From: Dolichospermum flos-aquae CCAP 1403/13F
Lineage (GTDB): Bacteria > Cyanobacteriota > Cyanobacteriia > Cyanobacteriales > Nostocaceae
Reading direction: 5' to 3'
Length of the DNA stretch: 64,000 nt
NCBI RefSeq assembly: GCF_012516395.1
Contig: NZ_CP051206.1
Location: 124,001-188,000 of the forward strand
This document shows positions 1 through 64,000 of the stretch, one piece after another. A program made the position numbers and the translations under genes. Below the pieces are notes generated by a model. It saw nothing but the letters and a program-made list of their open reading frames with translations. It was not told the DNA's origin and made no database searches. How positions within the stretch are numbered: the stretch's first letter is position 1; every line of letters starts with the position of its first letter.

Positions 1-817
1 CGGGTAGCATTTGAGCATTCATGCGAATTAAGGCATAACCACCCATTTTTAACAAAATACCTGCTAGTAACATATGCACGGGCGCTGTAGCTTCACCGTG
101 GGCATCTGGTAGCCAGGTATGGAGGGGAATAATCGGCAACTTGACAGCGTAGGCAATCAGGAAGCCAGCGTAGAGTAAAAGTTGTAAATTCAGGGCGTAG
201 TCTTTCAATGCGAGCGATCGCATATCAAAAGTCACAGTATCGCCATAAAATCCCATTGTCAAGGAAGACAGTAAAATAAACAGCGAACCACCAGCAGTGT
301 ATAAAATAAATTTAGTTGCTGCATATTGACGCTTTTTACCGCCCCAAATTGATAGCAGGAAGTATATTGGCACAAGTTCCAGTTCCCACACCAGGAAAAA
401 TAACAGCATATCCTGGACAGCGAAAACCGCAATCTGACCACCATACATGGCTAAAATGAGGAAATAAAATAATTTCGGTTTCAGCGTTACTGGCCAAGCT
501 GCTAAAATCGCCAAAGTGGTAATAAACCCGGTCAAGAGAACTAAAGGCATGGACAAGCCATCAACGCCTAATGACCAATTTAAACCCAACTGCGGAACCC
601 AGGGATAACTTTCCACCAGTTGCAAATCGGGATTAGCAAAATCATAGCTAGTATAAAAAGCGCAGACAATTAAGCCAAAATCTATCAGCCCCACAGTGAG
701 AGAATACCAGCGCACCGTTTTTCCGTCTTTATCTGGGATGATAGGAAGCAGCAGTGACGCGGCTATGGGAAATAAAATAATCGTCGTCAGCCACGGGAAA
801 TTAGCTATATTCAACAT
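1..817 (-). CDS. ndhD: NAD(P)H-quinone oxidoreductase subunit 4 (NdhD), 5' part
   Basis: The reverse-strand frame opens at 817 ([17 protein letters not shown]) and stays open to the window edge, giving about 272 codons of a protein normally of about 520-560 residues. It has many hydrophobic helices. It also has the NdhD/NuoM core features: [14 protein letters not shown], the quinone/proton-channel stretch [19 protein letters not shown], and the segment [20 protein letters not shown] near the window edge. NdhD is a proton-pumping antiporter-like subunit of thylakoid NDH-1, used in respiration and cyclic electron flow. Cells carry several ndhD paralogues (respiratory versus CO2-uptake forms), and which one this is cannot be settled from the fragment. 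No ndhF lies directly upstream. Confidence 0.93.
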
Positions 818-1126
818 AATCAATCTGTAATTAAAATCATGTTTGGCAAAAATTCATTATCTAGTGACTTCTGAATCAAGTTAAATAAACGATTACAGCT
901 ATAAGATTAACGTAAATGCTCAAACCAAGTTCAAAATAAGTTAATTTTATTTATTTAAGTCTTTAACATCAGGAATTAGGTATTGGTTTTCCTCCCATCA
1001 TCCCCAATCTACAGAATTATTTCATGATAGTTCTTCCTTATCAATTTTATGATAACAAATTTAAAACCGAATGTCAACCCCCACATTCTCTATTTTTTGT
1101 CTAAAGTACAGATGTGTTCTCCTGAT

Positions 1127-1166
1127 AAGTTACATTTTGTCAAAAAAATTAGCTGCGTTTCCCCTG
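1127..1166 (-). repeat. Solo left end of the ISAs1-family element found at 23806
   Basis: Read on the minus strand, this begins CAGGGGAAACGCAGCTAA and continues through a T-run and GACAAAATGTAACTT. It matches the left end of the two full IS copies (23806 and 44523) over about 40 bases with one substitution and one missing T. No transposase or opposite end is nearby, so it is an IS relic or one end of a decayed MITE. Confidence 0.75.
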
Positions 1167-1305
1167 GGATGTCCAGGATTTAAGGATTTATAGGATGGTT
1201 ATTGATGAATTGTCTGTGAGTTGTCAGGATTTTTTTGTCTGAATCAGGATTTCTAGGATTTGAGGATTTTCAGGATGGTTATTGATGAATTGTCTGTGAG
1301 TTGCA
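1167..1305. repeat. Imperfect tandem duplication with AGGATTT words
   Basis: Two copies of a unit of roughly 72 bases share the stretch GGATGGTTATTGATGAATTG and the following TCTGTGAGTTG. Each is preceded by variants of CAGGATTTAAGGATT. The AGGATTT core matches the 46-bp tandem repeat at 16506-16597 and a copy at 49040-49085, so this is a dispersed, non-coding repeat family. Confidence 0.6.
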
Positions 1306-1398
1306 AATATTTAATGTTCATGAGAACCTTTGAGTAAGCTGTAACCTCCTTCCCAGCGTCATTGAAGAGGGTTAATTCATTTGTTGGTATTTTCCAAA

Positions 1399-1986
1399 TT
1401 AAATTTCGTAATACCAAATATCCTCTTGTCTCACAATAATTCGATGCAGAGGAAGTCTATCAATCAGTCCCTCCTGTTCCAATTGTCCCAGCAACCGAGT
1501 GATAGTCACACGAGTAGAACTGATCAGCACTGCTAAATCTTCATGAGTTAGACGCATATCAATTAAACGTCCTTGTTCTACTTCTGAACCAAATTTTTTT
1601 GATAACCATCCTAATAGTTGAATCAGCATAGTCTCTACTTTTTTATGGCTGCGAATCACCATTAATTCTTCCGCTTGTTGAATGTGACAAAGCAAAGTTT
1701 GTGTGAGTTGATGCCAATCATTCACAGGTAAAACAGTTGCTTCTACTTTGGTTAAACACTCCATCCGATAAGGCTTCATTTTCGAGAGAACTTCACCAAC
1801 CACATCTCCTGGACCCCATAATCCCAAGGCTACTGTCGTACCGTCTTCTAGATAAGTGTAGGTTATAACAAAGCCGCTTGCTATTTGCCACACAGCATTT
1901 TTTTTAACGGGCAATAGCGTTCTTCTGGTGAAATGCTTTTGAGGACTATCATTAGATAATTGAGTTAAACCTGTGTATAATGACAT
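1399..1986 (-). CDS. Crp/Fnr-family transcriptional regulator
   Basis: This 195-residue protein has the two-part Crp layout. An N-terminal cyclic-nucleotide-binding-like beta barrel (about 20-110, with GLWGPGDVVGEVL) is followed by a C-terminal winged helix-turn-helix (about 140-190, with LTHEDLAVLISSTRVTITRLL). The recognition helix STRVTITRLLGQLEQEG is typical of NtcA/CysR-type cyanobacterial members, but the protein is shorter than NtcA (about 223). It sits beside an Rrf2 gene and the sulfur cluster. A role in sulfur control, like CysR of Synechococcus, is therefore an inference. Half of a TACGGTT-type operator lies just upstream at 2018-2024, so it may belong to the regulon. Confidence 0.8.
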   Translation of the reverse strand: MSLYTGLTQLSNDSPQKHFTRRTLLPVKKNAVWQIASGFVITYTYLEDGTTVALGLWGPGDVVGEVLSKMKPYRMECLTKVEATVLPVNDWHQLTQTLLCHIQQAEELMVIRSHKKVETMLIQLLGWLSKKFGSEVEQGRLIDMRLTHEDLAVLISSTRVTITRLLGQLEQEGLIDRLPLHRIIVRQEDIWYYEI

Positions 1987-2214
1987 CAGCGTATATATTG
2001 CTAATTTCCGATGTAGTAACCGTAGTATACATTATTCTTGATCTAAAAAGTATTGTGTTCGGGGAATTTCCCCAAAATATTCAGCAATTTTGAGAATCTT
2101 GCATACAATCACCCTAAATCCGATAGAGTTATGGTATTTTACTTATGGTGTGACCATATCACATCTGACACCTAAAAGTAACATTATTTCGGTTAAAAGC
2201 CGATAAATCTATCA

Positions 2215-2697
2215 ATGTACAGTAGTATTCTGAATACAGATTTGAATAGTCAAAACTACGCTCTTCTGGATCTTTCTGCAAAAGTGGAATACGCACTCCT
2301 AGCACTGTTAGAACTAGCCAGCCATCACGATAAAAAAGTTCCTTTGACTATGAGCGAGATTGCCGCCAAGCAACCCATACCAGAACGCTATCTCGAACAG
2401 ATTCTCACTCAAGTGCGGCGTGCGGGTTTAGTCCAGAGTCAACGTGGCTCGAAAGGCGGTTTTGTGTTAATACGTGAGCCTTGGCAAATTACTTTGCTAG
2501 AAATTGTCACCTTGGTGGTAGGTGAACGGAAAGAGAAAGAAAACTCTGAGACTCCGACGATAGAAAAAACTTTGGTTCTGGAAATCTGGGAAAAAGCTAA
2601 TGCGGCTGCAATTGAGGTTTTGCGTAGCTATACACTCCAAGATTTGTGTCAGGAAAGAGAGATTCGCGCCCAAAATAATCCCATGTATTACATTTAG
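2215..2697 (+). CDS. Rrf2-family transcriptional regulator lacking Fe-S cysteines
   Basis: This 160-residue protein has the Rrf2 winged-helix signature. LSAKVEYALLALLELA is followed by IAAKQPIPERYLEQILTQVRRAGLVQSQRGSKGGF (about 20-85). The three cysteines that hold an Fe-S cluster in IscR/NsrR-type members are absent from the dimerisation region; the stretch VVGERKEKENSETPT stands there instead. The only cysteine is near the C terminus. Cluster-free Rrf2 proteins such as CymR of Bacillus control cysteine/sulfur metabolism, which fits the genes around it. The first 20 residues before LSAKVEYAL are unusual and the true start could be further in. It is the best local candidate for the regulator reading the shared operator described below. 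Confidence 0.85.
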   Translation: MYSSILNTDLNSQNYALLDLSAKVEYALLALLELASHHDKKVPLTMSEIAAKQPIPERYLEQILTQVRRAGLVQSQRGSKGGFVLIREPWQITLLEIVTLVVGERKEKENSETPTIEKTLVLEIWEKANAAAIEVLRSYTLQDLCQEREIRAQNNPMYYI

Positions 2698-2831
2698 TTA
2701 TCAAGAGGTCTAGTAGTCTATCAAAGATATTTTGACGGGTAATAATAGGAAAAAACTTCTATTTTTTCCTCCCCTGCTCCCCTGCTTGTCTTCACCCGTC
2801 ATTTCCGGTATTTCTAAAATTTCCGGTATTT

Positions 2832-2865
2832 TGTTGGGTTGCGCTGTCGCTTAACCCAACCTACA
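2832..2865 (+). repeat. Dispersed GTTGGGTTGCGCTGTCGC repeat, single copy
   Basis: The word GTTGGGTTGCGCTGTCGC followed by TTAACCCAACCTAC can fold because TTGGGTT pairs with AACCCAA. The same family occurs as longer paired versions at 37020-37108 and 58679-58753. Confidence 0.75.
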
Positions 2866-2949
2866 TTTCTTTAACACCAAGCGTATTAGATTAAATTTAG
2901 TGTTCCAAATATTGCTATCTTGATAAATAGTATATTTTTGAATTTTACC

Positions 2950-3597
2950 ATGAATAAGCTTGCTACTGCTTTTACAGAAGGTATAATTGCCTTTGCTGCC
3001 ACTAATATTGACGACATCATGATTCTGCTGCTATTTTTTTCGCAAATAGATAGAAATTTTCGCCGTAGACATATTTTTATTGGTCAATATATTGGATTTA
3101 CAGCTATTATTATTCTCAGCTTACCAGGGTTTTTTGGTGGCTTAGTAATCCAGCGAGAATGGATTGGATTATTAGGAATATTACCAATTGCTATTGGGAT
3201 TAAACAATTAGTAAATCGTGAAGATGAAAGTGGAGAAGTTCAGACAGTGAATACCGAACAGAATAGCCCTCAATCTTCTTTCTTGTCAAGCATTCTACAT
3301 CCAAATACTTATAAAGTTGCGGCTGTGACAGTTGCTAATGGTGGTGATAATATCAGTATTTACATACCTTTATTTGCAGGTCAAAATATTGTTGGGTTAG
3401 GAATAATTTCAGTGGTATTTTTTGTCATGGTAGGGGTTTGGTGTGGTATCGCTGATTTATTAAACCGTCAAGCTAACATTAGTTATATTTTAAGTCGCTA
3501 TGGTCAGGCTATTGTTCCTTTTGTGTTAATTGGTTTGGGGCTATTTATTATGTATGAACGAGGGACATTTAATCTATTATTTCGACAGGTAAATTAA
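2950..3597 (+). CDS. CadD-family (cadmium resistance transporter-like) membrane protein
   Basis: The protein is 215 residues from the ATG at 2950 (MNKLATAFTEGIIAFAATNIDD). A TTG ten codons earlier is less likely. The signature AFAATNIDDIMIL in helix 1, followed by FFSQID and GQYIGFTAI, and a second ANGGDNISIYIPLF half, are typical of the CadD/LysE-superfamily fold with about six helices. Family members are named for cadmium resistance. A paralogue is at 4947, and both flank TauE-like genes near the sulfur regulators, so the cargo here may be something else, such as an organosulfur compound or a divalent cation. That is inference from context. Confidence 0.8.
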   Translation: MNKLATAFTEGIIAFAATNIDDIMILLLFFSQIDRNFRRRHIFIGQYIGFTAIIILSLPGFFGGLVIQREWIGLLGILPIAIGIKQLVNREDESGEVQTVNTEQNSPQSSFLSSILHPNTYKVAAVTVANGGDNISIYIPLFAGQNIVGLGIISVVFFVMVGVWCGIADLLNRQANISYILSRYGQAIVPFVLIGLGLFIMYERGTFNLLFRQVN

Positions 3598-3620
3598 AAA
3601 TCTGAAGGAGGTATAGATAA

Positions 3621-4418
3621 TCATGCCTGTGAAACTAATTTCCAACTTACCATCATTAAAATGCTATAGATAATAAATCTTAGTGGACGTTGAGGGGTAA
3701 TCTCACAAAGTTTAGCACCAATAAGAACTCCGGGAACAGAACCTATCCAAATAGGGATTACTAAACTCCAATCAACAGTTCCTAAAGTTAGATGTCCCAG
3801 GGACGTAAATATTAGTAAAATGGCGGCTTGAGTAATATCTGTACCCACCAATTTTCGGGCATCTAATCGAAAAAATGCTATGATAGCTAAGGCAAACATA
3901 GAGCCTGATGAAACACTTGTCATTCCCACAGAAAAGCCTAAAATTGCGCCAATGAGTAAAGTTAGAAAACGTCCTTGATTGGTTTTTAAATTTAATTTTG
4001 GCAATTCGGGTAAGTTGATTTTCGGAAAAAATGTCATTAACAACATTTGGATTAATGCTGTAAATGTAACTATCAGAATCATTACTCCTAGTAACCGCAG
4101 CAAGAGGTTATCTAGGTTGTGTTCTCCAGTTTGTCTAAGTTGATGTAAAACTCCTACACCCAACAGCGAACCAGAAACACTACCCATTGACAACCATTTA
4201 ACTATTTCTAAATCAAGGGTTTTTTGTTGCCAGTGTTTAACTCCACCGACCACTTTCATTAATGTGGCCGCAACCACATCAGAACTAATAGCAATAGAAG
4301 GTGGTACTTGAAACACAAAAATCAACATAGGAGTGATCAAAGATGCACCACCTATTCCTGTTAAGCCCACAATGATACCAATAAAAAAGCTGAAACCCGG
4401 TAGTAATAAGTAGTCCAT
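3621..4418 (-). CDS. TauE/SafE-family membrane permease
   Basis: This 265-residue integral membrane protein has the two-fold repeated TauE/SafE architecture. It opens with FFIGIIVGLTGIGGASLITPML, and the second half starts with ILGFSVGMTSVSSGSMFALAII, each glycine-rich. The family (DUF81) moves sulfite, sulfoacetate, taurine-derived or related anions across the inner membrane. The gene converges on the CadD gene at 2950, with 23 bases between their ends. The 26-bp operator at 4617-4642 lies about 200 bases upstream of its start, so sulfur-responsive control is plausible. Substrate is not determinable from sequence. Confidence 0.85.
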   Translation of the reverse strand: MDYLLLPGFSFFIGIIVGLTGIGGASLITPMLIFVFQVPPSIAISSDVVAATLMKVVGGVKHWQQKTLDLEIVKWLSMGSVSGSLLGVGVLHQLRQTGEHNLDNLLLRLLGVMILIVTFTALIQMLLMTFFPKINLPELPKLNLKTNQGRFLTLLIGAILGFSVGMTSVSSGSMFALAIIAFFRLDARKLVGTDITQAAILLIFTSLGHLTLGTVDWSLVIPIWIGSVPGVLIGAKLCEITPQRPLRFIIYSILMMVSWKLVSQA

Positions 4419-4946
4419 ACTAGTGTTAGTGTAAGTTATTTGAGAAAGAAGATCAGCTTGGATAGACCTAATTTTATGAATACAAAAAATTGCTGTCTAA
4501 GTTTGTTCAGAATGACTTTTTATAAATCTTGTAAATAGACTTCTATTACTTCTGAAGAGTAATTGTTTATACTTAGTGTTTAAAGCTAACCCTGGTTTTG
4601 GCAATTTTTATAAAACTACGGTATCTTAATCAAGTTACTGTATTATAAGCTCATAAATAATAAAATGTCTAGTACCAGTATCTATAAAGTTCTTTTAGTG
4701 AAGATCTTCTGATTTTTACCACTCCGCAGCCAATTATTTCTCTTGTCTGGGGCTTAATCATTTGATTCCATAGGTAGGGGTAAAGCAAAAGCTCATTTCG
4801 TCAAAGAGTTGATGATATTCATGACCGATTCGCAGAAAGAAATAATTATTAAGGGTTAGTAATGAGTAATAGGTAATTGGGAAGGATAAACATTAATCCT
4901 TATTCCACATCTCTTGATAGTCAAAAATTCAAAATCTAAAATCGTT
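4419..4946. other. Divergent intergenic region
   Basis: No gene is seen in these 528 bases between the divergent TauE-like and second CadD-like genes. It is AT-rich and holds one copy of the putative sulfur-regulon operator at 4617-4642. The rest shows no clear structure. Confidence 0.5.
4617..4642 (+). promoter_or_regulatory. Putative sulfur-regulon operator (TACGGTA-N12-TACTGTA)
   Basis: TACGGTA, then 12 bases (TCTTAATCAAGT), then TACTGTA. The two 7-bp arms form an imperfect dyad with 19-bp centre spacing. The same arrangement appears at 9671, 15414, 18552, 52611 and 52714, all near organosulfur genes. Here it sits between divergent TauE-like and CadD-like genes. Confidence 0.6.
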
Positions 4947-5606
4947 ATGAGTATAGTAACTGCAATTAGTACCGGAGCAATGGCTTTTAGTGCCACAAAT
5001 ATTGATGATTTAGTCATCCTGACTTTGTTTTTCTCTCAGGTGGATGCTAAGTTTCGCCGCTGGCATATTATTATTGGTCAATATCTAGGTTTTACAGCCT
5101 TGATTTTAACTAGTTTGCCTGGTTTTTTTGGGGGATTGATTTTACCCCGCCCCTGGATTGGTTTATTTGGCTTAGTTCCAATTATCATTGGTATCAAGAG
5201 TTTAATGAATCGAGAAACAGATGAATTAGAGGATGCAGAGACAGAAACAAAAGTTTCTCAGGAATCGCTAATAGCGAGATTTTTCAATTTGCAAACTTAT
5301 AGTGTTGCGGCTGTCACATTTGCCAATGGAACTGATAACATTAGTATTTATGTGCCGATATTTGCCAGCAGTAATTGGCAAAGTCTATTGGTAATTTTGG
5401 GTGTTTTCTTTTCATTGGTGGGGGTGTTGTGTTATGTAGCACATAAGTTAACTCACAATCAAGCGTTGGCTACACCCGCCGAAGGCATCGCTGATATCTT
5501 TACTAAATATGGGAATCGCTTTATGTCCTTTATCTTAATCGGATTGGGTACTTTTATCTTCCTCGACAGTCATAGTTTTAGTCTCCTCAATCTTCTGTAT
5601 AGATAA
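4947..5606 (+). CDS. CadD-family membrane protein (second paralogue)
   Basis: The protein is 219 residues from the ATG at 4947 (MSIVTAISTGAMAFSATNIDD); an upstream TTG in frame at 4914 is less convincing. It closely matches the paralogue at 2950: ATNIDDLVILTLFFSQVD, GQYLGFTALILTSLPGFFGG and FANGTDNISIYVPIF. An insertion of about nine residues (around ALATPAEGI) is encoded by a palindromic repeat at 5463-5491 that has dropped in frame into a loop before the last helix. It lies 81 bases upstream of the TauE-like gene at 5687, probably in one operon with it and the DUF1634 gene. Confidence 0.8.
   Translation: MSIVTAISTGAMAFSATNIDDLVILTLFFSQVDAKFRRWHIIIGQYLGFTALILTSLPGFFGGLILPRPWIGLFGLVPIIIGIKSLMNRETDELEDAETETKVSQESLIARFFNLQTYSVAAVTFANGTDNISIYVPIFASSNWQSLLVILGVFFSLVGVLCYVAHKLTHNQALATPAEGIADIFTKYGNRFMSFILIGLGTFIFLDSHSFSLLNLLYR
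5463..5491 (+). repeat. Palindromic dispersed repeat inserted in frame in a CadD-like gene
   Basis: GCGTTGGCTACACCCGCCG followed by AAGGCATCGC resembles the short interspersed repeats of Nostocales. It codes for ALATPAEGI, which the paralogue at 2950 lacks at the matching place. Confidence 0.65.
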
Positions 5607-5686
5607 ACGAAGTTTTCTGTTTACATCCTGCTAACAACAATTATCTAGGCATCATAAATATAGATTAAACAAAAGGGGAATTCAAA

Positions 5687-6523
5687 TTGAGCATATTAGC
5701 ATTTTCTTTACTGGTTTGGTTGGGATCATTTAGTGCCGGCTTAGTCGGAGCATTAACTGGGTTAGGTGGTGGAGTCGTCATAGTTCCGTTATTAACTTCC
5801 GTCTTTGGTGTTGATATTCGCTATGCCGTTGGAGCATCATTAGTATCAGTTATTGCGACATCATTAGGTTCAGCTTCTACATATATTAAAAAAGGCTACG
5901 CTAATCTGCGCTTGGGGATGTTTCTGGAGGTAGCCACCACCATTGGCGCTTTGATTGGCGCTCTCATTGCCACTCATGTAACCGTAAAAATACTTTCCTT
6001 GATTTTGGCAATTGTGCTAATTTATTCAGCATACTTGTCTCAACGCCCCAGACCAGAACAAACAGAAATTGCTCCACCAGATCCTTTAGCAGAATATCTC
6101 CAACTTAATGGTACTTACCCCACTCCTGATGGTGTAATCCCTTACCAAGTTCACGCTTTACCTGCTGGGTTCAGTATTATGTTAGTAGCAGGAGTGCTTT
6201 CTGGTTTGTTGGGAATTGGTTCGGGAGCATTCAAGGTATTGGCCATGGACCAAGCCATGCGTCTCCCTTTTAAAGTTTCTACGACCACCAGCAATTTTAT
6301 GATTGGTGTCACAGCCGCAGCCTCAGCAGGTGTTTATTTAACACAGGGATATATAGATCCAGGTTTATCTATGCCGGTGATGTTGGGAGTATTACCAGGT
6401 GCTTTTTTAGGAGCGAGAATTTTAATTGGTGCTAAAACCCAAATTTTAAGAATTATCTTCAGCTTTGTATTGGTAGTAATGGCGTTAAAAATGGTCTATA
6501 ACAGTCTAATAGGAGGGCTGTAA
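5687..6523 (+). CDS. TauE/SafE-family permease
   Basis: The protein has 278 residues from a TTG start preceded by AGGGGA. N-terminal half: LGSFSAGLVGALTGLGGGVVIVPLL. Second half: FSIMLVAGVLSGLLGIGSGAFKVLAMDQ. Both glycine-rich repeats are typical of TauE/SafE exporters, with about eight membrane segments. This subtype is commonly paired with a small DUF1634 protein, and that gene follows after only two bases. Transport of sulfite or a related anion is the family-level expectation. It is not an obvious recent duplicate of the TauE-like gene at 3621, since the sequences differ widely. Confidence 0.85.
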   Translation: MSILAFSLLVWLGSFSAGLVGALTGLGGGVVIVPLLTSVFGVDIRYAVGASLVSVIATSLGSASTYIKKGYANLRLGMFLEVATTIGALIGALIATHVTVKILSLILAIVLIYSAYLSQRPRPEQTEIAPPDPLAEYLQLNGTYPTPDGVIPYQVHALPAGFSIMLVAGVLSGLLGIGSGAFKVLAMDQAMRLPFKVSTTTSNFMIGVTAAASAGVYLTQGYIDPGLSMPVMLGVLPGAFLGARILIGAKTQILRIIFSFVLVVMALKMVYNSLIGGL

Positions 6524-6525
6524 TT

Positions 6526-7068
6526 ATGTATAAATTAAATTCTGGTTTTCGGTGGACTTGCACAACAGAGATAGAAAGAAAAGTTGGAAATTTCACTTTT
6601 GAATTAGAAGAGCGAGATTGTGATATTCAACAGCTAGAAGAACAGCGTCTTAAAAATCATGATCATGAAAATTTAAGTAATCAAAAACTTACAAAATCAG
6701 CAAATGAAAAACAATTAGAATATCTACTCAGTAACCTGCTAATGTATGGAGTTTTAATCGCTAGTTCTATGGTATTATTTGGGGGTATACTATATTTAAT
6801 TCATCATGGCTCTGAGCCAGCGGAATATCAAATATTTATAGGCACACCATCTGAGTTTCACTCCCCCATAGGTGTAGTAAATGCTGTTTTCGCAGGTAGC
6901 CGCCGGGGAATCATTCAATTAGGGCTGTTAATACTCATTGCTATCCCCATTTTGCGCGTAATCATTTCTTTCTGCACTTTTCTTTTACAGCGAAATTTTG
7001 TCTATGTCGTCATTACATCATTAGTGCTTGCTAGTCTAACTTATAGCCTGGTTGGCGCATATTACTAA
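6526..7068 (+). CDS. DUF1634 membrane protein
   Basis: This 180-residue protein has a charged, probably cytoplasmic N terminus (1-65). A DUF1634 region follows with three hydrophobic helices (LLMYGVLIASSMVLFGGILYL, IIQLGLLILIAIPILRVIISF and VYVVITSLVLASLTYSLVGAYY). DUF1634 proteins are regularly encoded next to TauE/SafE permeases and are thought to be partners or accessory subunits. Here the start codon follows the permease stop by two bases, so they are co-translated. The 60-residue hydrophilic N-terminal extension looks longer than usual. Confidence 0.8.
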   Translation: MYKLNSGFRWTCTTEIERKVGNFTFELEERDCDIQQLEEQRLKNHDHENLSNQKLTKSANEKQLEYLLSNLLMYGVLIASSMVLFGGILYLIHHGSEPAEYQIFIGTPSEFHSPIGVVNAVFAGSRRGIIQLGLLILIAIPILRVIISFCTFLLQRNFVYVVITSLVLASLTYSLVGAYY

Positions 7069-7077
7069 TATTTTTCA

Positions 7078-7499
7078 CAAATAGACGGTGTAGAAAATAT
7101 TGAATTTGATCAAAAAAAACAGTATTGGTTTTGGAGAAACAAATGGACAAAAAAAGGCTAGGTATTACCCTAGCCAAAAATCCACATCAACCGCAAACTA
7201 TTATTGCTATTTTCAACCAACTAGTACCCCAGGGCGGAATTAAAAATTAACAATTAAAAATTAAAAAAGCAGATTACACAAGCTTTTCAGGAATTTTTAA
7301 TGGTTGATTAACTTACGTCGCAGTGTAATAGTTACCGCTAATTAAACAATTACCATCGGTTTAAAACCATTTTATAATCCCACGAACGAAGGTATTTATC
7401 AATTTTGAGTCCAGGTTATTTCCCCTGGAGAAAATGTAAATAATTTAGTTGTGGGAACTGCTCACTTGCAATTCTCCGACAATTTTGATGATGAAATAT
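7078..7499 (+). pseudogene. Degraded DUF2808 gene
   Basis: Translated pieces match the intact DUF2808 protein encoded at 58027-58569. The first piece reads QIDGVENIEFDQKK, then after a frame change GITLAKNPHQPQTIIAIFN. A distal piece reads GLKPFYNPTNEGIYQF, an in-frame TGA, then VQVISPGENVNNLVVGTAHLQF. The N-terminal signal peptide is missing and there are several frame breaks. It is a decayed paralogue, perhaps left by a duplication between this sulfur region and the one near 58 kb. Confidence 0.8.
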
Positions 7500-7539
7500 G
7501 CAAACGATGGTAATTTTTTTGGGTTTATTAGTTGGGGTA

Positions 7540-7605
7540 AGATCCCCGACTTCTTATTTGATGATGTCAATTAAATTATTAACCAATGATAGAAGTCGGG
7601 GATCT
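7540..7605. repeat. Long-arm inverted repeat, AGATCCCCGACTTCTT family
   Basis: AGATCCCCGACTTCT at the left pairs with AGAAGTCGGGGATCT at the right, with about 35 bases between. It is one of five copies of this hairpin family in the window and can act as a bidirectional terminator or be a MITE-like element. Confidence 0.8.
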
Positions 7606-7612
7606 CCTTTTT

Positions 7613-7858
7613 TTAGCAACTTAATATTTTTTTCTTGGACATTTTTAACTGTTTCCAGAGAATACGTATTTGTTTATAAGCCTCTTCTGAGGAAAGTTTA
7701 CCACCAGTTTGTAGACCAGAAATATAGTTCACTCGTTGTGAAAAATCTTGAAGTTGGGCATTAAATTCTAAACGTTCTGAATTCAAATCTCCATAATAAG
7801 GACTACGAGGATAAAGAAAATCAGATAGTTCCGATAGCAAATCAGAGTATTGATTCAT
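7613..7858 (-). CDS. Small conserved cyanobacterial protein
   Basis: This 81-residue soluble protein has the segments FLYPRSPYYGDLNSERLEFNA and KLSSEEAYKQIRILWKQLK. I recognise this as a small cyanobacterial family (DUF7219-like) without a known function. It begins eight bases after ssuE ends, on the same strand, so it is the last gene of the sulfonate cluster. No signal peptide, membrane helix or metal-binding motif is visible. Confidence 0.65.
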   Translation of the reverse strand: MNQYSDLLSELSDFLYPRSPYYGDLNSERLEFNAQLQDFSQRVNYISGLQTGGKLSSEEAYKQIRILWKQLKMSKKKILSC

Positions 7859-7866
7859 AAATACCT

Positions 7867-8433
7867 TTAGTTACTATATGCTAATTCCTTGACATCAGGT
7901 TGGGATTTATTAACAGCTTGGATAAATTCGGTTAAAACTTCTTTGAGACGTTGATCAATTTCTTCATCCAATTGCAAACTACCATCAGCTTGAATTTGAA
8001 TTTGCTTATCTACTGCGTAAACTGTACTTAAAATATGCCTTGCACCTAATTCACCTAAAACTGGTTTTAAAGCATATTCTATTGATAATAAATGAGCGAT
8101 TGTACCACCAGTAGCTAAAGGTAATAAAACCTTACCAGTCAAAGCTTTTTGAGGTAATAAATCTAAAAAAGATTTGAGTAACCCTGTGTAAGCAGCTTTA
8201 TAAATTGGGGTGGCAATAATTACACCACTTGCTTGTTCTAATAATGCTTTTGGTTTTTCTAAAGCTGGACTATTGTAACGTCCATACACTAAATCCTCAG
8301 CAGGTAAATCTCGCACAGAAATAATATTTGTTTCTAGGCCTTGTTCAGAAAGAATTTGAGTTGCATATTCCAAAATTCCGTAGGTTCTAGAAGGATGAGA
8401 AGGACTACCCGCGATCGCTAAAATATAAGCCAT
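7867..8433 (-). CDS. ssuE: NADPH-dependent FMN reductase SsuE
   Basis: This 188-residue flavodoxin-like reductase begins MAYILAIAGSPSHPSRTYGIL, where the phosphate-binding loop GSPSHPSRT follows the first beta strand. It also has ASGVIIATPIYKAAYTGLLKSFLDLLPQ, the SsuE/MsuE flavin-binding signature. It reduces FMN with NADPH and hands FMNH2 to the monooxygenase SsuD, whose gene lies just upstream (34 bases between). Length matches the family (about 190). Confidence 0.93.
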   Translation of the reverse strand: MAYILAIAGSPSHPSRTYGILEYATQILSEQGLETNIISVRDLPAEDLVYGRYNSPALEKPKALLEQASGVIIATPIYKAAYTGLLKSFLDLLPQKALTGKVLLPLATGGTIAHLLSIEYALKPVLGELGARHILSTVYAVDKQIQIQADGSLQLDEEIDQRLKEVLTEFIQAVNKSQPDVKELAYSN

Positions 8434-8467
8434 TTGACAAAAACCTCTTGATTTAATTGATTTTTAA

Positions 8468-9637
8468 CTAATCTACAGTTGCTACTGTTGTTTCTCTAAG
8501 TTGTTCTTGAAGCTGTTGAGGAAATTCCCGGTTAGCAACAATTTCACCAAAAGGACTTAATAATTGTGGTTCTACTGTTGGTAAATTATCCAAAGGTAAA
8601 CGAGGAAAAAGCAATTCTGCTACCCGATAAGCTTCCTCTAAATGGGGATAACCAGAAAAGATAAAAGTATCAATTCCTACGTCTATATATTCCTGCATTC
8701 TTCTAGCAACAGTATCGGGATCACCTACTAATGCAGTTCCCGCACCACCCCGAACCAAACCAATTCCTGCCCACAAATTAGGGCTAATTTCTAATGCTTC
8801 CCGACTACCATTATGTAATTCCTTCATCCGCTGTTGTCCAACAGAATCCATGCGAGAATAGGCTTGTTGGGTTTTAGCGATCGCATCTTCATCTACATAA
8901 CGAATCAAATCATTAGCAGCATCCCAAGCTTGACTTTCAGTTTCTCTGACTATGACATGAAGACGAATACCAAAGCTTAACGTTCTCCCTTGTGCTTGAG
9001 CTAAACGTCTCACAGCAGCAATTTTTTCTGCCACTTGTTGAGGTGGTTCACCCCAAGTTAAATAAACATCAACGTGCTTGGCAGCAATTACTTGAGCAAT
9101 CGGAGAAGAACCACCAAACCACAAAGGTGGATGAGGTTTTTGGATATTAGGAAATAGGATTTTTCCTTCTTTAATATTGAGATAGTCACCTTCAAAATTA
9201 GAAATTTCACCGCCAGCAATTTCTCGCCAAACTGTTAAAAATTCATCAGTTAATTGATAGCGCTCATCATGACCAAGATGCAAACCATCACCAGCTAATT
9301 CAACAGGATCACCACCAGTCACGACATTAATTAATAGTCGTCCGCCAGAAATTCTATCAAAAGTTGCTGCCATTCTCGCCGCTACTCCTGGTGACATCAA
9401 CCCCGGACGGATTGCTACTAAAAACCGCATTTTTTTAGTGTGCGTTACCAAAGTTGAAGCCAAAATCCAGGCATCTTCACAAGAACGACCGGTAGGTAAT
9501 AAAGCCCCTGTAAACCCTAATTGATCAACCGCTTGGGCAATTTGTCGCCAATAATCAAAATTAACTGAACGACCACCTATAGCAGTTCCTAGATAGCGTC
9601 CATCACCATGTGTGGGAATAAACCAAAGAACTTGCAT
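8468..9637 (-). CDS. ssuD: FMNH2-dependent alkanesulfonate monooxygenase SsuD
   Basis: This 389-residue protein has a bacterial luciferase-like TIM barrel fold. It opens [17 protein letters not shown] and has [57 protein letters not shown] and [11 protein letters not shown], all SsuD hallmarks. SsuD cleaves C2 and longer alkanesulfonates to the aldehyde and sulfite using FMNH2 and O2 in the cytoplasm. Its own operator-like element is at 9671-9696, 34 bases ahead of the start, so ssuD-ssuE can be transcribed separately from ssuC. Confidence 0.95.
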
Positions 9638-9670
9638 GATATTTAAGTGTAAAATTTTTCAATCAATAAC

Positions 9671-9696
9671 TACGCTAACTCTATCGGTAAACCGTA
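9671..9696 (-). promoter_or_regulatory. Putative sulfur-regulon operator upstream of ssuD
   Basis: On the minus strand: TACGGTT, 12 bases (TACCGATAGAGT), TAGCGTA. It has the same spacing as the copies at 4617, 15414, 18552, 52611 and 52714. The core CCGATAGAGT also occurs at about 2120-2130 ahead of the Rrf2 gene. Confidence 0.6.
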
Positions 9697-9789
9697 TTAT
9701 TTGGGTAATGACTAAGAGTATTACATAAATGGATTAAGAAAACAATACTTTTACCAAAATCAACTTTAATCCTATCGGGTATTAGTAGA

Positions 9790-10635
9790 TTAACCCTTTA
9801 AATAACTGGGATTCCATTGCAACCAGTAATTTTCCAAAGCTTTAGCGATTATATCAGCCAGTTTACCGAACAAGGCATAGATTACAATACTTAAAACCAC
9901 AACATCAGTTTGCATAAATTCTCTAGCATTTGTTGCCATATAGCCAATGCCGGAGTCAGCAGCAATTGTTTCTGCGACAATCAGTGTTAACCACATAATC
10001 CCTAAAGAAAACCGTACACCCACTAAAATTGAAGACATTGCCCCTGGGAGAATAATTCGCCAGAATAAACCCCAAGTATTTAAACCGTAAATTTTACCCA
10101 TTTCAATCAATCCGTGATCAACACTACGAATCCCATGAAAAGTGTTTAAATAAATGGGAAACATGACACCCAAAGATACCAGGAATAATCTTGCCTCATC
10201 ACCAATTCCAAACCATAAAATTACCAATGGAATTAATGCTAAGTTGGGAATATTCCGCAGCATTTGCATGGATGTATCTAGTAACTTTTCTGCAATAGGA
10301 GAAATACCATTAAGTAAACCTAAACTAAAGCCAATACTTCCTCCAAGTAAAAATCCAGATACTGCTCTTAGAGAGCTAATACCAATATTTCTCGGAAGTT
10401 CACCGCTTTGAGTTAATTTAATAGCAGCCGTAACAACTGCTAAAGGTGCAGGTAATATTCTTGTAGGAATAACACCAATAGAAGACAAAAACTGCCACAC
10501 TACAATTATTGTAATTGGCACAAGCCAAGGGATAAATGATTGGAAATAACGATTTTTGATAAACTTAAACTGGAACTTATTTTTTTTAGTTCCATACTTT
10601 GAGGAAAAATCAGTAAGAGGAGAGGAAACTTTCAT
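9790..10635 (-). CDS. ssuC: Sulfonate ABC transporter permease SsuC
   Basis: This 281-residue BPD_transp_1 permease has six predicted helices. The ATPase-contact EAA loop is IEMGKIYGLNTWGLFWRIILPGAMSSILVGVRFSLGIMW. SsuC subtype features are LRNIPNLALIPLVILWFGIGDEARLFLVSLG and an N-terminal helix after a hydrophilic leader. It would work with the ATPase at 14331 and substrate-binding proteins. It is the only permease gene of this type in the window, although four binding-protein genes are present. Confidence 0.92.
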   Translation of the reverse strand: MKVSSPLTDFSSKYGTKKNKFQFKFIKNRYFQSFIPWLVPITIIVVWQFLSSIGVIPTRILPAPLAVVTAAIKLTQSGELPRNIGISSLRAVSGFLLGGSIGFSLGLLNGISPIAEKLLDTSMQMLRNIPNLALIPLVILWFGIGDEARLFLVSLGVMFPIYLNTFHGIRSVDHGLIEMGKIYGLNTWGLFWRIILPGAMSSILVGVRFSLGIMWLTLIVAETIAADSGIGYMATNAREFMQTDVVVLSIVIYALFGKLADIIAKALENYWLQWNPSYLKG

Positions 10636-10711
10636 AATAATTTATTAAGTGATGAGGAAAATAATTATGGCGGTGTTTAGCCGCCATGCTAAGAATCAGA
10701 ATAACTACAGG

Positions 10712-11749
10712 TTATTTCTTACTAATTCTTTGGGGTGTAATAGCCACATATTGTTGAGAACTTAAAACTGATTCTTTAATGGCAATTTGTTTAGGAATAA
10801 CTCCTTCTTTATAAAACAAATCGGCAATGCGTTGTTGTTCAGCAACAAGAGATGAGTTGATTGGACGTAAACGGAATGTACGTCTACGAACTACCACAGC
10901 TAAAAGTGCAGGATCAAGTTTTAGTTCAGGTGCAAGAATTTTTACAACTTCATCAGGATTAGATTCAGCCCATTCTCCTAATTTATCTACCTCCTCTAAA
11001 ACTATCCGCACAACTTCTGGATTTTCCACAGCAAAACTCCGTCTAGCCATGTAAAATCCGCCTTGAGTGGCAATTCTAGAAGCATTTCTTAAAACACGAG
11101 CATTAGCATTTTTTTGGACGAATGCAACAAATGGGTCCCAAGCAACCCAAGCATCAATTTTCTTTTGAATAAAAGCATCACGGGCTTCTGCTGGAGTTAA
11201 ACTAACTGCTTGGATATCGCTATATTTCAAACCAGCTTCAGCTAATGCTCTCAGGAGTAAATAATGTGATGCTGATCCTTTTTGAAAAACAACTTTCTTA
11301 CCTTTCAGATCCTTAACTGTCTTAATAGGAGAATCTGGCTGAACAACAATAGCACTACCTTCACCTTTACTAGGTTTACGTCCAGCAATATAAGCTAATT
11401 GAGCGCCAGCAGCTTGAGCAAAAATTGGTGGTGTTTCTCCTACAGAACCAATATCAACTCTATTCGCATTCATCGCTTCCATTAATTGTGGACCAGCGGG
11501 AAATGGAGACCATTCTACCTTGATACCTAAAGGCTCAAGACGCTTATCTACCACTCCTTTGATTTTCACAATATCACCAGATGTTTGATAAGCAAGTCGG
11601 ACTACTTTTGTCTTGATACCTGTTTTGTTAGTAGCATTTTGAGCTTGTACTATACTAGTCGCAATAGGAGCAGAAACAAGAGCTAAGGCTAATGCTGAGT
11701 ATTGAAAGAATTTCTGTAAAACTGTGCGTCGTGGTAACTTAAAGTTCAT
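10712..11749 (-). CDS. ssuA: Sulfonate ABC transporter substrate-binding protein
   Basis: This 345-residue periplasmic protein of the SsuA/NrtA family has an N-terminal signal (PRRTVLQKFFQYSALALALVS, cleavage near VQA-QN). The binding-fold motifs are PFPAGPQLMEAMNANRVDIGSVGETPPIFAQAAG, SPIKTVKDLKGKKVVFQKGSASHYLLLRAL and DAWVAWDPFVAF. It is followed by ssuC in the same operon (77 bases). It is most like the protein at 49092 and less like those at 12786 and 52797. The exact sulfonate bound is not known. Confidence 0.9.
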   Translation of the reverse strand: MNFKLPRRTVLQKFFQYSALALALVSAPIATSIVQAQNATNKTGIKTKVVRLAYQTSGDIVKIKGVVDKRLEPLGIKVEWSPFPAGPQLMEAMNANRVDIGSVGETPPIFAQAAGAQLAYIAGRKPSKGEGSAIVVQPDSPIKTVKDLKGKKVVFQKGSASHYLLLRALAEAGLKYSDIQAVSLTPAEARDAFIQKKIDAWVAWDPFVAFVQKNANARVLRNASRIATQGGFYMARRSFAVENPEVVRIVLEEVDKLGEWAESNPDEVVKILAPELKLDPALLAVVVRRRTFRLRPINSSLVAEQQRIADLFYKEGVIPKQIAIKESVLSSQQYVAITPQRISKK

Positions 11750-11809
11750 AATTATGTCTCCTCACTTAATTTCAATTCAAATTGTTTTATTACTGTTTGA
11801 CTACAAAAC

Positions 11810-12673
11810 CTAAAATGGGCGACTACCCGCTAAACTAATCCGTTTCATAACCCGACGTTGATTGGGATCAAAAGCTTGACGATAATGTAATGTAGATTGA
11901 TTATCCCAGTAGACAATATCGCCAACAGACCATTGATGTTGATAATAAAATTTAGGCTGATGAAGATGATTTCTCAACTGTTCAATTAATTCTTTACCTT
12001 CTTGGGGTTCTAAACCAACAACTTCAACTTCTGTGGTGTAATCTAAATACAAAATCTTCTTACCACTCTCTGGATGTGTTCTCACCAACGGGTGGGGAAA
12101 GACGGGACTAATGAGAGGAATATTCTTATTTTCACGATATTTTTGGCGAGGTTCTCCTGGCTTATTTAAAAATGGATTATAAGTAATCAACCGTAAATCT
12201 GCAATTCGTTGTTTGGTTGATTTATCCAAAGTTTCATAAGCCAAATTGAGATTTAACCAAGAAGTATCTCCACCTTCAGATGGTACTTCTAAAGCATAAA
12301 GTAGAGAACCACTAGAAGGATAGGGTGTCCATTTATGATCAGAATGAAACGCTAATTCACCTGTACCTGTGTAACCACCATCAACATTAGAAACGGGAAT
12401 TATAACTGGTGTTACTCCTGGCTGAGAAGCGAGAACTGGAACATCATCTGGTGGGACAAATAATGAACCAAAATTAAAGCTAAAGTTCAAAAATTCCTCA
12501 TCATTAAGATGTTGATTTTTGAAAATGAGAATATGATAATCTCTAAGTGCTTGTTTTAATTCTAAAATAACTTCAGGTAGAACTTTTTTACTAGCATCTA
12601 GTTCAGTAATAACTGCTCCTAATGGAGCATCAAGAGGAGTAATTTGGAAATTAGTTAAAGTAAGTGTTGGCAT
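11810..12673 (-). CDS. tauD: TauD/TfdA-family 2-oxoglutarate/Fe(II) dioxygenase
   Basis: This 287-residue protein has the facial triad of the family: H110-x-D112 in ELAFHSDHKW, distal H263 in STLHYRQAF, and the 2-oxoglutarate-binding R274. The family oxidises taurine, alkylsulfates or similar substrates at the carbon next to sulfur, releasing sulfite or sulfate. It lies between two sulfonate-binding-protein genes, which fits a role as second desulfonation route beside SsuD. The substrate (taurine versus alkylsulfate) cannot be told from sequence. Confidence 0.88.
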   Translation of the reverse strand: MPTLTLTNFQITPLDAPLGAVITELDASKKVLPEVILELKQALRDYHILIFKNQHLNDEEFLNFSFNFGSLFVPPDDVPVLASQPGVTPVIIPVSNVDGGYTGTGELAFHSDHKWTPYPSSGSLLYALEVPSEGGDTSWLNLNLAYETLDKSTKQRIADLRLITYNPFLNKPGEPRQKYRENKNIPLISPVFPHPLVRTHPESGKKILYLDYTTEVEVVGLEPQEGKELIEQLRNHLHQPKFYYQHQWSVGDIVYWDNQSTLHYRQAFDPNQRRVMKRISLAGSRPF

Positions 12674-12785
12674 AGTTAAAAATCAAATTCATTCAAGTTT
12701 CATAGTTTTGTCAAAAATCAATTTAAGTTTTACTTCTTTTTACTTTCTCCCGAAAATAAAGAGAGCCTAAAACTATTATAAATTT

Positions 12786-13901
12786 CTATTTCTTAGCAAG
12801 CACTTCCTTCGGAGTAATTGCAGCATATTGTTGAGGAGTTAAAAACCCATCTCTAACATTTACTTTCTTAGGTATAAGCCCCAAACTATACCATTTGTCT
12901 GCAACTTCCTGTTGTTTTTTTATCACTTTCTCGTTAATTGGCACTAAGGCAAAATCATATTTGTTGTGCATTTTTTCTAACGTTGGTGCATCAAGTTGAG
13001 TCGCGCTACTTAGTAACTGAGCAATTTCCTTGGGATTCTTTTTAGACCAAACCTGTGCTTTTTGTAATTCTTCCAAAAAGATTTTAATTACTTGAGGATT
13101 TTCTTGATAGAATTTGCGATTGGTGGAATAAAAATTGTTAGTATCTTTTAAACCATTACCACCATCTAATAAAACGCGACCCACTTTATTTTTCACATTT
13201 CTGGTGACAAATGGCTCCCAAATAAACCAAGCATCTACCTTACCTTGGCTAAAGGCAGCGTTAGCATCTGGAGGTGCTAAAAAAACTGAAGTTACATCAG
13301 CGAGTTTTAAACCTTCTTTTTCCGCCGCTCTAACTGTGAGGTAATGTCCAATAGATGCTTTTTGGAAAGCAACTTTTTTGCCTTTCAAATCCTTGAACCG
13401 CTTAACAGGTGAATTGGGAGGAACTAGCAGTGAAACTGCCCTACCATCAGAGGAGTTAGCTGCTAAATATACGAGAGGAACTCCGGCTGCTTGAGAGAAA
13501 ACTGGAGGTGATTCGGCTGTAGATGCAATATCAAGTCCATTTGCATTCAAAGCTTCTAACTGTTGTGGTCCGGCAGCAAATTCAGGCCATTCAACTTTAT
13601 AGCCTAAAGCTCCTAATCGTTTTTCTAAAATGCCTTTCTTTTCTAAAACTGCGAGGGCTGTAAGTTGTTTAGAACGAACTATTCGGACTACTTTTTTGTT
13701 ATTACTAGCAATTAGCTTACTATTTGTGTTAGTTGCACTGCCAGTAGATGAAATTGCTTGCTGTTGAGCGCTATTATGGGGTGTATTCCAAGTGAATAAC
13801 GCAGCAGATAGGACTAAACTAGAGGTAAAAGTGGATAAAACAGAATGACGAGTGATCTGTTTGTTTTTCCATGATTTCAATTTACTTTCCCAATTCAGCA
13901 T
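12786..13901 (-). CDS. Sulfonate ABC transporter substrate-binding protein (second)
   Basis: The start is taken at 13901 (MLNWESKLKSWKNKQ) because AGGGGA lies nine bases ahead; an in-frame ATG at 13928 is possible. The 371-residue protein has a signal segment (VLSTFTSSLVLSAALFTWN). The SsuA-type motifs are EFAAGPQQLEALNANGLDIASTAESPPVFSQAAG, SPVKRFKDLKGKKVAFQKASIGHYLTVRA and DAWFIWEPFV. E replaces the usual D in EPF, and STAESPP replaces G(S/T)VGETPP, so its ligand may differ from that of the protein at 10712. Confidence 0.9.
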   Translation of the reverse strand: MLNWESKLKSWKNKQITRHSVLSTFTSSLVLSAALFTWNTPHNSAQQQAISSTGSATNTNSKLIASNNKKVVRIVRSKQLTALAVLEKKGILEKRLGALGYKVEWPEFAAGPQQLEALNANGLDIASTAESPPVFSQAAGVPLVYLAANSSDGRAVSLLVPPNSPVKRFKDLKGKKVAFQKASIGHYLTVRAAEKEGLKLADVTSVFLAPPDANAAFSQGKVDAWFIWEPFVTRNVKNKVGRVLLDGGNGLKDTNNFYSTNRKFYQENPQVIKIFLEELQKAQVWSKKNPKEIAQLLSSATQLDAPTLEKMHNKYDFALVPINEKVIKKQQEVADKWYSLGLIPKKVNVRDGFLTPQQYAAITPKEVLAKK

Positions 13902-14330
13902 GGTTGAATTCCCCTTTTTTTGAAACATTTTCTAGTTTTGTTAAATATTTAAGAAAGTGAGGTAGAAAAAATAATCTACCTCAACACGGCATGAGGAAAC
14001 CTAAAAATAACTGACAGTAATGCTTGATAAGCCATGTAGAGAATATCAGTTATATGTCAAATACCAAGAGTCTTTAAATCCTAAGATTAGGAAAGAGAAG
14101 TTGAGAAAAATTGGTGTTCTCACTTTTCACCAGTATCACCTACTAAATCTAAATAATCTTAGAAGGCGCTGGGAAATTTCTGGGTATGAACTTCGGTGTT
14201 GATCAGAGGATAGTCTAGATAACACCGTGGGCGGACTACTTAAACGCCTATCTGTGCAGATTTGACTTTTTGCAGACTTTCTATGGCGATAGTCATAATT
14301 TTTGCTCCAAACAGTTTCTAGTAATGGCAT
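13902..14330. other. Intergenic region between ssuB and the second binding protein
   Basis: These 429 bases hold no recognisable gene. A minus-strand open frame of 64 codons (14136-14330) starts right after the ssuB stop. It is arginine/serine-rich, has no family resemblance and is doubtful. A second frame nearby begins MTIAIESLQKVKSAQIGV and then stops, which could be a decayed gene start. Confidence 0.4.
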
Positions 14331-15149
14331 TTAAGCAGATACAGAATTCAATAAATAATAAGAAGACGATGATGAAGATCCAGTTTGTAGTGATTCTTGT
14401 TTACCCATAACTCTATCTAAAATTCTCTCTACGAGCTTCGCAAACTTTGCATCTCCTCTAGCCCGTGGACGGGGCAGATCAATTTTCACATTCAGACTAA
14501 TTTGACCATTTTCAATCAAAATTACTCTGTCTGCTAATACCACAGCTTCTTCCACATCATGGGTAATTAATAGTGATGTAAATCCTTGTTCCTGCCACAA
14601 ACGTTCTAATAATTGCTGCATTTCAATTCTAGTTAAAGCATCTAATGCTCCCAAAGGTTCATCTAGTAGTAATAGAGAAGGTTTACTGGCTAAGGCTCTT
14701 GCTAAAGCTACCCGTTGTCGTTGTCCACCAGAAAGGACGAAAGGCCATTCATGGGCGCGGTCTTCTAATCCTACTTCACGCAGCACTTGTAAAGCCGTTT
14801 GTTTAGCATAAACTTTGGAATTAGTACCGATTAAACCTAACTCTACATTTGCCAATACTCGTTGCCAAGGTAACAAACGAGCGTCTTGAAACATCATGCG
14901 GATAGCGGGATTAATGGGTTTATCAGAATATTTGCCATTTAACAAAACATCGCCGCCACTGGGAGCATCTAACCCAGCAACTAGACGCAACATTGTACTT
15001 TTACCGCAGCCACTGCGACCAACAATAGCCACAAATTCCCCAGGCTGAATTTCTAAATCAATTCCTTCTAAAACAGTTTTATTTCCAAAAGACTTTCTCA
15101 GTCCTTCAAGATTTAATTGCATTCCTTTTACTTTATTAGTCATGATCAA
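14331..15149 (-). CDS. ssuB: Sulfonate ABC transporter ATP-binding protein SsuB
   Basis: This 272-residue ABC ATPase has Walker A GRSGCGKS (44-51), signature [15 protein letters not shown], Walker [13 protein letters not shown] and the H-loop [11 protein letters not shown]. Similarity is to the nitrate/sulfonate/taurine class (NrtD/SsuB/TauB). It energises uptake with SsuC. A serine-rich tail follows the ATPase core. The operator-like element at 15414-15439 lies 265 bases upstream, giving a long leader if transcription begins there. Confidence 0.92.
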
Positions 15150-15662
15150 AACCTCTTAATTGTGGATGTTTGATTGGTTATTTGGAGTAAATCTGTCAAA
15201 TAAAAATAGACAATGCTTGTGTAGGATTTTTCTGAGCCGAAATCATGAGAAAATTAATATATTTATTTTCCGGCTTGAGGAAATTTTAAGATTGACAGAA
15301 ATTACTCGCTTTTATTTACTTGAATCTCTCCGGGCAGAAGGTTTTAGTAAACAAGCATCTGGCATGACTACCAATATGCTTGTTTTGCCAATCTGTTTTT
15401 CCCAGGTATAATCTACTGTAAATTGGTCGGAATACCGTAGCTTTAATCTAGTGTGGCATAACTAGATAAAAAATGCAAGTATCTTTGAGAAGAATTTTAT
15501 GAAAAATATCCATAAAAAAATCCCCACTTGTTTATGAGGATTTATTTCACAGAAAATTTGGCAATTAATATATTAATTGCTGACATCAAACAATAAGAAA
15601 AATTTATTTTTGACTATTAGTTAACAAATTTTTGCGATTTATATTCTTGTTACAAAACTTAA
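15150..15662. other. ssuB upstream region
   Basis: This 513-base AT-rich region has no convincing gene. It contains the operator-like element at 15414-15439. An open frame on the plus strand (15160-15411) has no family features and is probably chance. Confidence 0.5.
15414..15439 (-). promoter_or_regulatory. Putative sulfur-regulon operator upstream of ssuB
   Basis: On the minus strand: TACGGTA, 12 bases (TTCCGACCAATT), TACAGTA. The arms form a near-perfect dyad. It has the same geometry as the other copies and is placed ahead of the ssuB-led operon. Confidence 0.65.
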
Positions 15663-16493
15663 TTATTGTAATTTAAAACCCAAATTATTCAAAATTTCCT
15701 TTAATCTATGCCGACCAGATAAAGATTCAGTCGATGCTACCCTTTTGCTAGAATGTTCTGACCAATCACCAGGAATATTCATGTGTTGTGAATTGTAAAA
15801 ATTTGCCATGATTTGGTTATATTCTGATATTCCTTGTTCTTGTTGGGCAAGTTGATATGTTTCTCGATGTAACACCACTGATTGAGATAAACGTGGTTTA
15901 ATTGCCACATTCACAATGGGATCAGCATAACCAACACACAAACCAAAAACAGCAACTACATGAGGAGGTAAATTCAATATCTGCGCTACCTCTTCTGGTT
16001 TATTTCGTAATGCACCGATATACACAGTTCCCAACCCGATAGATTCTGCTGCCACTACCGCATTTTGTGCTGCTAATGCGGCATCTATGGCCGCCATCAA
16101 AAACATTTCCAAATAATCTAAACCTTCATGAGGTAGTCCGCGATTTTCGGCAATGTGAGTGAGTCTGGCTAAATCGGCTAACCACACTAAAAATAAAGGA
16201 GATTGGCGAATATGTGCTTGATTATTAGTTAGTTTTGATAATTCTTCTTTGCGATTTGCATCTTCCACTGCTACTACACTCCAGGTTTGGAGATTGGAAG
16301 AAGTAGAAGCAGATTGAGCAGCAGCAATTAAAACTTCTAAAGTTCCTGGGGGTAAGGCATCAGGTAAATAAGCACGAATTGAACGATGGGATAACAGAGT
16401 TGCTAAGGTGTCACTCCAGGGAATATCTGGATTGAAGTTACTATGACCATAACGATGATTCAGTAACTCAGTTTGGTTAGTCATAACTTGCAA
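15663..16493 (-). CDS. Nitroreductase-family NADPH/FMN oxidoreductase (NfsA-like)
   Basis: This 276-residue protein has the nitroreductase core: LLSHRSIRAYLPDALPPGTLEVLIAAAQSASTSSNLQTWSVVAV (FMN-phosphate binding near the RSIR and SSNLQ segments). Further on are DAALAAQNAVVAAESIGLGTVYIGALRN and VVAVFGLCVGYAD. This is the layout of NfsA/FRP-type flavin reductases. Upstream of ssuB on the same strand, it may be another FMNH2 supplier or an enzyme in organosulfur turnover. That job is inferred from context only. Confidence 0.82.
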   Translation of the reverse strand: MQVMTNQTELLNHRYGHSNFNPDIPWSDTLATLLSHRSIRAYLPDALPPGTLEVLIAAAQSASTSSNLQTWSVVAVEDANRKEELSKLTNNQAHIRQSPLFLVWLADLARLTHIAENRGLPHEGLDYLEMFLMAAIDAALAAQNAVVAAESIGLGTVYIGALRNKPEEVAQILNLPPHVVAVFGLCVGYADPIVNVAIKPRLSQSVVLHRETYQLAQQEQGISEYNQIMANFYNSQHMNIPGDWSEHSSKRVASTESLSGRHRLKEILNNLGFKLQ

Positions 16494-16505
16494 AAAAATG
16501 ATTAT

Positions 16506-16597
16506 GAAAATGTCAGAATCAGGATGTCCACGATTTAAGGATTGACAGGATGAAAATGTCAGAATCAGGATGTCCAGGATTTAAGGATTAACAGGAT
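16506..16597. repeat. 46-bp tandem repeat, two units
   Basis: Two adjacent 46-base units begin GAAAATGTCAGAATCAGGAT and contain the AGGATTT-like word family. They differ at a few bases (for example GTCCACGATTT versus GTCCAGGATTT). Related words follow at 16618-16645 in the opposite sense and also occur near 1170-1270 and 49040-49085. Confidence 0.8.
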
Positions 16598-16652
16598 GAA
16601 AGACTTTTAATAAATACGAAATCCTGCAAATCCTCAAATCCTGATTTATGTG

Positions 16653-18365
16653 TTAAAATCTGAAGGTGGTACGTAGCCAACCCACTATACTAGCAGGATT
16701 AGTAGTATCTGAATTGGGTGCTGTCACCCAAATAAATCCAGGTGTAACTTCAATATTGTTAGTAAGTTTATATTGATACCATCCCTCAACGTGCAGAGAG
16801 GTATCTTTGTCGGCTTGACCCTTACCTGCTCCCAAATCTACATTTTTACTCAATTCAGTTAAAGTTGGGGCTCGACCGACAAAAATAGCTCCTAAGCTAC
16901 CTTTTTTCCCTAAGTCGGGAAATGTTAGTCCTGCGCCCCAGTTCAATGCTTTACCATCTCCATTTCCTAAATAACGATGGGCTGAATAGCCTACATAAGT
17001 ATTAGCTGTTAATTTGGGACTAAGTTTATACAATGCACCCAATCCGTAAAGATTTCCCACAGTTCCCGCACCAGCTACGGTACTGTTTGCTAAGTTACTA
17101 CCAGCGGCAGGTCCAAAATTGGTGCCACCTAGACCTATCGCATTTGGTGGACTGTAGGTGTTAGCGTAACTTAAGCCAACTCGGAAATTTTTCTTGGGGC
17201 TAAAGTATGTTACTTGTCCAAAGGCGACATACCTACCTGCAAATAAGCCATTATTAGCTGTGGGATTGTCACCATTAGGCGCACTGTATGATGCCCCTAA
17301 TTGCCACTGCTTGCTGAGATCATGGAGGATAGCGATTCCTGGACCTGAATCTCCATAGTTATAGACCATATTCCGTCGGGAAAATCGTGTTATCCCATTA
17401 CTGAAAGAGCCTTCAAAGGGGTTGGTTGGACCACTTAAACCAATTTCATTAGCTCCATCTGACTGAGCAAAAATGTTAAATTGTGTCTTTTTACCAATGG
17501 GAAAACGATAACGGATACCACCAACACGAATCTGATTGGGTTGAAGGCTAGGAACGCGATTATCGGCAGTTCTACCATCAAATGTTCCAAGAACCCCAGA
17601 TCTAACTTGTCCTAATGACTCAATATTTCCACCTGAGAGGACTAGTCGCAGTTGGTCTTTCCCAGTAAAACTGGTATTTAAGACTAATTGAACTGCATCT
17701 TGAAAGGTGATGGTACGAGGTGCGGGTTTTTTGGTGACAACGTTGTTACCAGCGAGGACTCCGCCCAGAACGAACTGAACTTGACCTGTGAGTTTGGTTG
17801 TTGTTGAAAATTGATTACCTTCTAATTCTGTGGTTCGTGCTTCTATTGTCTGTAATCTTCCGCGTAATACAGTAAGTTCGGTATTAAATTCTTCAGTTAG
17901 TCGTTGTATGCTTTCCAAATCTGCTTTTAGAGCTAAATCAGATGTAGATGCAGCAATAAGTTTATTGACTTGATCTAAACAAGCATTTAACCCTGCGGCA
18001 AATTCATAGCGAGTCAAGGCTCGATTACCACGATATTTAGTATCAGAACCTACTAAGCAGTTATAACGTTCTATAAGAGATTTTAAGGCCTCATAAGCCC
18101 AGTCAGAGGGTTGGACATCTGAAAGCTGGGATACAGATGTAACTTGTGATTCATCTGATAAAGAGGAAGGTTCTTTTTGGGCAATTATTTGAGTAATTTT
18201 GTTAAAGTCAGGAGTATTGATGTTGACTGGTGATAAAGTCTCTTTGTTTGTTGTTTCATTTTCTCCTCTTATTTCACTAGCAGAAGTTTTTGTACTAGCT
18301 GCTAAGACTAATAGGAATACAGACATTGGGAAAGTTAGCAATAAATTACAAGCAGTTTTTTTCAT
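16653..18365 (-). CDS. SLH-domain OprB-type outer-membrane porin
   Basis: The start is set at 18365 because MKKTACNLLLTFPMSVFLLV is a clear signal peptide; an in-frame ATG 26 codons upstream would bury it. The 570-residue protein has one SLH domain (LSDVQPSDWAYEALKSLIERYNC, with LTRYEFAAGLNACLDQV, about 85-150) and a short coiled coil (LQTIEARTTELEG). A C-terminal beta-barrel of the OprB/iron-uptake-porin type follows, ending in aromatic TTFRF. Such porins are the main cyanobacterial outer-membrane channels. With the operator-like element at 18552 and neighbouring sulfonate genes, it may serve sulfonate entry (inference). Confidence 0.88.
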   Translation of the reverse strand: MKKTACNLLLTFPMSVFLLVLAASTKTSASEIRGENETTNKETLSPVNINTPDFNKITQIIAQKEPSSLSDESQVTSVSQLSDVQPSDWAYEALKSLIERYNCLVGSDTKYRGNRALTRYEFAAGLNACLDQVNKLIAASTSDLALKADLESIQRLTEEFNTELTVLRGRLQTIEARTTELEGNQFSTTTKLTGQVQFVLGGVLAGNNVVTKKPAPRTITFQDAVQLVLNTSFTGKDQLRLVLSGGNIESLGQVRSGVLGTFDGRTADNRVPSLQPNQIRVGGIRYRFPIGKKTQFNIFAQSDGANEIGLSGPTNPFEGSFSNGITRFSRRNMVYNYGDSGPGIAILHDLSKQWQLGASYSAPNGDNPTANNGLFAGRYVAFGQVTYFSPKKNFRVGLSYANTYSPPNAIGLGGTNFGPAAGSNLANSTVAGAGTVGNLYGLGALYKLSPKLTANTYVGYSAHRYLGNGDGKALNWGAGLTFPDLGKKGSLGAIFVGRAPTLTELSKNVDLGAGKGQADKDTSLHVEGWYQYKLTNNIEVTPGFIWVTAPNSDTTNPASIVGWLRTTFRF

Positions 18366-18551
18366 TTTGATAACCTCACACACACAAAATTTAAGGCAGT
18401 ACGAAATCATCAATAATTTCGGACTTAGCATAGGAAAGATCAAGGAACTTCTCAGATAGAAATTTTCGGTAATAGGTCTACTGAGACTGGTTTTGTATTC
18501 CTAGTGACAGGAAAGCCTATAGTAGCAACTAAATTACCCTATATTAGATAA

Positions 18552-18577
18552 TCCGGTAATTTGGTCAAGTTACTGTA
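18552..18577 (+). promoter_or_regulatory. Putative sulfur-regulon operator, porin / reductase intergenic
   Basis: TCCGGTA, 12 bases (ATTTGGTCAAGT), TACTGTA. It is closely like the copy at 4617: GTCAAGTTACTGTA versus ATCAAGTTACTGTA. It lies 187 bases upstream of the porin start on the minus strand. Confidence 0.6.
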
Positions 18578-18721
18578 GTTAATCTGTGATAGATAGCAGT
18601 ATTTCACAAAAAATCTAGAATTTGAGTATTGGTGGATACATTTTTTATAATTTTAAATTAATTGCTACAAAGGGTTGTATATCTAAAATTTGTATGATAG
18701 TATGCTTTTTCAGGTGTTAAC

Positions 18722-18747
18722 TCCGTTAAATCAGTAGATTTAGTGTA
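18722..18747 (+). promoter_or_regulatory. Weak candidate operator ahead of the aldo/keto reductase
   Basis: TCCGTTA, 12 bases (AATCAGTAGATT), TAGTGTA. Spacing fits the other copies, but both arms deviate from consensus. Confidence 0.3.
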
Positions 18748-18814
18748 GTTTGATGAAATAGTGATATTTTTAGTTTTTGTAGCAAAATGGAATCAGGAGA
18801 ATCATTTAAACATT

Positions 18815-19855
18815 ATGAAATACAATCAACTTGGTGCAAGCGACCTCAATGTTTCAGAAATTTGCTTGGGAACTATGACCTATGGGCATCAAAATACTAT
18901 TGAGGATGCACATGAGCAACTTGACTATGCTGTTACCCAAGGGATAAATTTCTTAGATGCGGCAGAAATGTATCCCGTCCCTCCTCGTGGTGAAACCCAA
19001 GGGAAAACTGAGGCTTATATTGGTGAATGGTTGAAGAAACAGCAACGAGATAAATTAATTGTAGCTACTAAGATTGCTGGTCCGGGTCGTCCTTTTTCTT
19101 GGTTGAGGGGTGGAAATAATAAAGTTGACCGTGATAATATTACACAGGCAGTAAATGATAGTTTGCAGAGATTACAAACTGATTATGTAGATTTGTATCA
19201 AATTCATTGGCCTGATCGTTATGTTCCGACATTTGGACAAACAAGTTATAATCCAGAATCAGAAAGGGAAACTGTGCCTATTGTGGAACAGTTACAGGCT
19301 TTTGCTGATGTGATTAAAGCGGGGAAGATTCGCTATTTGGGTTTAAGTAATGAAACGCCTTGGGGGGTGAGCGAGTTTGTTCGCATTGCTAATGATTTGG
19401 GATTACCTAAAGTTTTGACAACTCAAAATGCTTACAATTTATTAAATCGTAATTTTGAATCAGGTTTAGCTGAAGTTTCTCGTTATACAGGTGTGGGTTT
19501 GCTGGCCTATAGTCCGCTGGGTTTTGGGTTTTTGACTGGTAAGTATATCGAAAATCAACAATTAGAAAATACGAGAATAACTCTATTTTCAGGTTTTGGA
19601 CAACGGTATTTAAAACCCAATGTCCAAGAAGCGGTGAAGGCTTATGTGGAGGTTGCTAAAAAGTATAATCTGTCACCTGCTCAATTAGCGATCGCATTTG
19701 TTAAAAGTCGCTGGTTTGTGAAAAGCACAATTATTGGCGCAACAACTTTGGCACAATTGCAGGAAAATATAGATAGTGTCAATGTGGTTTTAGATCAAGA
19801 GATTTTCGCAGAAATAGATGCAATTCATACTCGTTATCCTAATCCAGCACCTTAA
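18815..19855 (+). CDS. Aldo/keto reductase, Tas-like
   Basis: The protein is 346 residues from the ATG at 18815 (MKYNQLGASDLNVSEICLGTMTYG). An earlier in-frame TTG or GTG would add a tail without similarity. It has the AKR barrel with AAEMYPVPPRGETQGKTEAYIGEWL (catalytic D/Y), VATKIAGPGRPFSW, VDLYQIHWPDRYVP (catalytic H) and GLSNETPWGVSEF. The MYPVPPR signature is specific to Tas-like reductases, NADPH-dependent enzymes of uncertain substrate. A weak operator-like element precedes it. Confidence 0.88.
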   Translation: MKYNQLGASDLNVSEICLGTMTYGHQNTIEDAHEQLDYAVTQGINFLDAAEMYPVPPRGETQGKTEAYIGEWLKKQQRDKLIVATKIAGPGRPFSWLRGGNNKVDRDNITQAVNDSLQRLQTDYVDLYQIHWPDRYVPTFGQTSYNPESERETVPIVEQLQAFADVIKAGKIRYLGLSNETPWGVSEFVRIANDLGLPKVLTTQNAYNLLNRNFESGLAEVSRYTGVGLLAYSPLGFGFLTGKYIENQQLENTRITLFSGFGQRYLKPNVQEAVKAYVEVAKKYNLSPAQLAIAFVKSRWFVKSTIIGATTLAQLQENIDSVNVVLDQEIFAEIDAIHTRYPNPAP

Positions 19856-19922
19856 CCAGATTTTGTAAAAAATACAAAGCGAGATTCTCACCTCACTTAA
19901 TAAGTAGCTTGACACAATTAAA

Positions 19923-20036
19923 TATAAAACCTCTCCCTAACCCTCTCCTACAAGGAGAGGGAAAAGGAATAAATCTTGATACTGGAGAGACTTTGACTCC
20001 CCCTTCCCTGGTAGGGAAGGGGGGTGGGGGGTTAGG
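19923..20036. repeat. Two cyanobacterial hairpin repeats
   Basis: First, CCTCTCCTACAAGGAGAGG forms a hairpin within a CTCTCCCTAACCCTCTCC-rich stretch (about 19929-19963). Second, CCCCTTCCCTGGTAGGGAAG forms another within about 19998-20036. Both are common dispersed repeats of cyanobacterial genomes and could end transcription after the aldo/keto reductase. Confidence 0.65.
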
Positions 20037-20102
20037 TTTGTATTATATTTTTTAACGCCCACTTACTTATTAATGATAGTGAGAGTTACTTTATGAAAAA
20101 AA

Positions 20103-21089
20103 ATGTTATTATCTGATTCTGTTACTATTACTGATGTAGAAGCAGCGCAAAAACGGCTTTTGGGTATTGCCCATCAAACACCAGTAATTACTTCTAATAC
20201 TTTCAATAAACTGACTAAAAGCCAAGTATTTTTTAAATGCGAAAATTTTCAACGGACAGGAGCATTTAAGTTTCGTGGCGCTTATAATGCTTTAGTTCAA
20301 CTATCAGCCCAGCAAAAAATAAAAGGCGTTATTACCTATTCTTCAGGAAATCATGGACAAGCGATCGCTTTAGCCGGAAAATTACTCAATATTCCCACAG
20401 TTGTAGTTATGCCTGATAATGCACCAATAGTCAAACAAACTGCTACTCGCGGTTATGGTGCAGAAGTCATTTTATACAGCCCTGACACAACTAACCGGGA
20501 AGAATTAACCAAAAATCTCGCAGCAGAACGCCAATTAACTTTAATTCCCCCCTATGATCATCGTCATATAATTGCTGGACAAGGTACAACTGCATTAGAA
20601 CTAATTCAGGAAGTGGGACAACTAGATTACTTATTAGTATGTTGTGGTGGTGGTGGATTAATTTCTGGTTGTGCAGTTGCGACAAAAGCGGTTTTACCTA
20701 ATTGTCAAATAATCGGTGTAGAACCCGAATTAGCCGATGATGCTACTCGTTCCTTTTATACCAAAACCCTGCAAACTGTCCACAATCCCCAGACCATTGC
20801 TGATGGTGTCAGAACTCCCAGTTTAGGTAAAATCACCTTTCCCCTTGTCCTAGAATACGTAGATGATATGGTGACTGTATCGGAAGCAGGTATAATTCGC
20901 ACCATGTTTTTTATTTGGGAACGCTTAAAAATCGTTGTTGAACCCACTGGAGTTATAGCCGCAACAGCATTATTAGAAGGTGTAGTTAAAGCGCCGGGTG
21001 CGAGAATTGGCGTAATTATCAGTGGTGGAAATGTAGATTTATTGCAAGTTAGTCAATTGAAGCAACTTAATCATCTTTTGCATTACTAG
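20103..21089 (+). CDS. Threonine/serine dehydratase-like PLP enzyme
   Basis: This 328-residue fold-type II PLP enzyme has FKCENFQRTGAFKFRGAYNAL (the Schiff-base lysine is in FKFRGA), YSSGNHGQAIALAG (PLP phosphate site SSGNHG) and the glycine loop CCGGGGLISG. There is no C-terminal ACT regulatory domain, so it resembles catabolic threonine dehydratase or serine racemase rather than biosynthetic IlvA. It would deaminate threonine or serine to the 2-oxoacid, or act on a related hydroxy-amino acid. Its place among sulfur genes is unexplained. Confidence 0.85.
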   Translation: MLLSDSVTITDVEAAQKRLLGIAHQTPVITSNTFNKLTKSQVFFKCENFQRTGAFKFRGAYNALVQLSAQQKIKGVITYSSGNHGQAIALAGKLLNIPTVVVMPDNAPIVKQTATRGYGAEVILYSPDTTNREELTKNLAAERQLTLIPPYDHRHIIAGQGTTALELIQEVGQLDYLLVCCGGGGLISGCAVATKAVLPNCQIIGVEPELADDATRSFYTKTLQTVHNPQTIADGVRTPSLGKITFPLVLEYVDDMVTVSEAGIIRTMFFIWERLKIVVEPTGVIAATALLEGVVKAPGARIGVIISGGNVDLLQVSQLKQLNHLLHY

Positions 21090-21155
21090 ATAAATAATTA
21101 TCTAACTACTTGATTTTCCCCAAATTGATATGGTAGTCTGTGTTTATATTTAATC

Positions 21156-21180
21156 TACGGTTTTTGATAGACATACCGTA
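21156..21180 (+). promoter_or_regulatory. Operator-like dyad upstream of the methyltransferase
   Basis: TACGGTT, 11 bases (TTTGATAGACA), TACCGTA. The arms pair well, but the spacer is one base shorter than in the other copies. It lies 68 bases upstream of the start at 21248. Confidence 0.45.
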
Positions 21181-21247
21181 TTTTATGTTATAGTGATGAA
21201 AGACACTGTTGAGAATCTGAATTTTTAGCAATCGGGAATCTTCTTTT

Positions 21248-21904
21248 ATGGCAAAAGATTGGTTAGAATGGCACGATCTTTACAACACTGAACCCAAATT
21301 ACAGCAACGGCTAGAAATCGTGCAGGAATATATTTCCTATAGTTTGGATAACTCCCCAACTGGTACTATTCGAGTAGTTAGTGCTTGCGCTGGTGATGGA
21401 CGAGACTTATTAGGAACATTAGCAAATCATCCTCGCGCTAAAGATGTATATGCAAGATTAGTAGAAATCAATCCCCAGTTAGTTAAACATGGGCGCGAAA
21501 CAATAGAATCATTAAGTCTAACAAAACAAATTGAGTTTATCAATGGTGATGCAACTGCTGCTGATAACTATATAGGAGCAGTACCAGCAGATATTGTGAT
21601 TGTTTGTGGTATTTTTGGCAATTTAGCTGATGAAAATGAACTCAATCGTTTATTAGGAAATTTGAGTTTTCTGAGTAAAAAAGGTGCTTTTGTTCTCTGG
21701 ACTCGTGGACATTCTAACGGTATTGCTTATTCAGAAACCGTGCGTAAATACTTCCGTAATTTTGGATTTGCAGAAGTTAACTTTAAAATCACAGCAACAG
21801 GAGATATGGGAGTAGGGATTCATCGTTATTTAGGTGAAAATTTACCTACACCCAAAGAAGAACAACTATTTGTATTCTCTGGCGTTCCAAATAAAGCGAG
21901 GTAA
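21248..21904 (+). CDS. Class I SAM-dependent methyltransferase-like protein
   Basis: This 218-residue protein opens with a Rossmann-type SAM site. IRVVSACAGDGRDLLGTLANH carries a glycine/acid-rich motif I (ACAGDGRDL), followed by ARLVEINPQLVKHG (acidic end of strand 2) and INGDATAADNY. It starts a set of three genes closely packed in the same direction (3 and 27 bases apart) with a GST-like and a DUF442 protein. The substrate is not recognised. The conserved grouping with GST/SDR genes in a sulfur context suggests handling of an organosulfur compound (inference). Confidence 0.7.
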   Translation: MAKDWLEWHDLYNTEPKLQQRLEIVQEYISYSLDNSPTGTIRVVSACAGDGRDLLGTLANHPRAKDVYARLVEINPQLVKHGRETIESLSLTKQIEFINGDATAADNYIGAVPADIVIVCGIFGNLADENELNRLLGNLSFLSKKGAFVLWTRGHSNGIAYSETVRKYFRNFGFAEVNFKITATGDMGVGIHRYLGENLPTPKEEQLFVFSGVPNKAR

Positions 21905-21907
21905 CAA

Positions 21908-23119
21908 ATGTCCATTACAAGCACTACCATATCTAATTGGGATCAATTATTAGAAAGCGCTCGACAAAATACCCCCGCCCGTCGAGTCAAAAGACCAGGA
22001 CAAGCACCTTCTACTGCTCCTATTTCCAGCAGTTTATATAAACTTCCCCCGGAGAGAAAACCGCCGGTATTGTTATATAGAGATAGTAACTCTTGGTGTC
22101 CTTTTTGTGAAAGAGTTTGGTTTGCGTTAGAAGAAAAACAAATTCCCTTTGAAACAGAATTTATTGATCTGAGTAATAAACCGAAATGGTACACAGATTT
22201 AGTACCAACAACCCTTGTCCCCGCAGCAAATATTGAGGGCAAATTCGTTTATGAATCAAAAGACATTCTTTTAGAATTGGAAGAACACTTTGGCGAAACG
22301 TTGTTACCAGAAGATCCAGAAGAAAATGCTCTGGCCAGACAATGGGTTGAAGATGCAGAAACCAATGGTTTTCGAGATATTGCCTATAAATTCTTGAGAC
22401 AACCTCCAGAAGATGCCAAAGAATTAGCAAATTTACAAGCAGAATTTGAAGCTAAATTAGATGAAATTGAAAAAATTTTAGGGAGATATCCAAAACCCTA
22501 TTTTTTATCAACATTTAGCCTGGTAGATATTATGTATAGTCCCCATTTAGATAGATTGGCGGCTAATTTACCAGTATATAGAGGATATCACATCAAAGGA
22601 AATCCTCGTTTTCCTCTCATCAATGTTTGGTTTGCAGCACTTAAAAAACGTCCTGCTTATAACAGAGTTAAATCAGACAATATTACTAATAATTTACTTT
22701 TACGGCGCAGATTTGGTGTAGAACCTATTGGTAATCCCTCACCTTTAGACTTAGCTGATGCTGAATTTATTGAATATCGGGCAGAAGCGGCAGAAAGATT
22801 GAGTGATAATCGAGAAACTGCTATTGGCGATATTCTCAAAAATTCTGGAGTTCAATCTTTAGGTGATATCTCGATAATTAAAGAAGTTGTTGATTTTCAC
22901 CTCAGACTATTAGCTGATTATCTCCTTAATGGTAATAACGAACTATTACTAGGAGGAAGAACTGGTGGAAAAGAAAGTATAGATCCCATTATCGCGGCTA
23001 CAGGGGCTATTACACTGGCTTATGTGAGAAATAGAATTTGTGCGCCACGAGATATGAGTGCTGGTGCTGCAACTGCATTACGAGCCGCCGCAGATAAGGT
23101 TTTAGCATCTATTTATTAA
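21908..23119 (+). CDS. Glutathione S-transferase-family protein
   Basis: This 403-residue protein has an N-terminal thioredoxin-like domain with a redox motif SWCPFCERVWFALEEKQIPFE (about 58-80, CPFC) and the cis-proline region TTLVPAANIEGKFVYESKDIL (about 100-120). A helical GST C-terminal domain follows to about 265. The last 130 residues are an extra helical part rich in conserved-looking acidic segments (DLADAEFIEYRAEAAERL). This extension is longer than classical GSTs. It may reduce or cleave glutathione adducts, and a role with the neighbouring methyltransferase is unproven. Confidence 0.8.
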   Translation: MSITSTTISNWDQLLESARQNTPARRVKRPGQAPSTAPISSSLYKLPPERKPPVLLYRDSNSWCPFCERVWFALEEKQIPFETEFIDLSNKPKWYTDLVPTTLVPAANIEGKFVYESKDILLELEEHFGETLLPEDPEENALARQWVEDAETNGFRDIAYKFLRQPPEDAKELANLQAEFEAKLDEIEKILGRYPKPYFLSTFSLVDIMYSPHLDRLAANLPVYRGYHIKGNPRFPLINVWFAALKKRPAYNRVKSDNITNNLLLRRRFGVEPIGNPSPLDLADAEFIEYRAEAAERLSDNRETAIGDILKNSGVQSLGDISIIKEVVDFHLRLLADYLLNGNNELLLGGRTGGKESIDPIIAATGAITLAYVRNRICAPRDMSAGAATALRAAADKVLASIY

Positions 23120-23146
23120 TTTTATTTCATTCAAAGAGGAATCGAA

Positions 23147-23587
23147 ATGACTGATTTAAAAAAGGTTAATGATGATTTGAGTATCGCTGGACAAATTTCA
23201 TCCAAGGAATTAAAACAATTGGCAATAGGAGGTTTTAAATCAGTTTTAAATTTACGTTCTTCTGATGAAAATGGTTTTTTCCATGATGAAAAGCAAGAAG
23301 CACAAATTGTAGGATTAGAATATGCAAATATTCCCTTAAATTCTCAAGCACCAAATCAAGAATTAACAGCAGAAGCAATTAAAGCTGTTGAGAATTTGTC
23401 TAAACCAATTTTAATTCACTGTGCTGGTGGTGCAAGAGCGGGAGGAATAGCCTTAATTGCAGAAGCAATTCAAGCAGGTTTAACTTATGAACAAATTGCT
23501 CAAAAAGCTAATGAATTGGGCATTAATTTAGAACAGCCACATCTCAAGCAATTTCTCGTAGAAAATTTTGCAGTTAAGCAAATTTAG
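23147..23587 (+). CDS. DUF442 / beta-lactamase-hydrolase-like phosphatase-fold protein
   Basis: This 146-residue protein has the tyrosine-phosphatase-like DUF442 fold. It begins VNDDLSIAGQISSKELKQLAIGGFKSVLNLRSSDE and has an active-site loop ILIHCAGGARAGGIALI (C-x4-R, shorter than the C-x5-R of true PTPs). DUF442 domains are known fused to sulfur dioxygenase/rhodanese modules in sulfide detoxification proteins, so a link to sulfur handling is possible. It follows the GST gene by 27 bases. Confidence 0.78.
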   Translation: MTDLKKVNDDLSIAGQISSKELKQLAIGGFKSVLNLRSSDENGFFHDEKQEAQIVGLEYANIPLNSQAPNQELTAEAIKAVENLSKPILIHCAGGARAGGIALIAEAIQAGLTYEQIAQKANELGINLEQPHLKQFLVENFAVKQI

Positions 23588-23635
23588 GTTTTCTGTGATT
23601 ATTTTGTTTGTAAATTTATCAAAGGTGCAATTTCT

Positions 23636-23805
23636 ATGAGTTTAGAACTAAATCTGTCAGGTAAAACAGCAATTGTTACAGGTGGTAGTGCAGGAATTGG
23701 GTTAGCTACAGCTAAAGCTTTATATAGTGAAGGTGTGAATGTAGTTATTGCTGCTCGCAATCAAGAAAAACTTTATAAAGCAGTAGTTGATATTCAGTTT
23801 TTACC
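23636..23805 (+). pseudogene. Short-chain dehydrogenase N-terminus truncated by the IS
   Basis: Only the Rossmann start remains: LSGKTAIVTGGSAGIGLATAKALYSEGVNVVIAARN (TGxxxGIG motif). After residue 57 or so the reading frame runs into the IS at 23806 and stops at 23833. The catalytic SxnYxxxK part is missing. No continuation of an SDR is seen after the IS at 25413, so the remainder has been deleted rather than merely interrupted. Confidence 0.9.
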
Positions 23806-25412
23806 CAGGGGAAACGCATCTAATTTTTTTTGACAAAATGTAACTTCTATGAATAGATAAAAAGGGCAGTATTACCATGTTAATATCAAGCCAATAAATG
23901 AGTATGAAGAAAATTTGATGGTAAATTCGTTTCTATAAGAATCAATAAAATGAGTTGAAGTGGTATTCTCAATAAAACTAAAGAGACAAAATTCACAAAA
24001 TGAAGCTACCACCAAAAATCACAATAGTAGATCACTTTAAAGATTTAGAAGATAAAAGAGTTGAGAGAACAAAAAGGCATAAATTAATAGATATAGTAAC
24101 CATTGCGATTTGTGCAGTGATCTGTGGAGTAGATAGTTGGGTATTGATGGAGGCTTATGGAAAAAAGAAAGAAAAATGGCTAAAACAATTTTTAGAACTT
24201 CCAAACGGGATTCCATCTCATGATACATTCGCCAGAGTATTTGCGAGAATAGATCCGCAACAATTTCAGAATTGTTTTTTGAGTTGGATAAAATCTATCA
24301 ATAAAATTACAGAAGGAGAAGTCATAGCAATAGATGGGAAAACATTAAGGCATTCATATGATAAAGGAAAGGATAAAGGTGCGATTCACATGGTAAGTGC
24401 ATGGGCAACTAGTAATAAATTAGTATTAGGACAATGTAAAGTAGAAGAAAAGTCAAATGAAATAACAGCCATACCGGAATTAATTAAAGTATTAGATATA
24501 GCCGGATGTTTAGTAACGATTGATGCGATGGGGTGTCAAAAAGAGATAGTAAAATCAATTGCAGAAAAATCAGGCGAATATATTATCGCACTCAAAAAGA
24601 ATCAAGGTAATTTATATAAGAATGTAGAAGAAATCTTCAAAGAAGCTATATCTAAAGGGTTTGAGGGATTCAAATATAGTGAATTTCATACAAAAGAAGA
24701 CAAACATGGAAGAGAAGAGATTCGTCATTATCTCATGTTATCAGACATAGAAGAAAGAATAGATACTGATAAGAAATGGGTAAATCTTCAAAGTGTAGGA
24801 ATGGTAGAATATATACGAAAAGTTAATGGAAAAACGAAGGTTGAGACAGGCTATTATATAAGTAGTTTGACAAATAATGCGAAATTACTAGGAGAATCAG
24901 TCCGCACTCATTGGGGTATAGAGAATTCATTACACTGGGTTTTAGATGTAGCTTTTAGAGAAGATGATTGTCGGATAAGAAAGGATAATGCACCACAAAA
25001 CTTTGCAGTTATTCGTCATATAGCAGTTAATCTTTTAGGAAAAGAAAAAAGCCAAAAACTAGGAACTAAAAGTAAGCAGTTTTGTGCAGGATGGGATGAT
25101 GAATATTTAGAGAAGATTTTAGAATGTATCTGATAAAAATCAGAAAATATAGACAAATATAAATATAACCAATTTATTTTTCTGTTGATTCTACAATAGA
25201 ATCTATATTTTTGATGCCAAAAAATATAGATATTAATATATAGAACTGAACAAAATAAATCCATCATTAAAAATAAATAATTACTCTAAATTTATGAAAT
25301 TTTTATAATTTTAATAAAGGAATTTATCAGATTTTGAATGAAGTTAGATATTTTCCCATATTGATGCACTAATATAGTATTCTGTCAAGATAATTTAGAT
25401 GCGTTTCCCCTG
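23806..25412 (+). mobile_element. ISAs1-family insertion sequence, intact copy
   Basis: This 1607-bp element is bounded by inverted repeats CAGGGGAAACGCATCTAA (left) and its complement ending at 25412 (right). It holds one transposase gene. It is nearly identical to the copy at 44523-46265, which is also 1607 bp once its own insertion is subtracted. No target duplication is visible: flanks are GTTTTTACC and CCTTTTCTAC. That implies deletion or recombination after insertion. Confidence 0.93.
24000..25133 (+). CDS. ISAs1-family DDE transposase
   Basis: This 377-residue transposase begins MKLPPKITIVDHFKDLEDKR with the N-terminal DDE_Tnp_1-associated domain. Catalytic regions are VIAIDGKTLRHSYD (first D), LVTIDAMGCQKEIVK (second D) and GIENSLHWVLDVAFREDDCR (C-terminal E region). 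Length and order match intact ISAs1 transposases. It differs from the split copy at 44717 by one visible residue (K versus E in TKED(K/E)HG), so both copies are recent. Confidence 0.95.
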   Translation: MKLPPKITIVDHFKDLEDKRVERTKRHKLIDIVTIAICAVICGVDSWVLMEAYGKKKEKWLKQFLELPNGIPSHDTFARVFARIDPQQFQNCFLSWIKSINKITEGEVIAIDGKTLRHSYDKGKDKGAIHMVSAWATSNKLVLGQCKVEEKSNEITAIPELIKVLDIAGCLVTIDAMGCQKEIVKSIAEKSGEYIIALKKNQGNLYKNVEEIFKEAISKGFEGFKYSEFHTKEDKHGREEIRHYLMLSDIEERIDTDKKWVNLQSVGMVEYIRKVNGKTKVETGYYISSLTNNAKLLGESVRTHWGIENSLHWVLDVAFREDDCRIRKDNAPQNFAVIRHIAVNLLGKEKSQKLGTKSKQFCAGWDDEYLEKILECI

Positions 25413-25532
25413 CCTTTTCTACTCATTTTGTACGGACACTTTTACACGAATATCTCTTGTCAACTTTTATTTTCGGTGTCATTATAGATTTTAACAACGA
25501 GTTACGGACAGTTTTTAATTACAACACAAAAA

Positions 25533-25549
25533 CTGCAACCAATGGTTGC
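25533..25549. promoter_or_regulatory. 17-bp palindrome upstream of cas3'
   Basis: TGCAACCA-A-TGGTTGCA is a perfect dyad with a single central base, 27 bases ahead of the cas3' start. It could be an operator. It also sits in a 27-base stretch matching (one mismatch) an internal part of the DUF1016 gene at 28612-28638, so it may be a gene relic. Confidence 0.4.
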
Positions 25550-25575
25550 AGAAATTCAAAACAGTTATTAAGGGT

Positions 25576-27786
25576 ATGTCAGAAAACTACAGTATTCAAC
25601 TCAAAGCTGTTTATTCCCAAACAGTCCCCACTCCTGATGGGGTAAAACTGCCTGAAAATTGGTCTTTATCTTGGCATCAATTAGAAACTTTAAAAGCATT
25701 ACGCGATCCAAATATTGAAGTAGTTTTCAACACTGCGATGACAGGTGATGGTAAAAGTTTAGCCGGATATCTAGACATTTTACAAAAACATTCTCCAGTT
25801 TTAGGACTATATCCTACAAATGAACTTGCTAGAGATCAAGAAAAACAAATTAGGGGATATATTGATAAATTTAACCCTGAACATGAACCCCGTGTTAATC
25901 GTTTAAGTGGACAAGAATTAGAAATTTATGCTGAAGAAGAAAACTTAAAAAAAGGAGTAGCGTTAGAAACTCGCGCTGCACAGTCTGAAATTTTACTAAC
26001 TAACCCTGATATTTTTCACTATCTTCATTATGGGGCATATTTACTTTACAAAGATAATCCAGATAAACTTTGGAATAGAATAGATAAACGGTTTCATGTT
26101 ATCATATTTGATGAATTTCATGTATTCCAAGCCCCACAAATTGCCAGCGTAATTAACACAATGCTGTTGATTCGTCGTACTAACAGAAAGAAAAAGTTTT
26201 TATTTCTTTCTGCTACACCAAATCCGCAATTAATCGAAAGACTTAAATCAGCAGACTTTCGTGTTCATGAAATTAACCCATTGGAAAATAAGAAATATTA
26301 CTTCCCCAATAGTATTGATGAATCTCAGCAGCTAAAAACCCAAGGTTGGCGAAAAGTAGTAGGGGAAATATCATTACAGTTTATTAGTTTAGAATCTACA
26401 TCTAAATCTTCGGAAACTTGGCTCAAAGATAATGCAGAATTAATTTTAAATCATTTACAAATTCACCCAGGTAACAAAGGCGCAATTATTCTCAATTCCA
26501 TTGCTGCTGTAAAACGGTTAACAGAGTTTTTTACAACTTTTCTCGAACCTTATAATTTTACAGTTAAAGAAAACACAGGTTTATCTGGGAAGAAAACTAA
26601 AGAAGAATCTCTTGATGCTGACTTGGTTTTAGGAACAAGCACTATTGATGTTGGTGTAGATTTCAAAATCAATTTCTTGTTTTTTGAATCAGCAGATGCA
26701 GGAAATTTTATCCAGCGTTTAGGTAGACTAGGAAGACATGATAGTTATGAAAAGGATGGAAAGCAAATTAATTTTCATCACTTTACTGCTTATGCACTTG
26801 TCCCAGATTTTTTAGTGAAAAGGCTTTTTGAAAAAAATCAGGATGATGAAACACCACCTTTAAAAGTAGGTGAAGTTTATGAACGTCCATTTTTTCACAA
26901 TCAAATTAGAGATAAATACCGCAAAATCAATGATTTTACAGGTTATTACTTTAAGTGGGGAGTTGTTCAATCTATGCGACTGGTGCGACAGTTGGGACAT
27001 CCTAATATTAAACAACAATATGCAGCAGGAAGTCAGGAAGCACTCAAGAAAGATTGTGAGATAGTTTTTGGCACTGACAAAAGAAAAGCCAATCTTAAAG
27101 CCGCGTTTGTCCGTAGTAAAGAATGGGAAGAAAAATGGCACGAACTTTCAGGAAAAGATAAAGGAAATCCTATTTTAGAAGAAGCTGTGAGTTTTCGCGG
27201 TAAAAGTCCTTTACTGTGCGGAATTTATGACACTACAGAACAAAATGAAACTGATAAATTCAAAACCTACGATTTACCTGGTATTCTCAGCAACTTAGAA
27301 ATTGAACCAATGACAGCTACAGAATTTGAACGTCGGCGCAAAGAAATTTCAAAAAGCACCGATACAGCCATTCCCAAAGGTAGATTTAAAGAATGTCTAG
27401 GGTTTATGAAATTAATTCGCTATCGTGAAGAAAGACTAGATTGGAAATTTACTTATCCTGAAGATTTGAAACCTTTTGCTGATACTTGGGATGTGCAGGT
27501 ATTATTAGATATTCAAGTTTGGCAACCTGCGAATTATTGGATTAGTGAAATTAACAAACAATTGAAAAAACAGGCATTAGTTAGTTATGTATTGCCTTTT
27601 CCTGTGGAGAGAGTACGTCAGCAAGGAAGATTACCCATGCACTTTCAGATTTATCCTATTAGTGATCAGTATAGTGTTTTGGATAATACACCTCCATACT
27701 GTATCGCCTTTGGGCAATCTGCACTGTTGCTAGACACCTTGACACATTGGTTTAAGAGTAAAGGGGATGAGATATGGATAGCGTAG
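25576..27786 (+). CDS. cas3: CRISPR-associated helicase Cas3' (type I-D)
   Basis: The start is at 25576 (MSENYSIQLKAVYSQ, after AAGGG), giving 736 residues. It has superfamily 2 helicase motifs: Walker A TAMTGDGKS (53-61), DEFH (179-182), LFLSATP (motif III, about 209-215) and QRLGRLGRHD (motif VI). There is no HD nuclease domain, as expected in type I-D, where the HD is carried by Cas10d. It unwinds target DNA after Cascade recognition. First gene of the locus; the array-proximal adaptation genes lie about 9 kb downstream. Confidence 0.93.
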   Translation: MSENYSIQLKAVYSQTVPTPDGVKLPENWSLSWHQLETLKALRDPNIEVVFNTAMTGDGKSLAGYLDILQKHSPVLGLYPTNELARDQEKQIRGYIDKFNPEHEPRVNRLSGQELEIYAEEENLKKGVALETRAAQSEILLTNPDIFHYLHYGAYLLYKDNPDKLWNRIDKRFHVIIFDEFHVFQAPQIASVINTMLLIRRTNRKKKFLFLSATPNPQLIERLKSADFRVHEINPLENKKYYFPNSIDESQQLKTQGWRKVVGEISLQFISLESTSKSSETWLKDNAELILNHLQIHPGNKGAIILNSIAAVKRLTEFFTTFLEPYNFTVKENTGLSGKKTKEESLDADLVLGTSTIDVGVDFKINFLFFESADAGNFIQRLGRLGRHDSYEKDGKQINFHHFTAYALVPDFLVKRLFEKNQDDETPPLKVGEVYERPFFHNQIRDKYRKINDFTGYYFKWGVVQSMRLVRQLGHPNIKQQYAAGSQEALKKDCEIVFGTDKRKANLKAAFVRSKEWEEKWHELSGKDKGNPILEEAVSFRGKSPLLCGIYDTTEQNETDKFKTYDLPGILSNLEIEPMTATEFERRRKEISKSTDTAIPKGRFKECLGFMKLIRYREERLDWKFTYPEDLKPFADTWDVQVLLDIQVWQPANYWISEINKQLKKQALVSYVLPFPVERVRQQGRLPMHFQIYPISDQYSVLDNTPPYCIAFGQSALLLDTLTHWFKSKGDEIWIA

Positions 27787-27895
27787 TGTTGATATCCCTA
27801 ATAGGGTTTCGCTGCTTTTGTAAGCAGGGTAGAGTCAGCATCAGTGAATGATGAGTCTGTGTTTCAATCCCTAAGAAGGGATTATTGATTTTAAG
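27786..27895. CRISPR. Degenerate CRISPR-like relic (two repeat-like units, one spacer)
   Basis: Unit 1 (about 27786-27824) contains GATATCCCTAATAGGGTTTC. Unit 2 (27861-27895) begins GTTTCAATCCCTAAGAAGGG. About 36 bases lie between, the usual spacer size. Both resemble the reverse complement of the main repeat's 3' half (GTTTCAATCCCTAATAGGG) but diverge after it, so they derive from another repeat type. Too short and decayed to be an active array. Confidence 0.5.
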
Positions 27896-28062
27896 ACCCT
27901 ACCAACTAAGGATAGCATGAAAAATTGATTTATTTTATTTATGGTTACAGAATCATTATTCACTGATATTTTGTTAAAAAAATTTTTTAACTAAAATTTA
28001 CTGGTCTAAATAAAAAGACTATGCTAGGCTCTAAGTAATCCTTTAAAGCAGGACAAACTTAG

Positions 28063-28308
28063 ATGCAAAGCCATAACCCTGACCCCTTAGACCAATTGCG
28101 TTATGTCATCAATGATCTAATTGATCGAATTAAAGCGCAGCAACATCATAACCTCATTCAAGATAATCGCATTTCAGACCATGACCGTCGAATTGAAGAA
28201 ATGGAGGAATCAATGGACTTATTCTTTAGAAAAATTCATCAATTTGATTATCTAATTGGTAGAAATCAGGAACTAGAAGAAAAAAATAATTTTGACTGGA
28301 AAGATTGA
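28063..28308 (+). CDS. Small coiled-coil protein of unknown function
   Basis: This 81-residue acidic protein reads MQSHNPDPLDQLRYVINDLIDR followed by heptad-like HDRRIEEMEESMDLFFRKIHQFD, predicting a coiled coil. No family recognised. It is 12 bases upstream of the DUF1016 nuclease gene and 276 bases after cas3', so it may be co-expressed with the nuclease. Confidence 0.55.
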   Translation: MQSHNPDPLDQLRYVINDLIDRIKAQQHHNLIQDNRISDHDRRIEEMEESMDLFFRKIHQFDYLIGRNQELEEKNNFDWKD

Positions 28309-28320
28309 AATATTGTCATT

Positions 28321-29340
28321 ATGAGTAATTCCATTTCTGACGAATACACACATCTACTTATGGAAGTACAACAAAGGATTCGTTCCGCCCAGTATAAAGC
28401 ATTAAAGGCAGTTAATCGGGAAATGATTAACTTGTATTGGGATATTGGGCAGATGATTGTCATCAAACAACAGGATGCTATTTGGGGTAAATCAGTAGTA
28501 GAACAATTAGCAAAAGACTTACAAACAGAGTTTCCTGGTATTAGTGGTTTTTCTGCTCGCAATATCTGGAATATGCGAAATTTTTACGTCACATATAGCC
28601 AAAATGAAAAACTGCAACCAATGGTTACAGAAATTGGATGGACTCATAATATAGTCATTTTAGAAAAGTGTAAAGATGACTTAGAACGAGAGTTTTATAT
28701 TAGAATGACTCGAAAATTTGGCTGGACAAAAAATGTTTTAATTCACCAAATTGAAAATCAAACTTATGAAAAAACTCTGTTAAATCAAACTAACTTTGAT
28801 CAAAATATTTCAGTAGAGATACGTAATCAATTAAAACTTGCCGTTAAGGATGAATATACCTTTGATTTTTTAGAATTAGCAGATGAACACAGCGAACGAC
28901 AGCTAGAAGAGTCAATTTTAGCAAAAGTTCAACCATTCCTGCAAGAGATGGGTGGTATATTTGCCTTTATTGGTAGTCAATATCGCCTAGAAGTTGATGA
29001 TGAAGAATATTTTATAGATATCCTATTATATCATCGGCGTTTAAAGTGTTTGGTAGCAATAGAATTAAAAATTGGTAAATTTTTACCTGAATATGTGGGC
29101 AAAATGCAGTTTTATTTAGCTGTTTTAGATAACACAGTAAAACTACCAGAGGAAAATCCTTCTATTGGTATTATTCTTTGTAAATCCAAACAGAGAACTA
29201 TTGTTGAATATGCACTCAAGGAATCTAATAAACCAATTGGTGTGGCAACTTACCAAATAGTTTCTAAATTACCACAAGAACTAAAAAATCAACTTCCAGA
29301 TCCAGAACAAGTTGCTAAATTGCTAGAAGGATTTGAATAA
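28321..29340 (+). CDS. DUF1016 / PD-(D/E)XK nuclease-family protein (YhcG-like)
   Basis: This 339-residue protein has an N-terminal DUF1016 helical domain (about 15-150, with INLYWDIGQMI, FSARNIWNMRNFY and LQPMVTEIGWTHNIVILEKC). A C-terminal PD-(D/E)XK fold follows, with D233 (YFIDILLYHRRL), E248-x-K250 (AIELKIGKF) and Q263. The family is found with restriction and mobile islands and is thought to cut DNA or aid recombination. It lies inside the type I-D region between cas3' and cas10d, where it is not a standard component. Confidence 0.87.
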   Translation: MSNSISDEYTHLLMEVQQRIRSAQYKALKAVNREMINLYWDIGQMIVIKQQDAIWGKSVVEQLAKDLQTEFPGISGFSARNIWNMRNFYVTYSQNEKLQPMVTEIGWTHNIVILEKCKDDLEREFYIRMTRKFGWTKNVLIHQIENQTYEKTLLNQTNFDQNISVEIRNQLKLAVKDEYTFDFLELADEHSERQLEESILAKVQPFLQEMGGIFAFIGSQYRLEVDDEEYFIDILLYHRRLKCLVAIELKIGKFLPEYVGKMQFYLAVLDNTVKLPEENPSIGIILCKSKQRTIVEYALKESNKPIGVATYQIVSKLPQELKNQLPDPEQVAKLLEGFE

Positions 29341-29357
29341 AAATTCAGTCTTAAAAC

Positions 29358-29783
29358 ATGAATAACAATGATTTAATTGTGAATCAAATAAAGTTAATAA
29401 CCAAATATTACCAGACATTAGAAAAACTTGGTTTGATTAGTCTTGATGATTTCTTAGCTGATTATTCTCAACAACTTCTTGCAGAAAGACTTTTACACCT
29501 AATAACTCAAACCGCAATAGATATTAATCATCACATCTTATCAAAACTAAATCCTGGAAATCATACTACTAACTTTGATTCATTCATAGAGCTTGCTCAA
29601 TATGAAGTCATCACACCAGAATTAGCACAAGAATTAACACCATCAACAGGACTAATAAAACACCTCGTTTATGAATATTATGATATAGATCCAAATCAAG
29701 TTTTTATGGCAATGCGTTTTGCTTTAAAGCAATATCCACTTTATGTCAGACAACTTAACTCTTACTTAATTTTCTTGGAATAA
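29358..29783 (+). CDS. HepT-like (DUF86) HEPN protein lacking the catalytic motif
   Basis: This 141-residue all-helical protein aligns along its length with HepT toxins (for example DSFIELAQYEVITPELAQEL, then GLIKHLVYEYYDID). HepT ribonucleases need an R-x4-6-H-x-Y motif, usually GLRNxxVHxY. Here R is I100 and H is Y105, while Y107 remains. So the fold is kept but the RNase or AMP-acceptor chemistry is probably lost. No MntA-type nucleotidyltransferase gene is next to it. It is 4 bases before cas10d, clearly in the Cas operon. Confidence 0.8.
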   Translation: MNNNDLIVNQIKLITKYYQTLEKLGLISLDDFLADYSQQLLAERLLHLITQTAIDINHHILSKLNPGNHTTNFDSFIELAQYEVITPELAQELTPSTGLIKHLVYEYYDIDPNQVFMAMRFALKQYPLYVRQLNSYLIFLE

Positions 29784-29787
29784 AACA

Positions 29788-32700
29788 ATGGCTAAAAAAA
29801 GTAAAAAATTAAATGATCATCAACAATTATCACTTTTAGAAGTAGAAATAACTGATGATTCAAACCCTGAATTATCAGATGATGATTGGATGTCTGGGGA
29901 TGATTCTGATTTTGAATATACATCTAATCTAAAAGTTGAAACAAAATCAGCAGCAATACTCACACTCAAGTTACTGCAAAATGCAATTAAATCAGAAAAT
30001 CATGATGATTTAATCATGCAAGAATTTAGTGATTACGTTTTACCTAATCTTTTACGGGTAGCGGTTGGAGTCACAGCCAAAGGTGGTAAATTTTTTGATT
30101 ACCTCGATAAAAAGAAACAAGAAGAAATAGAAAATTATCATCAAAACAATTTAGGAAGAAATCAAAAATTAAAAGAACCGAAAAAAATTGATCGTAGAAA
30201 TGCAGGTGATCAATCCCTAAATACTCATTTACTCAATGGGTTACTACCAGCTAATTTAATAGAACGTCGTCTAAAGAAACTTGATACAACTGCAAGAAGA
30301 GTTATTCAAGAACAAGAAAGGCGACTATTAATTGCTGGGTTTATTCTCCATGATTTTGAAAAATTTGATTATCGGCTATTTCTGAAAATGCCAGATAAAT
30401 ATAAAGCAATTTATCAAGATAGAGAACAAGACATTCGTAAATTATCTGTAAATGAACATCGGGAAATTATAGATGTGATGGTTTGTGAATTAGGACTTGA
30501 TAAATTTGTCAGTCCTGATGAACCAGACGCATGGCTAGAATATCGAGATGATTTGTTATTTATTGCCTATAATGCCCAGCGTCGGAATGATACAAATCTC
30601 AATCTTTCTGAGTATGGTTTACACCCATTAATTGATGATAATATCCTGATATGTCTTGCTGATTTAACTTGTTTAGCTGATTTACTTTCCTCGATTATCA
30701 AACATCCTCAAGATGCGGAAAATCAGACATTAAATGGAATTCTTCACAGTCTCAGTGATGGTAAATTGAAATTCACCTATCATCACATTGCCGAAAATAG
30801 AGGTGTTTTAACCAACGTTGTTAATAATGCAGTAATTGAAGCTCACACTAACTTAAATACTGACGAAAATAGATATTATCAACCTTTGTTATATCTACCC
30901 ACAGGGGTAATTTATCTAGCGTTGCGTGATGCTCCTCTTATTTCACCAGAAATTTTACCAGACATGGTAGTTAATAAGATTAAATCCCTTTGTTCTGGTC
31001 AATTAAAACTCAGACAAACGGGATTTGGGAGAGATGGAAAAGGCATGAAATATGCTGAATATTACAACCTCTTTTTTGATTCTTCCGGTTTAATGCAAGT
31101 TGCGTTAGATGCTACCTTACGCATTCTCAATTCTGGTAAAACTTCTGTTGCTAAAAGTCGCAGTGAGAATTTAGTTAAGTTCCAAAAACAAAATGTTTTA
31201 TCTGCTGACTATGATTTTCAATTTGATGATGATATTCGCATTGATCAAATTGCCGAATTTGGTGATTTAATTACTCGCAAAATTTGGGAAGAAACCGTTG
31301 AAAGAATTGAAATAGAGAGAAAGAAAGATAAAAAGTTACCAGAAGTCCCGAATTTTGATTTAACTCACAAAGTTGCAGAGTTTTGGAACTTAACAGAATA
31401 TTTACCGCAAGTTCGAGAAATTCAACGCATTAATGAAAGTTTAAAAGAACAAAAATTAAAGGGTAATACGGGAGGTGTACCTTATGAATGGTATTATCTA
31501 GCGGCTAAATATTTGGAAAAATATCCCGGTATTGAAGATGTCCGCGAAAACTGTCAACAGGTAATTTATTACTTAACAGATTTAATTTCCCCAATTCTGG
31601 CACAGTATCAATTACCTGATGGTTGGGATGATTTAAGGTTGTGGGTATCAAGAGTTATCATGTTACCTAATACTAATAAATCAACATCTGTCAAAACTGA
31701 AGTTGATAATTTCATCAATGAGTTGAGTAATTATAATGCTGCCAAAAAATCAGGCAGAGGTAAACAATTAATTTGCTCAATTTCTCATTCTGCATATACT
31801 GTCACTGAACAGATGGAGTCAGCAGTTTTATTTACACCTCAAGTTTATACAAATAAACAAATGTTAGGAGGTTCTAACGCTAAACGGAATATTTCTAGTA
31901 TTGCTAGTGTAGAAATGATGTTGAGACAAATATTAATGAATCAAACTCAAGCAGTCGGTAAAAGATTTGAAGATGGTAAATATCGCTATCTCTACTTTTA
32001 TCCAACTTATTATTTCACCCCAGAAACTAATAAGTTTTTACAAAAAGCTTACATGAACATTGCTCAAACTCGTTTTGATACTAGCATCCGTAATCATTTC
32101 ATTAGTAAAGATTTACAGGTTGATTTAACCAAAGAAAATTATCAATGTGTGGATAGTTTCTTAATTGATGAAAATTTAGATAGTGAAAAAGATCGCACTT
32201 TTAAACTTTCCTATCCAGAAGATCAACCTTTAACTTTTTATTTCATGGCTTTACCTCCTGGAAGGGATAGCACTGATACAGAATCTTGGGTAATGCCGAG
32301 TTGGTTAGCGTTCGCTTTTCCGATGATTTTAGATGTGAAAACTGTGGTTTCTGAGTCTCCTATTCCCCCATTTAATGATGGTGCAGAATTTGAAGAAACG
32401 GTATTTCTGGATAGTGCGCCTCATGCTTTTCGGACTATAGTAAAAAGAGATAGATTCAGACTTGATTATATTCTTGAAGGTTGGGAAGAGTCTGGTATTC
32501 AATATCCTGCACCTTTAAATGTTTTAACTGCTGCTTATGCTATCCATTTAGATGTTAATGCAAAGCAAGGTAAGACTGGCTATGATGCTAATTGGGGTAA
32601 ATTTACAGAATTAGCCAAGGATTTTGAAACCAGTCCACTTCATGTCTTTGCTTATCTGAATAAATGGGTGCGTAATCAAAAACTTGAAACGGCAAGGATT

Positions 32701-33267
32701 GAAAAAATCAAACTTTACACCTATCATTTTTACCCTTGTTTTGACCCTTATGTAAAATTTGATTCTACTCAGGAGAAATTAATTGTGGAAGAAAGATCAA
32801 CCTTGAATCATCCTAAAAATTTAACGGAACTTTATCGCCGTTTTTATCGAGCTAATAAAAGGTTTAATCCTAAAGCTAATGCTGTTTTAAAACCCATTGA
32901 TATTGCTGCGGATATTATTCTCAAAGCAGATTTATGTATGTTTGGTGGAGAAGTTTTAACTTCAACTGTAGCGGCAGAGGTTTTTAAACTCATGGATCGG
33001 GTACATTCTTCTACTGCTGAAGGACGTTGGATTATGAGTAAAAGGGAGGAAGAAAGACAAGCTGTTTTAGAGTTTGCAAGGTATTTTGTAGAGGATGTTT
33101 TTGAGGAGTGTTTTAAAGGCGATCGCGCACGTTTAGCAGGTCGTCAATTAAACCTCATTCGTGATACCTGTGAATTTCTTTATCGTTTAGCAGATGATGA
33201 AGAACGTAAAGCACGTCCCCAAGATGAACCTGATGAAATTACCGAGATTGAAACTGAGGAAAACTAG
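29788..33267 (+). CDS. cas10d: Type I-D large subunit Cas10d (Csc3)
   Basis: This 1159-residue protein is the large subunit of the type I-D effector. An acidic N-terminal tail (15-45) precedes an HD nuclease domain with H188-D189 in GFILHDFEKFD and NEHREIID downstream. The Palm-like remainder has no visible GGDD cyclase motif, as expected for Cas10d. A C-terminal helical region follows (LCMFGGEVLTSTVAAEVFKLMDRVHSS). Length matches Csc3. It cleaves target DNA in the complex with Csc1/Csc2/Cas6. It is followed after 3 bases by the PD-(D/E)XK gene. Confidence 0.93.
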   Translation: MAKKSKKLNDHQQLSLLEVEITDDSNPELSDDDWMSGDDSDFEYTSNLKVETKSAAILTLKLLQNAIKSENHDDLIMQEFSDYVLPNLLRVAVGVTAKGGKFFDYLDKKKQEEIENYHQNNLGRNQKLKEPKKIDRRNAGDQSLNTHLLNGLLPANLIERRLKKLDTTARRVIQEQERRLLIAGFILHDFEKFDYRLFLKMPDKYKAIYQDREQDIRKLSVNEHREIIDVMVCELGLDKFVSPDEPDAWLEYRDDLLFIAYNAQRRNDTNLNLSEYGLHPLIDDNILICLADLTCLADLLSSIIKHPQDAENQTLNGILHSLSDGKLKFTYHHIAENRGVLTNVVNNAVIEAHTNLNTDENRYYQPLLYLPTGVIYLALRDAPLISPEILPDMVVNKIKSLCSGQLKLRQTGFGRDGKGMKYAEYYNLFFDSSGLMQVALDATLRILNSGKTSVAKSRSENLVKFQKQNVLSADYDFQFDDDIRIDQIAEFGDLITRKIWEETVERIEIERKKDKKLPEVPNFDLTHKVAEFWNLTEYLPQVREIQRINESLKEQKLKGNTGGVPYEWYYLAAKYLEKYPGIEDVRENCQQVIYYLTDLISPILAQYQLPDGWDDLRLWVSRVIMLPNTNKSTSVKTEVDNFINELSNYNAAKKSGRGKQLICSISHSAYTVTEQMESAVLFTPQVYTNKQMLGGSNAKRNISSIASVEMMLRQILMNQTQAVGKRFEDGKYRYLYFYPTYYFTPETNKFLQKAYMNIAQTRFDTSIRNHFISKDLQVDLTKENYQCVDSFLIDENLDSEKDRTFKLSYPEDQPLTFYFMALPPGRDSTDTESWVMPSWLAFAFPMILDVKTVVSESPIPPFNDGAEFEETVFLDSAPHAFRTIVKRDRFRLDYILEGWEESGIQYPAPLNVLTAAYAIHLDVNAKQGKTGYDANWGKFTELAKDFETSPLHVFAYLNKWVRNQKLETARIEKIKLYTYHFYPCFDPYVKFDSTQEKLIVEERSTLNHPKNLTELYRRFYRANKRFNPKANAVLKPIDIAADIILKADLCMFGGEVLTSTVAAEVFKLMDRVHSSTAEGRWIMSKREEERQAVLEFARYFVEDVFEECFKGDRARLAGRQLNLIRDTCEFLYRLADDEERKARPQDEPDEITEIETEEN

Positions 33268-33270
33268 ATT

Positions 33271-33876
33271 ATGACTATTATTGATCCTACTCAGTCTTAT
33301 ACTTTTAGCAAATATTTTGAGATGCACATTTCACCTCAAGATTTTGCTCAGGAATTTGGTTATACATTTACTCGAAAACGTTTGAGTTTACCCCAATATC
33401 AAGAGAACCTAGATCGATTAAAAGAATTGCAAGAACGACTTGATGAAATCCTTCCATACTTTGATTTAGCAAATGAGACAAGTCGCCGAGAAGTATTAAT
33501 TTCTCCAATAATTTTAGATTTAGTTCACTATACTAAATCTGATGTGAGAATTGAGTATCAAATTAAAGTCAGCGAACAACTACAAGGTTACTTTGATTAT
33601 CTAATAAGAAATCGAAACAACCTCTTGGTAATCGAAGCTAAAAAAGAGGATTTGGATTATGGTATGACTCAGCTTTTTGCAGAATTAATTGCCCTAGATA
33701 AATGGCAAGAAAATCAACAACAAACTCATCTTATCGGTTCAGTTACTACTGGTAAAATATGGGAATTTGCCCAACTTGATCGCACTAATAGACACATCGA
33801 TCAAGGACTGGATAGCTATCGCGTTCCTGATGACTTAGACCCCTTAATGCGGATTCTCGTTCAAACTCTCATTTAA
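33271..33876 (+). CDS. PD-(D/E)XK nuclease-like protein embedded in the cas operon
   Basis: This 201-residue protein resembles the N-terminal nuclease domain of type I restriction HsdR and related single-domain proteins. It has ETSRREVLISPIILDLV (conserved E74), GYFDYLIRN (D109), LLVIEAKKED (E122-x-K124) and MTQLFAEL (Q-motif). All active-site residues appear present. It starts 3 bases after cas10d and lies just before csc2, so it is translated with the effector genes. It is not a recognised core type I-D component; a DNA-processing accessory is the best guess. Confidence 0.78.
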   Translation: MTIIDPTQSYTFSKYFEMHISPQDFAQEFGYTFTRKRLSLPQYQENLDRLKELQERLDEILPYFDLANETSRREVLISPIILDLVHYTKSDVRIEYQIKVSEQLQGYFDYLIRNRNNLLVIEAKKEDLDYGMTQLFAELIALDKWQENQQQTHLIGSVTTGKIWEFAQLDRTNRHIDQGLDSYRVPDDLDPLMRILVQTLI

Positions 33877-33919
33877 TTTGCTCTCATCGCTATTAAAAAT
33901 TTATTTCCAGGAGAAAAAC

Positions 33920-34963
33920 ATGACACTCTTAAAAACCGTTGACGCTAAATTATTTCAATCAGAAATTCCCTATAAACCAATGGGAAAATATGTTCACTTT
34001 CTCACCGTTCGTGTTACCGAATCTTATCCATTATTTCAAACAGATAGCGAACTAAATAAAGCACGGGTAAGGGCTGGAGTTAAAGATAAAAACACCATTA
34101 GCCGTCTTTCAATGTTCAAGCGTAAACAGTCAACACCAGAAAGATTAGTCGGTCGGGAATTATTGCGAAAATATGAATTTATGAAAGCAGAAGAATGTGA
34201 ATATAACGTATCTTTTGCAATGGATAATCCTGATTGTATAATTTACGGTTTTGCTATTGGTGATTCTGGTTCAGAAAAATCAAAAGTTGTTGTAGATACG
34301 GCATTTTCAATTACAGCTTTTGATGAATCTCATGAAACATTTACTCTCAATGCTCCTTTTGAAAATGGTACAATGGCTTCTAAAGGAGAAAGTGGTTCTA
34401 AACCTGGTGAAGTTACTAGCAGAATTAACCAACAAGATCACATTAGACCACAAGTATTTTTCCCCAGTATTGTCACTTTAAAAGACCCCACAGAAGCTAG
34501 TTTTCTTTATGTTTTTAATAACATCCTCAGAACTCGTCACTATGGCGCACAAACAACTCGTACAGGTCGCGTGAGAAATGAGTTAATTGGGGTTATATTT
34601 GCTGATGGAGAAATTACCAGTAATCTGCGGTGGACTCAAGCAATATATGACGAAATGAAAGCAAATAATACTCTCAAATCACCAGATCCTTTAGATGAAG
34701 ATGATGTAATTGCTGCTGCTAAAAGTGCAATTGAGAATTTAATGAATGATGAATTTATTGTGCATACAGATTTTATTGGTGATGCTTTTATACCTCTAAT
34801 TAACGAAGTTAAAAACCTCACAAATAATGAAGTAGGAATTAAATCACTTTTACAACAAGCTAATGATGAAGCCAAGGCTTATGCTAAAAAGCATATTAAA
34901 GGTAAGTCTGAAGAAGCAAAAACCGCAAAATCAAAAGCAGGTAAAAATGCTAAAGCGGAGTAA
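33920..34963 (+). CDS. csc2: Type I-D backbone protein Csc2 (Cas7d)
   Basis: The start is at 33920 (MTLLKTVDAKLFQSEIPYKPMGKY) with CAGGAG eight bases upstream; an in-frame TTG 14 codons earlier is unlikely. The 347-residue protein is a Cas7-group RAMP protein forming the crRNA-binding backbone. Family features are YVHFLTVRVTESYPLFQT, FENGTMASKGESGSKPGEV and FNNILRTRHYGAQTTRTGRVRNELIG. It has a lysine-rich C-terminal tail (KSEEAKTAKSKAGKNAKAE). It is followed by csc1 after 5 bases. Confidence 0.93.
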   Translation: MTLLKTVDAKLFQSEIPYKPMGKYVHFLTVRVTESYPLFQTDSELNKARVRAGVKDKNTISRLSMFKRKQSTPERLVGRELLRKYEFMKAEECEYNVSFAMDNPDCIIYGFAIGDSGSEKSKVVVDTAFSITAFDESHETFTLNAPFENGTMASKGESGSKPGEVTSRINQQDHIRPQVFFPSIVTLKDPTEASFLYVFNNILRTRHYGAQTTRTGRVRNELIGVIFADGEITSNLRWTQAIYDEMKANNTLKSPDPLDEDDVIAAAKSAIENLMNDEFIVHTDFIGDAFIPLINEVKNLTNNEVGIKSLLQQANDEAKAYAKKHIKGKSEEAKTAKSKAGKNAKAE

Positions 34964-34968
34964 CAAAA

Positions 34969-35676
34969 ATGGTGTTTATTTACCGTTGTCAATTAGAACT
35001 ACACGACAGTCTTTATTTTGCCACCCGTGAAATTGGTAGACTCTACGAAACCGAGCCAATAATTCATAACTACGCCCTCTGTTATGCACTTGGTTTAGTT
35101 GATAGCGAAATCTACTCAACAACCGTATCTGAAGAAGATTCCTATCGTTATTTCTGTCCCGAACAAGTGCCAAAATATGAAGCACATTTAACTCCATTAA
35201 ATGAACAAGAAATTTACATAACTCCGGCTCGTTCTTTGCATCATTCATCTATTCTCAATACATGGAAATATGCCAATAATAACTACCATGTAGAAATGGA
35301 AAAAACCCAAAAGAATATTCCCAGTTTTGGTAGAGCAAAGGAAATTGCACCAGAAAGTCAATTTGAGTTTTTTCTCATCTCTCAAAAAGAGATCAAATTA
35401 CCTAAATGGATTCGTTTAGGTAAATGGATGAGTAAAGCAGAAATTACGGTTGAGAAATTACCACAACCAAAAATCAAAACTGATTTATTCACTTGTACTC
35501 ATCCTTTAAATCCTTTGGATGTCATGTTTACTAATCAAGTTATTAGCTATGATGTGGTAAATATGCCACCAGTAAGTCTGATTCAAAATGTGCAAATGCA
35601 AGGGGAATATTACTATTTTGATGATGTCAAAAATGTAAAACTTCCTAAGCTAATGCAATACCGTTTTCGGAGTTAA
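34969..35676 (+). CDS. csc1: Type I-D Csc1 (Cas5d)
   Basis: This 235-residue Cas5-group RAMP protein begins MVFIYRCQLELHDSLYFATREIGRLYETEPIIHNYALCYALGL, the Csc1 signature. It caps the 5' end of the crRNA and contacts the PAM in the I-D complex. It directly follows csc2. Its stop codon (35674-35676) abuts the stop of the antisense gene at 35677. Confidence 0.93.
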   Translation: MVFIYRCQLELHDSLYFATREIGRLYETEPIIHNYALCYALGLVDSEIYSTTVSEEDSYRYFCPEQVPKYEAHLTPLNEQEIYITPARSLHHSSILNTWKYANNNYHVEMEKTQKNIPSFGRAKEIAPESQFEFFLISQKEIKLPKWIRLGKWMSKAEITVEKLPQPKIKTDLFTCTHPLNPLDVMFTNQVISYDVVNMPPVSLIQNVQMQGEYYYFDDVKNVKLPKLMQYRFRS

Positions 35677-36096
35677 TTATTTTCCAAAACCTTTACCGCT
35701 CTTCTTTGTTTTAGGAGAGCGTAAAGGCATTAATTCAGTCATCAAACTACCACGATTTTGTAACATTAACTTGCGATTTCGCTCACGTTGATAAGTTGCT
35801 ATTTCTTCAGCATGAGGATGATCTGGATCTATTTTGAGATGGGTAATAGACACTATATATAGTGCTTTATCTTCATCTTCGGGATTATCGTTCTTGCTGA
35901 CTAATCGGCACATAATCCCACCTTCATCCCCAGAATAAGCTACCCAATCAACTTCAAGTTCTTTCTCTGGATTTATTATGTCTCCTCTTGTCTTCAGCAT
36001 TTTCAATAATTCTTTTGCCACCTTAACTTTAATTGGTAAACTGGCTTCTAACTTTTTACTAAGTGCTGTTGCTGCACGAGAATTATCAACTGTCAT
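35677..36096 (-). CDS. Antisense-oriented protein of unknown function inside the cas operon
   Basis: This 139-residue basic protein ends in a lysine-rich tail (SPKTKKSGKGFGK) and contains an acidic middle (WVAYSGDEGGIMCRLVSKNDNPEDEDKALYIVSITHL). I recognise no domain. It runs opposite to every cas gene, ends exactly at the csc1 stop, and its start is about 100 bases from cas6. It is probably a real gene because its composition is protein-like and it exactly fills the gap. Confidence 0.6.
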   Translation of the reverse strand: MTVDNSRAATALSKKLEASLPIKVKVAKELLKMLKTRGDIINPEKELEVDWVAYSGDEGGIMCRLVSKNDNPEDEDKALYIVSITHLKIDPDHPHAEEIATYQRERNRKLMLQNRGSLMTELMPLRSPKTKKSGKGFGK

Positions 36097-36200
36097 TTGT
36101 CTTACTTTTTATTCAACTTTTATTACTTTATACGTTCTATAGTCTGAATCTTTCTTAGTTTTCATTATCTATTTACAAATTGTGCCACACTGCAAAAATT

Positions 36201-37022
36201 ATGCCCCATAGTCTCATTCTCAACATCGTCCCCCAATCTCCAATTTACCCCAATTTCCTCACAGGTAGACATTACCACGCCTTATTTCTTAACTTAGTGA
36301 GTTCTGCTGATAGAAAATTAGGAGACTATTTACACGAATCAAATGCTGATAAAGCCTTTACTCTCTCACCATTGCAGGTAGAAAACAAACATAAAATCCA
36401 ATCTTATACTTTGCAATATGCCCATCAAAACCCTATTCCTGCTGGTACTTCTTGTTGGTGGCGTATTTCTTTATTAAATGACAATTTATTTAATCAGCTT
36501 ACACCTTTATGGTTAAATATAAATCCCAAACAACCTTGGCACTTAGGTTCAGCCAACTTATATATTACCAGCATTCAAGGTACACCCCAATCTAATCAAC
36601 CTTGGGCAAATGCTTGTAATTATCATCAACTTTATCAACAAGCAAGTGAAACAGAACGCAATCTTAATTTCATCTTTTCTACACCTGTAGCTTTTCGTCA
36701 AGGTGCATTTGATAATGTTTTACCAACACGGGAATCTGTATTCAATAGTCTACTAAATCGGTGGCATAAATATAGCGGTATTGAATTAACTAATATTTCT
36801 TTTGAATCAATTTATGCTAGTGCTTTTAATATCAATACTGAAGTTATTAGCAACTATGACAACAAATTTATTGGTTGTTTAGGTGAAATTAGTTATCGCA
36901 TTCTTGGCAATGTAGAAACAACGGCAATTAAGCAAATTAACGCCTTAGCTGATTTTGCTTTATATGCTGGTGTTGGTAGAAAAACAACTATGGGAATGGG
37001 AATGGTGAGAAGAAAGTTGTAG
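36201..37022 (+). CDS. cas6: CRISPR RNA endonuclease Cas6 (type I-D)
   Basis: The start is at 36201 (MPHSLILNIVPQSPIYPNFLTGRHYHALFL); an upstream GTG would add seven residues. The 273-residue ferredoxin-fold RAMP ends with the glycine-rich loop YAGVGRKTTMGMGMVRRKL typical of Cas6. The N-terminal H residues (GRHYHALFL) are candidates for catalysis. It cuts pre-crRNA in the repeat. The gene is separated from csc1 by the antisense gene, so it may have its own promoter. Confidence 0.9.
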   Translation: MPHSLILNIVPQSPIYPNFLTGRHYHALFLNLVSSADRKLGDYLHESNADKAFTLSPLQVENKHKIQSYTLQYAHQNPIPAGTSCWWRISLLNDNLFNQLTPLWLNINPKQPWHLGSANLYITSIQGTPQSNQPWANACNYHQLYQQASETERNLNFIFSTPVAFRQGAFDNVLPTRESVFNSLLNRWHKYSGIELTNISFESIYASAFNINTEVISNYDNKFIGCLGEISYRILGNVETTAIKQINALADFALYAGVGRKTTMGMGMVRRKL

Positions 37023-37108
37023 GTTGGGTTGACGCAAGGAAACCCAACATGATCATATTCATTATTAACGCTTTTGTTGGGTTGCGCTGTCGCTTAACCC
37101 AACCTACA
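37020..37108. repeat. GTTGGGTT inverted-repeat element
   Basis: GTAGGTTGGGTTGACGC at the left and GCGCTGTCGCTTAACCCAAC at the right form a long inverted structure between cas6 and cas4. It is the same family as 2832-2865 and 58679-58753. Confidence 0.75.
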
Positions 37109-37131
37109 AATTAATCAATTTTTTATATCTT

Positions 37132-37740
37132 ATGTCGCTTGAAAATATCAATTCTGATGATTACGTTAGTATCGCTTCTTTAAACCAATATTCCTATTGC
37201 CCTCATCGTTGTTGGTTGATTCATTGTGCAGGTGAATTCATTGATAATCAATATACTATTGAGGGTACAAGTTTACATGAACGAGTTCACACAGTTGGAG
37301 AACAAAATCGTGAGGAAATTTGGCAGATACGCGCTATTTATTTGAAATCAGATAAATATAAACTTATCGGTAAATCTGACTTAATTGAGTTTGAAAATGG
37401 CGAATTTTACCCTATTGAATATAAAAGAGGACGTAAAGGAGAATGGGATAATGATGAATTACAAGTTTGCGCTCAAGCTTTGTGTTTGGAGGAAATGACA
37501 GGAAAAAATATCAATACTGGCTATATCTATTATGCTCAAACTCATCAACGGAAGTTAGTAGAAATTACCCCAGAATTACGAGGTAGTACCATTGCTACTA
37601 TTGAAGCTATCCAAACGTTACTGTTTACAGGTGCTATGCCAAAAGCTGTCAAAACAAAACGCTGTGATGGTTGTAGTCTTTATTCTCGATGTTTGCCACA
37701 ACTTGCTGATAAAGTTGGGCGTTATCAAGAAGCAAATTAA
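37132..37740 (+). CDS. cas4: CRISPR-associated exonuclease Cas4
   Basis: This 202-residue RecB-family nuclease has an Fe-S cluster set: C23 in SYCPHRC and C178, C181, C187 in KRCDGCSLYSRC. The nuclease core is GKSDLIEFENGEFYPIEYKRG (D, E-x-K) and the QxxxY-like region QVCAQALCLEE. Cas4 trims and PAM-selects prespacers with Cas1-Cas2. A hairpin repeat (37744-37807) separates it from cas1. Confidence 0.93.
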   Translation: MSLENINSDDYVSIASLNQYSYCPHRCWLIHCAGEFIDNQYTIEGTSLHERVHTVGEQNREEIWQIRAIYLKSDKYKLIGKSDLIEFENGEFYPIEYKRGRKGEWDNDELQVCAQALCLEEMTGKNINTGYIYYAQTHQRKLVEITPELRGSTIATIEAIQTLLFTGAMPKAVKTKRCDGCSLYSRCLPQLADKVGRYQEAN

Positions 37741-37743
37741 CCC

Positions 37744-37807
37744 AGATCCCCGACTTCTGAAATCAATTCATAATTTATGTAGAAAACAAAAAATAAGTCG
37801 GGGATCT
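37744..37807. repeat. AGATCCCCGACTTCT hairpin repeat between cas4 and cas1
   Basis: AGATCCCCGACTTCT at the left and AAGTCGGGGATCT at the right are separated by about 36 bases. It is the same family as 7540, 50342, 56301 and 59904. It follows the cas4 stop by three bases and could reduce read-through into cas1. Confidence 0.8.
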
Positions 37808-37844
37808 TATTTAGTCACCTATTATCTATTTTGAGGATTTAATT

Positions 37845-38849
37845 ATGGGTACTCTTTACATCACACAAGATGATGCTTTTATTGGTAAGGTTGATGAACG
37901 GATTAATGTGAAATTTGAAAAGAAAATTCTTCAAGATATTCCATTTATTCATATTGAATGTGTAGTTGTTTTAGGACGAGCAACTATTTCGCCGGCTGTT
38001 GTAGATGAGTTAATGACTCGTCATATTCCTCTATCTTTTATCAATAAAATTGGTCACTATTTAGGACGGTTAGAGCCAGAAATGACTGGTAATATTTTCA
38101 TTCGCAAGGCACAATGGCAAGCAGCAGGAGAAACCCCCCAATCTATTCATGCTGTTCAAGGCTTTGTTAGAGGAAAATTAAAAAATTACCGTCAAACTTT
38201 AATGCGTTATCAGCGTGAATTTGATGATGTTGATCTATCTAAAAATATTGCTCGCATTGAACAGGTAATTGCTGCAATTAGTTCAACTGAAAATATCAAT
38301 TCTTTGCGTGGTTTAGAAGGTTCTGGTAGTGCTGCTTATTTTGGTTGTTTTGATAGTCTGATTCGTAATTCTAAATTTTCTTTTACTAAGCGTGTCCGTC
38401 GTCCACCTACAGATCCGGTAAATTCATTGTTAAGTTTTGGTTATTCTTTATTGCGTCATGATGTGCAAAATGCTGTGAATATTGTCGGTTTTGATCCATA
38501 TTTAGGATATCTACATTTTGATCGCTATAATCGCCCTTCTTTAGCTTTAGACTTAATGGAAGAGTTTCGCCCTTTAGTGGTAGATGCAGTAGTTTTATCT
38601 ATTTTGAATAAGCAATTATTAACTCCAGCAGATTTTGTGACTGAACCATTAAGCGGTGCTGTTTCTCTCATTCCAGAAGGACGCAAAACTTTTTTGACTT
38701 TGTACGAAAAGAAAAAACTATCGGAGTTTAAACACCCGGTAATGGGACGTAAATGTACTTATCGAGAAGCTTTTGAATTACAAGCAAGATTACTAGCTAA
38801 ATATTTAATGGGAACAACTGATAAATATCCCCCTTTGGTACTGAAATAA
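37845..38849 (+). CDS. cas1: CRISPR-associated integrase Cas1 (type I-D)
   Basis: This 334-residue protein begins MGTLYITQDDAFIGKVDERINV. The metal-binding core is GLEGSGSAAYFGCFD (E), LLRHDVQNAVNIVGFDPYLGYLH (H) and DLMEEFRPLVVDAVVLS (E), all in the expected order. It works with Cas2 and Cas4 to insert new spacers at the array next door. 41 bases separate it from cas2. Confidence 0.95.
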   Translation: MGTLYITQDDAFIGKVDERINVKFEKKILQDIPFIHIECVVVLGRATISPAVVDELMTRHIPLSFINKIGHYLGRLEPEMTGNIFIRKAQWQAAGETPQSIHAVQGFVRGKLKNYRQTLMRYQREFDDVDLSKNIARIEQVIAAISSTENINSLRGLEGSGSAAYFGCFDSLIRNSKFSFTKRVRRPPTDPVNSLLSFGYSLLRHDVQNAVNIVGFDPYLGYLHFDRYNRPSLALDLMEEFRPLVVDAVVLSILNKQLLTPADFVTEPLSGAVSLIPEGRKTFLTLYEKKKLSEFKHPVMGRKCTYREAFELQARLLAKYLMGTTDKYPPLVLK

Positions 38850-38890
38850 AAATTCTCTACATCAACAAGGTATAACTTCGCACAAAATTT

Positions 38891-39163
38891 ATGAATGTTG
38901 TTATTTCTTACGATATTTCTGACGATAAACGGCGGACTAAAATCCATAGTATTCTCAAATCCTATGGCCAATGGGTACAGTATAGTATTTTTGAATGTGA
39001 GTTAACTGATACTCAATATGCTAAGTTAAGATCGCGTCTTAATAAACTCATTAAACCTGAAACCGACAGCATTCGCTTTTACTTCCTTTGTGCTTGCTGT
39101 TTTGGTAAAATAGAAAGAATTGGTGGTCAAGAACCCCCTGATCAGACGATTTTCTTCGCTTAA
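38891..39163 (+). CDS. cas2: CRISPR-associated Cas2
   Basis: This 90-residue protein has the ferredoxin-like Cas2 fold. It opens MNVVISYDISDDKRRTKIHSILKSYGQWVQYSIFEC with the conserved D8 (YDIS) and has IRFYFLCACCFGKIERIG in strand 4. It forms the dimer bridging two Cas1 dimers. The gene directly precedes the array leader. Confidence 0.95.
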   Translation: MNVVISYDISDDKRRTKIHSILKSYGQWVQYSIFECELTDTQYAKLRSRLNKLIKPETDSIRFYFLCACCFGKIERIGGQEPPDQTIFFA

Positions 39164-39390
39164 TGCGCGGATGGGTGGGTGTAAAAAATTCAATTTCTCA
39201 AAAAATGCCTGAAATCATGTCCACACAACGTTTTCATGGAGTTCATGGAGTTCATCCATCCGCGCACCTTGCACAGCAAGGGTTTCAGCTATTTTACTCC
39301 TTGACACTTTTTCTGAAATGGATTATTATAAGACTATCCGCGCAACTGAACCTTGAAAACTACATATATATAGGCTTTCAGCCGTCCGCT
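39164..39390 (+). promoter_or_regulatory. CRISPR leader
   Basis: These 227 AT-rich bases between the cas2 stop and the first repeat drive array transcription and guide spacer integration. The segment TGCGCGGATGG (39164-39174) has an inverted partner CCATCCGCGCA (39256-39266), with a further ATCCGCGCA near 39335. A direct duplication GGAGTTCATGGAGTTCAT precedes the partner. Confidence 0.65.
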
Positions 39391-40467
39391 ATTGCAATTT
39401 CACTTACTCCCTATTAGGGATTGAAACAAAAAATCGCCGCTGACTTGGGCGTTATCCCCACATATTGCAATTTCACTTACTCCCTATTAGGGATTGAAAC
39501 TCAAGTTCTTTGAGTGCTGAGGCAACAGCATCTTTACCATTGCAATTTCACTTACTCCCTATTAGGGATTGAAACCCTACATCTAATCCTGCGTTAGACC
39601 AGTGTGCCAAATTGCAATTTCACTTACTCCCTATTAGGGATTGAAACTCAAGTTGGTTGTCTGAGTGTAAGACTAATCCGATTATTGCAATTTCACTTAC
39701 TCCCTATTAGGGATTGAAACCCTTGAAGAAAATGTTAAAATAGCTATCAATAACATTGCAATTTCACTTACTCCCTATTAGGGATTGAAACTTTGAGGCT
39801 GTAGGGTACAAGAACGATATTATTAAATTGCAATTTCACTTACTCCCTATTAGGGATTGAAACAAAGAAGGTGGTCGCGTGCCGATTATTTACGGTGTGA
39901 TTGCAATTTCACTTACTCCCTATTAGGGATTGAAACGAATATTTCAGGAATCGTCAAAGCCGGTGATTTAGCCTACGATTGCAATTTCACTTACTCCCTA
40001 TTAGGGATTGAAACTAAATAATCTAAATCAACCAGATAAACAATTAGTATTGCAAATTGCAATTTCACTTACTCCCTATTAGGGATTGAAACAATCTACC
40101 AATAGGGGAAACTCTTAGCTTTGCAACTATTGCAATTTCACTTACTCCCTATTAGGGATTGAAACATTATACGGGGCAAATATTATTATGGACAAATTCA
40201 TTAAATTGCAATTTCACTTACTCCCTATTAGGGATTGAAACAAACCCAACAAAGAAGCCCAAGCACTTCAAGACTGGATTGCAATTTCACTTACTCCCTA
40301 TTAGGGATTGAAACACAACTGCACATACAGCGGCAACCAATAGCACTTATGTTGGCGTATTGCAATTTCACTTACTCCCTATTAGGGATTGAAACAATAG
40401 GGTTTTAAAAGAAAGTGTCCGTACACTCTAATTGCAATTTCACTTACTCCCTATTAGGGATTGAAAC
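39391..40467 (+). CRISPR. CRISPR array, 15 repeats of 37 bp, 14 spacers
   Basis: The repeat starts ATTGCAATTTCACTTACTCC and ends CTATTAGGGATTGAAAC (37 bp). All 15 copies read identical, from 39391-39427 to 40431-40467. Spacers are 34-44 bases. The uniform repeats, absence of a decayed terminal copy, and complete adaptation genes adjacent to the leader suggest an active array. The repeat 3' end GATTGAAAC is typical of Cas6-processed type I/III repeats. Confidence 0.98.
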
Positions 40468-40475
40468 CATTGCAA

Positions 40476-40706
40476 CTAACAAATTGCGGGTAATAATTGC
40501 TTACCCAATTTGGTTAATTCGTCTTTAATTTCTACATACTTGGTGAAGTACCGGGGGGATACTTTTCGCAGGTTGATCAGGACGTTAAAACCGTCTTTAT
40601 CTTGTGGCAGTTCACAAGCAACCATGAGTTTTTTAGTCTTACTCCAGTGGGTATCGCTGCATCTTTTCCCGATCAATGTTTCATAGATAATTCGTGTCTG
40701 TTCCAT
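40476..40706 (-). CDS. Small protein of unknown function next to the array
   Basis: The frame from ATG at 40706 gives 76 residues (MEQTRIIYETLIGKRCSDTHWSKTKKLM). A GTG at 40775 would add 23. It is basic, has no membrane helix and contains LRKVSPRYFTKYVEIKDELTKLG. No family recognised. It is the first gene beyond the array on the opposite strand, eight bases after the last repeat. Confidence 0.5.
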   Translation of the reverse strand: MEQTRIIYETLIGKRCSDTHWSKTKKLMVACELPQDKDGFNVLINLRKVSPRYFTKYVEIKDELTKLGKQLLPAIC

Positions 40707-41042
40707 AGGGTGCAATAGGTATTTATTCGTTATTACGTTTTTGCATATAATCGCTGCAAAGTTGCCACATCCCACCTATGGAATTGGTTCATATTGCATT
40801 TATTGGGGTGCTACGAGTGCAGCTAGATTAAATATGCAGTATCGTGTTAGCTTGACAAGCTTAGTAAATTAACCTTTATCCTTTGCTCACAAGACTTACA
40901 AGGATGCAATGCCTTTACATAACCTGTCTCTACAGTTCCATGATAGCACTATTTTTAATGCTGACAACATCTTATAAGATGACAATTGTATAATTCTCGA
41001 TTATTATTTAATTCTAGTAGTAGTATTTAGGTAAACTATTTT
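40707..41042. other. Intergenic stretch
   Basis: These 336 AT-rich bases hold no gene, repeat or clear structure that I can recognise apart from a possible promoter for the small gene at 41043. Confidence 0.5.
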
Positions 41043-41216
41043 ATGCAACTTATGTCAAAACGGTTTACGGTAACGCTACCAGATGCAGTATTTAAAGATT
41101 TAGAGGACATTGCAACAAAAGAAGGACGTTCTACTGCTAACCTTGCAGCTTTTCTCATAGAGTCTGGTATCCGTGAAATTAAAAAAACACAGGCACAAAA
41201 TCCAAAGGCAAGTTAG
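41043..41216 (+). CDS. Small CopG/ribbon-helix-helix-type protein
   Basis: The 57-codon frame (or 54 from the ATG at 41052) reads MSKRFTVTLPDAVFKDLEDIATKEGRSTANLAAFLIESGIRE. A beta strand (RFTVTLP) followed by two helices is the ribbon-helix-helix DNA-binding layout found in antitoxins and plasmid regulators. It is followed by a coiled-coil gene, but no toxin is recognised next to it. Confidence 0.65.
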   Translation: MQLMSKRFTVTLPDAVFKDLEDIATKEGRSTANLAAFLIESGIREIKKTQAQNPKAS

Positions 41217-41217
41217 A

Positions 41218-41246
41218 GCGATAGCGAAGCGCTCCGTAGGAATCGC
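41218..41246 (+). repeat. GCGATAGCGAAGCGCTCCGT dispersed repeat
   Basis: 29 bases, GCGATAGCGAAGCGCTCCGT then AGGAATCGC. This is the short interspersed repeat also found in tandem-like series at 42958-43352 and singly at 43776 and 61649. Confidence 0.8.
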
Positions 41247-41268
41247 ACCCAACCACACCCAAAACACC

Positions 41269-41598
41269 ATGACAACTGAACCATCTCGACTAGACCGGAT
41301 AGAAGCGATTTTAGAACAGACTACCCAACGGCTTGACCGAGTAGCAGAACAACAGACAATTAATACACAAACGATTGGTAATTTATCGAACAGCCTAAAT
41401 GACCTATCAAACCAAGTTAACGACTTTACTGGAACTGCCAATACTGTCTTAGGTCGTAGCGCTGTTTTAGATGACATCATAGTTAGACTTGACCGTAACT
41501 TTGAGCTACATCAGCAACGATTTGAGGAAAATCAACGCTCAACTAACGCTGCTTTGGAGAGATTGGAGGCAATTCTGATCAAGCTGATGGATAATTAG
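41269..41598 (+). CDS. Coiled-coil protein of unknown function
   Basis: The protein is 109 residues from the ATG at 41269 (MTTEPSRLDRIEAILEQTTQRLDR); an upstream frame extension runs through the dispersed repeat and is discarded. It is almost entirely heptad-like (LDRIEAILEQTTQRLDRVAEQQTIN, LSNSLNDLSNQVNDF, LERLEAILIKLM). It lies 52 bases after the ribbon-helix-helix gene. No function can be assigned. Confidence 0.6.
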   Translation: MTTEPSRLDRIEAILEQTTQRLDRVAEQQTINTQTIGNLSNSLNDLSNQVNDFTGTANTVLGRSAVLDDIIVRLDRNFELHQQRFEENQRSTNAALERLEAILIKLMDN

Positions 41599-42041
41599 GC
41601 GGAAAATTCACGCCACGCCAAATTTACGCCTAATGTTTCACCCCGGCGTAAACGTCACGCCAAAAGCAAGTCACGGAGCGCAGTTAACCAAATGGTTAAG
41701 TGACATTGGGAATCCAATATCACAATTAAACTGAAAGTTTCGCCAGATAAACTGTACGCGAGTTTCCAGCTTTATCAACTTGTCTAAGGTTGAAATAGCG
41801 ATCGCTCTCACGCCCTGGCGTAACCGTCACGCCTAACGCCTAAGGGGGTAAATGAGCAATCGTACAGAAAGTTACGCTAAGGCTGTAACCCTTACTGGAT
41901 AAACATTCTGCTAATCAATATTTTTGACGATTCTCAAATTCTCAACGTACCAAATAAACTTAAGTTTTAAATGGTACAGTTTTATCCCTTTCAATCAGGA
42001 TGTTACCAGTAGGCTATTAAGTCCTTATCGTAACTTTCTGC
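41599..42041. other. Intergenic region with GGCGT/ACGCC inverted repeats
   Basis: No gene. Two near-identical 17-bp dyads, GGCGTAAACGTCACGCC (41645-41661) and GGCGTAACCGTCACGCC (41817-41833), are accompanied by further TTACGCC and TCACGCC words. Possible protein-binding sites or a decayed repeat. Confidence 0.5.
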
Positions 42042-42227
42042 ATGGCTGCTCATTTGACCCCCAAATCCAGAGCCGGTTTAAATAATGGTAATCATGTTTT
42101 ACTCAAGAAACAAGAGGGGATTTGGGCTTACGTCGATGTGATTAGGGGACCAAATAAGAAAGTTGAGGGCTTGAAAGGCTGGGTTAATTCTAATTATCTT
42201 TCTTGCACTAAAGAACCCATTGATTAA
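42042..42227 (+). CDS. SH3-like domain fragment
   Basis: This 61-residue frame contains GLNNGNHVLLKKQEGIWAYVDVIRGPNKKVEGLKGWVNSNYLSC, which looks like the C-terminal part of a bacterial SH3 (SH3_3-like) domain. There is no signal peptide, so the N-terminal part of a secreted parent protein may be lost. It lies 26 bases before the next gene. Confidence 0.5.
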   Translation: MAAHLTPKSRAGLNNGNHVLLKKQEGIWAYVDVIRGPNKKVEGLKGWVNSNYLSCTKEPID

Positions 42228-42253
42228 ATTTTGAACATTTTCAAGGAAAATCT

Positions 42254-42964
42254 ATGAAACCTGTTTTGAAGACCCAAAAATTAGCATTACCACAAGTACA
42301 GCAATACCTACAGTGGGCGAAGCGATCGCTATTTATCTTAGGATTCAGTTTAATAACTTTAGGTGTTAACGAATTATCAGTATTAGCCCAAACTCGACAA
42401 CCAACTAATGCAGAAATTAAAAGATTACGTCAAGAACTTGAGCAACAAATTAGGAGAGCCAAAAATAATAATGTAGGTGCTGGTTATCTTCAAGATAGAC
42501 GTACTCAAGTAGAAAAGAAGACAAGAGAATCCTTTGTACGTGCTTGGTCAAAGACTGAACCAGAATTAGCACCTTTCTTTGGTCAGTGGGTGGGATACGA
42601 AAATAGTAGTCATATTTATCCATCAAATAGTAAGGGTCGTGTTTGTGTTTTTGAAACAGCTGAAGGTTCTGGTCGTTTAACTACTGGTGTTTTCTCTAAT
42701 GGAGTTATAAAAACCAATATTGGAGAAGTGCTATTCAAAGAAGGAAATTATTATTTAGGATCAGCATTGCTCAAAAATGGCAGATTTGTCAGCAATAATA
42801 GTGAGATTCCTTTACATAGTCCCAGACCTGTTGAATCACTAAGTGGATTACTTGAATATATATTTGAAGCATCAGAAAAAAATCAAATTTCTCAACAATT
42901 TAAAGCTGCTGGTTGTACTTCTAGTTTACCAAATTCGTCTGCAAATACACTGAGAAAGCGATAG
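42254..42964 (+). CDS. Secreted protein of unknown function
   Basis: This 236-residue protein has an N-terminal membrane/signal segment (RSLFILGFSLITLGVNELSVLAQ, cleavage near VLA-QT). A charged helix (IKRLRQELEQQIRRAKN) and a beta-rich body (FGQWVGYENSS, VCVFETAEGSGRLTTGVFSNG) follow. The last codons (LRKR) are part of a dispersed repeat copy, so the original C terminus may have been altered. Family unknown. Confidence 0.6.
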   Translation: MKPVLKTQKLALPQVQQYLQWAKRSLFILGFSLITLGVNELSVLAQTRQPTNAEIKRLRQELEQQIRRAKNNNVGAGYLQDRRTQVEKKTRESFVRAWSKTEPELAPFFGQWVGYENSSHIYPSNSKGRVCVFETAEGSGRLTTGVFSNGVIKTNIGEVLFKEGNYYLGSALLKNGRFVSNNSEIPLHSPRPVESLSGLLEYIFEASEKNQISQQFKAAGCTSSLPNSSANTLRKR

Positions 42965-43352
42965 CGAAGCGCTCCGTAGGAATCGCCCCTACTAAATTCT
43001 TGAGGGAAACCCAAGCGATAGCGAAGCGCTCCGTAGGAATCGCTCTTACTAAATTCTTGGGGGAAATTGAGCGCCCCCAATTCTTGAGGAAAACCCAAGC
43101 GATAGCGAAGCGCTCCGTAGGAATCGCTCTTACTAAATTCTTGGGGGAAATTGAGCGCCCCCAATTCTTGAGGAAAACCCAAGCGATAGCGAAGCGCTCC
43201 GTAGGAATCGCCCCTACCAAATTCTTGAGGGAAATAGAGCGCCCACAATTTTTGAGGAAAACCCAAGCGATAGCGAAGCGCTCCGTAGGAATCGCTCTCC
43301 CAATTCTTAGGGAAACCCAGACGATAGCGAAGCGCTGCTGCAAGCAGATCGC
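42958..43352. repeat. Cluster of GCGATAGCGAAGCGCTCCGT repeats
   Basis: Five 29-bp copies (starting 42958, 43015, 43099, 43183, 43267) and a variant at 43321-43352 are joined by repeated linkers (CTCTTACTAAATTCTTGGG, ATTGAGCGCCCCCAATTCTT). The unit of repeat plus linker is 84 bases in the regular part. The long open frames crossing it on both strands are repeat artefacts. Confidence 0.9.
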
Positions 43353-43399
43353 TTCCCCCTCGTAGACATTGCCCCAAACAAATATAATAAAGTCAAAAT

Positions 43400-43732
43400 A
43401 TGGAATTTCTTTTTGTTTACGTCACTTGTAAAGACCGTGCTGAAGCTCTTAACGTAGGTAAAGCCGTAGTAGAATCCCGTCTTGCAGCCTGTGCCAACAT
43501 AATTGACGGTATGGATAGTATTTATTGGTGGCAAGGTGAATTACAAGTAGAAAAAGAAGCGATTTTAATTATGAAATCCCGCCGTGATTTATTCGCAGAA
43601 CTAACAGCTAAAGTAAAATCAGTACACTCTTATCAAGTACCTTGTGTAGTGGCTTTACCAATTGAACAAGCAAATCAGAATTACCTGAATTGGTTAATGG
43701 CAGAAACCAAGGCTACAGATATCACCAAATAG
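43400..43732 (+). CDS. cutA: Divalent cation tolerance protein CutA
   Basis: This 110-residue protein has the CutA1 ferredoxin-like trimer signature. MEFLFVYVTCKDRAEALNVGKAVVESRLAACANIIDGMDSIYWWQGELQ precedes ILIMKSRRDLFAELTAKVKSVHSYQVPCVVALPI. CutA is linked to copper/divalent metal tolerance, though its exact job is unclear. It stands alone after the repeat cluster. Confidence 0.95.
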   Translation: MEFLFVYVTCKDRAEALNVGKAVVESRLAACANIIDGMDSIYWWQGELQVEKEAILIMKSRRDLFAELTAKVKSVHSYQVPCVVALPIEQANQNYLNWLMAETKATDITK

Positions 43733-43775
43733 TTGCAAGTTTTACATTACCTTATTATTCAGGGAAACTAAAGAG

Positions 43776-43832
43776 CGATAGCGAAGCACTCCGCAGGAAT
43801 CGCATTGCGTCCCGGAGCGAAGCTATCGCACA
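43776..43832. repeat. Variant dispersed repeat pair
   Basis: GCGATAGCGAAGCACTCCGC plus AGGAATCGC is followed by an inverted GGAGCGAAGCTATCGC. It is a diverged member of the repeat family at 42958-43352. Confidence 0.65.
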
Positions 43833-43861
43833 TAGATCAGAGCCAGCAGTAAAAAAAAGTT

Positions 43862-43957
43862 AGATACCTAACTTAGGATTATTTAAGATATCTAACTTAA
43901 GGTTAATTAAGATATCTAACTTAAGGTTAATTAAGATATCTAACTTGGGATTATTTA
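43862..43957 (+). repeat. 24-bp tandem repeat, four units
   Basis: Four head-to-tail units of AGATATCTAACTTAAGGTTA plus ATTA, with variants in the first and last. It is AT-rich, lies 72 bases ahead of the gene at 44029, and could bind a regulator or just be slippage-prone DNA. Confidence 0.9.
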
Positions 43958-44028
43958 AATTAATTAAATTGAAGTATATTATTTCAATCAGAACATAATT
44001 ACTCAGTTACTTTTGGAAACATAAAACT

Positions 44029-44430
44029 ATGCTGTTAACATTTTTCAACATTCCCAATGCAAAAAAAGAAAAAGATTTTTGTGCAGTTAGTTTCGATAAA
44101 AATTGGTTAGTTGAATTAAGCATCACAGAAGCTTCTAGTATTGTAGGAGGTTTTATTGTTGAAAATAAAACAGGAGGCACTAGAGCTTTTTATAATTTTG
44201 GGAAAACCACACCCATGACATTAGTAACTTTACAACCTGATGAAAAAGCTGATTATCCTGGAGAATACATCACATATAATAGAGTTCAACCACCTGGATA
44301 TAGTCCAACAACAGAAAAGCTAAGTCAACAAGGAACATTAGCTCAAAAAAACGGAAATATAACGTATATCCCTGATACTAGTATTAGCGGCACTGGTAGC
44401 GGACTTCTTAGCGCAACACCAGGCATTTAG
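44029..44430 (+). CDS. Possible double-glycine-leader peptide
   Basis: This 133-residue protein has a hydrophilic start and then ELSITEASSIVGG (residues 29-41), which resembles the double-glycine leaders cut by C39 peptidase transporters (L-x-x-x-E-A-x-x-I-x-GG). The rest (FIVENKTGGTRAFYNFG, PGEYITYNRVQPPGYSPTT) is glycine/proline/threonine-rich without a known domain. There is no nearby peptidase-transporter gene. Export as a bacteriocin-like peptide is an inference. Confidence 0.5.
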   Translation: MLLTFFNIPNAKKEKDFCAVSFDKNWLVELSITEASSIVGGFIVENKTGGTRAFYNFGKTTPMTLVTLQPDEKADYPGEYITYNRVQPPGYSPTTEKLSQQGTLAQKNGNITYIPDTSISGTGSGLLSATPGI

Positions 44431-44716
44431 TATTTAATACACTCAATGTCGAAATATATCGGATATCAGATAATATAATCAAAGCATATTTCATCAGCAA
44501 TTCTCATTTTGGACTGAAACTCCAGGGGAAACGCATCTAATTTTTTTTGACAAAATGTAACTTCTATGAATAGATGAAAAGGGCAGTATTACCATGTTAA
44601 TATCAAGCCAATAAATGAGTATGAAGAAAATTTGATGGTAAATTCGTTTCTATAAGAATCAATAAAATGAGTTGAAGTGGTATTCTCAATAAAACTAAAG
44701 AGACAAAATTCACAAA

Positions 44717-45986
44717 ATGAAGCTACCACCAAAAATCACAATAGTAGATCACTTTAAAGATTTAGAAGATAAAAGAGTTGAGAGAACAAAAAGGCATAAA
44801 TTAATAGATATAGTAACCATTGCGATTTGTGCAGTGATCTGTGGAGTAGATAGTTGGGTATTGATGGAGGCTTATGGAAAAAAGAAAGAAAAATGGCTAA
44901 AACAATTTTTAGAACTTCCAAACGGGATTCCATCTCATGATACATTCGCCAGAGTATTTGCGAGAATAGATCCGCAACAATTTCAGAATTGTTTTTTGAG
45001 TTGGATAAAATCTATCAATAAAATTACAGAAGGAGAAGTCATAGCAATAGATGGGAAAACATTAAGGCATTCATATGATAAAGGAAAGGATAAAGGTGCG
45101 ATTCACATGGTAAGTGCATGGGCAACTAGTAATAAATTAGTATTAGGACAATGTAAAGTAGAAGAAAAGTCAAATGAAATAACAGCCATACCGGAATTAA
45201 TTAAAGTATTAGATATAGCCGGATGTTTAGTAACGATTGATGCGATGGGGTGTCAAAAAGAGATAGTAAAATCAATTGCAGAAAAATCAGGCGAATATAT
45301 TATCGCACTCAAAAAGAATCAAGGTAATTTATCAGGGCAAACGCACCTAAATTCTGTAATCCATGCCCAGCAAGGGTTTTAACTTTTAGTTACAAAACTT
45401 AACAATCGTCAAAACCTTTGTCCAGTAAGCATTCTAAAAATAAGATGCGCTTGCCATGGGTAATTTATATAAGAATGTAGAAGAAATCTTCAAAGAAGCT
45501 ATATCTAAAGGGTTTGAGGGATTCAAATATAGTGAATTTCATACAAAAGAAGACGAACATGGAAGAGAAGAGATTCGTCATTATCTCATGTTATCAGACA
45601 TAGAAGAAAGAATAGATACTGATAAGAAATGGGTAAATCTTCAAAGTGTAGGAATGGTAGAATATATACGAAAAGTTAATGGAAAAACGAAGGTTGAGAC
45701 AGGCTATTATATAAGTAGTTTGACAAATAATGCGAAATTACTAGGAGAATCAGTCCGCACTCATTGGGGTATAGAGAATTCATTACACTGGGTTTTAGAT
45801 GTAGCTTTTAGAGAAGATGATTGTCGGATAAGAAAGGATAATGCACCACAAAACTTTGCAGTTATTCGTCATATAGCAGTTAATCTTTTAGGAAAAGAAA
45901 AAAGCCAAAAACTAGGAACTAAAAGTAAGCAGTTTTGTGCAGGATGGGATGATGAATATTTAGAGAAGATTTTAGAATGTATCTGA
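44717..45986 (+). pseudogene. ISAs1-family transposase split by a MITE
   Basis: The first part (44717 to about 45332) matches the intact transposase at 24000 up to LKKNQGNL. Frame and homology are lost in the 126-bp insert, and the rest resumes at about 45459 (GNLYKNVEEIFKEAISKG) to the normal C terminus. Catalytic D residues lie in the first half and the HWGIENSLHW/E region in the second. It is therefore inactive. Confidence 0.93.
45333..45458 (+). mobile_element. 126-bp MITE inserted in the transposase gene
   Basis: Ends CAGGGCAAACGCACCTAAAT (left) and CATGGCAAGCGCATCTTATT (right, complement) are inverted and closely like the ends of the host IS (CAGGGGAAACGCATCTAA). It has no coding capacity. 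It is flanked by exact 10-bp duplications GGTAATTTAT at 45323-45332 and 45459-45468; the intact IS has this word once. Movement by a related ISAs1 transposase is likely. Confidence 0.93.
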
Positions 45987-46426
45987 TAAAAATCAGAAAA
46001 TATAGACAAATATAAATATAACCAATTTATTTTTCTGTTGATTCTACAATAGAATCTATATTTTTGATGCCAAAAAATATAGATATTAATATATAGAACT
46101 GAACAAAATAAATCCATCATTAAAAATAAATAATTACTCTAAATTTATGAAATTTTTATAATTTTAATAAAGGAATTTATCAGATTTTGAATGAAGTTAG
46201 ATATTTTCCCATATTGATGCACTAATATAGTATTCTGTCAAGATAATTTAGATGCGTTTCCCCTGCATTGCTATCTGAACTGTATTTAGGGGTTGTGGAT
46301 AATAATTACATATTATTTATTTACCAATCCTTTGTCCATTAAGGATTTCAGTCCAAATATTTGTGTAATTAATTTTGTCTTATTACTTATTGCACCTTAT
46401 TACCTATTAATAGTTATCACCGAGAG

Positions 46427-47008
46427 CTATTCTGCTTTACCAATTTCTGTAGCTTCTGGAACTTCAATCAATTTTCCAGTTTTCACATCATAAATGTAGC
46501 CGTAAATTGGAATTTTTCGTGGTACTAATGGATGTAACCGAATACGCTTCACATCTGTATAAACACTCTGGGATAGGTCGCCAATAGTCAACCACTCAAT
46601 AAATTCAGCTTCATTTGATCCTCCTCCAGAGCCTATATCATGCCAACCCGTTTCATTTAATTGGGCTGTTTGCAGACTATTAGCCAGTAAGTTGCGGATT
46701 ATTTGGTCTGTAAAGGTTTCCATACCACAATTAGTGTGATGAATCACGAACCATTCACGAGTACCTAGTAATTTGTACGAAATTATTAAGGAGCGAATAG
46801 CATCATCACTGGCACGTCCACCAGCATTACGAATCACATGGGCATCACCTTCAGCTAATCCTGCAAAATTGGCTGGGTCAAGTCGTGCATCCATACAGGT
46901 AAGAATGGCAAACCGACGTGCAGGAGGTATGAGTAATTCGCCTTTATTACCAAAGTTTTCAGCATAACTATGGTTAGCTGATAAGACTTCTTCTAAAATT
47001 TGGCTCAT
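46427..47008 (-). CDS. Beta-class carbonic anhydrase
   Basis: This 193-residue protein has the beta-CA zinc site: C38 and the D40-R42 dyad in [10 protein letters not shown]91 and C94 in VIHHTNCGM, plus [16 protein letters not shown]. It interconverts CO2 and bicarbonate. Length is typical of short bacterial types. A TACGGTA half-operator lies just upstream (about 47020-47026), so sulfur-linked control is possible but weakly supported. Confidence 0.93.
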
Positions 47009-47135
47009 GTTTATTAATTAATTTACGGTAAACCGATAAATTTTATGGAGTTACAAATAGTAATGTCCCATAAATTAACCTAAAAGACAAGTCTGCTCAG
47101 TGCTATTTGTGGCGGGGGTTGCCCGCCTTTGATAC

Positions 47136-48941
47136 TTAAACAGTGATTTTAGTACCATCAAACTTGGTTAAGGTAAAGCCGTTAAATTTTTCGTTGTAAC
47201 CCAGTCTTTCATCTCGGAGAAGACTGATAGCAACTGCTTCACCTAAAGCCAAACCAGCAGAACCATCTGTACGCCAGTGAATACCACCATGACCCCGACC
47301 AAGGGCATAATTAGTTGCCAGCTTATTCAACTCACCACCCACCGTTAAAGGCTCACCTGTATAGGAAATTACCTTAGTAGGATCATTGGGATCTGGAACT
47401 ACAGGGTTGGGGATGACAAAATCTTCGTCAAAATATGCTTTTAATAGTGTGACATTCACACCAGCAATTGCAGCTGCCCCACCAACATAAGAAGAATGGA
47501 TAGGTGAACCTTCCGGGTATCCATGGGCTAACAAATAGGTGCCAAATTTGCTAAAACTCCGAGCTAAAGCTTTAGAGTTCAATATATTTCGATGGACAGG
47601 ATACTGAGTTTTATTAACAGTATTATTGTGAACCAATCCAGCATAAGCTTCAGGACGCAAAATGCGGTGTTCATAAAACTTCGTCCAGTAGGCAGCCCTA
47701 ATTGCACGAGATGTACCCAGACCCAGTAAAGCTTGTAAATGTCCTACCGCAAAAGACCCGTTACCGCCCTGTTGAGTCTTTGATTTCACAAATGGATTAC
47801 CTGAATTCAAGGGTGCGCCAATACCACCGCTCAATGGGTCATTGGCATTGCGGGCTGTAGCCAAAATTTGAGACGAACTAGCGAATACTGGACCAGGCGC
47901 ATGGGAAAATTCCGATAAATCACGAACTGTGGATATGTAACGACGTACAGGGTCATACTTAATAGATTTAGGCGTACCACCATTCTGCACATTCAGCCAT
48001 TCTTCGTAATCGGTGAGGAAGTCATTTCCAGGCAGAGCAGTCCGAATTACAGCAGGAACATATTGAACGCCCGAAGGAGCATTTAATAAGGCAAATTGGG
48101 ATATATGGGGACCAACCAATACCCCAGGAGGAGTCACGTGCTTTGGTGTTCTACCAGACTTATCACTGTTATCGAGGTAGGTAACAATCCCACGAAATAG
48201 ACTTTGGGGTGTAACACGGCCGTTAATTCTGGGTCCCTTGAAACCTTCGAGCTTGTCTAGTTCTTCAACAGCCGCCAAGACCAAAGGATCATCGGTGTTA
48301 TTTTGGAATTTATGAAACGGTACATCCCGTAATAAAGATTGCCAATAAAGCTCAATAGCCTCAGCCGCTCGTTCAGCACTAGCTAAAGCTACTGGTGTTG
48401 GTACTGGTACTTGAAGCGGACTTAGTCCTTCTAGGCTGACTGCTAAAGGTCCTTGAGCATTCACCAGCTTCCGCGTACCGCCTATAATCACCTTTTCAAA
48501 GTCTTCATGATTGCCGGTTGTTACTGCTCTAGTTAAAGACTCATAGGCTTTGAGATCAACCTCACCTAGCTTATTATGTGGTAATCCCCTAGAATCAGAG
48601 CCAATTTTATTCGGATAGCGTTCTTCATCGCCGTTGGTGGTATGGGGAGGAATGGGAAGATCCAGGTTGGCTTTGGCTGCTGCTACACGCACTTTATAGG
48701 CTTTTTCTAGCCACTTACGGTAGTTATTCGGCTTTATATCCTGGGCTTGGGCAATATCTCCTCCCTCTTTTCCAGACAAAGATACTCCTGTAACTCCAGC
48801 GACAAAACCAGCCGCAGTTAGCAAACTACTACGAACAAAAAATGAACGTCTAGTAAAACGACCAAAAGATGAACGGTTACTACCCAAATTAGCATTATAG
48901 GGATGCTGTGAATCTTGATCAAAATTGCGGTTTTCTTGCAT
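47136..48941 (-). CDS. Vanadium-dependent haloperoxidase / PAP2-like protein
   Basis: This 601-residue protein has a Tat-type signal (RFTRRSFFVRSSLLTAAGFVAG). The C-terminal PAP2/haloperoxidase core has vanadate-site regions AAYWTKFYEHRILRPEAYAG, HGYPEGSPIHSSYVGGAAAIAG and ALGRGHGGIHWRTDGSAG. In the central block, PEGSPIHSSYVGG replaces the common PSGHA. It would oxidise halides with peroxide outside the cytoplasmic membrane. The gene is next to a sulfonate-binding protein; organohalogen or organosulfur chemistry could be linked, but this is not shown. Confidence 0.87.
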   Translation of the reverse strand: MQENRNFDQDSQHPYNANLGSNRSSFGRFTRRSFFVRSSLLTAAGFVAGVTGVSLSGKEGGDIAQAQDIKPNNYRKWLEKAYKVRVAAAKANLDLPIPPHTTNGDEERYPNKIGSDSRGLPHNKLGEVDLKAYESLTRAVTTGNHEDFEKVIIGGTRKLVNAQGPLAVSLEGLSPLQVPVPTPVALASAERAAEAIELYWQSLLRDVPFHKFQNNTDDPLVLAAVEELDKLEGFKGPRINGRVTPQSLFRGIVTYLDNSDKSGRTPKHVTPPGVLVGPHISQFALLNAPSGVQYVPAVIRTALPGNDFLTDYEEWLNVQNGGTPKSIKYDPVRRYISTVRDLSEFSHAPGPVFASSSQILATARNANDPLSGGIGAPLNSGNPFVKSKTQQGGNGSFAVGHLQALLGLGTSRAIRAAYWTKFYEHRILRPEAYAGLVHNNTVNKTQYPVHRNILNSKALARSFSKFGTYLLAHGYPEGSPIHSSYVGGAAAIAGVNVTLLKAYFDEDFVIPNPVVPDPNDPTKVISYTGEPLTVGGELNKLATNYALGRGHGGIHWRTDGSAGLALGEAVAISLLRDERLGYNEKFNGFTLTKFDGTKITV

Positions 48942-49039
48942 GAGATTCTCTAAATAGCTAAAAAGTGAAATATTGGCTAGGTAATTGAGGGACTGCTAGT
49001 ACCGCTTTCCCAAAGTTAAACGTTTGGTAAGCAAATTTT

Positions 49040-49085
49040 TGTTTTCATCCTGTTAATCCCTTAATCTTGGACATCCTGATTCAGA
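49040..49085. repeat. AGGATTT-family dispersed repeat
   Basis: Reads TTCATCCTGTTAATCCCTTA with TTGGACATCCTGATTC following, the complement of the unit at 16552-16597. Non-coding. Confidence 0.7.
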
Positions 49086-49091
49086 CAGTAA

Positions 49092-50135
49092 TTATTTCAG
49101 TCGTTTAGGTGTAATAGCTTCAGTTAATTGAGGTGAAGGAGTTGCGTCCTTGACATTTATCTTGCGGGGAATGATTTTTTCTTCAAAATAAAAATCAGCA
49201 ACTTTCTGTTGTTCAGCAATAATTGCAGGTGTCAGTCTTCTTAACCGACGAGTAGTTCGACGAGATACTTTTTCTAAAACGTCTACATCAATTTTCAACT
49301 CAGGTGCAAAAGCTTGAGCGACTTCTTTTGGGTTTTTATCAGCCCATTCTCCAACTTTATCTGCTTCTTCTAAAAATACTCTTACCAATTCAGAATTTTT
49401 GGTGATAAACTCCTTTCTACCCAGATAAAATCCGCCGAGAGTATTAATCCCTGAAGCATTTCTGAGATTACGAATAGGGATGGTTTTTTCGACAAGAGCT
49501 AAAAAGGGATCACCACCTACCCAAACTTCAACTTTATTTTGAATAAAAGCATCACGAGCTTCAGATGGAGTTAGTCCCACAACTTGAATATCACTAATCT
49601 TTAAACCTACTTCTGTTAAGGCTTTTGCTAATAAGTAGTGGGCATTTGATCCCCGTTGAAAAGCAACTTTTTTACCCTTAATATCCGCTAATTTTCTAAT
49701 AGGAGAATTGGCTCTGACAATAATACCTTGTCCTAATCCTTTACTGGGTACACGCCCAGAAATATAAATCACTTCTGTGACACCAGCAGCTTGGGAAAAT
49801 ATTGGTGGTGTTTCTCCCACTGTACCAATATCAACTTTACCTGCATTCATGGCTTCTATTAGTTGTGGACCTGCTGGAAATGGTCCAACCCAATTCACAG
49901 TTACACCTAATTCTTTAAAACGTGGCTCAACAACTTTTTTGACTTTGACAATATCCCCAGAGGTTTGATAAGCCAAGTTGATAACTTTAGAACTAAATCC
50001 AGATTTTGTCTGGGCTTGGCTTGTTTGTAATAAACTACCTGTCAAGGGTGTAGATAGAGTAAACAATCCTAGTAGTGAATATTGAACAAATCGGTTTAAA
50101 ACTGTGCGGCGTTGTGGTAAAAATGGTATTTTCAT
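49092..50135 (-). CDS. Sulfonate ABC transporter substrate-binding protein (third)
   Basis: This 347-residue periplasmic protein has a signal segment (QRRTVLNRFVQYSLLGLFTLSTPL). It is closely similar along its length to the one at 10712: INLAYQTSGDIVKVKKVV, FPAGPQLIEAMNAGKVDIGTVGETPPIFSQAAG and SPIRKLADIKGKKVAFQRGSNAHYLLAKAL. No permease or ATPase adjoins it, so it probably uses SsuBC encoded elsewhere. A weak operator-like dyad lies at 50194-50219. Confidence 0.9.
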   Translation of the reverse strand: MKIPFLPQRRTVLNRFVQYSLLGLFTLSTPLTGSLLQTSQAQTKSGFSSKVINLAYQTSGDIVKVKKVVEPRFKELGVTVNWVGPFPAGPQLIEAMNAGKVDIGTVGETPPIFSQAAGVTEVIYISGRVPSKGLGQGIIVRANSPIRKLADIKGKKVAFQRGSNAHYLLAKALTEVGLKISDIQVVGLTPSEARDAFIQNKVEVWVGGDPFLALVEKTIPIRNLRNASGINTLGGFYLGRKEFITKNSELVRVFLEEADKVGEWADKNPKEVAQAFAPELKIDVDVLEKVSRRTTRRLRRLTPAIIAEQQKVADFYFEEKIIPRKINVKDATPSPQLTEAITPKRLK

Positions 50136-50193
50136 GGCTGAAATATTTAGAGTTTACAAAATTGATAATTTTTATTCTGCTGAAGCAAAAACT

Positions 50194-50219
50194 CTCGTAT
50201 TTCTATCGGAATTACGTAT
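50194..50219 (-). promoter_or_regulatory. Weak candidate operator upstream of the third binding protein
   Basis: On the minus strand: ATACGTA, 12 bases (ATTCCGATAGAA), ATACGAG. The core CCGATAGA matches the ssuD copy, while the arms are poor. It lies 59 bases upstream of the start at 50135. Confidence 0.3.
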
Positions 50220-50341
50220 TTACATATTATCTTTACACAAAAAATCTGAAAATCAAGTATTTTCCAACACATTTATTATTTTTCTCAAGATTTATTTGAA
50301 GTATTTAGGTAATATAGTAATTCTAAATTTTATGAACAAAA

Positions 50342-50374
50342 AGATCCCCGACTTCTCTAAGAAGTCAGGGATCT
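50342..50374. repeat. AGATCCCCGACTTCTCT hairpin repeat
   Basis: Compact 33-bp hairpin, with arm AGATCCCCGACTTCT against AGAAGTCAGGGATCT (one mismatch). Same family as 7540, 37744, 56301 and 59904. Confidence 0.8.
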
Positions 50375-50492
50375 GAATTTGAATGAAATAGGCTATACGC
50401 AAAAAATCACCAAAGTAGGGATAATTCATAAATTACCTCTACACACATAATAATCACGGCTTCGATAACATCATTTGTAAGTTCTATGCTGA

Positions 50493-51806
50493 CTAAGAAA
50501 TTAATCCCATTTCTTGATATATGGGGTTTACCACCGTTCTAATTTCTGAGATTTGCCTAGCAAAAAAACAAGCTCCCAAAATACAACAAACACCACCAAA
50601 TAATAAGGCATTAGCAACGCCAATATAATTTGCTAATCCTCCAAAAAATAAATTACCAAAAGGTAGTATTCCCAAAAAAGTAGTCATAAATATACTGGTT
50701 ACTCGTCCTCTTTTATCTTCTTCCACTAGAATTACTTGCACAAAATTACTAATTGAAGCTAGAGTTAAGGTATTAGTTAATCCGACAATAAAGATTAATA
50801 CTAAACAAATTTCTAGTCGTGTTGAGCGAGAAAATAATATTAATGATAATCCTAGCACTAAAGTAGAAATTGCCATAACTTTTTCCAGTCCTATTGCTTG
50901 TTTACGCCTCATTAAATAAATACCAGAAAAGATAGAGCCAAAAGCTGTGGAAGTCATCAAAAAACCCATTGTTTCTGCATTACCTTTTAATACTTCTTTG
51001 GCAAATATCGGCATCAAATTAACATAAGTCATTGCCATAAAGCAAACTGTAATTTGCAAGATTAAAATGAACTTAATTGGTATGAAGTTGTATACAAAAA
51101 CAAATCCTTCTTTAAGGTTATGCCAAATCTTTTTAGAGTTAGAGCTAGATTTTGATAAGCTATAGATATTTGGTTTAATTTGCATAGTCAAAATAGCGAA
51201 CAAAAAAGGTAAGTAGCTAATAGCATCTACTAAAAAACATAACCATGCTCCATTTTTAGCAATTATCAAACCCCCAATCATCGGACTGACAAATTTAGCT
51301 GTATTAATTAAAAATGAATGTACAGCCATTGCACTATAAGTATCACTTCTATTTTCTACTAATCTAGGAATAGTTACTTGACGTGCTGGTAAATCAAAAG
51401 CTTTGACTATGCCTTGAAGAATACCAATGATAATAATATCTGTAAAATTTATCTGATTACTAACAGTTAAAAAAGTTAGTAGTGAGGATAAAATAATAGA
51501 TACTATCTGAGTGGTTAACAAAACATATTTTAAATTCCATCTATCTAGTAATACTCCTACCAATGGTGTAATAACCAAGCCCATTGCTTGATTAGTGAAG
51601 CCTGCAACGCCAACTAACATAGCTGAATTTGTTAATTGATAAACCATCCATACTAGGGCAATTTGTGTCATCCAAGAGCCGAAAAAAGACACGCTTTCCC
51701 CAATGAGAAAACCAAATAAATTGGGTGATTTAATTGCAGGTGAGATTTTCAAAAAAGCAAATATTTTGTTGCTTTTCTTTAATGATGTGCTATTTTCTTC
51801 TAACAT
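50493..51806 (-). CDS. MFS transporter (multidrug/siderophore exporter type)
   Basis: This 437-residue protein has about 12 predicted helices. The MFS_3-type start is LFGFLIGESVSFFGSWMTQIALVWMVYQLT, with LVGVLLDRWNLKYVLLTTQ (the D-R loop motif) and VEEDKRGRVTSIFM. It is like EntS-type exporters. It is 28 bases upstream of the SDR gene on the same strand. Substrate unknown. Confidence 0.85.
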   Translation of the reverse strand: MLEENSTSLKKSNKIFAFLKISPAIKSPNLFGFLIGESVSFFGSWMTQIALVWMVYQLTNSAMLVGVAGFTNQAMGLVITPLVGVLLDRWNLKYVLLTTQIVSIILSSLLTFLTVSNQINFTDIIIIGILQGIVKAFDLPARQVTIPRLVENRSDTYSAMAVHSFLINTAKFVSPMIGGLIIAKNGAWLCFLVDAISYLPFLFAILTMQIKPNIYSLSKSSSNSKKIWHNLKEGFVFVYNFIPIKFILILQITVCFMAMTYVNLMPIFAKEVLKGNAETMGFLMTSTAFGSIFSGIYLMRRKQAIGLEKVMAISTLVLGLSLILFSRSTRLEICLVLIFIVGLTNTLTLASISNFVQVILVEEDKRGRVTSIFMTTFLGILPFGNLFFGGLANYIGVANALLFGGVCCILGACFFARQISEIRTVVNPIYQEMGLIS

Positions 51807-51834
51807 TAATATTATCTATTTTCAGGTATAGTCA

Positions 51835-52584
51835 TTACCGATCTTGCTGAGTTGGACGAATCAAGATTTCATTCACATTTACGTGCTGTGGTTGGGTAAC
51901 AGCATAAACTATTGCTGCTGCGATATCTTCACTTTGTAATGGTGTAATTGCTTTCCGTCTGGCTGCAATTTCCTGCTTTGCTACTACATCGGTAATATGC
52001 TGATCAATTTCTGTTTCTACTAAACCAGGCTCGATGATAGTAACGCGGATATTATCTTGATATACTTCCTGTCTTAATGCTTCCGAAAAGGCATTTACAC
52101 CCCATTTAGTGACATTGTAAGCCGCCATTCCTGCACGGGCAATGCGTCCAGCGACAGATGAAATATTAACGATATGTCCTGATTTTTGCGCTTTAAAAAT
52201 AGGTAAAACTGTGTGAGTTGCGTACATTAACGCCAAAACATTAATATCAATCATTTTCCGCCAGTTTGACGGATCTGCATTTTCAATCCTACCTGGAAAT
52301 GATATACCTGCATTGTTAACTAAAATATCTACGCGCCCAAATTCTGCATGAGCTTTTTGGATCAGATTTTTAACCTGTACTTCATTGGTAATATCTGCAA
52401 CAACAGGTAATACTTGTCCACCATTTTCAGTAATATGTTTTGCTACTGCTTCTAAACGCTCTCCCCTTCTAGCTGCAATTATTACTTTTGCTCCTTCTGC
52501 TGCGAGTGAAATAGCCGTAGCTTCCCCAATTCCCGAAGAAGCCCCGGTAACAATGGCGACTTTTCCTTCTAATTTACTTGCCAT
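51835..52584 (-). CDS. Short-chain dehydrogenase/reductase
   Basis: The start is set at 52584 (MASKLEGKVAIVTGAS) because AAGGG lies nine bases ahead. A longer frame to 52680 would read through the operator-like element at 52611-52636, so it is rejected. The 249-residue protein has TGASSGIG, NNAGIS, the active-site S...YNVTK triad (SSVAGRIARAGMAAYNVTKWG) and EPGLVETEI. It is an NADP(H)-type SDR of unknown substrate, divergent from the binding-protein gene at 52797. Confidence 0.88.
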   Translation of the reverse strand: MASKLEGKVAIVTGASSGIGEATAISLAAEGAKVIIAARRGERLEAVAKHITENGGQVLPVVADITNEVQVKNLIQKAHAEFGRVDILVNNAGISFPGRIENADPSNWRKMIDINVLALMYATHTVLPIFKAQKSGHIVNISSVAGRIARAGMAAYNVTKWGVNAFSEALRQEVYQDNIRVTIIEPGLVETEIDQHITDVVAKQEIAARRKAITPLQSEDIAAAIVYAVTQPQHVNVNEILIRPTQQDR

Positions 52585-52610
52585 AGCGAACATCCCTTGA
52601 TTAGTTAAAA

Positions 52611-52636
52611 TACGGTATCTTGATACAAATACTGTT
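52611..52636 (+). promoter_or_regulatory. Putative sulfur-regulon operator upstream of the SDR
   Basis: TACGGTA, 12 bases (TCTTGATACAAA), TACTGTT. It lies 27 bases ahead of the SDR start on the minus strand, with the geometry of the other copies. Confidence 0.6.
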
Positions 52637-52713
52637 GATTCAAAATCAAGCATCTCACAGATCACTAGAAAAAGCAACAAAAATAACCTCTATGTGATAC
52701 TCTAAGAAAAAAA

Positions 52714-52739
52714 TACGGTAAACTGATTGATATACTGTA
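52714..52739 (+). promoter_or_regulatory. Putative sulfur-regulon operator upstream of the fourth binding protein
   Basis: TACGGTA, 12 bases (AACTGATTGATA), TACTGTA. It lies 57 bases upstream of the start at 52797. With the copy at 52611, two elements sit back to back in one divergent promoter region. Confidence 0.65.
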
Positions 52740-52796
52740 GTTTTGTGATAAATTAACTTGAGTCCAAATATTCTATTGACCTTAACCACCAGAGTA

Positions 52797-53885
52797 ATGT
52801 TGACTAAATTTTCTCCATTCCGACTATTGGAAGCTGGAATCACCTTCCTAAAAAAATATCAAAAGCAGAACATCCACACTCTTTCCTTACTATTTGCAGT
52901 TGGACTGAGTTTGACTTTTGTTATTTCCGCTTGCTCTCCCAACACAAGGGACAATACTGGGACAAATCAGACAGCACAAACAACTGAAACTACTAATTCA
53001 AGTCCAAACTCTAACAGTATAGTGGTTCGTATTGGCTATCAAAAAGCTGCAACTGTCCTCTACGCATTAAAAGCCAAAGGAGAATTAGAAAAAGCTTTAA
53101 AAGCCTCTGGTGCTTCTGTCACTTGGACTGAATTTCCCGCAGGTCCACCCATGTTAGAGGCTTTAAATGCGGGAAGTATTGACTTTGGTTACACAGGAGA
53201 AGCACCCCCTGTATTTGCTCAATCAGGAGGTACACCGTTTGTTTATGTTGCTTATGATCCCTTGAGTACCAAAGCAGAAGCGATTATTGTTCGTCAAGAT
53301 TCACCTATTAAAAGTGTGGCTGATCTCAAAGGTAAAAAAGTTGCTTTTGCTAAAGGCTCTAATACTAACTATTTAGTAGTAAAAGCATTGGAAAAAGCAG
53401 GATTACAATATAAAGATATCGAACCTATGGGTCTTAAACCAGCCGATGCTCGCGCTGCTTTTGAAAGTAAAAAGGTGGATGCTTGGGCTATTTGGGACCC
53501 TTATTTAGCCGCAGCAGAGAAAGCAATAAGTGTCCGCACTTTAACAGATGCGACTGGATTAGCACCTAATCGTGGTTATTATCTTGCTGCTAAATCTTTT
53601 GCTGATAGCAATTTAGATACTCTAAAAACGGTTATTGATGAAGTCAAGAAAGTAAGCGACTGGGCAAAAAATAATCCACCTGAAGTTGCTAAGTTACTAT
53701 CACCTATATTAGGGATAGATGCGGCTGTTTTAGAAATAGCCGAAAAGCGGCGTGAATATGGTGTATTACCCCTAACAGATGAAGTAATTACGAAACAACA
53801 AGAAGTTGCTGATGCTTTCTATAAGATCAAATTGATTCCTAAAGAAGTCAATGTTAAGGAAATAGTTTGGCAAAATAATAAATAA
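52797..53885 (+). CDS. Sulfonate-binding lipoprotein (fourth binding protein)
   Basis: The start is set at 52797 (MLTKFSPFRLLEAGITFLKK); a TTG 13 codons earlier is in frame. The 362-residue lipoprotein has lipobox FVISAC46. A serine/threonine linker leads into the SsuA-type fold: FPAGPPMLEALNAGSIDFGYTGEAPPVFAQSGG, SPIKSVADLKGKKVAFAKGSNTNYLVVKAL and DAWAIWDPYLAAAEKA. It has no adjacent permease or ATPase. The Lys-rich Rossmann-like core resembles sulfonate-binding AtsR/SsuA types. Ligand unknown. Confidence 0.9.
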   Translation: MLTKFSPFRLLEAGITFLKKYQKQNIHTLSLLFAVGLSLTFVISACSPNTRDNTGTNQTAQTTETTNSSPNSNSIVVRIGYQKAATVLYALKAKGELEKALKASGASVTWTEFPAGPPMLEALNAGSIDFGYTGEAPPVFAQSGGTPFVYVAYDPLSTKAEAIIVRQDSPIKSVADLKGKKVAFAKGSNTNYLVVKALEKAGLQYKDIEPMGLKPADARAAFESKKVDAWAIWDPYLAAAEKAISVRTLTDATGLAPNRGYYLAAKSFADSNLDTLKTVIDEVKKVSDWAKNNPPEVAKLLSPILGIDAAVLEIAEKRREYGVLPLTDEVITKQQEVADAFYKIKLIPKEVNVKEIVWQNNK

Positions 53886-54003
53886 TCTGGTAATTGGTAA
53901 TAGAAAAATTACTAATTATCAATTATTTCTAAAAATCTGCCTTTACTCTCTCTGTGTCTGGAGCACCTCTGCGTGAGAAAAAAATAAATCAAGGTAATTA
54001 AAA

Positions 54004-54837
54004 ATGATCAAAGAAATAACACGGCGTGAATTTATTGCCACTGCTGCCTTAACAACTGGTTTTGCTTTAGCCGTACAACCTGTTTTTGCTAAAGTAATTA
54101 CCACAGATACAAAAGGATTAATTGCGGGAGGGGTGAAAATTCCCGTTGAGGGTGGGGAAATTCCGGCATATAGAGCGCAACCAGAAAAAGGTGAAAATTT
54201 CCCCATTGTTTTAGTAATTCAAGAAATATTTGGTGTTCATGAACATATACAGGATGTTGTTAGACGCTTTGCTAAATTAGGGTATTTAGCGATCGCACCT
54301 GAACTATTTATCCGTCAAGGTGATGTGTCAAAATTAACCAATATTGACGAAATTCGCGTAATTGTATCCAAAGTTCCCGATGCTCAAGTTCTATCAGATT
54401 TAGATGATATTGTTACTTGGGCTGTAAAATCAGCCAAGGGTAACGCTGATAAATTAGCAATTACGGGTTTTTGCTGGGGTGGTCGAATTACCTGGCTATA
54501 TGCAGCACATAATCCCAACGTCAAAGCAGGTGTGGCTTGGTACGGTAGAGTAGTAGGCAATGTTACCGAACTACAGCCTAAACATCCCGTTGATATTGCT
54601 TCTGAGTTAAAGGTCCCTGTGCTGGGACTCTATGGAGGTCAAGATACAGGTATTTCTGTGGACACAGTAGAACAAATACGAGAAAAACTCAAATCTAGCA
54701 GCAGTAAATCAGAGATAATTGTTTATCCTGATGCACCTCACGCCTTTTTTGCCGATTATCGCCCTTCTTACCGCGAAAAAGAAGCCCAGGATGGTTGGCA
54801 AAGACTCCAGGTATGGTTTAAACAGTATGGAGTGTGA
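54004..54837 (+). CDS. Dienelactone hydrolase-family protein, exported
   Basis: This 277-residue alpha/beta-hydrolase begins with a Tat-like signal ([20 protein letters not shown]). The DLH signature is [34 protein letters not shown]. The nucleophile cysteine is in [16 protein letters not shown], the triad D in YGGQDTGIS and H in [13 protein letters not shown]. It hydrolyses lactones or esters. Its place behind the sulfonate-binding lipoprotein may be chance. Confidence 0.9.
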
Positions 54838-54851
54838 GTTTCAATATTTCT

Positions 54852-54946
54852 AGAACTTACGTAGAAATTACGGATAAACGAACCGCAGAGGCGCAGAGGA
54901 CACGGAGAAATAAGAGTTTGAGAGGTTTTGCGTAAGTCCGAATTTC
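54852..54946. repeat. Dispersed repeat with ACTTACG ends
   Basis: AGAACTTACG (left) and CGTAAGTCC (right) are inverted around a CGCAGAGGCGCAGAGGACAC word, a common dispersed repeat in cyanobacterial genomes. A related CTCTGTGTCTGGAGCACCTC word is at about 53949-53969. Confidence 0.6.
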
Positions 54947-54971
54947 ATGTTTTGATAGTCAACCTATTTAA

Positions 54972-56285
<1,314 letters not shown>

Positions 56286-56300
56286 TATACCAAAAGAAAA

Positions 56301-56333
56301 AGATCCCCGACTTCTTAAAGAAGTCGGGGATCT
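56301..56333. repeat. AGATCCCCGACTTCTT hairpin repeat between metY and metX
   Basis: Perfect 15-base arms AGATCCCCGACTTCT / AGAAGTCGGGGATCT (sharing a short loop), plus an extra GGGGATCT after. Fits a terminator-like hairpin; same family as 7540, 37744, 50342 and 59904. Confidence 0.85.
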
Positions 56334-56360
56334 GGGGATCTATAGCTAATTGCTAATTTT

Positions 56361-57410
56361 ATGAAATACTTAGACTTCATTTCATCAAAAAACCAGTTTT
56401 ACCAATTGTCAGCACCATTTTCATTAGAATCTGGTGAAGTATTAATTGGTGTTCAGGTTGCTTATCGTACCTGGGGAAACTTAAACGCAAACCGCGATAA
56501 TGGGGTCTTAATTTGTCATGCTTTAACTGGTTCTGCTGACGCTGACGACTGGTGGGGAGATTTATTTGGTTCAGGGAAAGTTTTTGATTCTGACCAGGAT
56601 TTTATTGTGTGCAGCAACATTTTAGGAAGTTGTTACGGTACAACTGGAGCAACTTCTATTAACCCAAATACAGGAAAGGTTTATGGTGGATCTTTTCCCA
56701 GAATTACAATTAGGGATATGGTTAACCTCCAAGCTGCACTATTAGAATATTTAGATATTCAATCTCTACGGTTAGCAATTGGTGGTTCGCTGGGTGGAAT
56801 GCAGGTTTTAGAATGGGCTTTATTGTATCCAGAACGGGTGAGAGCGATCGCACCAATGGCATCACCTGGAAGACATTCAGCATGGTCTATTGGCTTGAGT
56901 GAAGCCCAAAGACAGGCAATTTATATTGATCCAAATTGGCAAGGTGGGAACTATACAACTGATGCACCACCAGTCCAAGGATTAGCAGTAGCGCGGATGA
57001 TGGCAATGATTACTTATCGTTATTGGGACAGTTTTACAAATCGTTTTGGTAGACAGCAGGATGAATCTAATCAGTTTGCCATATCTAGTTATTTACAATA
57101 TCAAGGTCAAAAACTAATAGAACGTTTTGATGCTAATACTTATATTACATTAACTCATGCAATGGATAGTCATGATGTTAGTTGGAATAGGAAAGATTAT
57201 CAATCTGTTTTGCAAAGTATCAAACAACCAACTTTAGTTGTAGCGATTGATTCTGATGTTCTTTATCCTCCAGTAGAACAACAAGAATTAGTAGATTTAA
57301 TTCCTAATGCTCAACTGGGGTTGCTTAAGTCAAGTCACGGACATGATGCTTTTTTAATTGATATGGAAGCATTGAATGAAATGGTAGTTTCTTTTAGGCA
57401 AAAACAATAA
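56361..57410 (+). CDS. metX: Homoserine O-acetyltransferase MetX
   Basis: This 349-residue alpha/beta-hydrolase-fold acyltransferase has GVLICHALTGSADADDWWGDLFG and the FIVCSNILGSCYGTTGATSINP block. The nucleophile serine is in AIGGSLGGMQVLEWAL, and the triad D/H in AIDSDVLYP and SSHGHDAFLID. It makes O-acetylhomoserine (or O-succinyl), the substrate of the neighbouring MetY. Length is typical. Confidence 0.95.
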   Translation: MKYLDFISSKNQFYQLSAPFSLESGEVLIGVQVAYRTWGNLNANRDNGVLICHALTGSADADDWWGDLFGSGKVFDSDQDFIVCSNILGSCYGTTGATSINPNTGKVYGGSFPRITIRDMVNLQAALLEYLDIQSLRLAIGGSLGGMQVLEWALLYPERVRAIAPMASPGRHSAWSIGLSEAQRQAIYIDPNWQGGNYTTDAPPVQGLAVARMMAMITYRYWDSFTNRFGRQQDESNQFAISSYLQYQGQKLIERFDANTYITLTHAMDSHDVSWNRKDYQSVLQSIKQPTLVVAIDSDVLYPPVEQQELVDLIPNAQLGLLKSSHGHDAFLIDMEALNEMVVSFRQKQ

Positions 57411-57449
57411 GGTGCGAATAAGAGTAAATATTCTTGAAATTTACCGTAG

Positions 57450-57980
57450 ATGTACAAATTTGCTGCTGCTTGGGAACAGGAAACAATAGTTTTTGGTGCT
57501 TCTCAACCTGGATATAAGGATAATCAGGTATATGATTGGATTGAGTTTATGAAATCCCGAAACATACAGCGGATTTGCTGTTTACTTAGTGAAAAACAAC
57601 TAGCTAATTATGCCCATCTTTTAGATACATATCGGCAAGAATTTGGTAATCAACAAGTTTGTTGGACACCAATTGAAGATTTTCATTTATCTGATTTAGA
57701 AACACTCACACAAAAAATACTGCCTTTTTTAATCACAGCAAATCAACAAAATGAAAAAGTAGTTGTGCATTGTGCTGGTGGAATTGGCCGGACTGGACAT
57801 ATATTAGCAGCTTGGTTAGTTACTGTGCGGGGATTTTCTAATCAAGATGCAATTTCTGCTGTAAAGAAAACAGGGAGAAATCCTCATGAAGCTGTAATGT
57901 TAAGTAAAAATCCGTTACAAGTTGCAGAAGAATTAAATGTGCTGCTGAATAATTGTCGTCTAGCATTCTTAACTAATTGA
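57450..57980 (+). CDS. Dual-specificity/tyrosine phosphatase-like protein
   Basis: This 176-residue protein has the cysteine-phosphatase loop VVHCAGGIGRTGHILAAWLV (H-C-x5-R) and a general-acid region in WTPIEDFHLSDLETL. Cytoplasmic, no signal. It follows metX by 39 bases on the same strand. Substrate unknown; the DUF442 protein at 23147 is a related fold with a shorter loop. Confidence 0.85.
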   Translation: MYKFAAAWEQETIVFGASQPGYKDNQVYDWIEFMKSRNIQRICCLLSEKQLANYAHLLDTYRQEFGNQQVCWTPIEDFHLSDLETLTQKILPFLITANQQNEKVVVHCAGGIGRTGHILAAWLVTVRGFSNQDAISAVKKTGRNPHEAVMLSKNPLQVAEELNVLLNNCRLAFLTN

Positions 57981-58026
57981 TGGATATTGCTAAATTTGTA
58001 TGAAAAATCAGCAATTTATAACCACT

Positions 58027-58569
58027 TTACCTGTAATAAAATAGATGATTATCAAAATCATTGTAAAATTGTAAACGAGCAGTTCCCACAACTAAATTAT
58101 TTGTCTTTTCACCAGAGGAAATAACATGAACTCGAAATAGATAAATACCTTCGCTGGTGGGATTATAAAAAGGTTTTAAACCGATAGTAATTGTTTGATT
58201 TGCAGAAACTGGTTTATCAAAAGTAGCAATGATAGTTTGTGGTTGAGTTGAACTTTTGCTTAGTGTAATACCTATCTTTTCTTTTTGTCCACTTGCTTCT
58301 ACGAAAGCAAAACTGTCTTTCTGATTGAATTTAATATTTTCTATACCTTCTATTTGTGTTAAAACAACCTGTTGCAGTTGCCAATTAGCCAGAGATTCTG
58401 GTAATTTAATTGTAAAATAATAAGTTGCGTCCCAAGAACCTGTTTGATTGTAAGTTGTTTTGGCAGTTAACAACGGTTTTGGTGGTATCCCGTAGGTAGT
58501 AGGCACAGATAATAAAAATATTCCTGTACTAATAGCTAGAGTTTTACAAAGAGTTTTAAAGTTGTTCAT
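58027..58569 (-). CDS. DUF2808 exported protein
   Basis: This 180-residue protein has a signal peptide (LCKTLAISTGIFLLSVPTTYG). The DUF2808 body includes SWDATYYFTIKLPESLANWQLQQVVLTQIEGIENIKF, IGLKPFYNPTSEGIYLFRV and NNLVVGTARLQFY. Family function is unknown; members are exported cyanobacterial proteins. A decayed paralogue lies at 7078-7499. Confidence 0.88.
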   Translation of the reverse strand: MNNFKTLCKTLAISTGIFLLSVPTTYGIPPKPLLTAKTTYNQTGSWDATYYFTIKLPESLANWQLQQVVLTQIEGIENIKFNQKDSFAFVEASGQKEKIGITLSKSSTQPQTIIATFDKPVSANQTITIGLKPFYNPTSEGIYLFRVHVISSGEKTNNLVVGTARLQFYNDFDNHLFYYR

Positions 58570-58678
58570 GTTTTTAGGATTTGATATTTTAAATAGGTTT
58601 TTCTATTGCATTACACCCTTTTAGTTTAGTAAGTGGAACTTATTAATAATTACAATACTGTTTGGTTAAGAGTTTTTG

Positions 58679-58753
58679 TAGGTTGGGTTAAGCGACAGCG
58701 CAACCCAACAAACGTCTGTAAGTGTTGGGTTTCCTAATGTCAACCCAACCTAC
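58679..58753. repeat. GTTGGGTT inverted-repeat element
   Basis: TAGGTTGGGTTAAGCGACAG at one side and GTCAACCCAACCTACC at the other; same family as 2832 and 37020. Intergenic. Confidence 0.8.
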
Positions 58754-58842
58754 CTGATTTAATGTTTTTAGATTATGACAAGTATAGGTTGTTTCAAAAA
58801 TGGTTCTAATTGCATGATTAACTCCCTAATAATCAAAATGAA

Positions 58843-59787
58843 TTAGATTGAGTGTTGGGTTAACCAAGCTTCTAAATCAGCAACACTAGAAAAGTCTAAT
58901 AATGCCTCTCCTAAGTTTTCTAACTGTTCAATTGATAATCCTGTAATTCGCTCGATTAATAACGAATCAATTTCCCCAATCCGACGATGTAGTAGACGCA
59001 GTATTAAGTTTTTTTCTCCTTCTTGCTTTCCTTCTTGCTTTCCTTCTCGTCTTCCTTCTTGTCTTCCCTCTTCTCTTCCTTCTTCTTTAGCTTGTTCTCT
59101 ATTTCTTTGATAAAGTGGTTCTAGTCGCATAATTAACTCCCTATCATCTGTTTCTAGTTGTTGATTTACTCTCAAATTTTCGCGCAAGTTGTAAACTAAT
59201 TCCAGGGTGGCTTTTTGGTAAGGGTGATCTAATGGTAACGCCTGCAACTCGATAATTGCTTGTGATTGTACGCTTCCCCTACCCAAAAGCCTCAACCATA
59301 AAGTATCTGGTGTTTGTGGTAGTTGGTGTATTGCCACAATTGCTGTTCGCAAGGCATCTGCTAAAAAATGTACTCCCGATAACCAATCTTCTTTTTGGAT
59401 AGTTCCAAAGCTAGATAAACGAGTTTCAGATATGGTGGGGGTTAAAATCCACAATTTAGGAATTTCTGACTCCTGAAGTTTGATTTTATTGGCTTTGGCT
59501 TCTCGTCGCAATAAAGCCTTGACTTCTAATAACTTGAGAATACAGTCGCAGATTTCATCGGTAGAAGCTGGATTGCGGTATGGTTCTATTATTGCAGGAT
59601 TTTCGGCAAGTCTTCCTAGTAAGCCCAGTATTTGTAATTTAGAAGTTTGTTGTTTAGCAGGTGTGAATAAAACATCAATTTCTTTAATTTCTCCTGAGAC
59701 TTTTTCTGATGCTTTGACTTCTCCGTAATCTTTTAATAATTCTTCTAGATAGTCTTTGGCGAATTTATCATGTATAAACCTAGTCAT
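58843..59787 (-). CDS. Rpn-type PD-(D/E)XK nuclease-like protein with DUF4351 tail
   Basis: The protein has 314 residues. The N-terminal part (FIHDKFAKDYLEELLKDYGEVKASEKVSGEIKEIDVLFTP) and the following helices are like recombination-promoting nuclease/putative transposase families. A low-complexity E/G/R/K run (EEGREEGRQEGRREGKQEG, about 228-260) leads to a DUF4351 tail (LRLLHRRIGEIDSLLIERITGLSIEQLENLGEALL). Active-site residues are not all certain. Such genes are abundant, often decaying, in filamentous cyanobacteria. Confidence 0.8.
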   Translation of the reverse strand: MTRFIHDKFAKDYLEELLKDYGEVKASEKVSGEIKEIDVLFTPAKQQTSKLQILGLLGRLAENPAIIEPYRNPASTDEICDCILKLLEVKALLRREAKANKIKLQESEIPKLWILTPTISETRLSSFGTIQKEDWLSGVHFLADALRTAIVAIHQLPQTPDTLWLRLLGRGSVQSQAIIELQALPLDHPYQKATLELVYNLRENLRVNQQLETDDRELIMRLEPLYQRNREQAKEEGREEGRQEGRREGKQEGKQEGEKNLILRLLHRRIGEIDSLLIERITGLSIEQLENLGEALLDFSSVADLEAWLTQHSI

Positions 59788-59903
59788 TAAATTTTAATTT
59801 TGAGTAAAATCTGGGAAATAATTTAGACTCCTATTATATAGCAGTTATGAATTTTCCGTAAGAGGATATTTGAAATTTTTTTTGTGTTGTATTCAATACT
59901 TTG

Positions 59904-59969
59904 AGATCCCCGACTTCTTTGAATGATCTTTATTATTTACAAAAAATTTAATTAAGAAGTCGGGGATCT
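59904..59969. repeat. AGATCCCCGACTTCTT long-arm hairpin repeat
   Basis: AGATCCCCGACTTCTT and AAGAAGTCGGGGATCT arms are separated by about 34 bases. Same family as 7540, 37744, 50342 and 56301. Confidence 0.85.
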
Positions 59970-59995
59970 TTCGTACCTGGCTTAACTTATATTCA

Positions 59996-61588
59996 TTATT
60001 TGTTAATTTCTCTGATCATCTCTATAGTCTTTTGATAGTCTGTTTCCTTACCTTCTTTTTTATATATATTTGCGGCTGTTTGGAAATCTTTAATTGCAGC
60101 CTGTTTATCTCCTTCTCTTAAAGCATAACGGACAACTCCCCGGTTGGTGTAGGCACCAGCATAGTTAGGATTAATCTTGATAGCTTGGTTGTAATCATCT
60201 ATTGCTCCTTGCTTATCTCCTAATTCATAACGGACAACTCCCCGGTTGTAGTAGGCTAGAGCAAAGTTAGGATTAAACTTGATAGCTTGGTTGTAATCAT
60301 CTATTGCTCCTTGCTTATCTCCTAATTCATTACGGACATTTCCCCGGTTGTTGTAGGCTTGGGCATCGTTAGGATTGATTCTGATCACTTGGTTGTAATC
60401 ATCTATTGCTCCTTGCTTATCTCCTAATTCATCACGGACAAATCCTCGGTTTAAGTAAGCATCTACATAATTGGGATTAATCTTGATAACCTGAGTGTAA
60501 TCATCAATTGCACCCTGCTTATCTCCTAATTCATAACGGGCAAATCCTCTCTTGTTGTAAGCATCTACATAATTGGGATTAATCTTTATAGCCTGAGTCA
60601 AATCCTCAATTCCACCCTGCTTATCTCCTAAATCAGAACGGGTATTTCCCCGGATGTAGATGCTTACTACATAATTGGGATTAATCTTTATAGCCTGAGT
60701 CAAATCATCAATTGTACCCTGCTTATCTCCTAATGCATAACGGGCAAGTCCTCGGATGCAGTAAGCTTTGAAATAGTTAGGATCAATCTTGATAGCCTGA
60801 GTATAATCCTCAATTGCACCCTGCTTATCTCCTAATTTAGAACGGACAAATCCCCGCCTAAAATAAGCATCTTCATTATTTGGTTTCAGTTGCAATACTT
60901 GAGTATAATAACCAAAAGCACCTTGATAATCTTCTTTCTCAAGACACTCATTACCCAAGCGAATATATTCGTCAGCTTCAGAAGATGTCAAACTTTCTAA
61001 ATAGCTGCGTAAACCCCCAGAATAAAGCAATTCATCTATTCCTAGCAAGACTTTACCAGTATTCGAGGTAATCATATTAGTTGGTAAAAATCCCGCCAAA
61101 ATCAGATTGTATTCAGCCTGAGCTTCGCTGACTTCCTCTTGAATTAAAATACAAACTAGAACAGCATTTTTTTCAATTTCTTCTCGACTAATTGACCATT
61201 GAATTTTATCAAAATTGCCATTACGGGCTTTAACCTGAATACCAATTGATGAGTCAGAAGTTAAGGTAAAATCAACTTTTCCATCACCACCAACGCGCTT
61301 TTCATAGTCAACTTCTGTGACAAAATCAGCTAAACGGGATTTAACAACTTCCTCAGCTAACTTCCCCTTCATATTGTTGATAAAAACATCACGAATAGCG
61401 ACGCGAGAAGTTCGTCTATATTTTTCAGCCATTTCCCAGCAAAAATCCCGTAATTGGTCTAACCTTTGACCAGAAATGACAGTTAATTCACTATGCTGGC
61501 CTTTTTCGTCACAATGGAGTAATTTAGCAGATTTAAGTCTTGGAATAAAATCAGTCTGTTGTGCCTTGAGTGGTGTTGTCCAGTCCAT
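59996..61588 (-). CDS. DUF4365-like domain plus TPR-repeat protein
   Basis: This 530-residue protein has an N-terminal PD-(D/E)XK-like domain (about 45-180) with AEEVVKSRLADF, GGDGKVDFTLTSD and GIQVKARNGNFDKIQW (D...Q-x-K), as in DUF4365-type proteins. About nine to ten TPR units of 34 residues follow (NPNYxxAYxNRGxxRxELGDKQGAIDDY), encoded by near-identical 102-base DNA repeats at about 60100-60900. It is unclear whether the nuclease-like domain is active. A defence or regulation role is a guess. Confidence 0.75.
   Translation of the reverse strand: MDWTTPLKAQQTDFIPRLKSAKLLHCDEKGQHSELTVISGQRLDQLRDFCWEMAEKYRRTSRVAIRDVFINNMKGKLAEEVVKSRLADFVTEVDYEKRVGGDGKVDFTLTSDSSIGIQVKARNGNFDKIQWSISREEIEKNAVLVCILIQEEVSEAQAEYNLILAGFLPTNMITSNTGKVLLGIDELLYSGGLRSYLESLTSSEADEYIRLGNECLEKEDYQGAFGYYTQVLQLKPNNEDAYFRRGFVRSKLGDKQGAIEDYTQAIKIDPNYFKAYCIRGLARYALGDKQGTIDDLTQAIKINPNYVVSIYIRGNTRSDLGDKQGGIEDLTQAIKINPNYVDAYNKRGFARYELGDKQGAIDDYTQVIKINPNYVDAYLNRGFVRDELGDKQGAIDDYNQVIRINPNDAQAYNNRGNVRNELGDKQGAIDDYNQAIKFNPNFALAYYNRGVVRYELGDKQGAIDDYNQAIKINPNYAGAYTNRGVVRYALREGDKQAAIKDFQTAANIYKKEGKETDYQKTIEMIREINK
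60100..60900 (-). repeat. 102-bp DNA repeats encoding TPR units
   Basis: Runs such as TAATCATCTATTGCTCCTTG plus CTTATCTCCTAATTCATAACGG recur every 102 bases. The high nucleotide identity between units points to recent expansion or gene conversion. Confidence 0.8.
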
Positions 61589-61648
61589 ATTGGTTTAAAT
61601 AATCTATCCATAAGAATAGTATAGCGATCGCCTACACCAATTCTGAAA

Positions 61649-61677
61649 GCGATAGCGAACCGCTCCGTAGGAATCGC
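61649..61677 (+). repeat. Single GCGATAGCGAACCGCTCCGT repeat
   Basis: One-base variant of the 29-bp family at 42958-43352, intergenic ahead of the ABC exporter. Confidence 0.75.
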
Positions 61678-61768
61678 TCTTACCCAATAGCTCTTGACTT
61701 TTAGAGAAAATATGTCAAACTAATATTTAGATACTCTAATTATTTGAATAAGGAAGTAAATCCTACTC

Positions 61769-62623
61769 GTGACGAAACTTACGGGAAGAATAGAATCTGC
61801 GGAAATACCTGCACAAGTTCCAAAGTCAGTAATATTGCAAACCTTGGAACTGACGCGCCGCTTTGAAAAATCAACAGCCGTTGATGCTTTAAATATCTCC
61901 GTTGCATCGGGAGAAGTTTTTGGTTTACTTGGTCCCAATGGTGCAGGGAAAAGTACAGTAATTAAGATGTTAACTACCTTGCTACCAGTCAGTAGCGGGA
62001 AAGCATACTTAGCCGGTTATGATGTGACTCGTCAACCTGATGCAGTCAGAAGAGTCATAGGTTATGTACCCCAGGCTTTATCGGCAGATGGGACTTTAAC
62101 AGGTTATGAAAATCTGTTAATATTCTCTAAATTGTATGATATTCCCCCTCGACGCAGAAAACAGCAAATCGCGGAAGTGCTAGAATTTATGGGTTTAGAG
62201 GATGTAGCACATCGTTTAGTGAGAACTTTTTCTGGGGGAATGATTCGGAAACTGGAAATTGCTCAAGCTATCTTACATCAACCCCAAATCTTATTTCTAG
62301 ATGAGCCAACAGTCGGATTAGATCCAGTTGCAAGAACACAAGTATGGCAACTTGTACAGCAACTGCGGATTGAGTACGGTACAACCATCTTTTTAACCAC
62401 CCACTTTTTAGAAGAAGCGGATAATCTTTGTAATCGAGTCGTGATTATGAACCAAGGTAAAGAAATTATCACCGGTTCACCCGCAGACTTAAAAACCGCT
62501 ATCGGTAAACCAGAAGCAACTTTAGATGATGTCTTCATCCATTACGCAGGAAATCAATTAGTATCAGGAGTGAGTTACAGTGAAACTGCAAGAACCAGAC
62601 GTACCTCTCAACGGTTGGGCTGA
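61769..62623 (+). CDS. ABC exporter ATP-binding protein (DrrA-like)
   Basis: The 284-residue ABC ATPase has a GTG start (MTKLTGRIESAEIPAQ). Walker A is GLLGPNGAGKSTVIKML, signature FSGGMIRKLEIAQAIL, Walker B ILFLDEPTVGLD, and H-loop IFLTTHFLEEAD. It ends with KTAIGKPEATLDDVFIHYAG, typical of ABC-2 exporters such as daunorubicin resistance DrrA. It overlaps the permease gene by 44 bases, so the two are translationally coupled. Confidence 0.92.
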   Translation: MTKLTGRIESAEIPAQVPKSVILQTLELTRRFEKSTAVDALNISVASGEVFGLLGPNGAGKSTVIKMLTTLLPVSSGKAYLAGYDVTRQPDAVRRVIGYVPQALSADGTLTGYENLLIFSKLYDIPPRRRKQQIAEVLEFMGLEDVAHRLVRTFSGGMIRKLEIAQAILHQPQILFLDEPTVGLDPVARTQVWQLVQQLRIEYGTTIFLTTHFLEEADNLCNRVVIMNQGKEIITGSPADLKTAIGKPEATLDDVFIHYAGNQLVSGVSYSETARTRRTSQRLG

Positions 62624-63434
62624 ACCCAGATATAATCGCCCCAAAGGGATTTTTTCTGGCATCAAAGAACTATTTACTAAAACCCTGGTAATTACTGAAT
62701 TAGAGGTGCGGAAACTCCGCCATGATCCTAGTGATTTAATTATCAGGGCTGTACAACCGGCTTTATGGTTGCTGATATTCGGGCAAGTATTTACCCGGAC
62801 TCGCGCTATCCCTACAGGTAATTTACCTTACTTGGATTTTATGACTCCCGGTATTTTGGCTCAAAGTGCGCTGTTTGTTGCTATTTTTGCTGGGGGAATG
62901 ACGTTAATTTGGGAACGTGATGTAGGGATTTTGCAGAAATTCTTAGTAGCACCCATACCCCGTGCAGCGATTGTCTTGGGTAAAGCATTTGCGGCTGGGA
63001 TTCGTTGTTTTTCCCAAGTTGTATTTATTTACCTTTTAGCGTTTTTGTTGGGTGTACACCTCAATCTCAATCCTTTGGCTTTCCTGCAAGTTGTGCTAGT
63101 CATATTTTTGGGAGCAGCTTGTTTTTGTACATTTTCACTCATCATTGGTTGTTTGGTGAAATCGCGGGAAAGGTTTACGGGAATTGGGCAATTAATCACC
63201 ATGCCGTTGTTTTTTGCCAGTAATGCCATCTATCCTATTTCATTGATGCCAACTTGGTTAAAGCTCATTTCCCACTTGAATCCTTTAACTTATGAAGTGG
63301 ATGCTTTACGGGGTGCAATGCTGGCACAGGGTTCAAGTATTTATGGGTTCGGGTTAGATTGTACAATTCTCTTGCTAACATTAATAGGTTTAACCTACAT
63401 CTGTGGACGACTTTATCCACGGGTGGCAATGTAA
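62580..63434 (+). CDS. ABC-2 type permease
   Basis: The 284-residue protein from a GTG start has a hydrophilic N terminus (1-50). ABC-2 helices follow (ALWLLIFGQVF, FMTPGILAQSALFVAIFAGGMTLIWERDVGILQKFLVAPIPRAAIVLGKAFAAG and LITMPLFFASNAIYPISLMPTWLKLISHLNPLTYEVDALRG). It forms the exporter with the ATPase encoded upstream. Cargo unknown; the following MarR gene suggests inducible efflux. Confidence 0.9.
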   Translation: MKLQEPDVPLNGWAEPRYNRPKGIFSGIKELFTKTLVITELEVRKLRHDPSDLIIRAVQPALWLLIFGQVFTRTRAIPTGNLPYLDFMTPGILAQSALFVAIFAGGMTLIWERDVGILQKFLVAPIPRAAIVLGKAFAAGIRCFSQVVFIYLLAFLLGVHLNLNPLAFLQVVLVIFLGAACFCTFSLIIGCLVKSRERFTGIGQLITMPLFFASNAIYPISLMPTWLKLISHLNPLTYEVDALRGAMLAQGSSIYGFGLDCTILLLTLIGLTYICGRLYPRVAM

Positions 63435-63453
63435 TCTGGAGAAAAACGGTCTT

Positions 63454-63912
63454 ATGAGTTTGGATAAACCCTCTGAAGAATGTGCCGCTAGGGTGATGGA
63501 AACTGTCCCCTTATTGATGCGGTTTATCCGATCTGAAATGCGATCGCACAGTTCTGACTCTTTATCTATACCACAATTGCGATCGCTTGCTTTTCTGAAT
63601 CGCAATCCTGGTGCTTCCTTGTCTGAGGTAGCAGATCATCTCGGAGTCACCTGTGCTACAGCATCCACAACTATAGAAAAATTAGTCCAACGTAATCTGG
63701 TGCAACGGACAGATAATCCTCAAGAACGACGACGAGTAGTCCTGAATTTGACGAGAGAGGGAAAACTGCTTTTAGAGCAATCCCAGGAAAAAACTCGCGG
63801 GGAAATTGCGGAGATTCTAGGGAGTTTGACACCAGAGCAAGTATCACATATTGAATCAGGCTTGACTCTACTAAAAAATGTCTTCGAGCAAACAGAAACC
63901 AACTCACCATAA
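63454..63912 (+). CDS. MarR-family transcriptional regulator
   Basis: The start is set at 63454 (MSLDKPSEECAARVMETVPLL) with TGGAGAA ahead; an in-frame upstream start would overlap the permease. The 152-residue protein has a MarR winged helix (SIPQLRSLAFLNRNPGASLSEVADHLGVTCATASTTIEKLVQRNLVQRTDNPQERRRVVLNLTREGKLLL). It is likely the regulator of this efflux operon. The next gene overlaps its 3' end by 35 bases. Confidence 0.9.
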   Translation: MSLDKPSEECAARVMETVPLLMRFIRSEMRSHSSDSLSIPQLRSLAFLNRNPGASLSEVADHLGVTCATASTTIEKLVQRNLVQRTDNPQERRRVVLNLTREGKLLLEQSQEKTRGEIAEILGSLTPEQVSHIESGLTLLKNVFEQTETNSP

Positions 63913-64000
63913 CAGTAAGGCTGCACAACACGATCCTTTGGCAGCCATGAGATTTCGAGATTATCGGCTCTTTACCATTGGGCGTGTAGTCCTCTTCACA
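63878..64000 (+). CDS. MFS transporter, 5' end only
   Basis: The frame from 63878 reads MSSSKQKPTHHNSKAAQHDPLAAMRFRDYRLFTIGRVVLFT and runs off the window. The start AMRFRDYRLFTIGR is characteristic of MFS_3-type exporters. It overlaps the MarR gene, so it is the fourth gene of the efflux operon. Confidence 0.75.
   Translation, partial: MSSSKQKPTHHNSKAAQHDPLAAMRFRDYRLFTIGRVVLFT

Follow-up and report, generated by a model that had tools for sequence, protein, structure and literature searches.

A recurrent palindrome in the organosulfur island of Dolichospermum flos-aquae CCAP 1403/13F is strongly supported as the operator of a sulfur regulon. This role, already put forward in the preliminary description of the 64-kb stretch of DNA analyzed here (the window), is borne out by the enrichment of the motif, its intergenic position, its targets elsewhere in the genome and its conservation in other cyanobacterial families. 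The regulator is probably a CymR-like repressor of the Rrf2 family with CysK as its sensor, released under sulfur shortage.

All six copies of the 26-bp dyad with a 12-base spacer that had been listed were found verbatim at their coordinates. In the window, TACNGTA-N12-TACNGTA with at most one mismatch gave five matches against 0.13 expected from 100 third-order Markov sequences, and when spacers of 0 to 30 were compared at the same stringency the top count was obtained with a spacer of 12. A symmetric matrix trained on 11 sites was applied to 124 kb (C1:104001-228000), yielding 15 sites >14 bits, all 11 training sites among them (null mean 0.15, maximum 2), and 12 sites >20 bits, a score reached in none of 40 nulls. 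The sites are distributed over ~86 kb of organosulfur genes, extending beyond the window, and the midpoints of 14 of the 15 sites >14 bits fall outside called ORFs in a stretch with a coding share of 82%. The motif extends to ~34 bp (AAA-M-TACGGTAANTYGA/TCRANTTACCGTA-K-TTT), with the flanking A/T at ±15 to 17, positions absent from the training, conserved in 68 non-redundant sites. Repetition of the motif, and nothing further, would fit a dispersed repeat or a chance dyad devoid of any regulatory role, but the counts exceed the Markov nulls, the sites are intergenic with conserved flanks, and orthologous promoters of other genera and families retain the motif. We hold this explanation to be exceedingly improbable, and the repeat-element reading was rejected, being refuted as far as sequence allows. 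Within sites, no arm-to-arm covariation was seen beyond the consensus (8.0/13 matches vs 8.3/13 in re-paired halves). A genome scan with the bare arm pattern at 2 mismatches gave 123 matches per strand vs 213 for a backwards-read control; the bare pattern is too loose for such a scan, and it takes the matrix to tell the sites apart.

The site at 4617..4642 (30.8 bits) lies between the divergent TauE-like (3621-4418, - strand) and CadD-like (4914-5606, +) genes, that at 9671..9696 (27.6 bits) is centered 46 bp upstream of ssuD (8468-9637, -; identity from NCBIfam), and that at 15414..15439 (30.4 bits) is centered 277 bp upstream of the called start of an ssuB-like ATPase gene (14331-15149, -). 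Between the genes for an OprB porin (16653-18443, -) and an aldo-keto reductase (18761-19855, +), a 28.6-bit site (18552..18577) is accompanied by another operator of lower score, 27 bp ahead of the reductase gene (18722..18747); earlier called weak, it is a good site of 17.1 bits. Two more are found at 52611..52636 (22.9 bits), at the start of an SDR gene, and at 52714..52739 (29.4 bits), between this gene and an SsuA-family binding-protein gene (52758-53885, +). The former falls inside the called SDR ORF (51835-52680, -), whose start codon is uncertain. The copy with an 11-base spacer at 21156..21180, upstream of the methyltransferase-like gene at 21248, is indeed a 25-mer and looks like a 1-bp-shortened copy, since the orthologous promoter in genome G137 carries a full 26-bp site (24.4 bits).

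The original list was incomplete. It missed a 16.8-bit, putatively autoregulatory site at the start of the Rrf2 gene (2199..2224), two overlapping operators sharing one arm (47005..47049, made up of 47005-47030 at 12.6 bits and 47024-47049 at 17.0 bits) upstream of a carbonic-anhydrase-like gene (46427-47008, -), and six further sites right of the window recovered in the 124-kb matrix scan. The weak copy it placed at 50194 is not supported, as the best register (50193) scores only 5.5 bits, within the range of the nulls, which give 7.7 matches >6 bits per 124 kb. Two other elements it named, a half-site before the Crp-family gene (2018-2024) and the core CCGATAGAGT ahead of the Rrf2 gene, are degenerate here but have better-scoring counterparts in relatives. 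The half-site belongs to a 6.8-bit degenerate operator at the Crp promoter (1999..2024); the core word, at 2120, lies in a degenerate distal operator of the Rrf2 promoter (2110..2136) that resembles a 1-bp-expanded copy of a site scoring well in relatives. The PALP gene at 20103 was considered as a cysK partner and set aside because NCBIfam assigns it as threo-3-hydroxyaspartate ammonia-lyase / serine-threonine dehydratase.

Outside the island, the arm pattern with at most one mismatch has nine matches in the genome, and two of these are supported by the matrix at >18 bits. In this genome-wide check, which the preliminary description had set as a possible refutation, one of the two lies before a gene for a sulfate-transport ATPase and the other before paired genes for sulfate-binding proteins. 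The remaining seven score ≤14.4 bits and five of them are inside ORFs. A model search of the same genome at E≤10 returned 17 distinct places among the best 150 of 4504 candidates, namely the 11 training sites and six held-out places: TauE, the divergent sulfate-binding-protein pair, a GST gene, the Rrf2 start, an MBL-fold/unknown pair and the carbonic-anhydrase-like gene. An additional site of 18.8 bits is associated with the CysA-like gene, and for a 15.8-bit site at C1:901217 the nearest gene start is more than 500 bp away.

The proposed binder is the CymR-like protein encoded at 2215..2697 (+; Pfam Rrf2, 2.2e-33), which ends in the C-terminal tail -MYYI. Pfam and the AlphaFold model (mean pLDDT 81) both assign it the Rrf2 winged-helix fold. 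Its PDB relatives include Thermincola IscR and B. subtilis CymR, and a structural search of one library, the PDB, placed CymR (2y75) among the top matches (TMt ~0.8). The best match in both sequence and structure is the Thermincola potens Rrf2 protein (4cic, called IscR), whose chain also ends in MYYI but which is annotated as an Fe-S regulator. The best-scoring equivalog is the NCBIfam CymR model (NF047409), and P0001, the island protein, aligns to the last position of this model, the tail included; yet it scores 92 bits against a cut-off of 195, and unlike CymR itself is therefore filed here as CymR-like. The IscR equivalog gave 72 bits, below its cut-off of 207.55. The protein holds a single cysteine, which excludes a three-cysteine Fe-S cluster. 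In this it is like CymR of Bacillus subtilis and Staphylococcus aureus, an Rrf2 fold without the Fe-S cysteine triad, and unlike IscR, NsrR and RsrR, with which it shares the fold and wide operators (29-bp and 23-bp fragments in the structures described in PMC9338935). Of 191 relatives, the best 80 all carry the tail; so do 32 of 33 aligned proteins, and the one that lacks it is a third, IscR-like Rrf2.

At the Rrf2 gene, a site >10 bits was found in 29 of 30 loci vs 13 of 325 control windows from the same loci, controls that include other real sites. In named records for the best 80 of 191 relatives such a site was present at 67 of 80 loci, with none >10 bits at the other 13. A second, widespread Rrf2 paralogue (C1:1456186-1456626) adjoins cysK and may bind the same sites. 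No site accompanies its Rrf2-cysK pair in 17 loci, where the top score is 7.0 bits, and it is not universal, as a close match is absent from at least G013 and G079 among 14 host-family genomes.

The preliminary description had left the choice of regulator between this Rrf2 protein and the Crp/Fnr-family protein encoded at 1399..1986 (-; Pfam Crp). In named records for the best 80 of 191 Rrf2 relatives, 45 of the 52 loci holding the Crp gene have a promoter site >10 bits. Four unlinked Crp loci were examined, with a site in G126, G114 and G055 and none in G137, where the 7 kb examined contain no site >10.0 bits for the gene. CysR is a member of the Crp family. A Crp protein binding the operator and activating the regulon, Rrf2 being a mere bystander among its targets, would fit the position of its gene, divergent from and adjoining the Rrf2 gene, the motif at its promoter in relatives, the Crp match in 141 of 145 host-family genomes, and the tie between CysR and sulfur-regulated plasmid genes in Synechococcus, named in the title of a paper cited in PMC8049743. 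Three of the four host-family genomes without a Crp match (G027, G099 and G024) nevertheless keep sites; G099 has a 33-bit site flanked on both sides by genes for sulfate-binding proteins. The form of the site also speaks against Crp: GTA-N8-TAC, the NtcA-type site, occurs in 0 of 68 operators, the recognition helix of the Crp protein presumably resembling that of NtcA, and usual Crp sites are narrower than the operator motif. Crp is thus disfavored as the binder, a role we judge highly unlikely. Together, the operator copies at Rrf2 genes of relatives, the Crp-less genomes keeping sites and the sites at Crp promoters favor Rrf2 of the two proteins put forward earlier, with Crp fitting best as a member of the regulon. 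As with Synechococcus CysR, a regulator is linked to sulfur-regulated genes in a cyanobacterium, but the Crp gene here looks like a target.

Across 145 host-family genomes, at least five motif rows were found in 48 of the 85 with an island-type Rrf2 (E below ~3e-49, a set that includes G063, whose copy has stops) vs 5 of the 60 without (Fisher 8.6e-10); rows tally each strand separately, and the counts are not independent events because the 30-, 80- and 145-genome sets have members in common and share ancestry. In 18 of the 85, no motif row was seen at E≤0.05, stricter filters losing weak matches, and G013 and G082, two host-family genomes whose sole Rrf2 match is a distant one, had no motif row. 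In other families, an sbpA site >18 bits was found for 8 of 21 genes with a CymR-like Rrf2 in the genome vs 0 of 5 without; 13 of the 21 score ≤14 bits. G062 has a CymR-like Rrf2 and a poor sbpA site (4.1 bits), and G205 shows three weak motif rows without a CymR-like Rrf2. Among 22 host-family genomes chosen for lacking the island-type Rrf2, 15 of which had been seen beforehand to contain a motif row, the top-scoring site was retrieved for 19: 12 at a sulfate-binding-protein gene, and three at ssuD, an SsuA-like gene and TauE. At locus L116 a site precedes a LysR gene that somewhat resembles CysB-type models, and L118 has the identical layout in another genome.

Another widespread regulator, for example of the LysR/CysB type, could bind the operator with Rrf2 as one target. 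In other bacteria, sulfur genes are under the control of LysR proteins, as described in PMC2940859, sites lie before the two LysR genes just mentioned, and the co-occurrence tests are correlative. This is improbable, as the motif co-varies with CymR-like Rrf2 both inside and outside the host family, sites are found at most Rrf2 genes examined, and a 34-bp palindrome suits the wide Rrf2 footprint.

The preferred binder, Rrf2, is also paired with cysK, which follows the island-type Rrf2 gene in 25 of 30 loci and lies ≤400 bp downstream in 67 of 80 (the best 80 of 191 relatives); the widespread paralogue adjoins cysK in 17 of 17 loci. In the Dolichospermum genome itself, the island Rrf2 gene is not followed by cysK, so its product would need CysK from the other locus, that of the paralogue. 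O-acetylserine sensing by CymR-CysK and the C-terminal-isoleucine contact with CysK are described in PMC2940859, PMC4961446 and PMC12895370; by analogy with CysE and CdiA (PMC4961446, PMC12895370), CymR itself presumably uses its tail in this way. The cyanobacterial system resembles CymR-CysK in its sulfur/cysteine targets, assigned here by operator position only, and in CysK as predicted partner. It differs in that rrf2 and cysK are neighbors, in its two paralogues, and in its targets, which are sulfonate/taurine and sulfate transport and the Crp gene.

We infer a mechanism in which a homodimer of the CymR-like Rrf2, from the island copy (2215-2697) and very likely also from the paralogue beside cysK, would bind the ~34-bp palindrome. 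A gene start lies ≤400 bp from 109 sites, and 56 of the 109 are centered ≤60 bp before it (7 of these 56 sit just after the called start); a -10 box was found near 5 of 57 sites and 3 of 57 controls. As many sites sit just ahead of the start codon, the bound protein is expected to shut off the genes for sulfonate, taurine and sulfate uptake and use, the Rrf2 gene itself and the Crp-type regulator gene; repression rather than activation is suggested by the distance to the start codon alone. CysK (O-acetylserine thiol-lyase) would be both sensor and co-repressor. When sulfur is sufficient, the -MYYI tail would dock in the CysK active site and stabilize DNA binding; when sulfide is exhausted, O-acetylserine would build up and compete for the CysK site, and the regulon would open. 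That Rrf2 binds but acts without CysK, the signal being a direct ligand or thiol oxidation, is possible if rather unlikely. This would suit the island copy without adjoining cysK and the cysteine C145, kept in at least 90% of 33 aligned sequences, and Staphylococcus CymR is described as responding to surface-cysteine oxidation (PMC9338935). Against this, all of the best 80 relatives share the tail, and both paralogues are paired with cysK.

How cyanobacteria sense and respond to sulfur shortage looks unsettled. In Synechocystis, sulfur starvation induces sbpA-cysTWA, and the authors of PMC2491639 leave it to be settled whether one regulatory mechanism underlies both repression and activation; according to a 2021 paper, much about the interplay of the known sulfur-pathway parts is not yet understood (PMC8049743). 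The same paper notes that sulfate is often limiting in fresh water, and many Nostocales live there. A search of the open-access literature, with subscription papers and regulon databases outside its scope, found no report of a CymR-like cyanobacterial sulfur regulon. A broader reading, which we see about as much reason to accept as to doubt, is that, across much of the cyanobacteria, the main switch for sulfur status is a CymR-like Rrf2 with CysK, acting widely on sbpA and cysA, and that an autoregulated, cysK-linked second copy extended it to the large organosulfur islands of Nostocales. What is gained is a defined 34-bp operator, a target list, a candidate repressor present as two paralogues, and CysK as candidate sensor, each of them directly testable in laboratory strains. 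If true, an O-acetylserine-sensing pair of CysK and regulator would be common to Firmicutes and cyanobacteria.

The preliminary description of the window had claimed six 26-bp palindromic sites with TACGGTA-like and TACTGTA-like arms, and we found their coordinates right and their sequences identical letter for letter. Allowing at most one mismatch, we count five TACNGTA-N12-TACNGTA matches across the window, where 0.13 would be expected. A symmetric matrix was trained on 11 sites, and within C1:104001-228000 (C1 is contig NZ_CP051206.1) it scores 15 sites above 14 bits where 0.15 would be expected; all 11 training sites are among the 15, the others being at window 2199, 18722 and 47024 and at C1:202649. 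Coding sequence makes up 82% of this 124 kb, yet 14 of the 15 sites have their midpoint outside the called ORFs. In this 5.22 Mb genome the good sites are grouped within C1:126 to 212 kb, so the window covered just the left part of the cluster. At window 47005-47049, upstream of a carbonic-anhydrase-like gene, two operators overlap, 19 bp apart with one arm in common, and it is possible that two dimers bind there side by side. Across 68 non-redundant sites from many genomes, information reaches ±17, past the 26 bp used for finding sites; positions ±15 to 17 are mainly A, and ±14 is C/A. Conservation this far out points to an operator of ~34 bp, AAA-M-TACGGTAANTYGA|TCRANTTACCGTA-K-TTT; no arm-arm covariation within sites was found beyond this consensus.

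The sulfur genes previously placed behind the sites (TauE-like, ssuD, ssuB-like, OprB porin, SDR and SsuA-type binding-protein genes) do have operators, and the island targets also include CadD-like, aldo-keto reductase and carbonic-anhydrase-like genes. Right of the window, the targets are TauD-like, CmcJ-type oxidoreductase, rhodanese, MBL-fold and luciferase-like monooxygenase genes, while the site at C1:192890 is without a clear target gene. Outside the island, an operator-model search uncovered a TauE gene (C1:1143120), a divergent sulfate-binding-protein gene pair (C1:3079426; reaching the TIGR00971 cut-off) and a GST gene (C1:5063435), and the arm pattern led to a gene for a sulfate-transport ATPase (C1:1890871; reaching the TIGR00968 cut-off), whose site scores 18.8 bits. 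The proposed genome scan therefore finds sulfur genes beyond the island when matrix or model is used, but the bare arm pattern is unspecific, as seven of its nine matches with at most one mismatch outside the island score 14.4 bits or less and five of those seven fall within ORFs. No gene starts within 500 bp of the 15.8-bit site at C1:901217.

A DDE transposase element occurs twice in the island in direct orientation (window 23805-45986), with identical 300-base stretches 20.7-20.9 kb apart and the ORF of the second copy split. Between the two copies lie Csc2, Cas6, Cas1, a helicase with a Cas3-like part and a YhcG-type nuclease gene; we take the CRISPR-Cas genes to be type I-D-like. It looks as if a composite element entered the organosulfur island.

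Among 22 genomes of the family chosen for the absence of an island-type Rrf2, 19 had an operator-model match at E ≤0.5. The best site adjoins a sulfate-binding-protein gene in 12 of these 19 and ssuD, an SsuA-like gene and TauE in three; two are unassigned, and two (loci L116 and L118, both genus g5) have a CadD-like gene on one side and a 311-residue gene on the other. In L116, with a full operator at 1501-1526, this gene encodes a LysR protein with some similarity to CysB-type models, and the layout of L118 (1501-1526) is the same; the LysR protein could be a further regulator inside the regulon. Operators of 30 bits upstream of FGE-sulfatase-type (sulfatase-modifying factor) genes in two other genomes (L078 of G095 and L079 of G076, 3001-3026) suggest that sulfate-ester use is under the same switch. 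Outside the family, the sbpA-like genes of G149, G168, G199, G179 and G202 have sites 32-36 bp upstream, and sites are also found at CysA-like genes of G173 and G184. It is near certain from sequence that the dyad is the operator of a sulfur regulon, as first proposed.

Either of two island regulators had been put forward as the binder, the CymR-like Rrf2 protein (window 2215-2697, forward strand) or the Crp/Fnr-family protein (window 1399-1986, reverse strand). A site lies near the gene start in 29 of 30 island-type Rrf2 loci versus 13 of 325 control windows, and 67 of 80 Rrf2 loci in named records (the best 80 of 191 relatives) have one; the nearest named relative, from Dolichospermum sp. 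LEGE 00240, is 94% identical. When the Crp gene is on another contig than Rrf2, it has a site in three of the four genomes examined (G126, G114 and G055) and none in G137, and Crp genes with a site were found in other families (G197, G168 and G179). Sites at Rrf2 genes and at unlinked Crp genes make both regulators look like targets. Sites are retained in three of the four family genomes that gave no Crp match. Some Rrf2 match is present in 145 of 145 family genomes, and at least five operator-model matches, each strand counted, occur in 48 of the 85 with an island-type Rrf2 versus 5 of the 60 without. G013 and G082 have a distant Rrf2 match only and zero such matches; the best sbpA-promoter site scores 10.0 in G013, and 5.8 in G082 versus 27.7 in its genus-mate G043, although the G082 genome is just 88% complete. 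G062, of the genus of G013, has the regulator and a best sbpA-promoter site of merely 4.1. Outside the family, sites above 18 bits precede 8 of 21 sbpA genes with a CymR-like Rrf2 and none of five without, and a model match at E ≤0.5 was obtained in 10 of 15 genomes with such an Rrf2 and one of six without. Rrf2 is the likely binder of the operator.

A gene start lies within 400 bp of 109 of the 121 unique sites that score above 18 bits, and the centres of 56 of these 109 are no more than 60 bp away from the start. Many sites just before the start codon would suit a repressor. A -10 box was seen beside 5 of 57 sites and in 3 of 57 controls. The modeled window protein has an Rrf2 fold whose nearest structural matches are Thermincola IscR and CymR. 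By analogy it may work in the manner of CymR, although it misses the curated CymR cut-off and is therefore kept out of that class. We found no prior report of a CymR-like sulfur regulon in cyanobacteria in the open-access literature.

CymR and CysK are described as a regulatory complex in B. subtilis, where CysK reads the cysteine pool via O-acetylserine (PMC2940859). A second Rrf2 (C1:1456186-1456626), 48% identical to the island protein, is followed 17 bp downstream by cysK; for this type (≥71% identical to that copy), which is widespread if not universal, cysK adjoins in all 17 loci examined. An own cysK follows the island-type Rrf2 in 25 of 30 loci and lies within 400 bp downstream in 67 of 80 (best 80 of 191 relatives), most commonly starting 19 bases past the Rrf2 stop. 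No cysK follows the window's own Rrf2; in this strain the cysK copy seems to have been replaced or lost. The next gene there (window 2920-3597) encodes a CadD-like transporter and stands where those 25 loci have cysK. All 80 island-type proteins (best 80 of 191 relatives) end in -MYYI, and the sole protein without it in a 33-row alignment is a third, IscR-like Rrf2. A C-terminal isoleucine is reported as usual in CysK partners (PMC4961446), and that of CysE as supplying most of the binding energy to CysK (PMC12895370). Tail residues 158-160 of the window protein are of low confidence in the model and probably flexible. From the analogy, the gene pairing and this tail, it is plausible that CysK would serve as the O-acetylserine sensor of the regulon.
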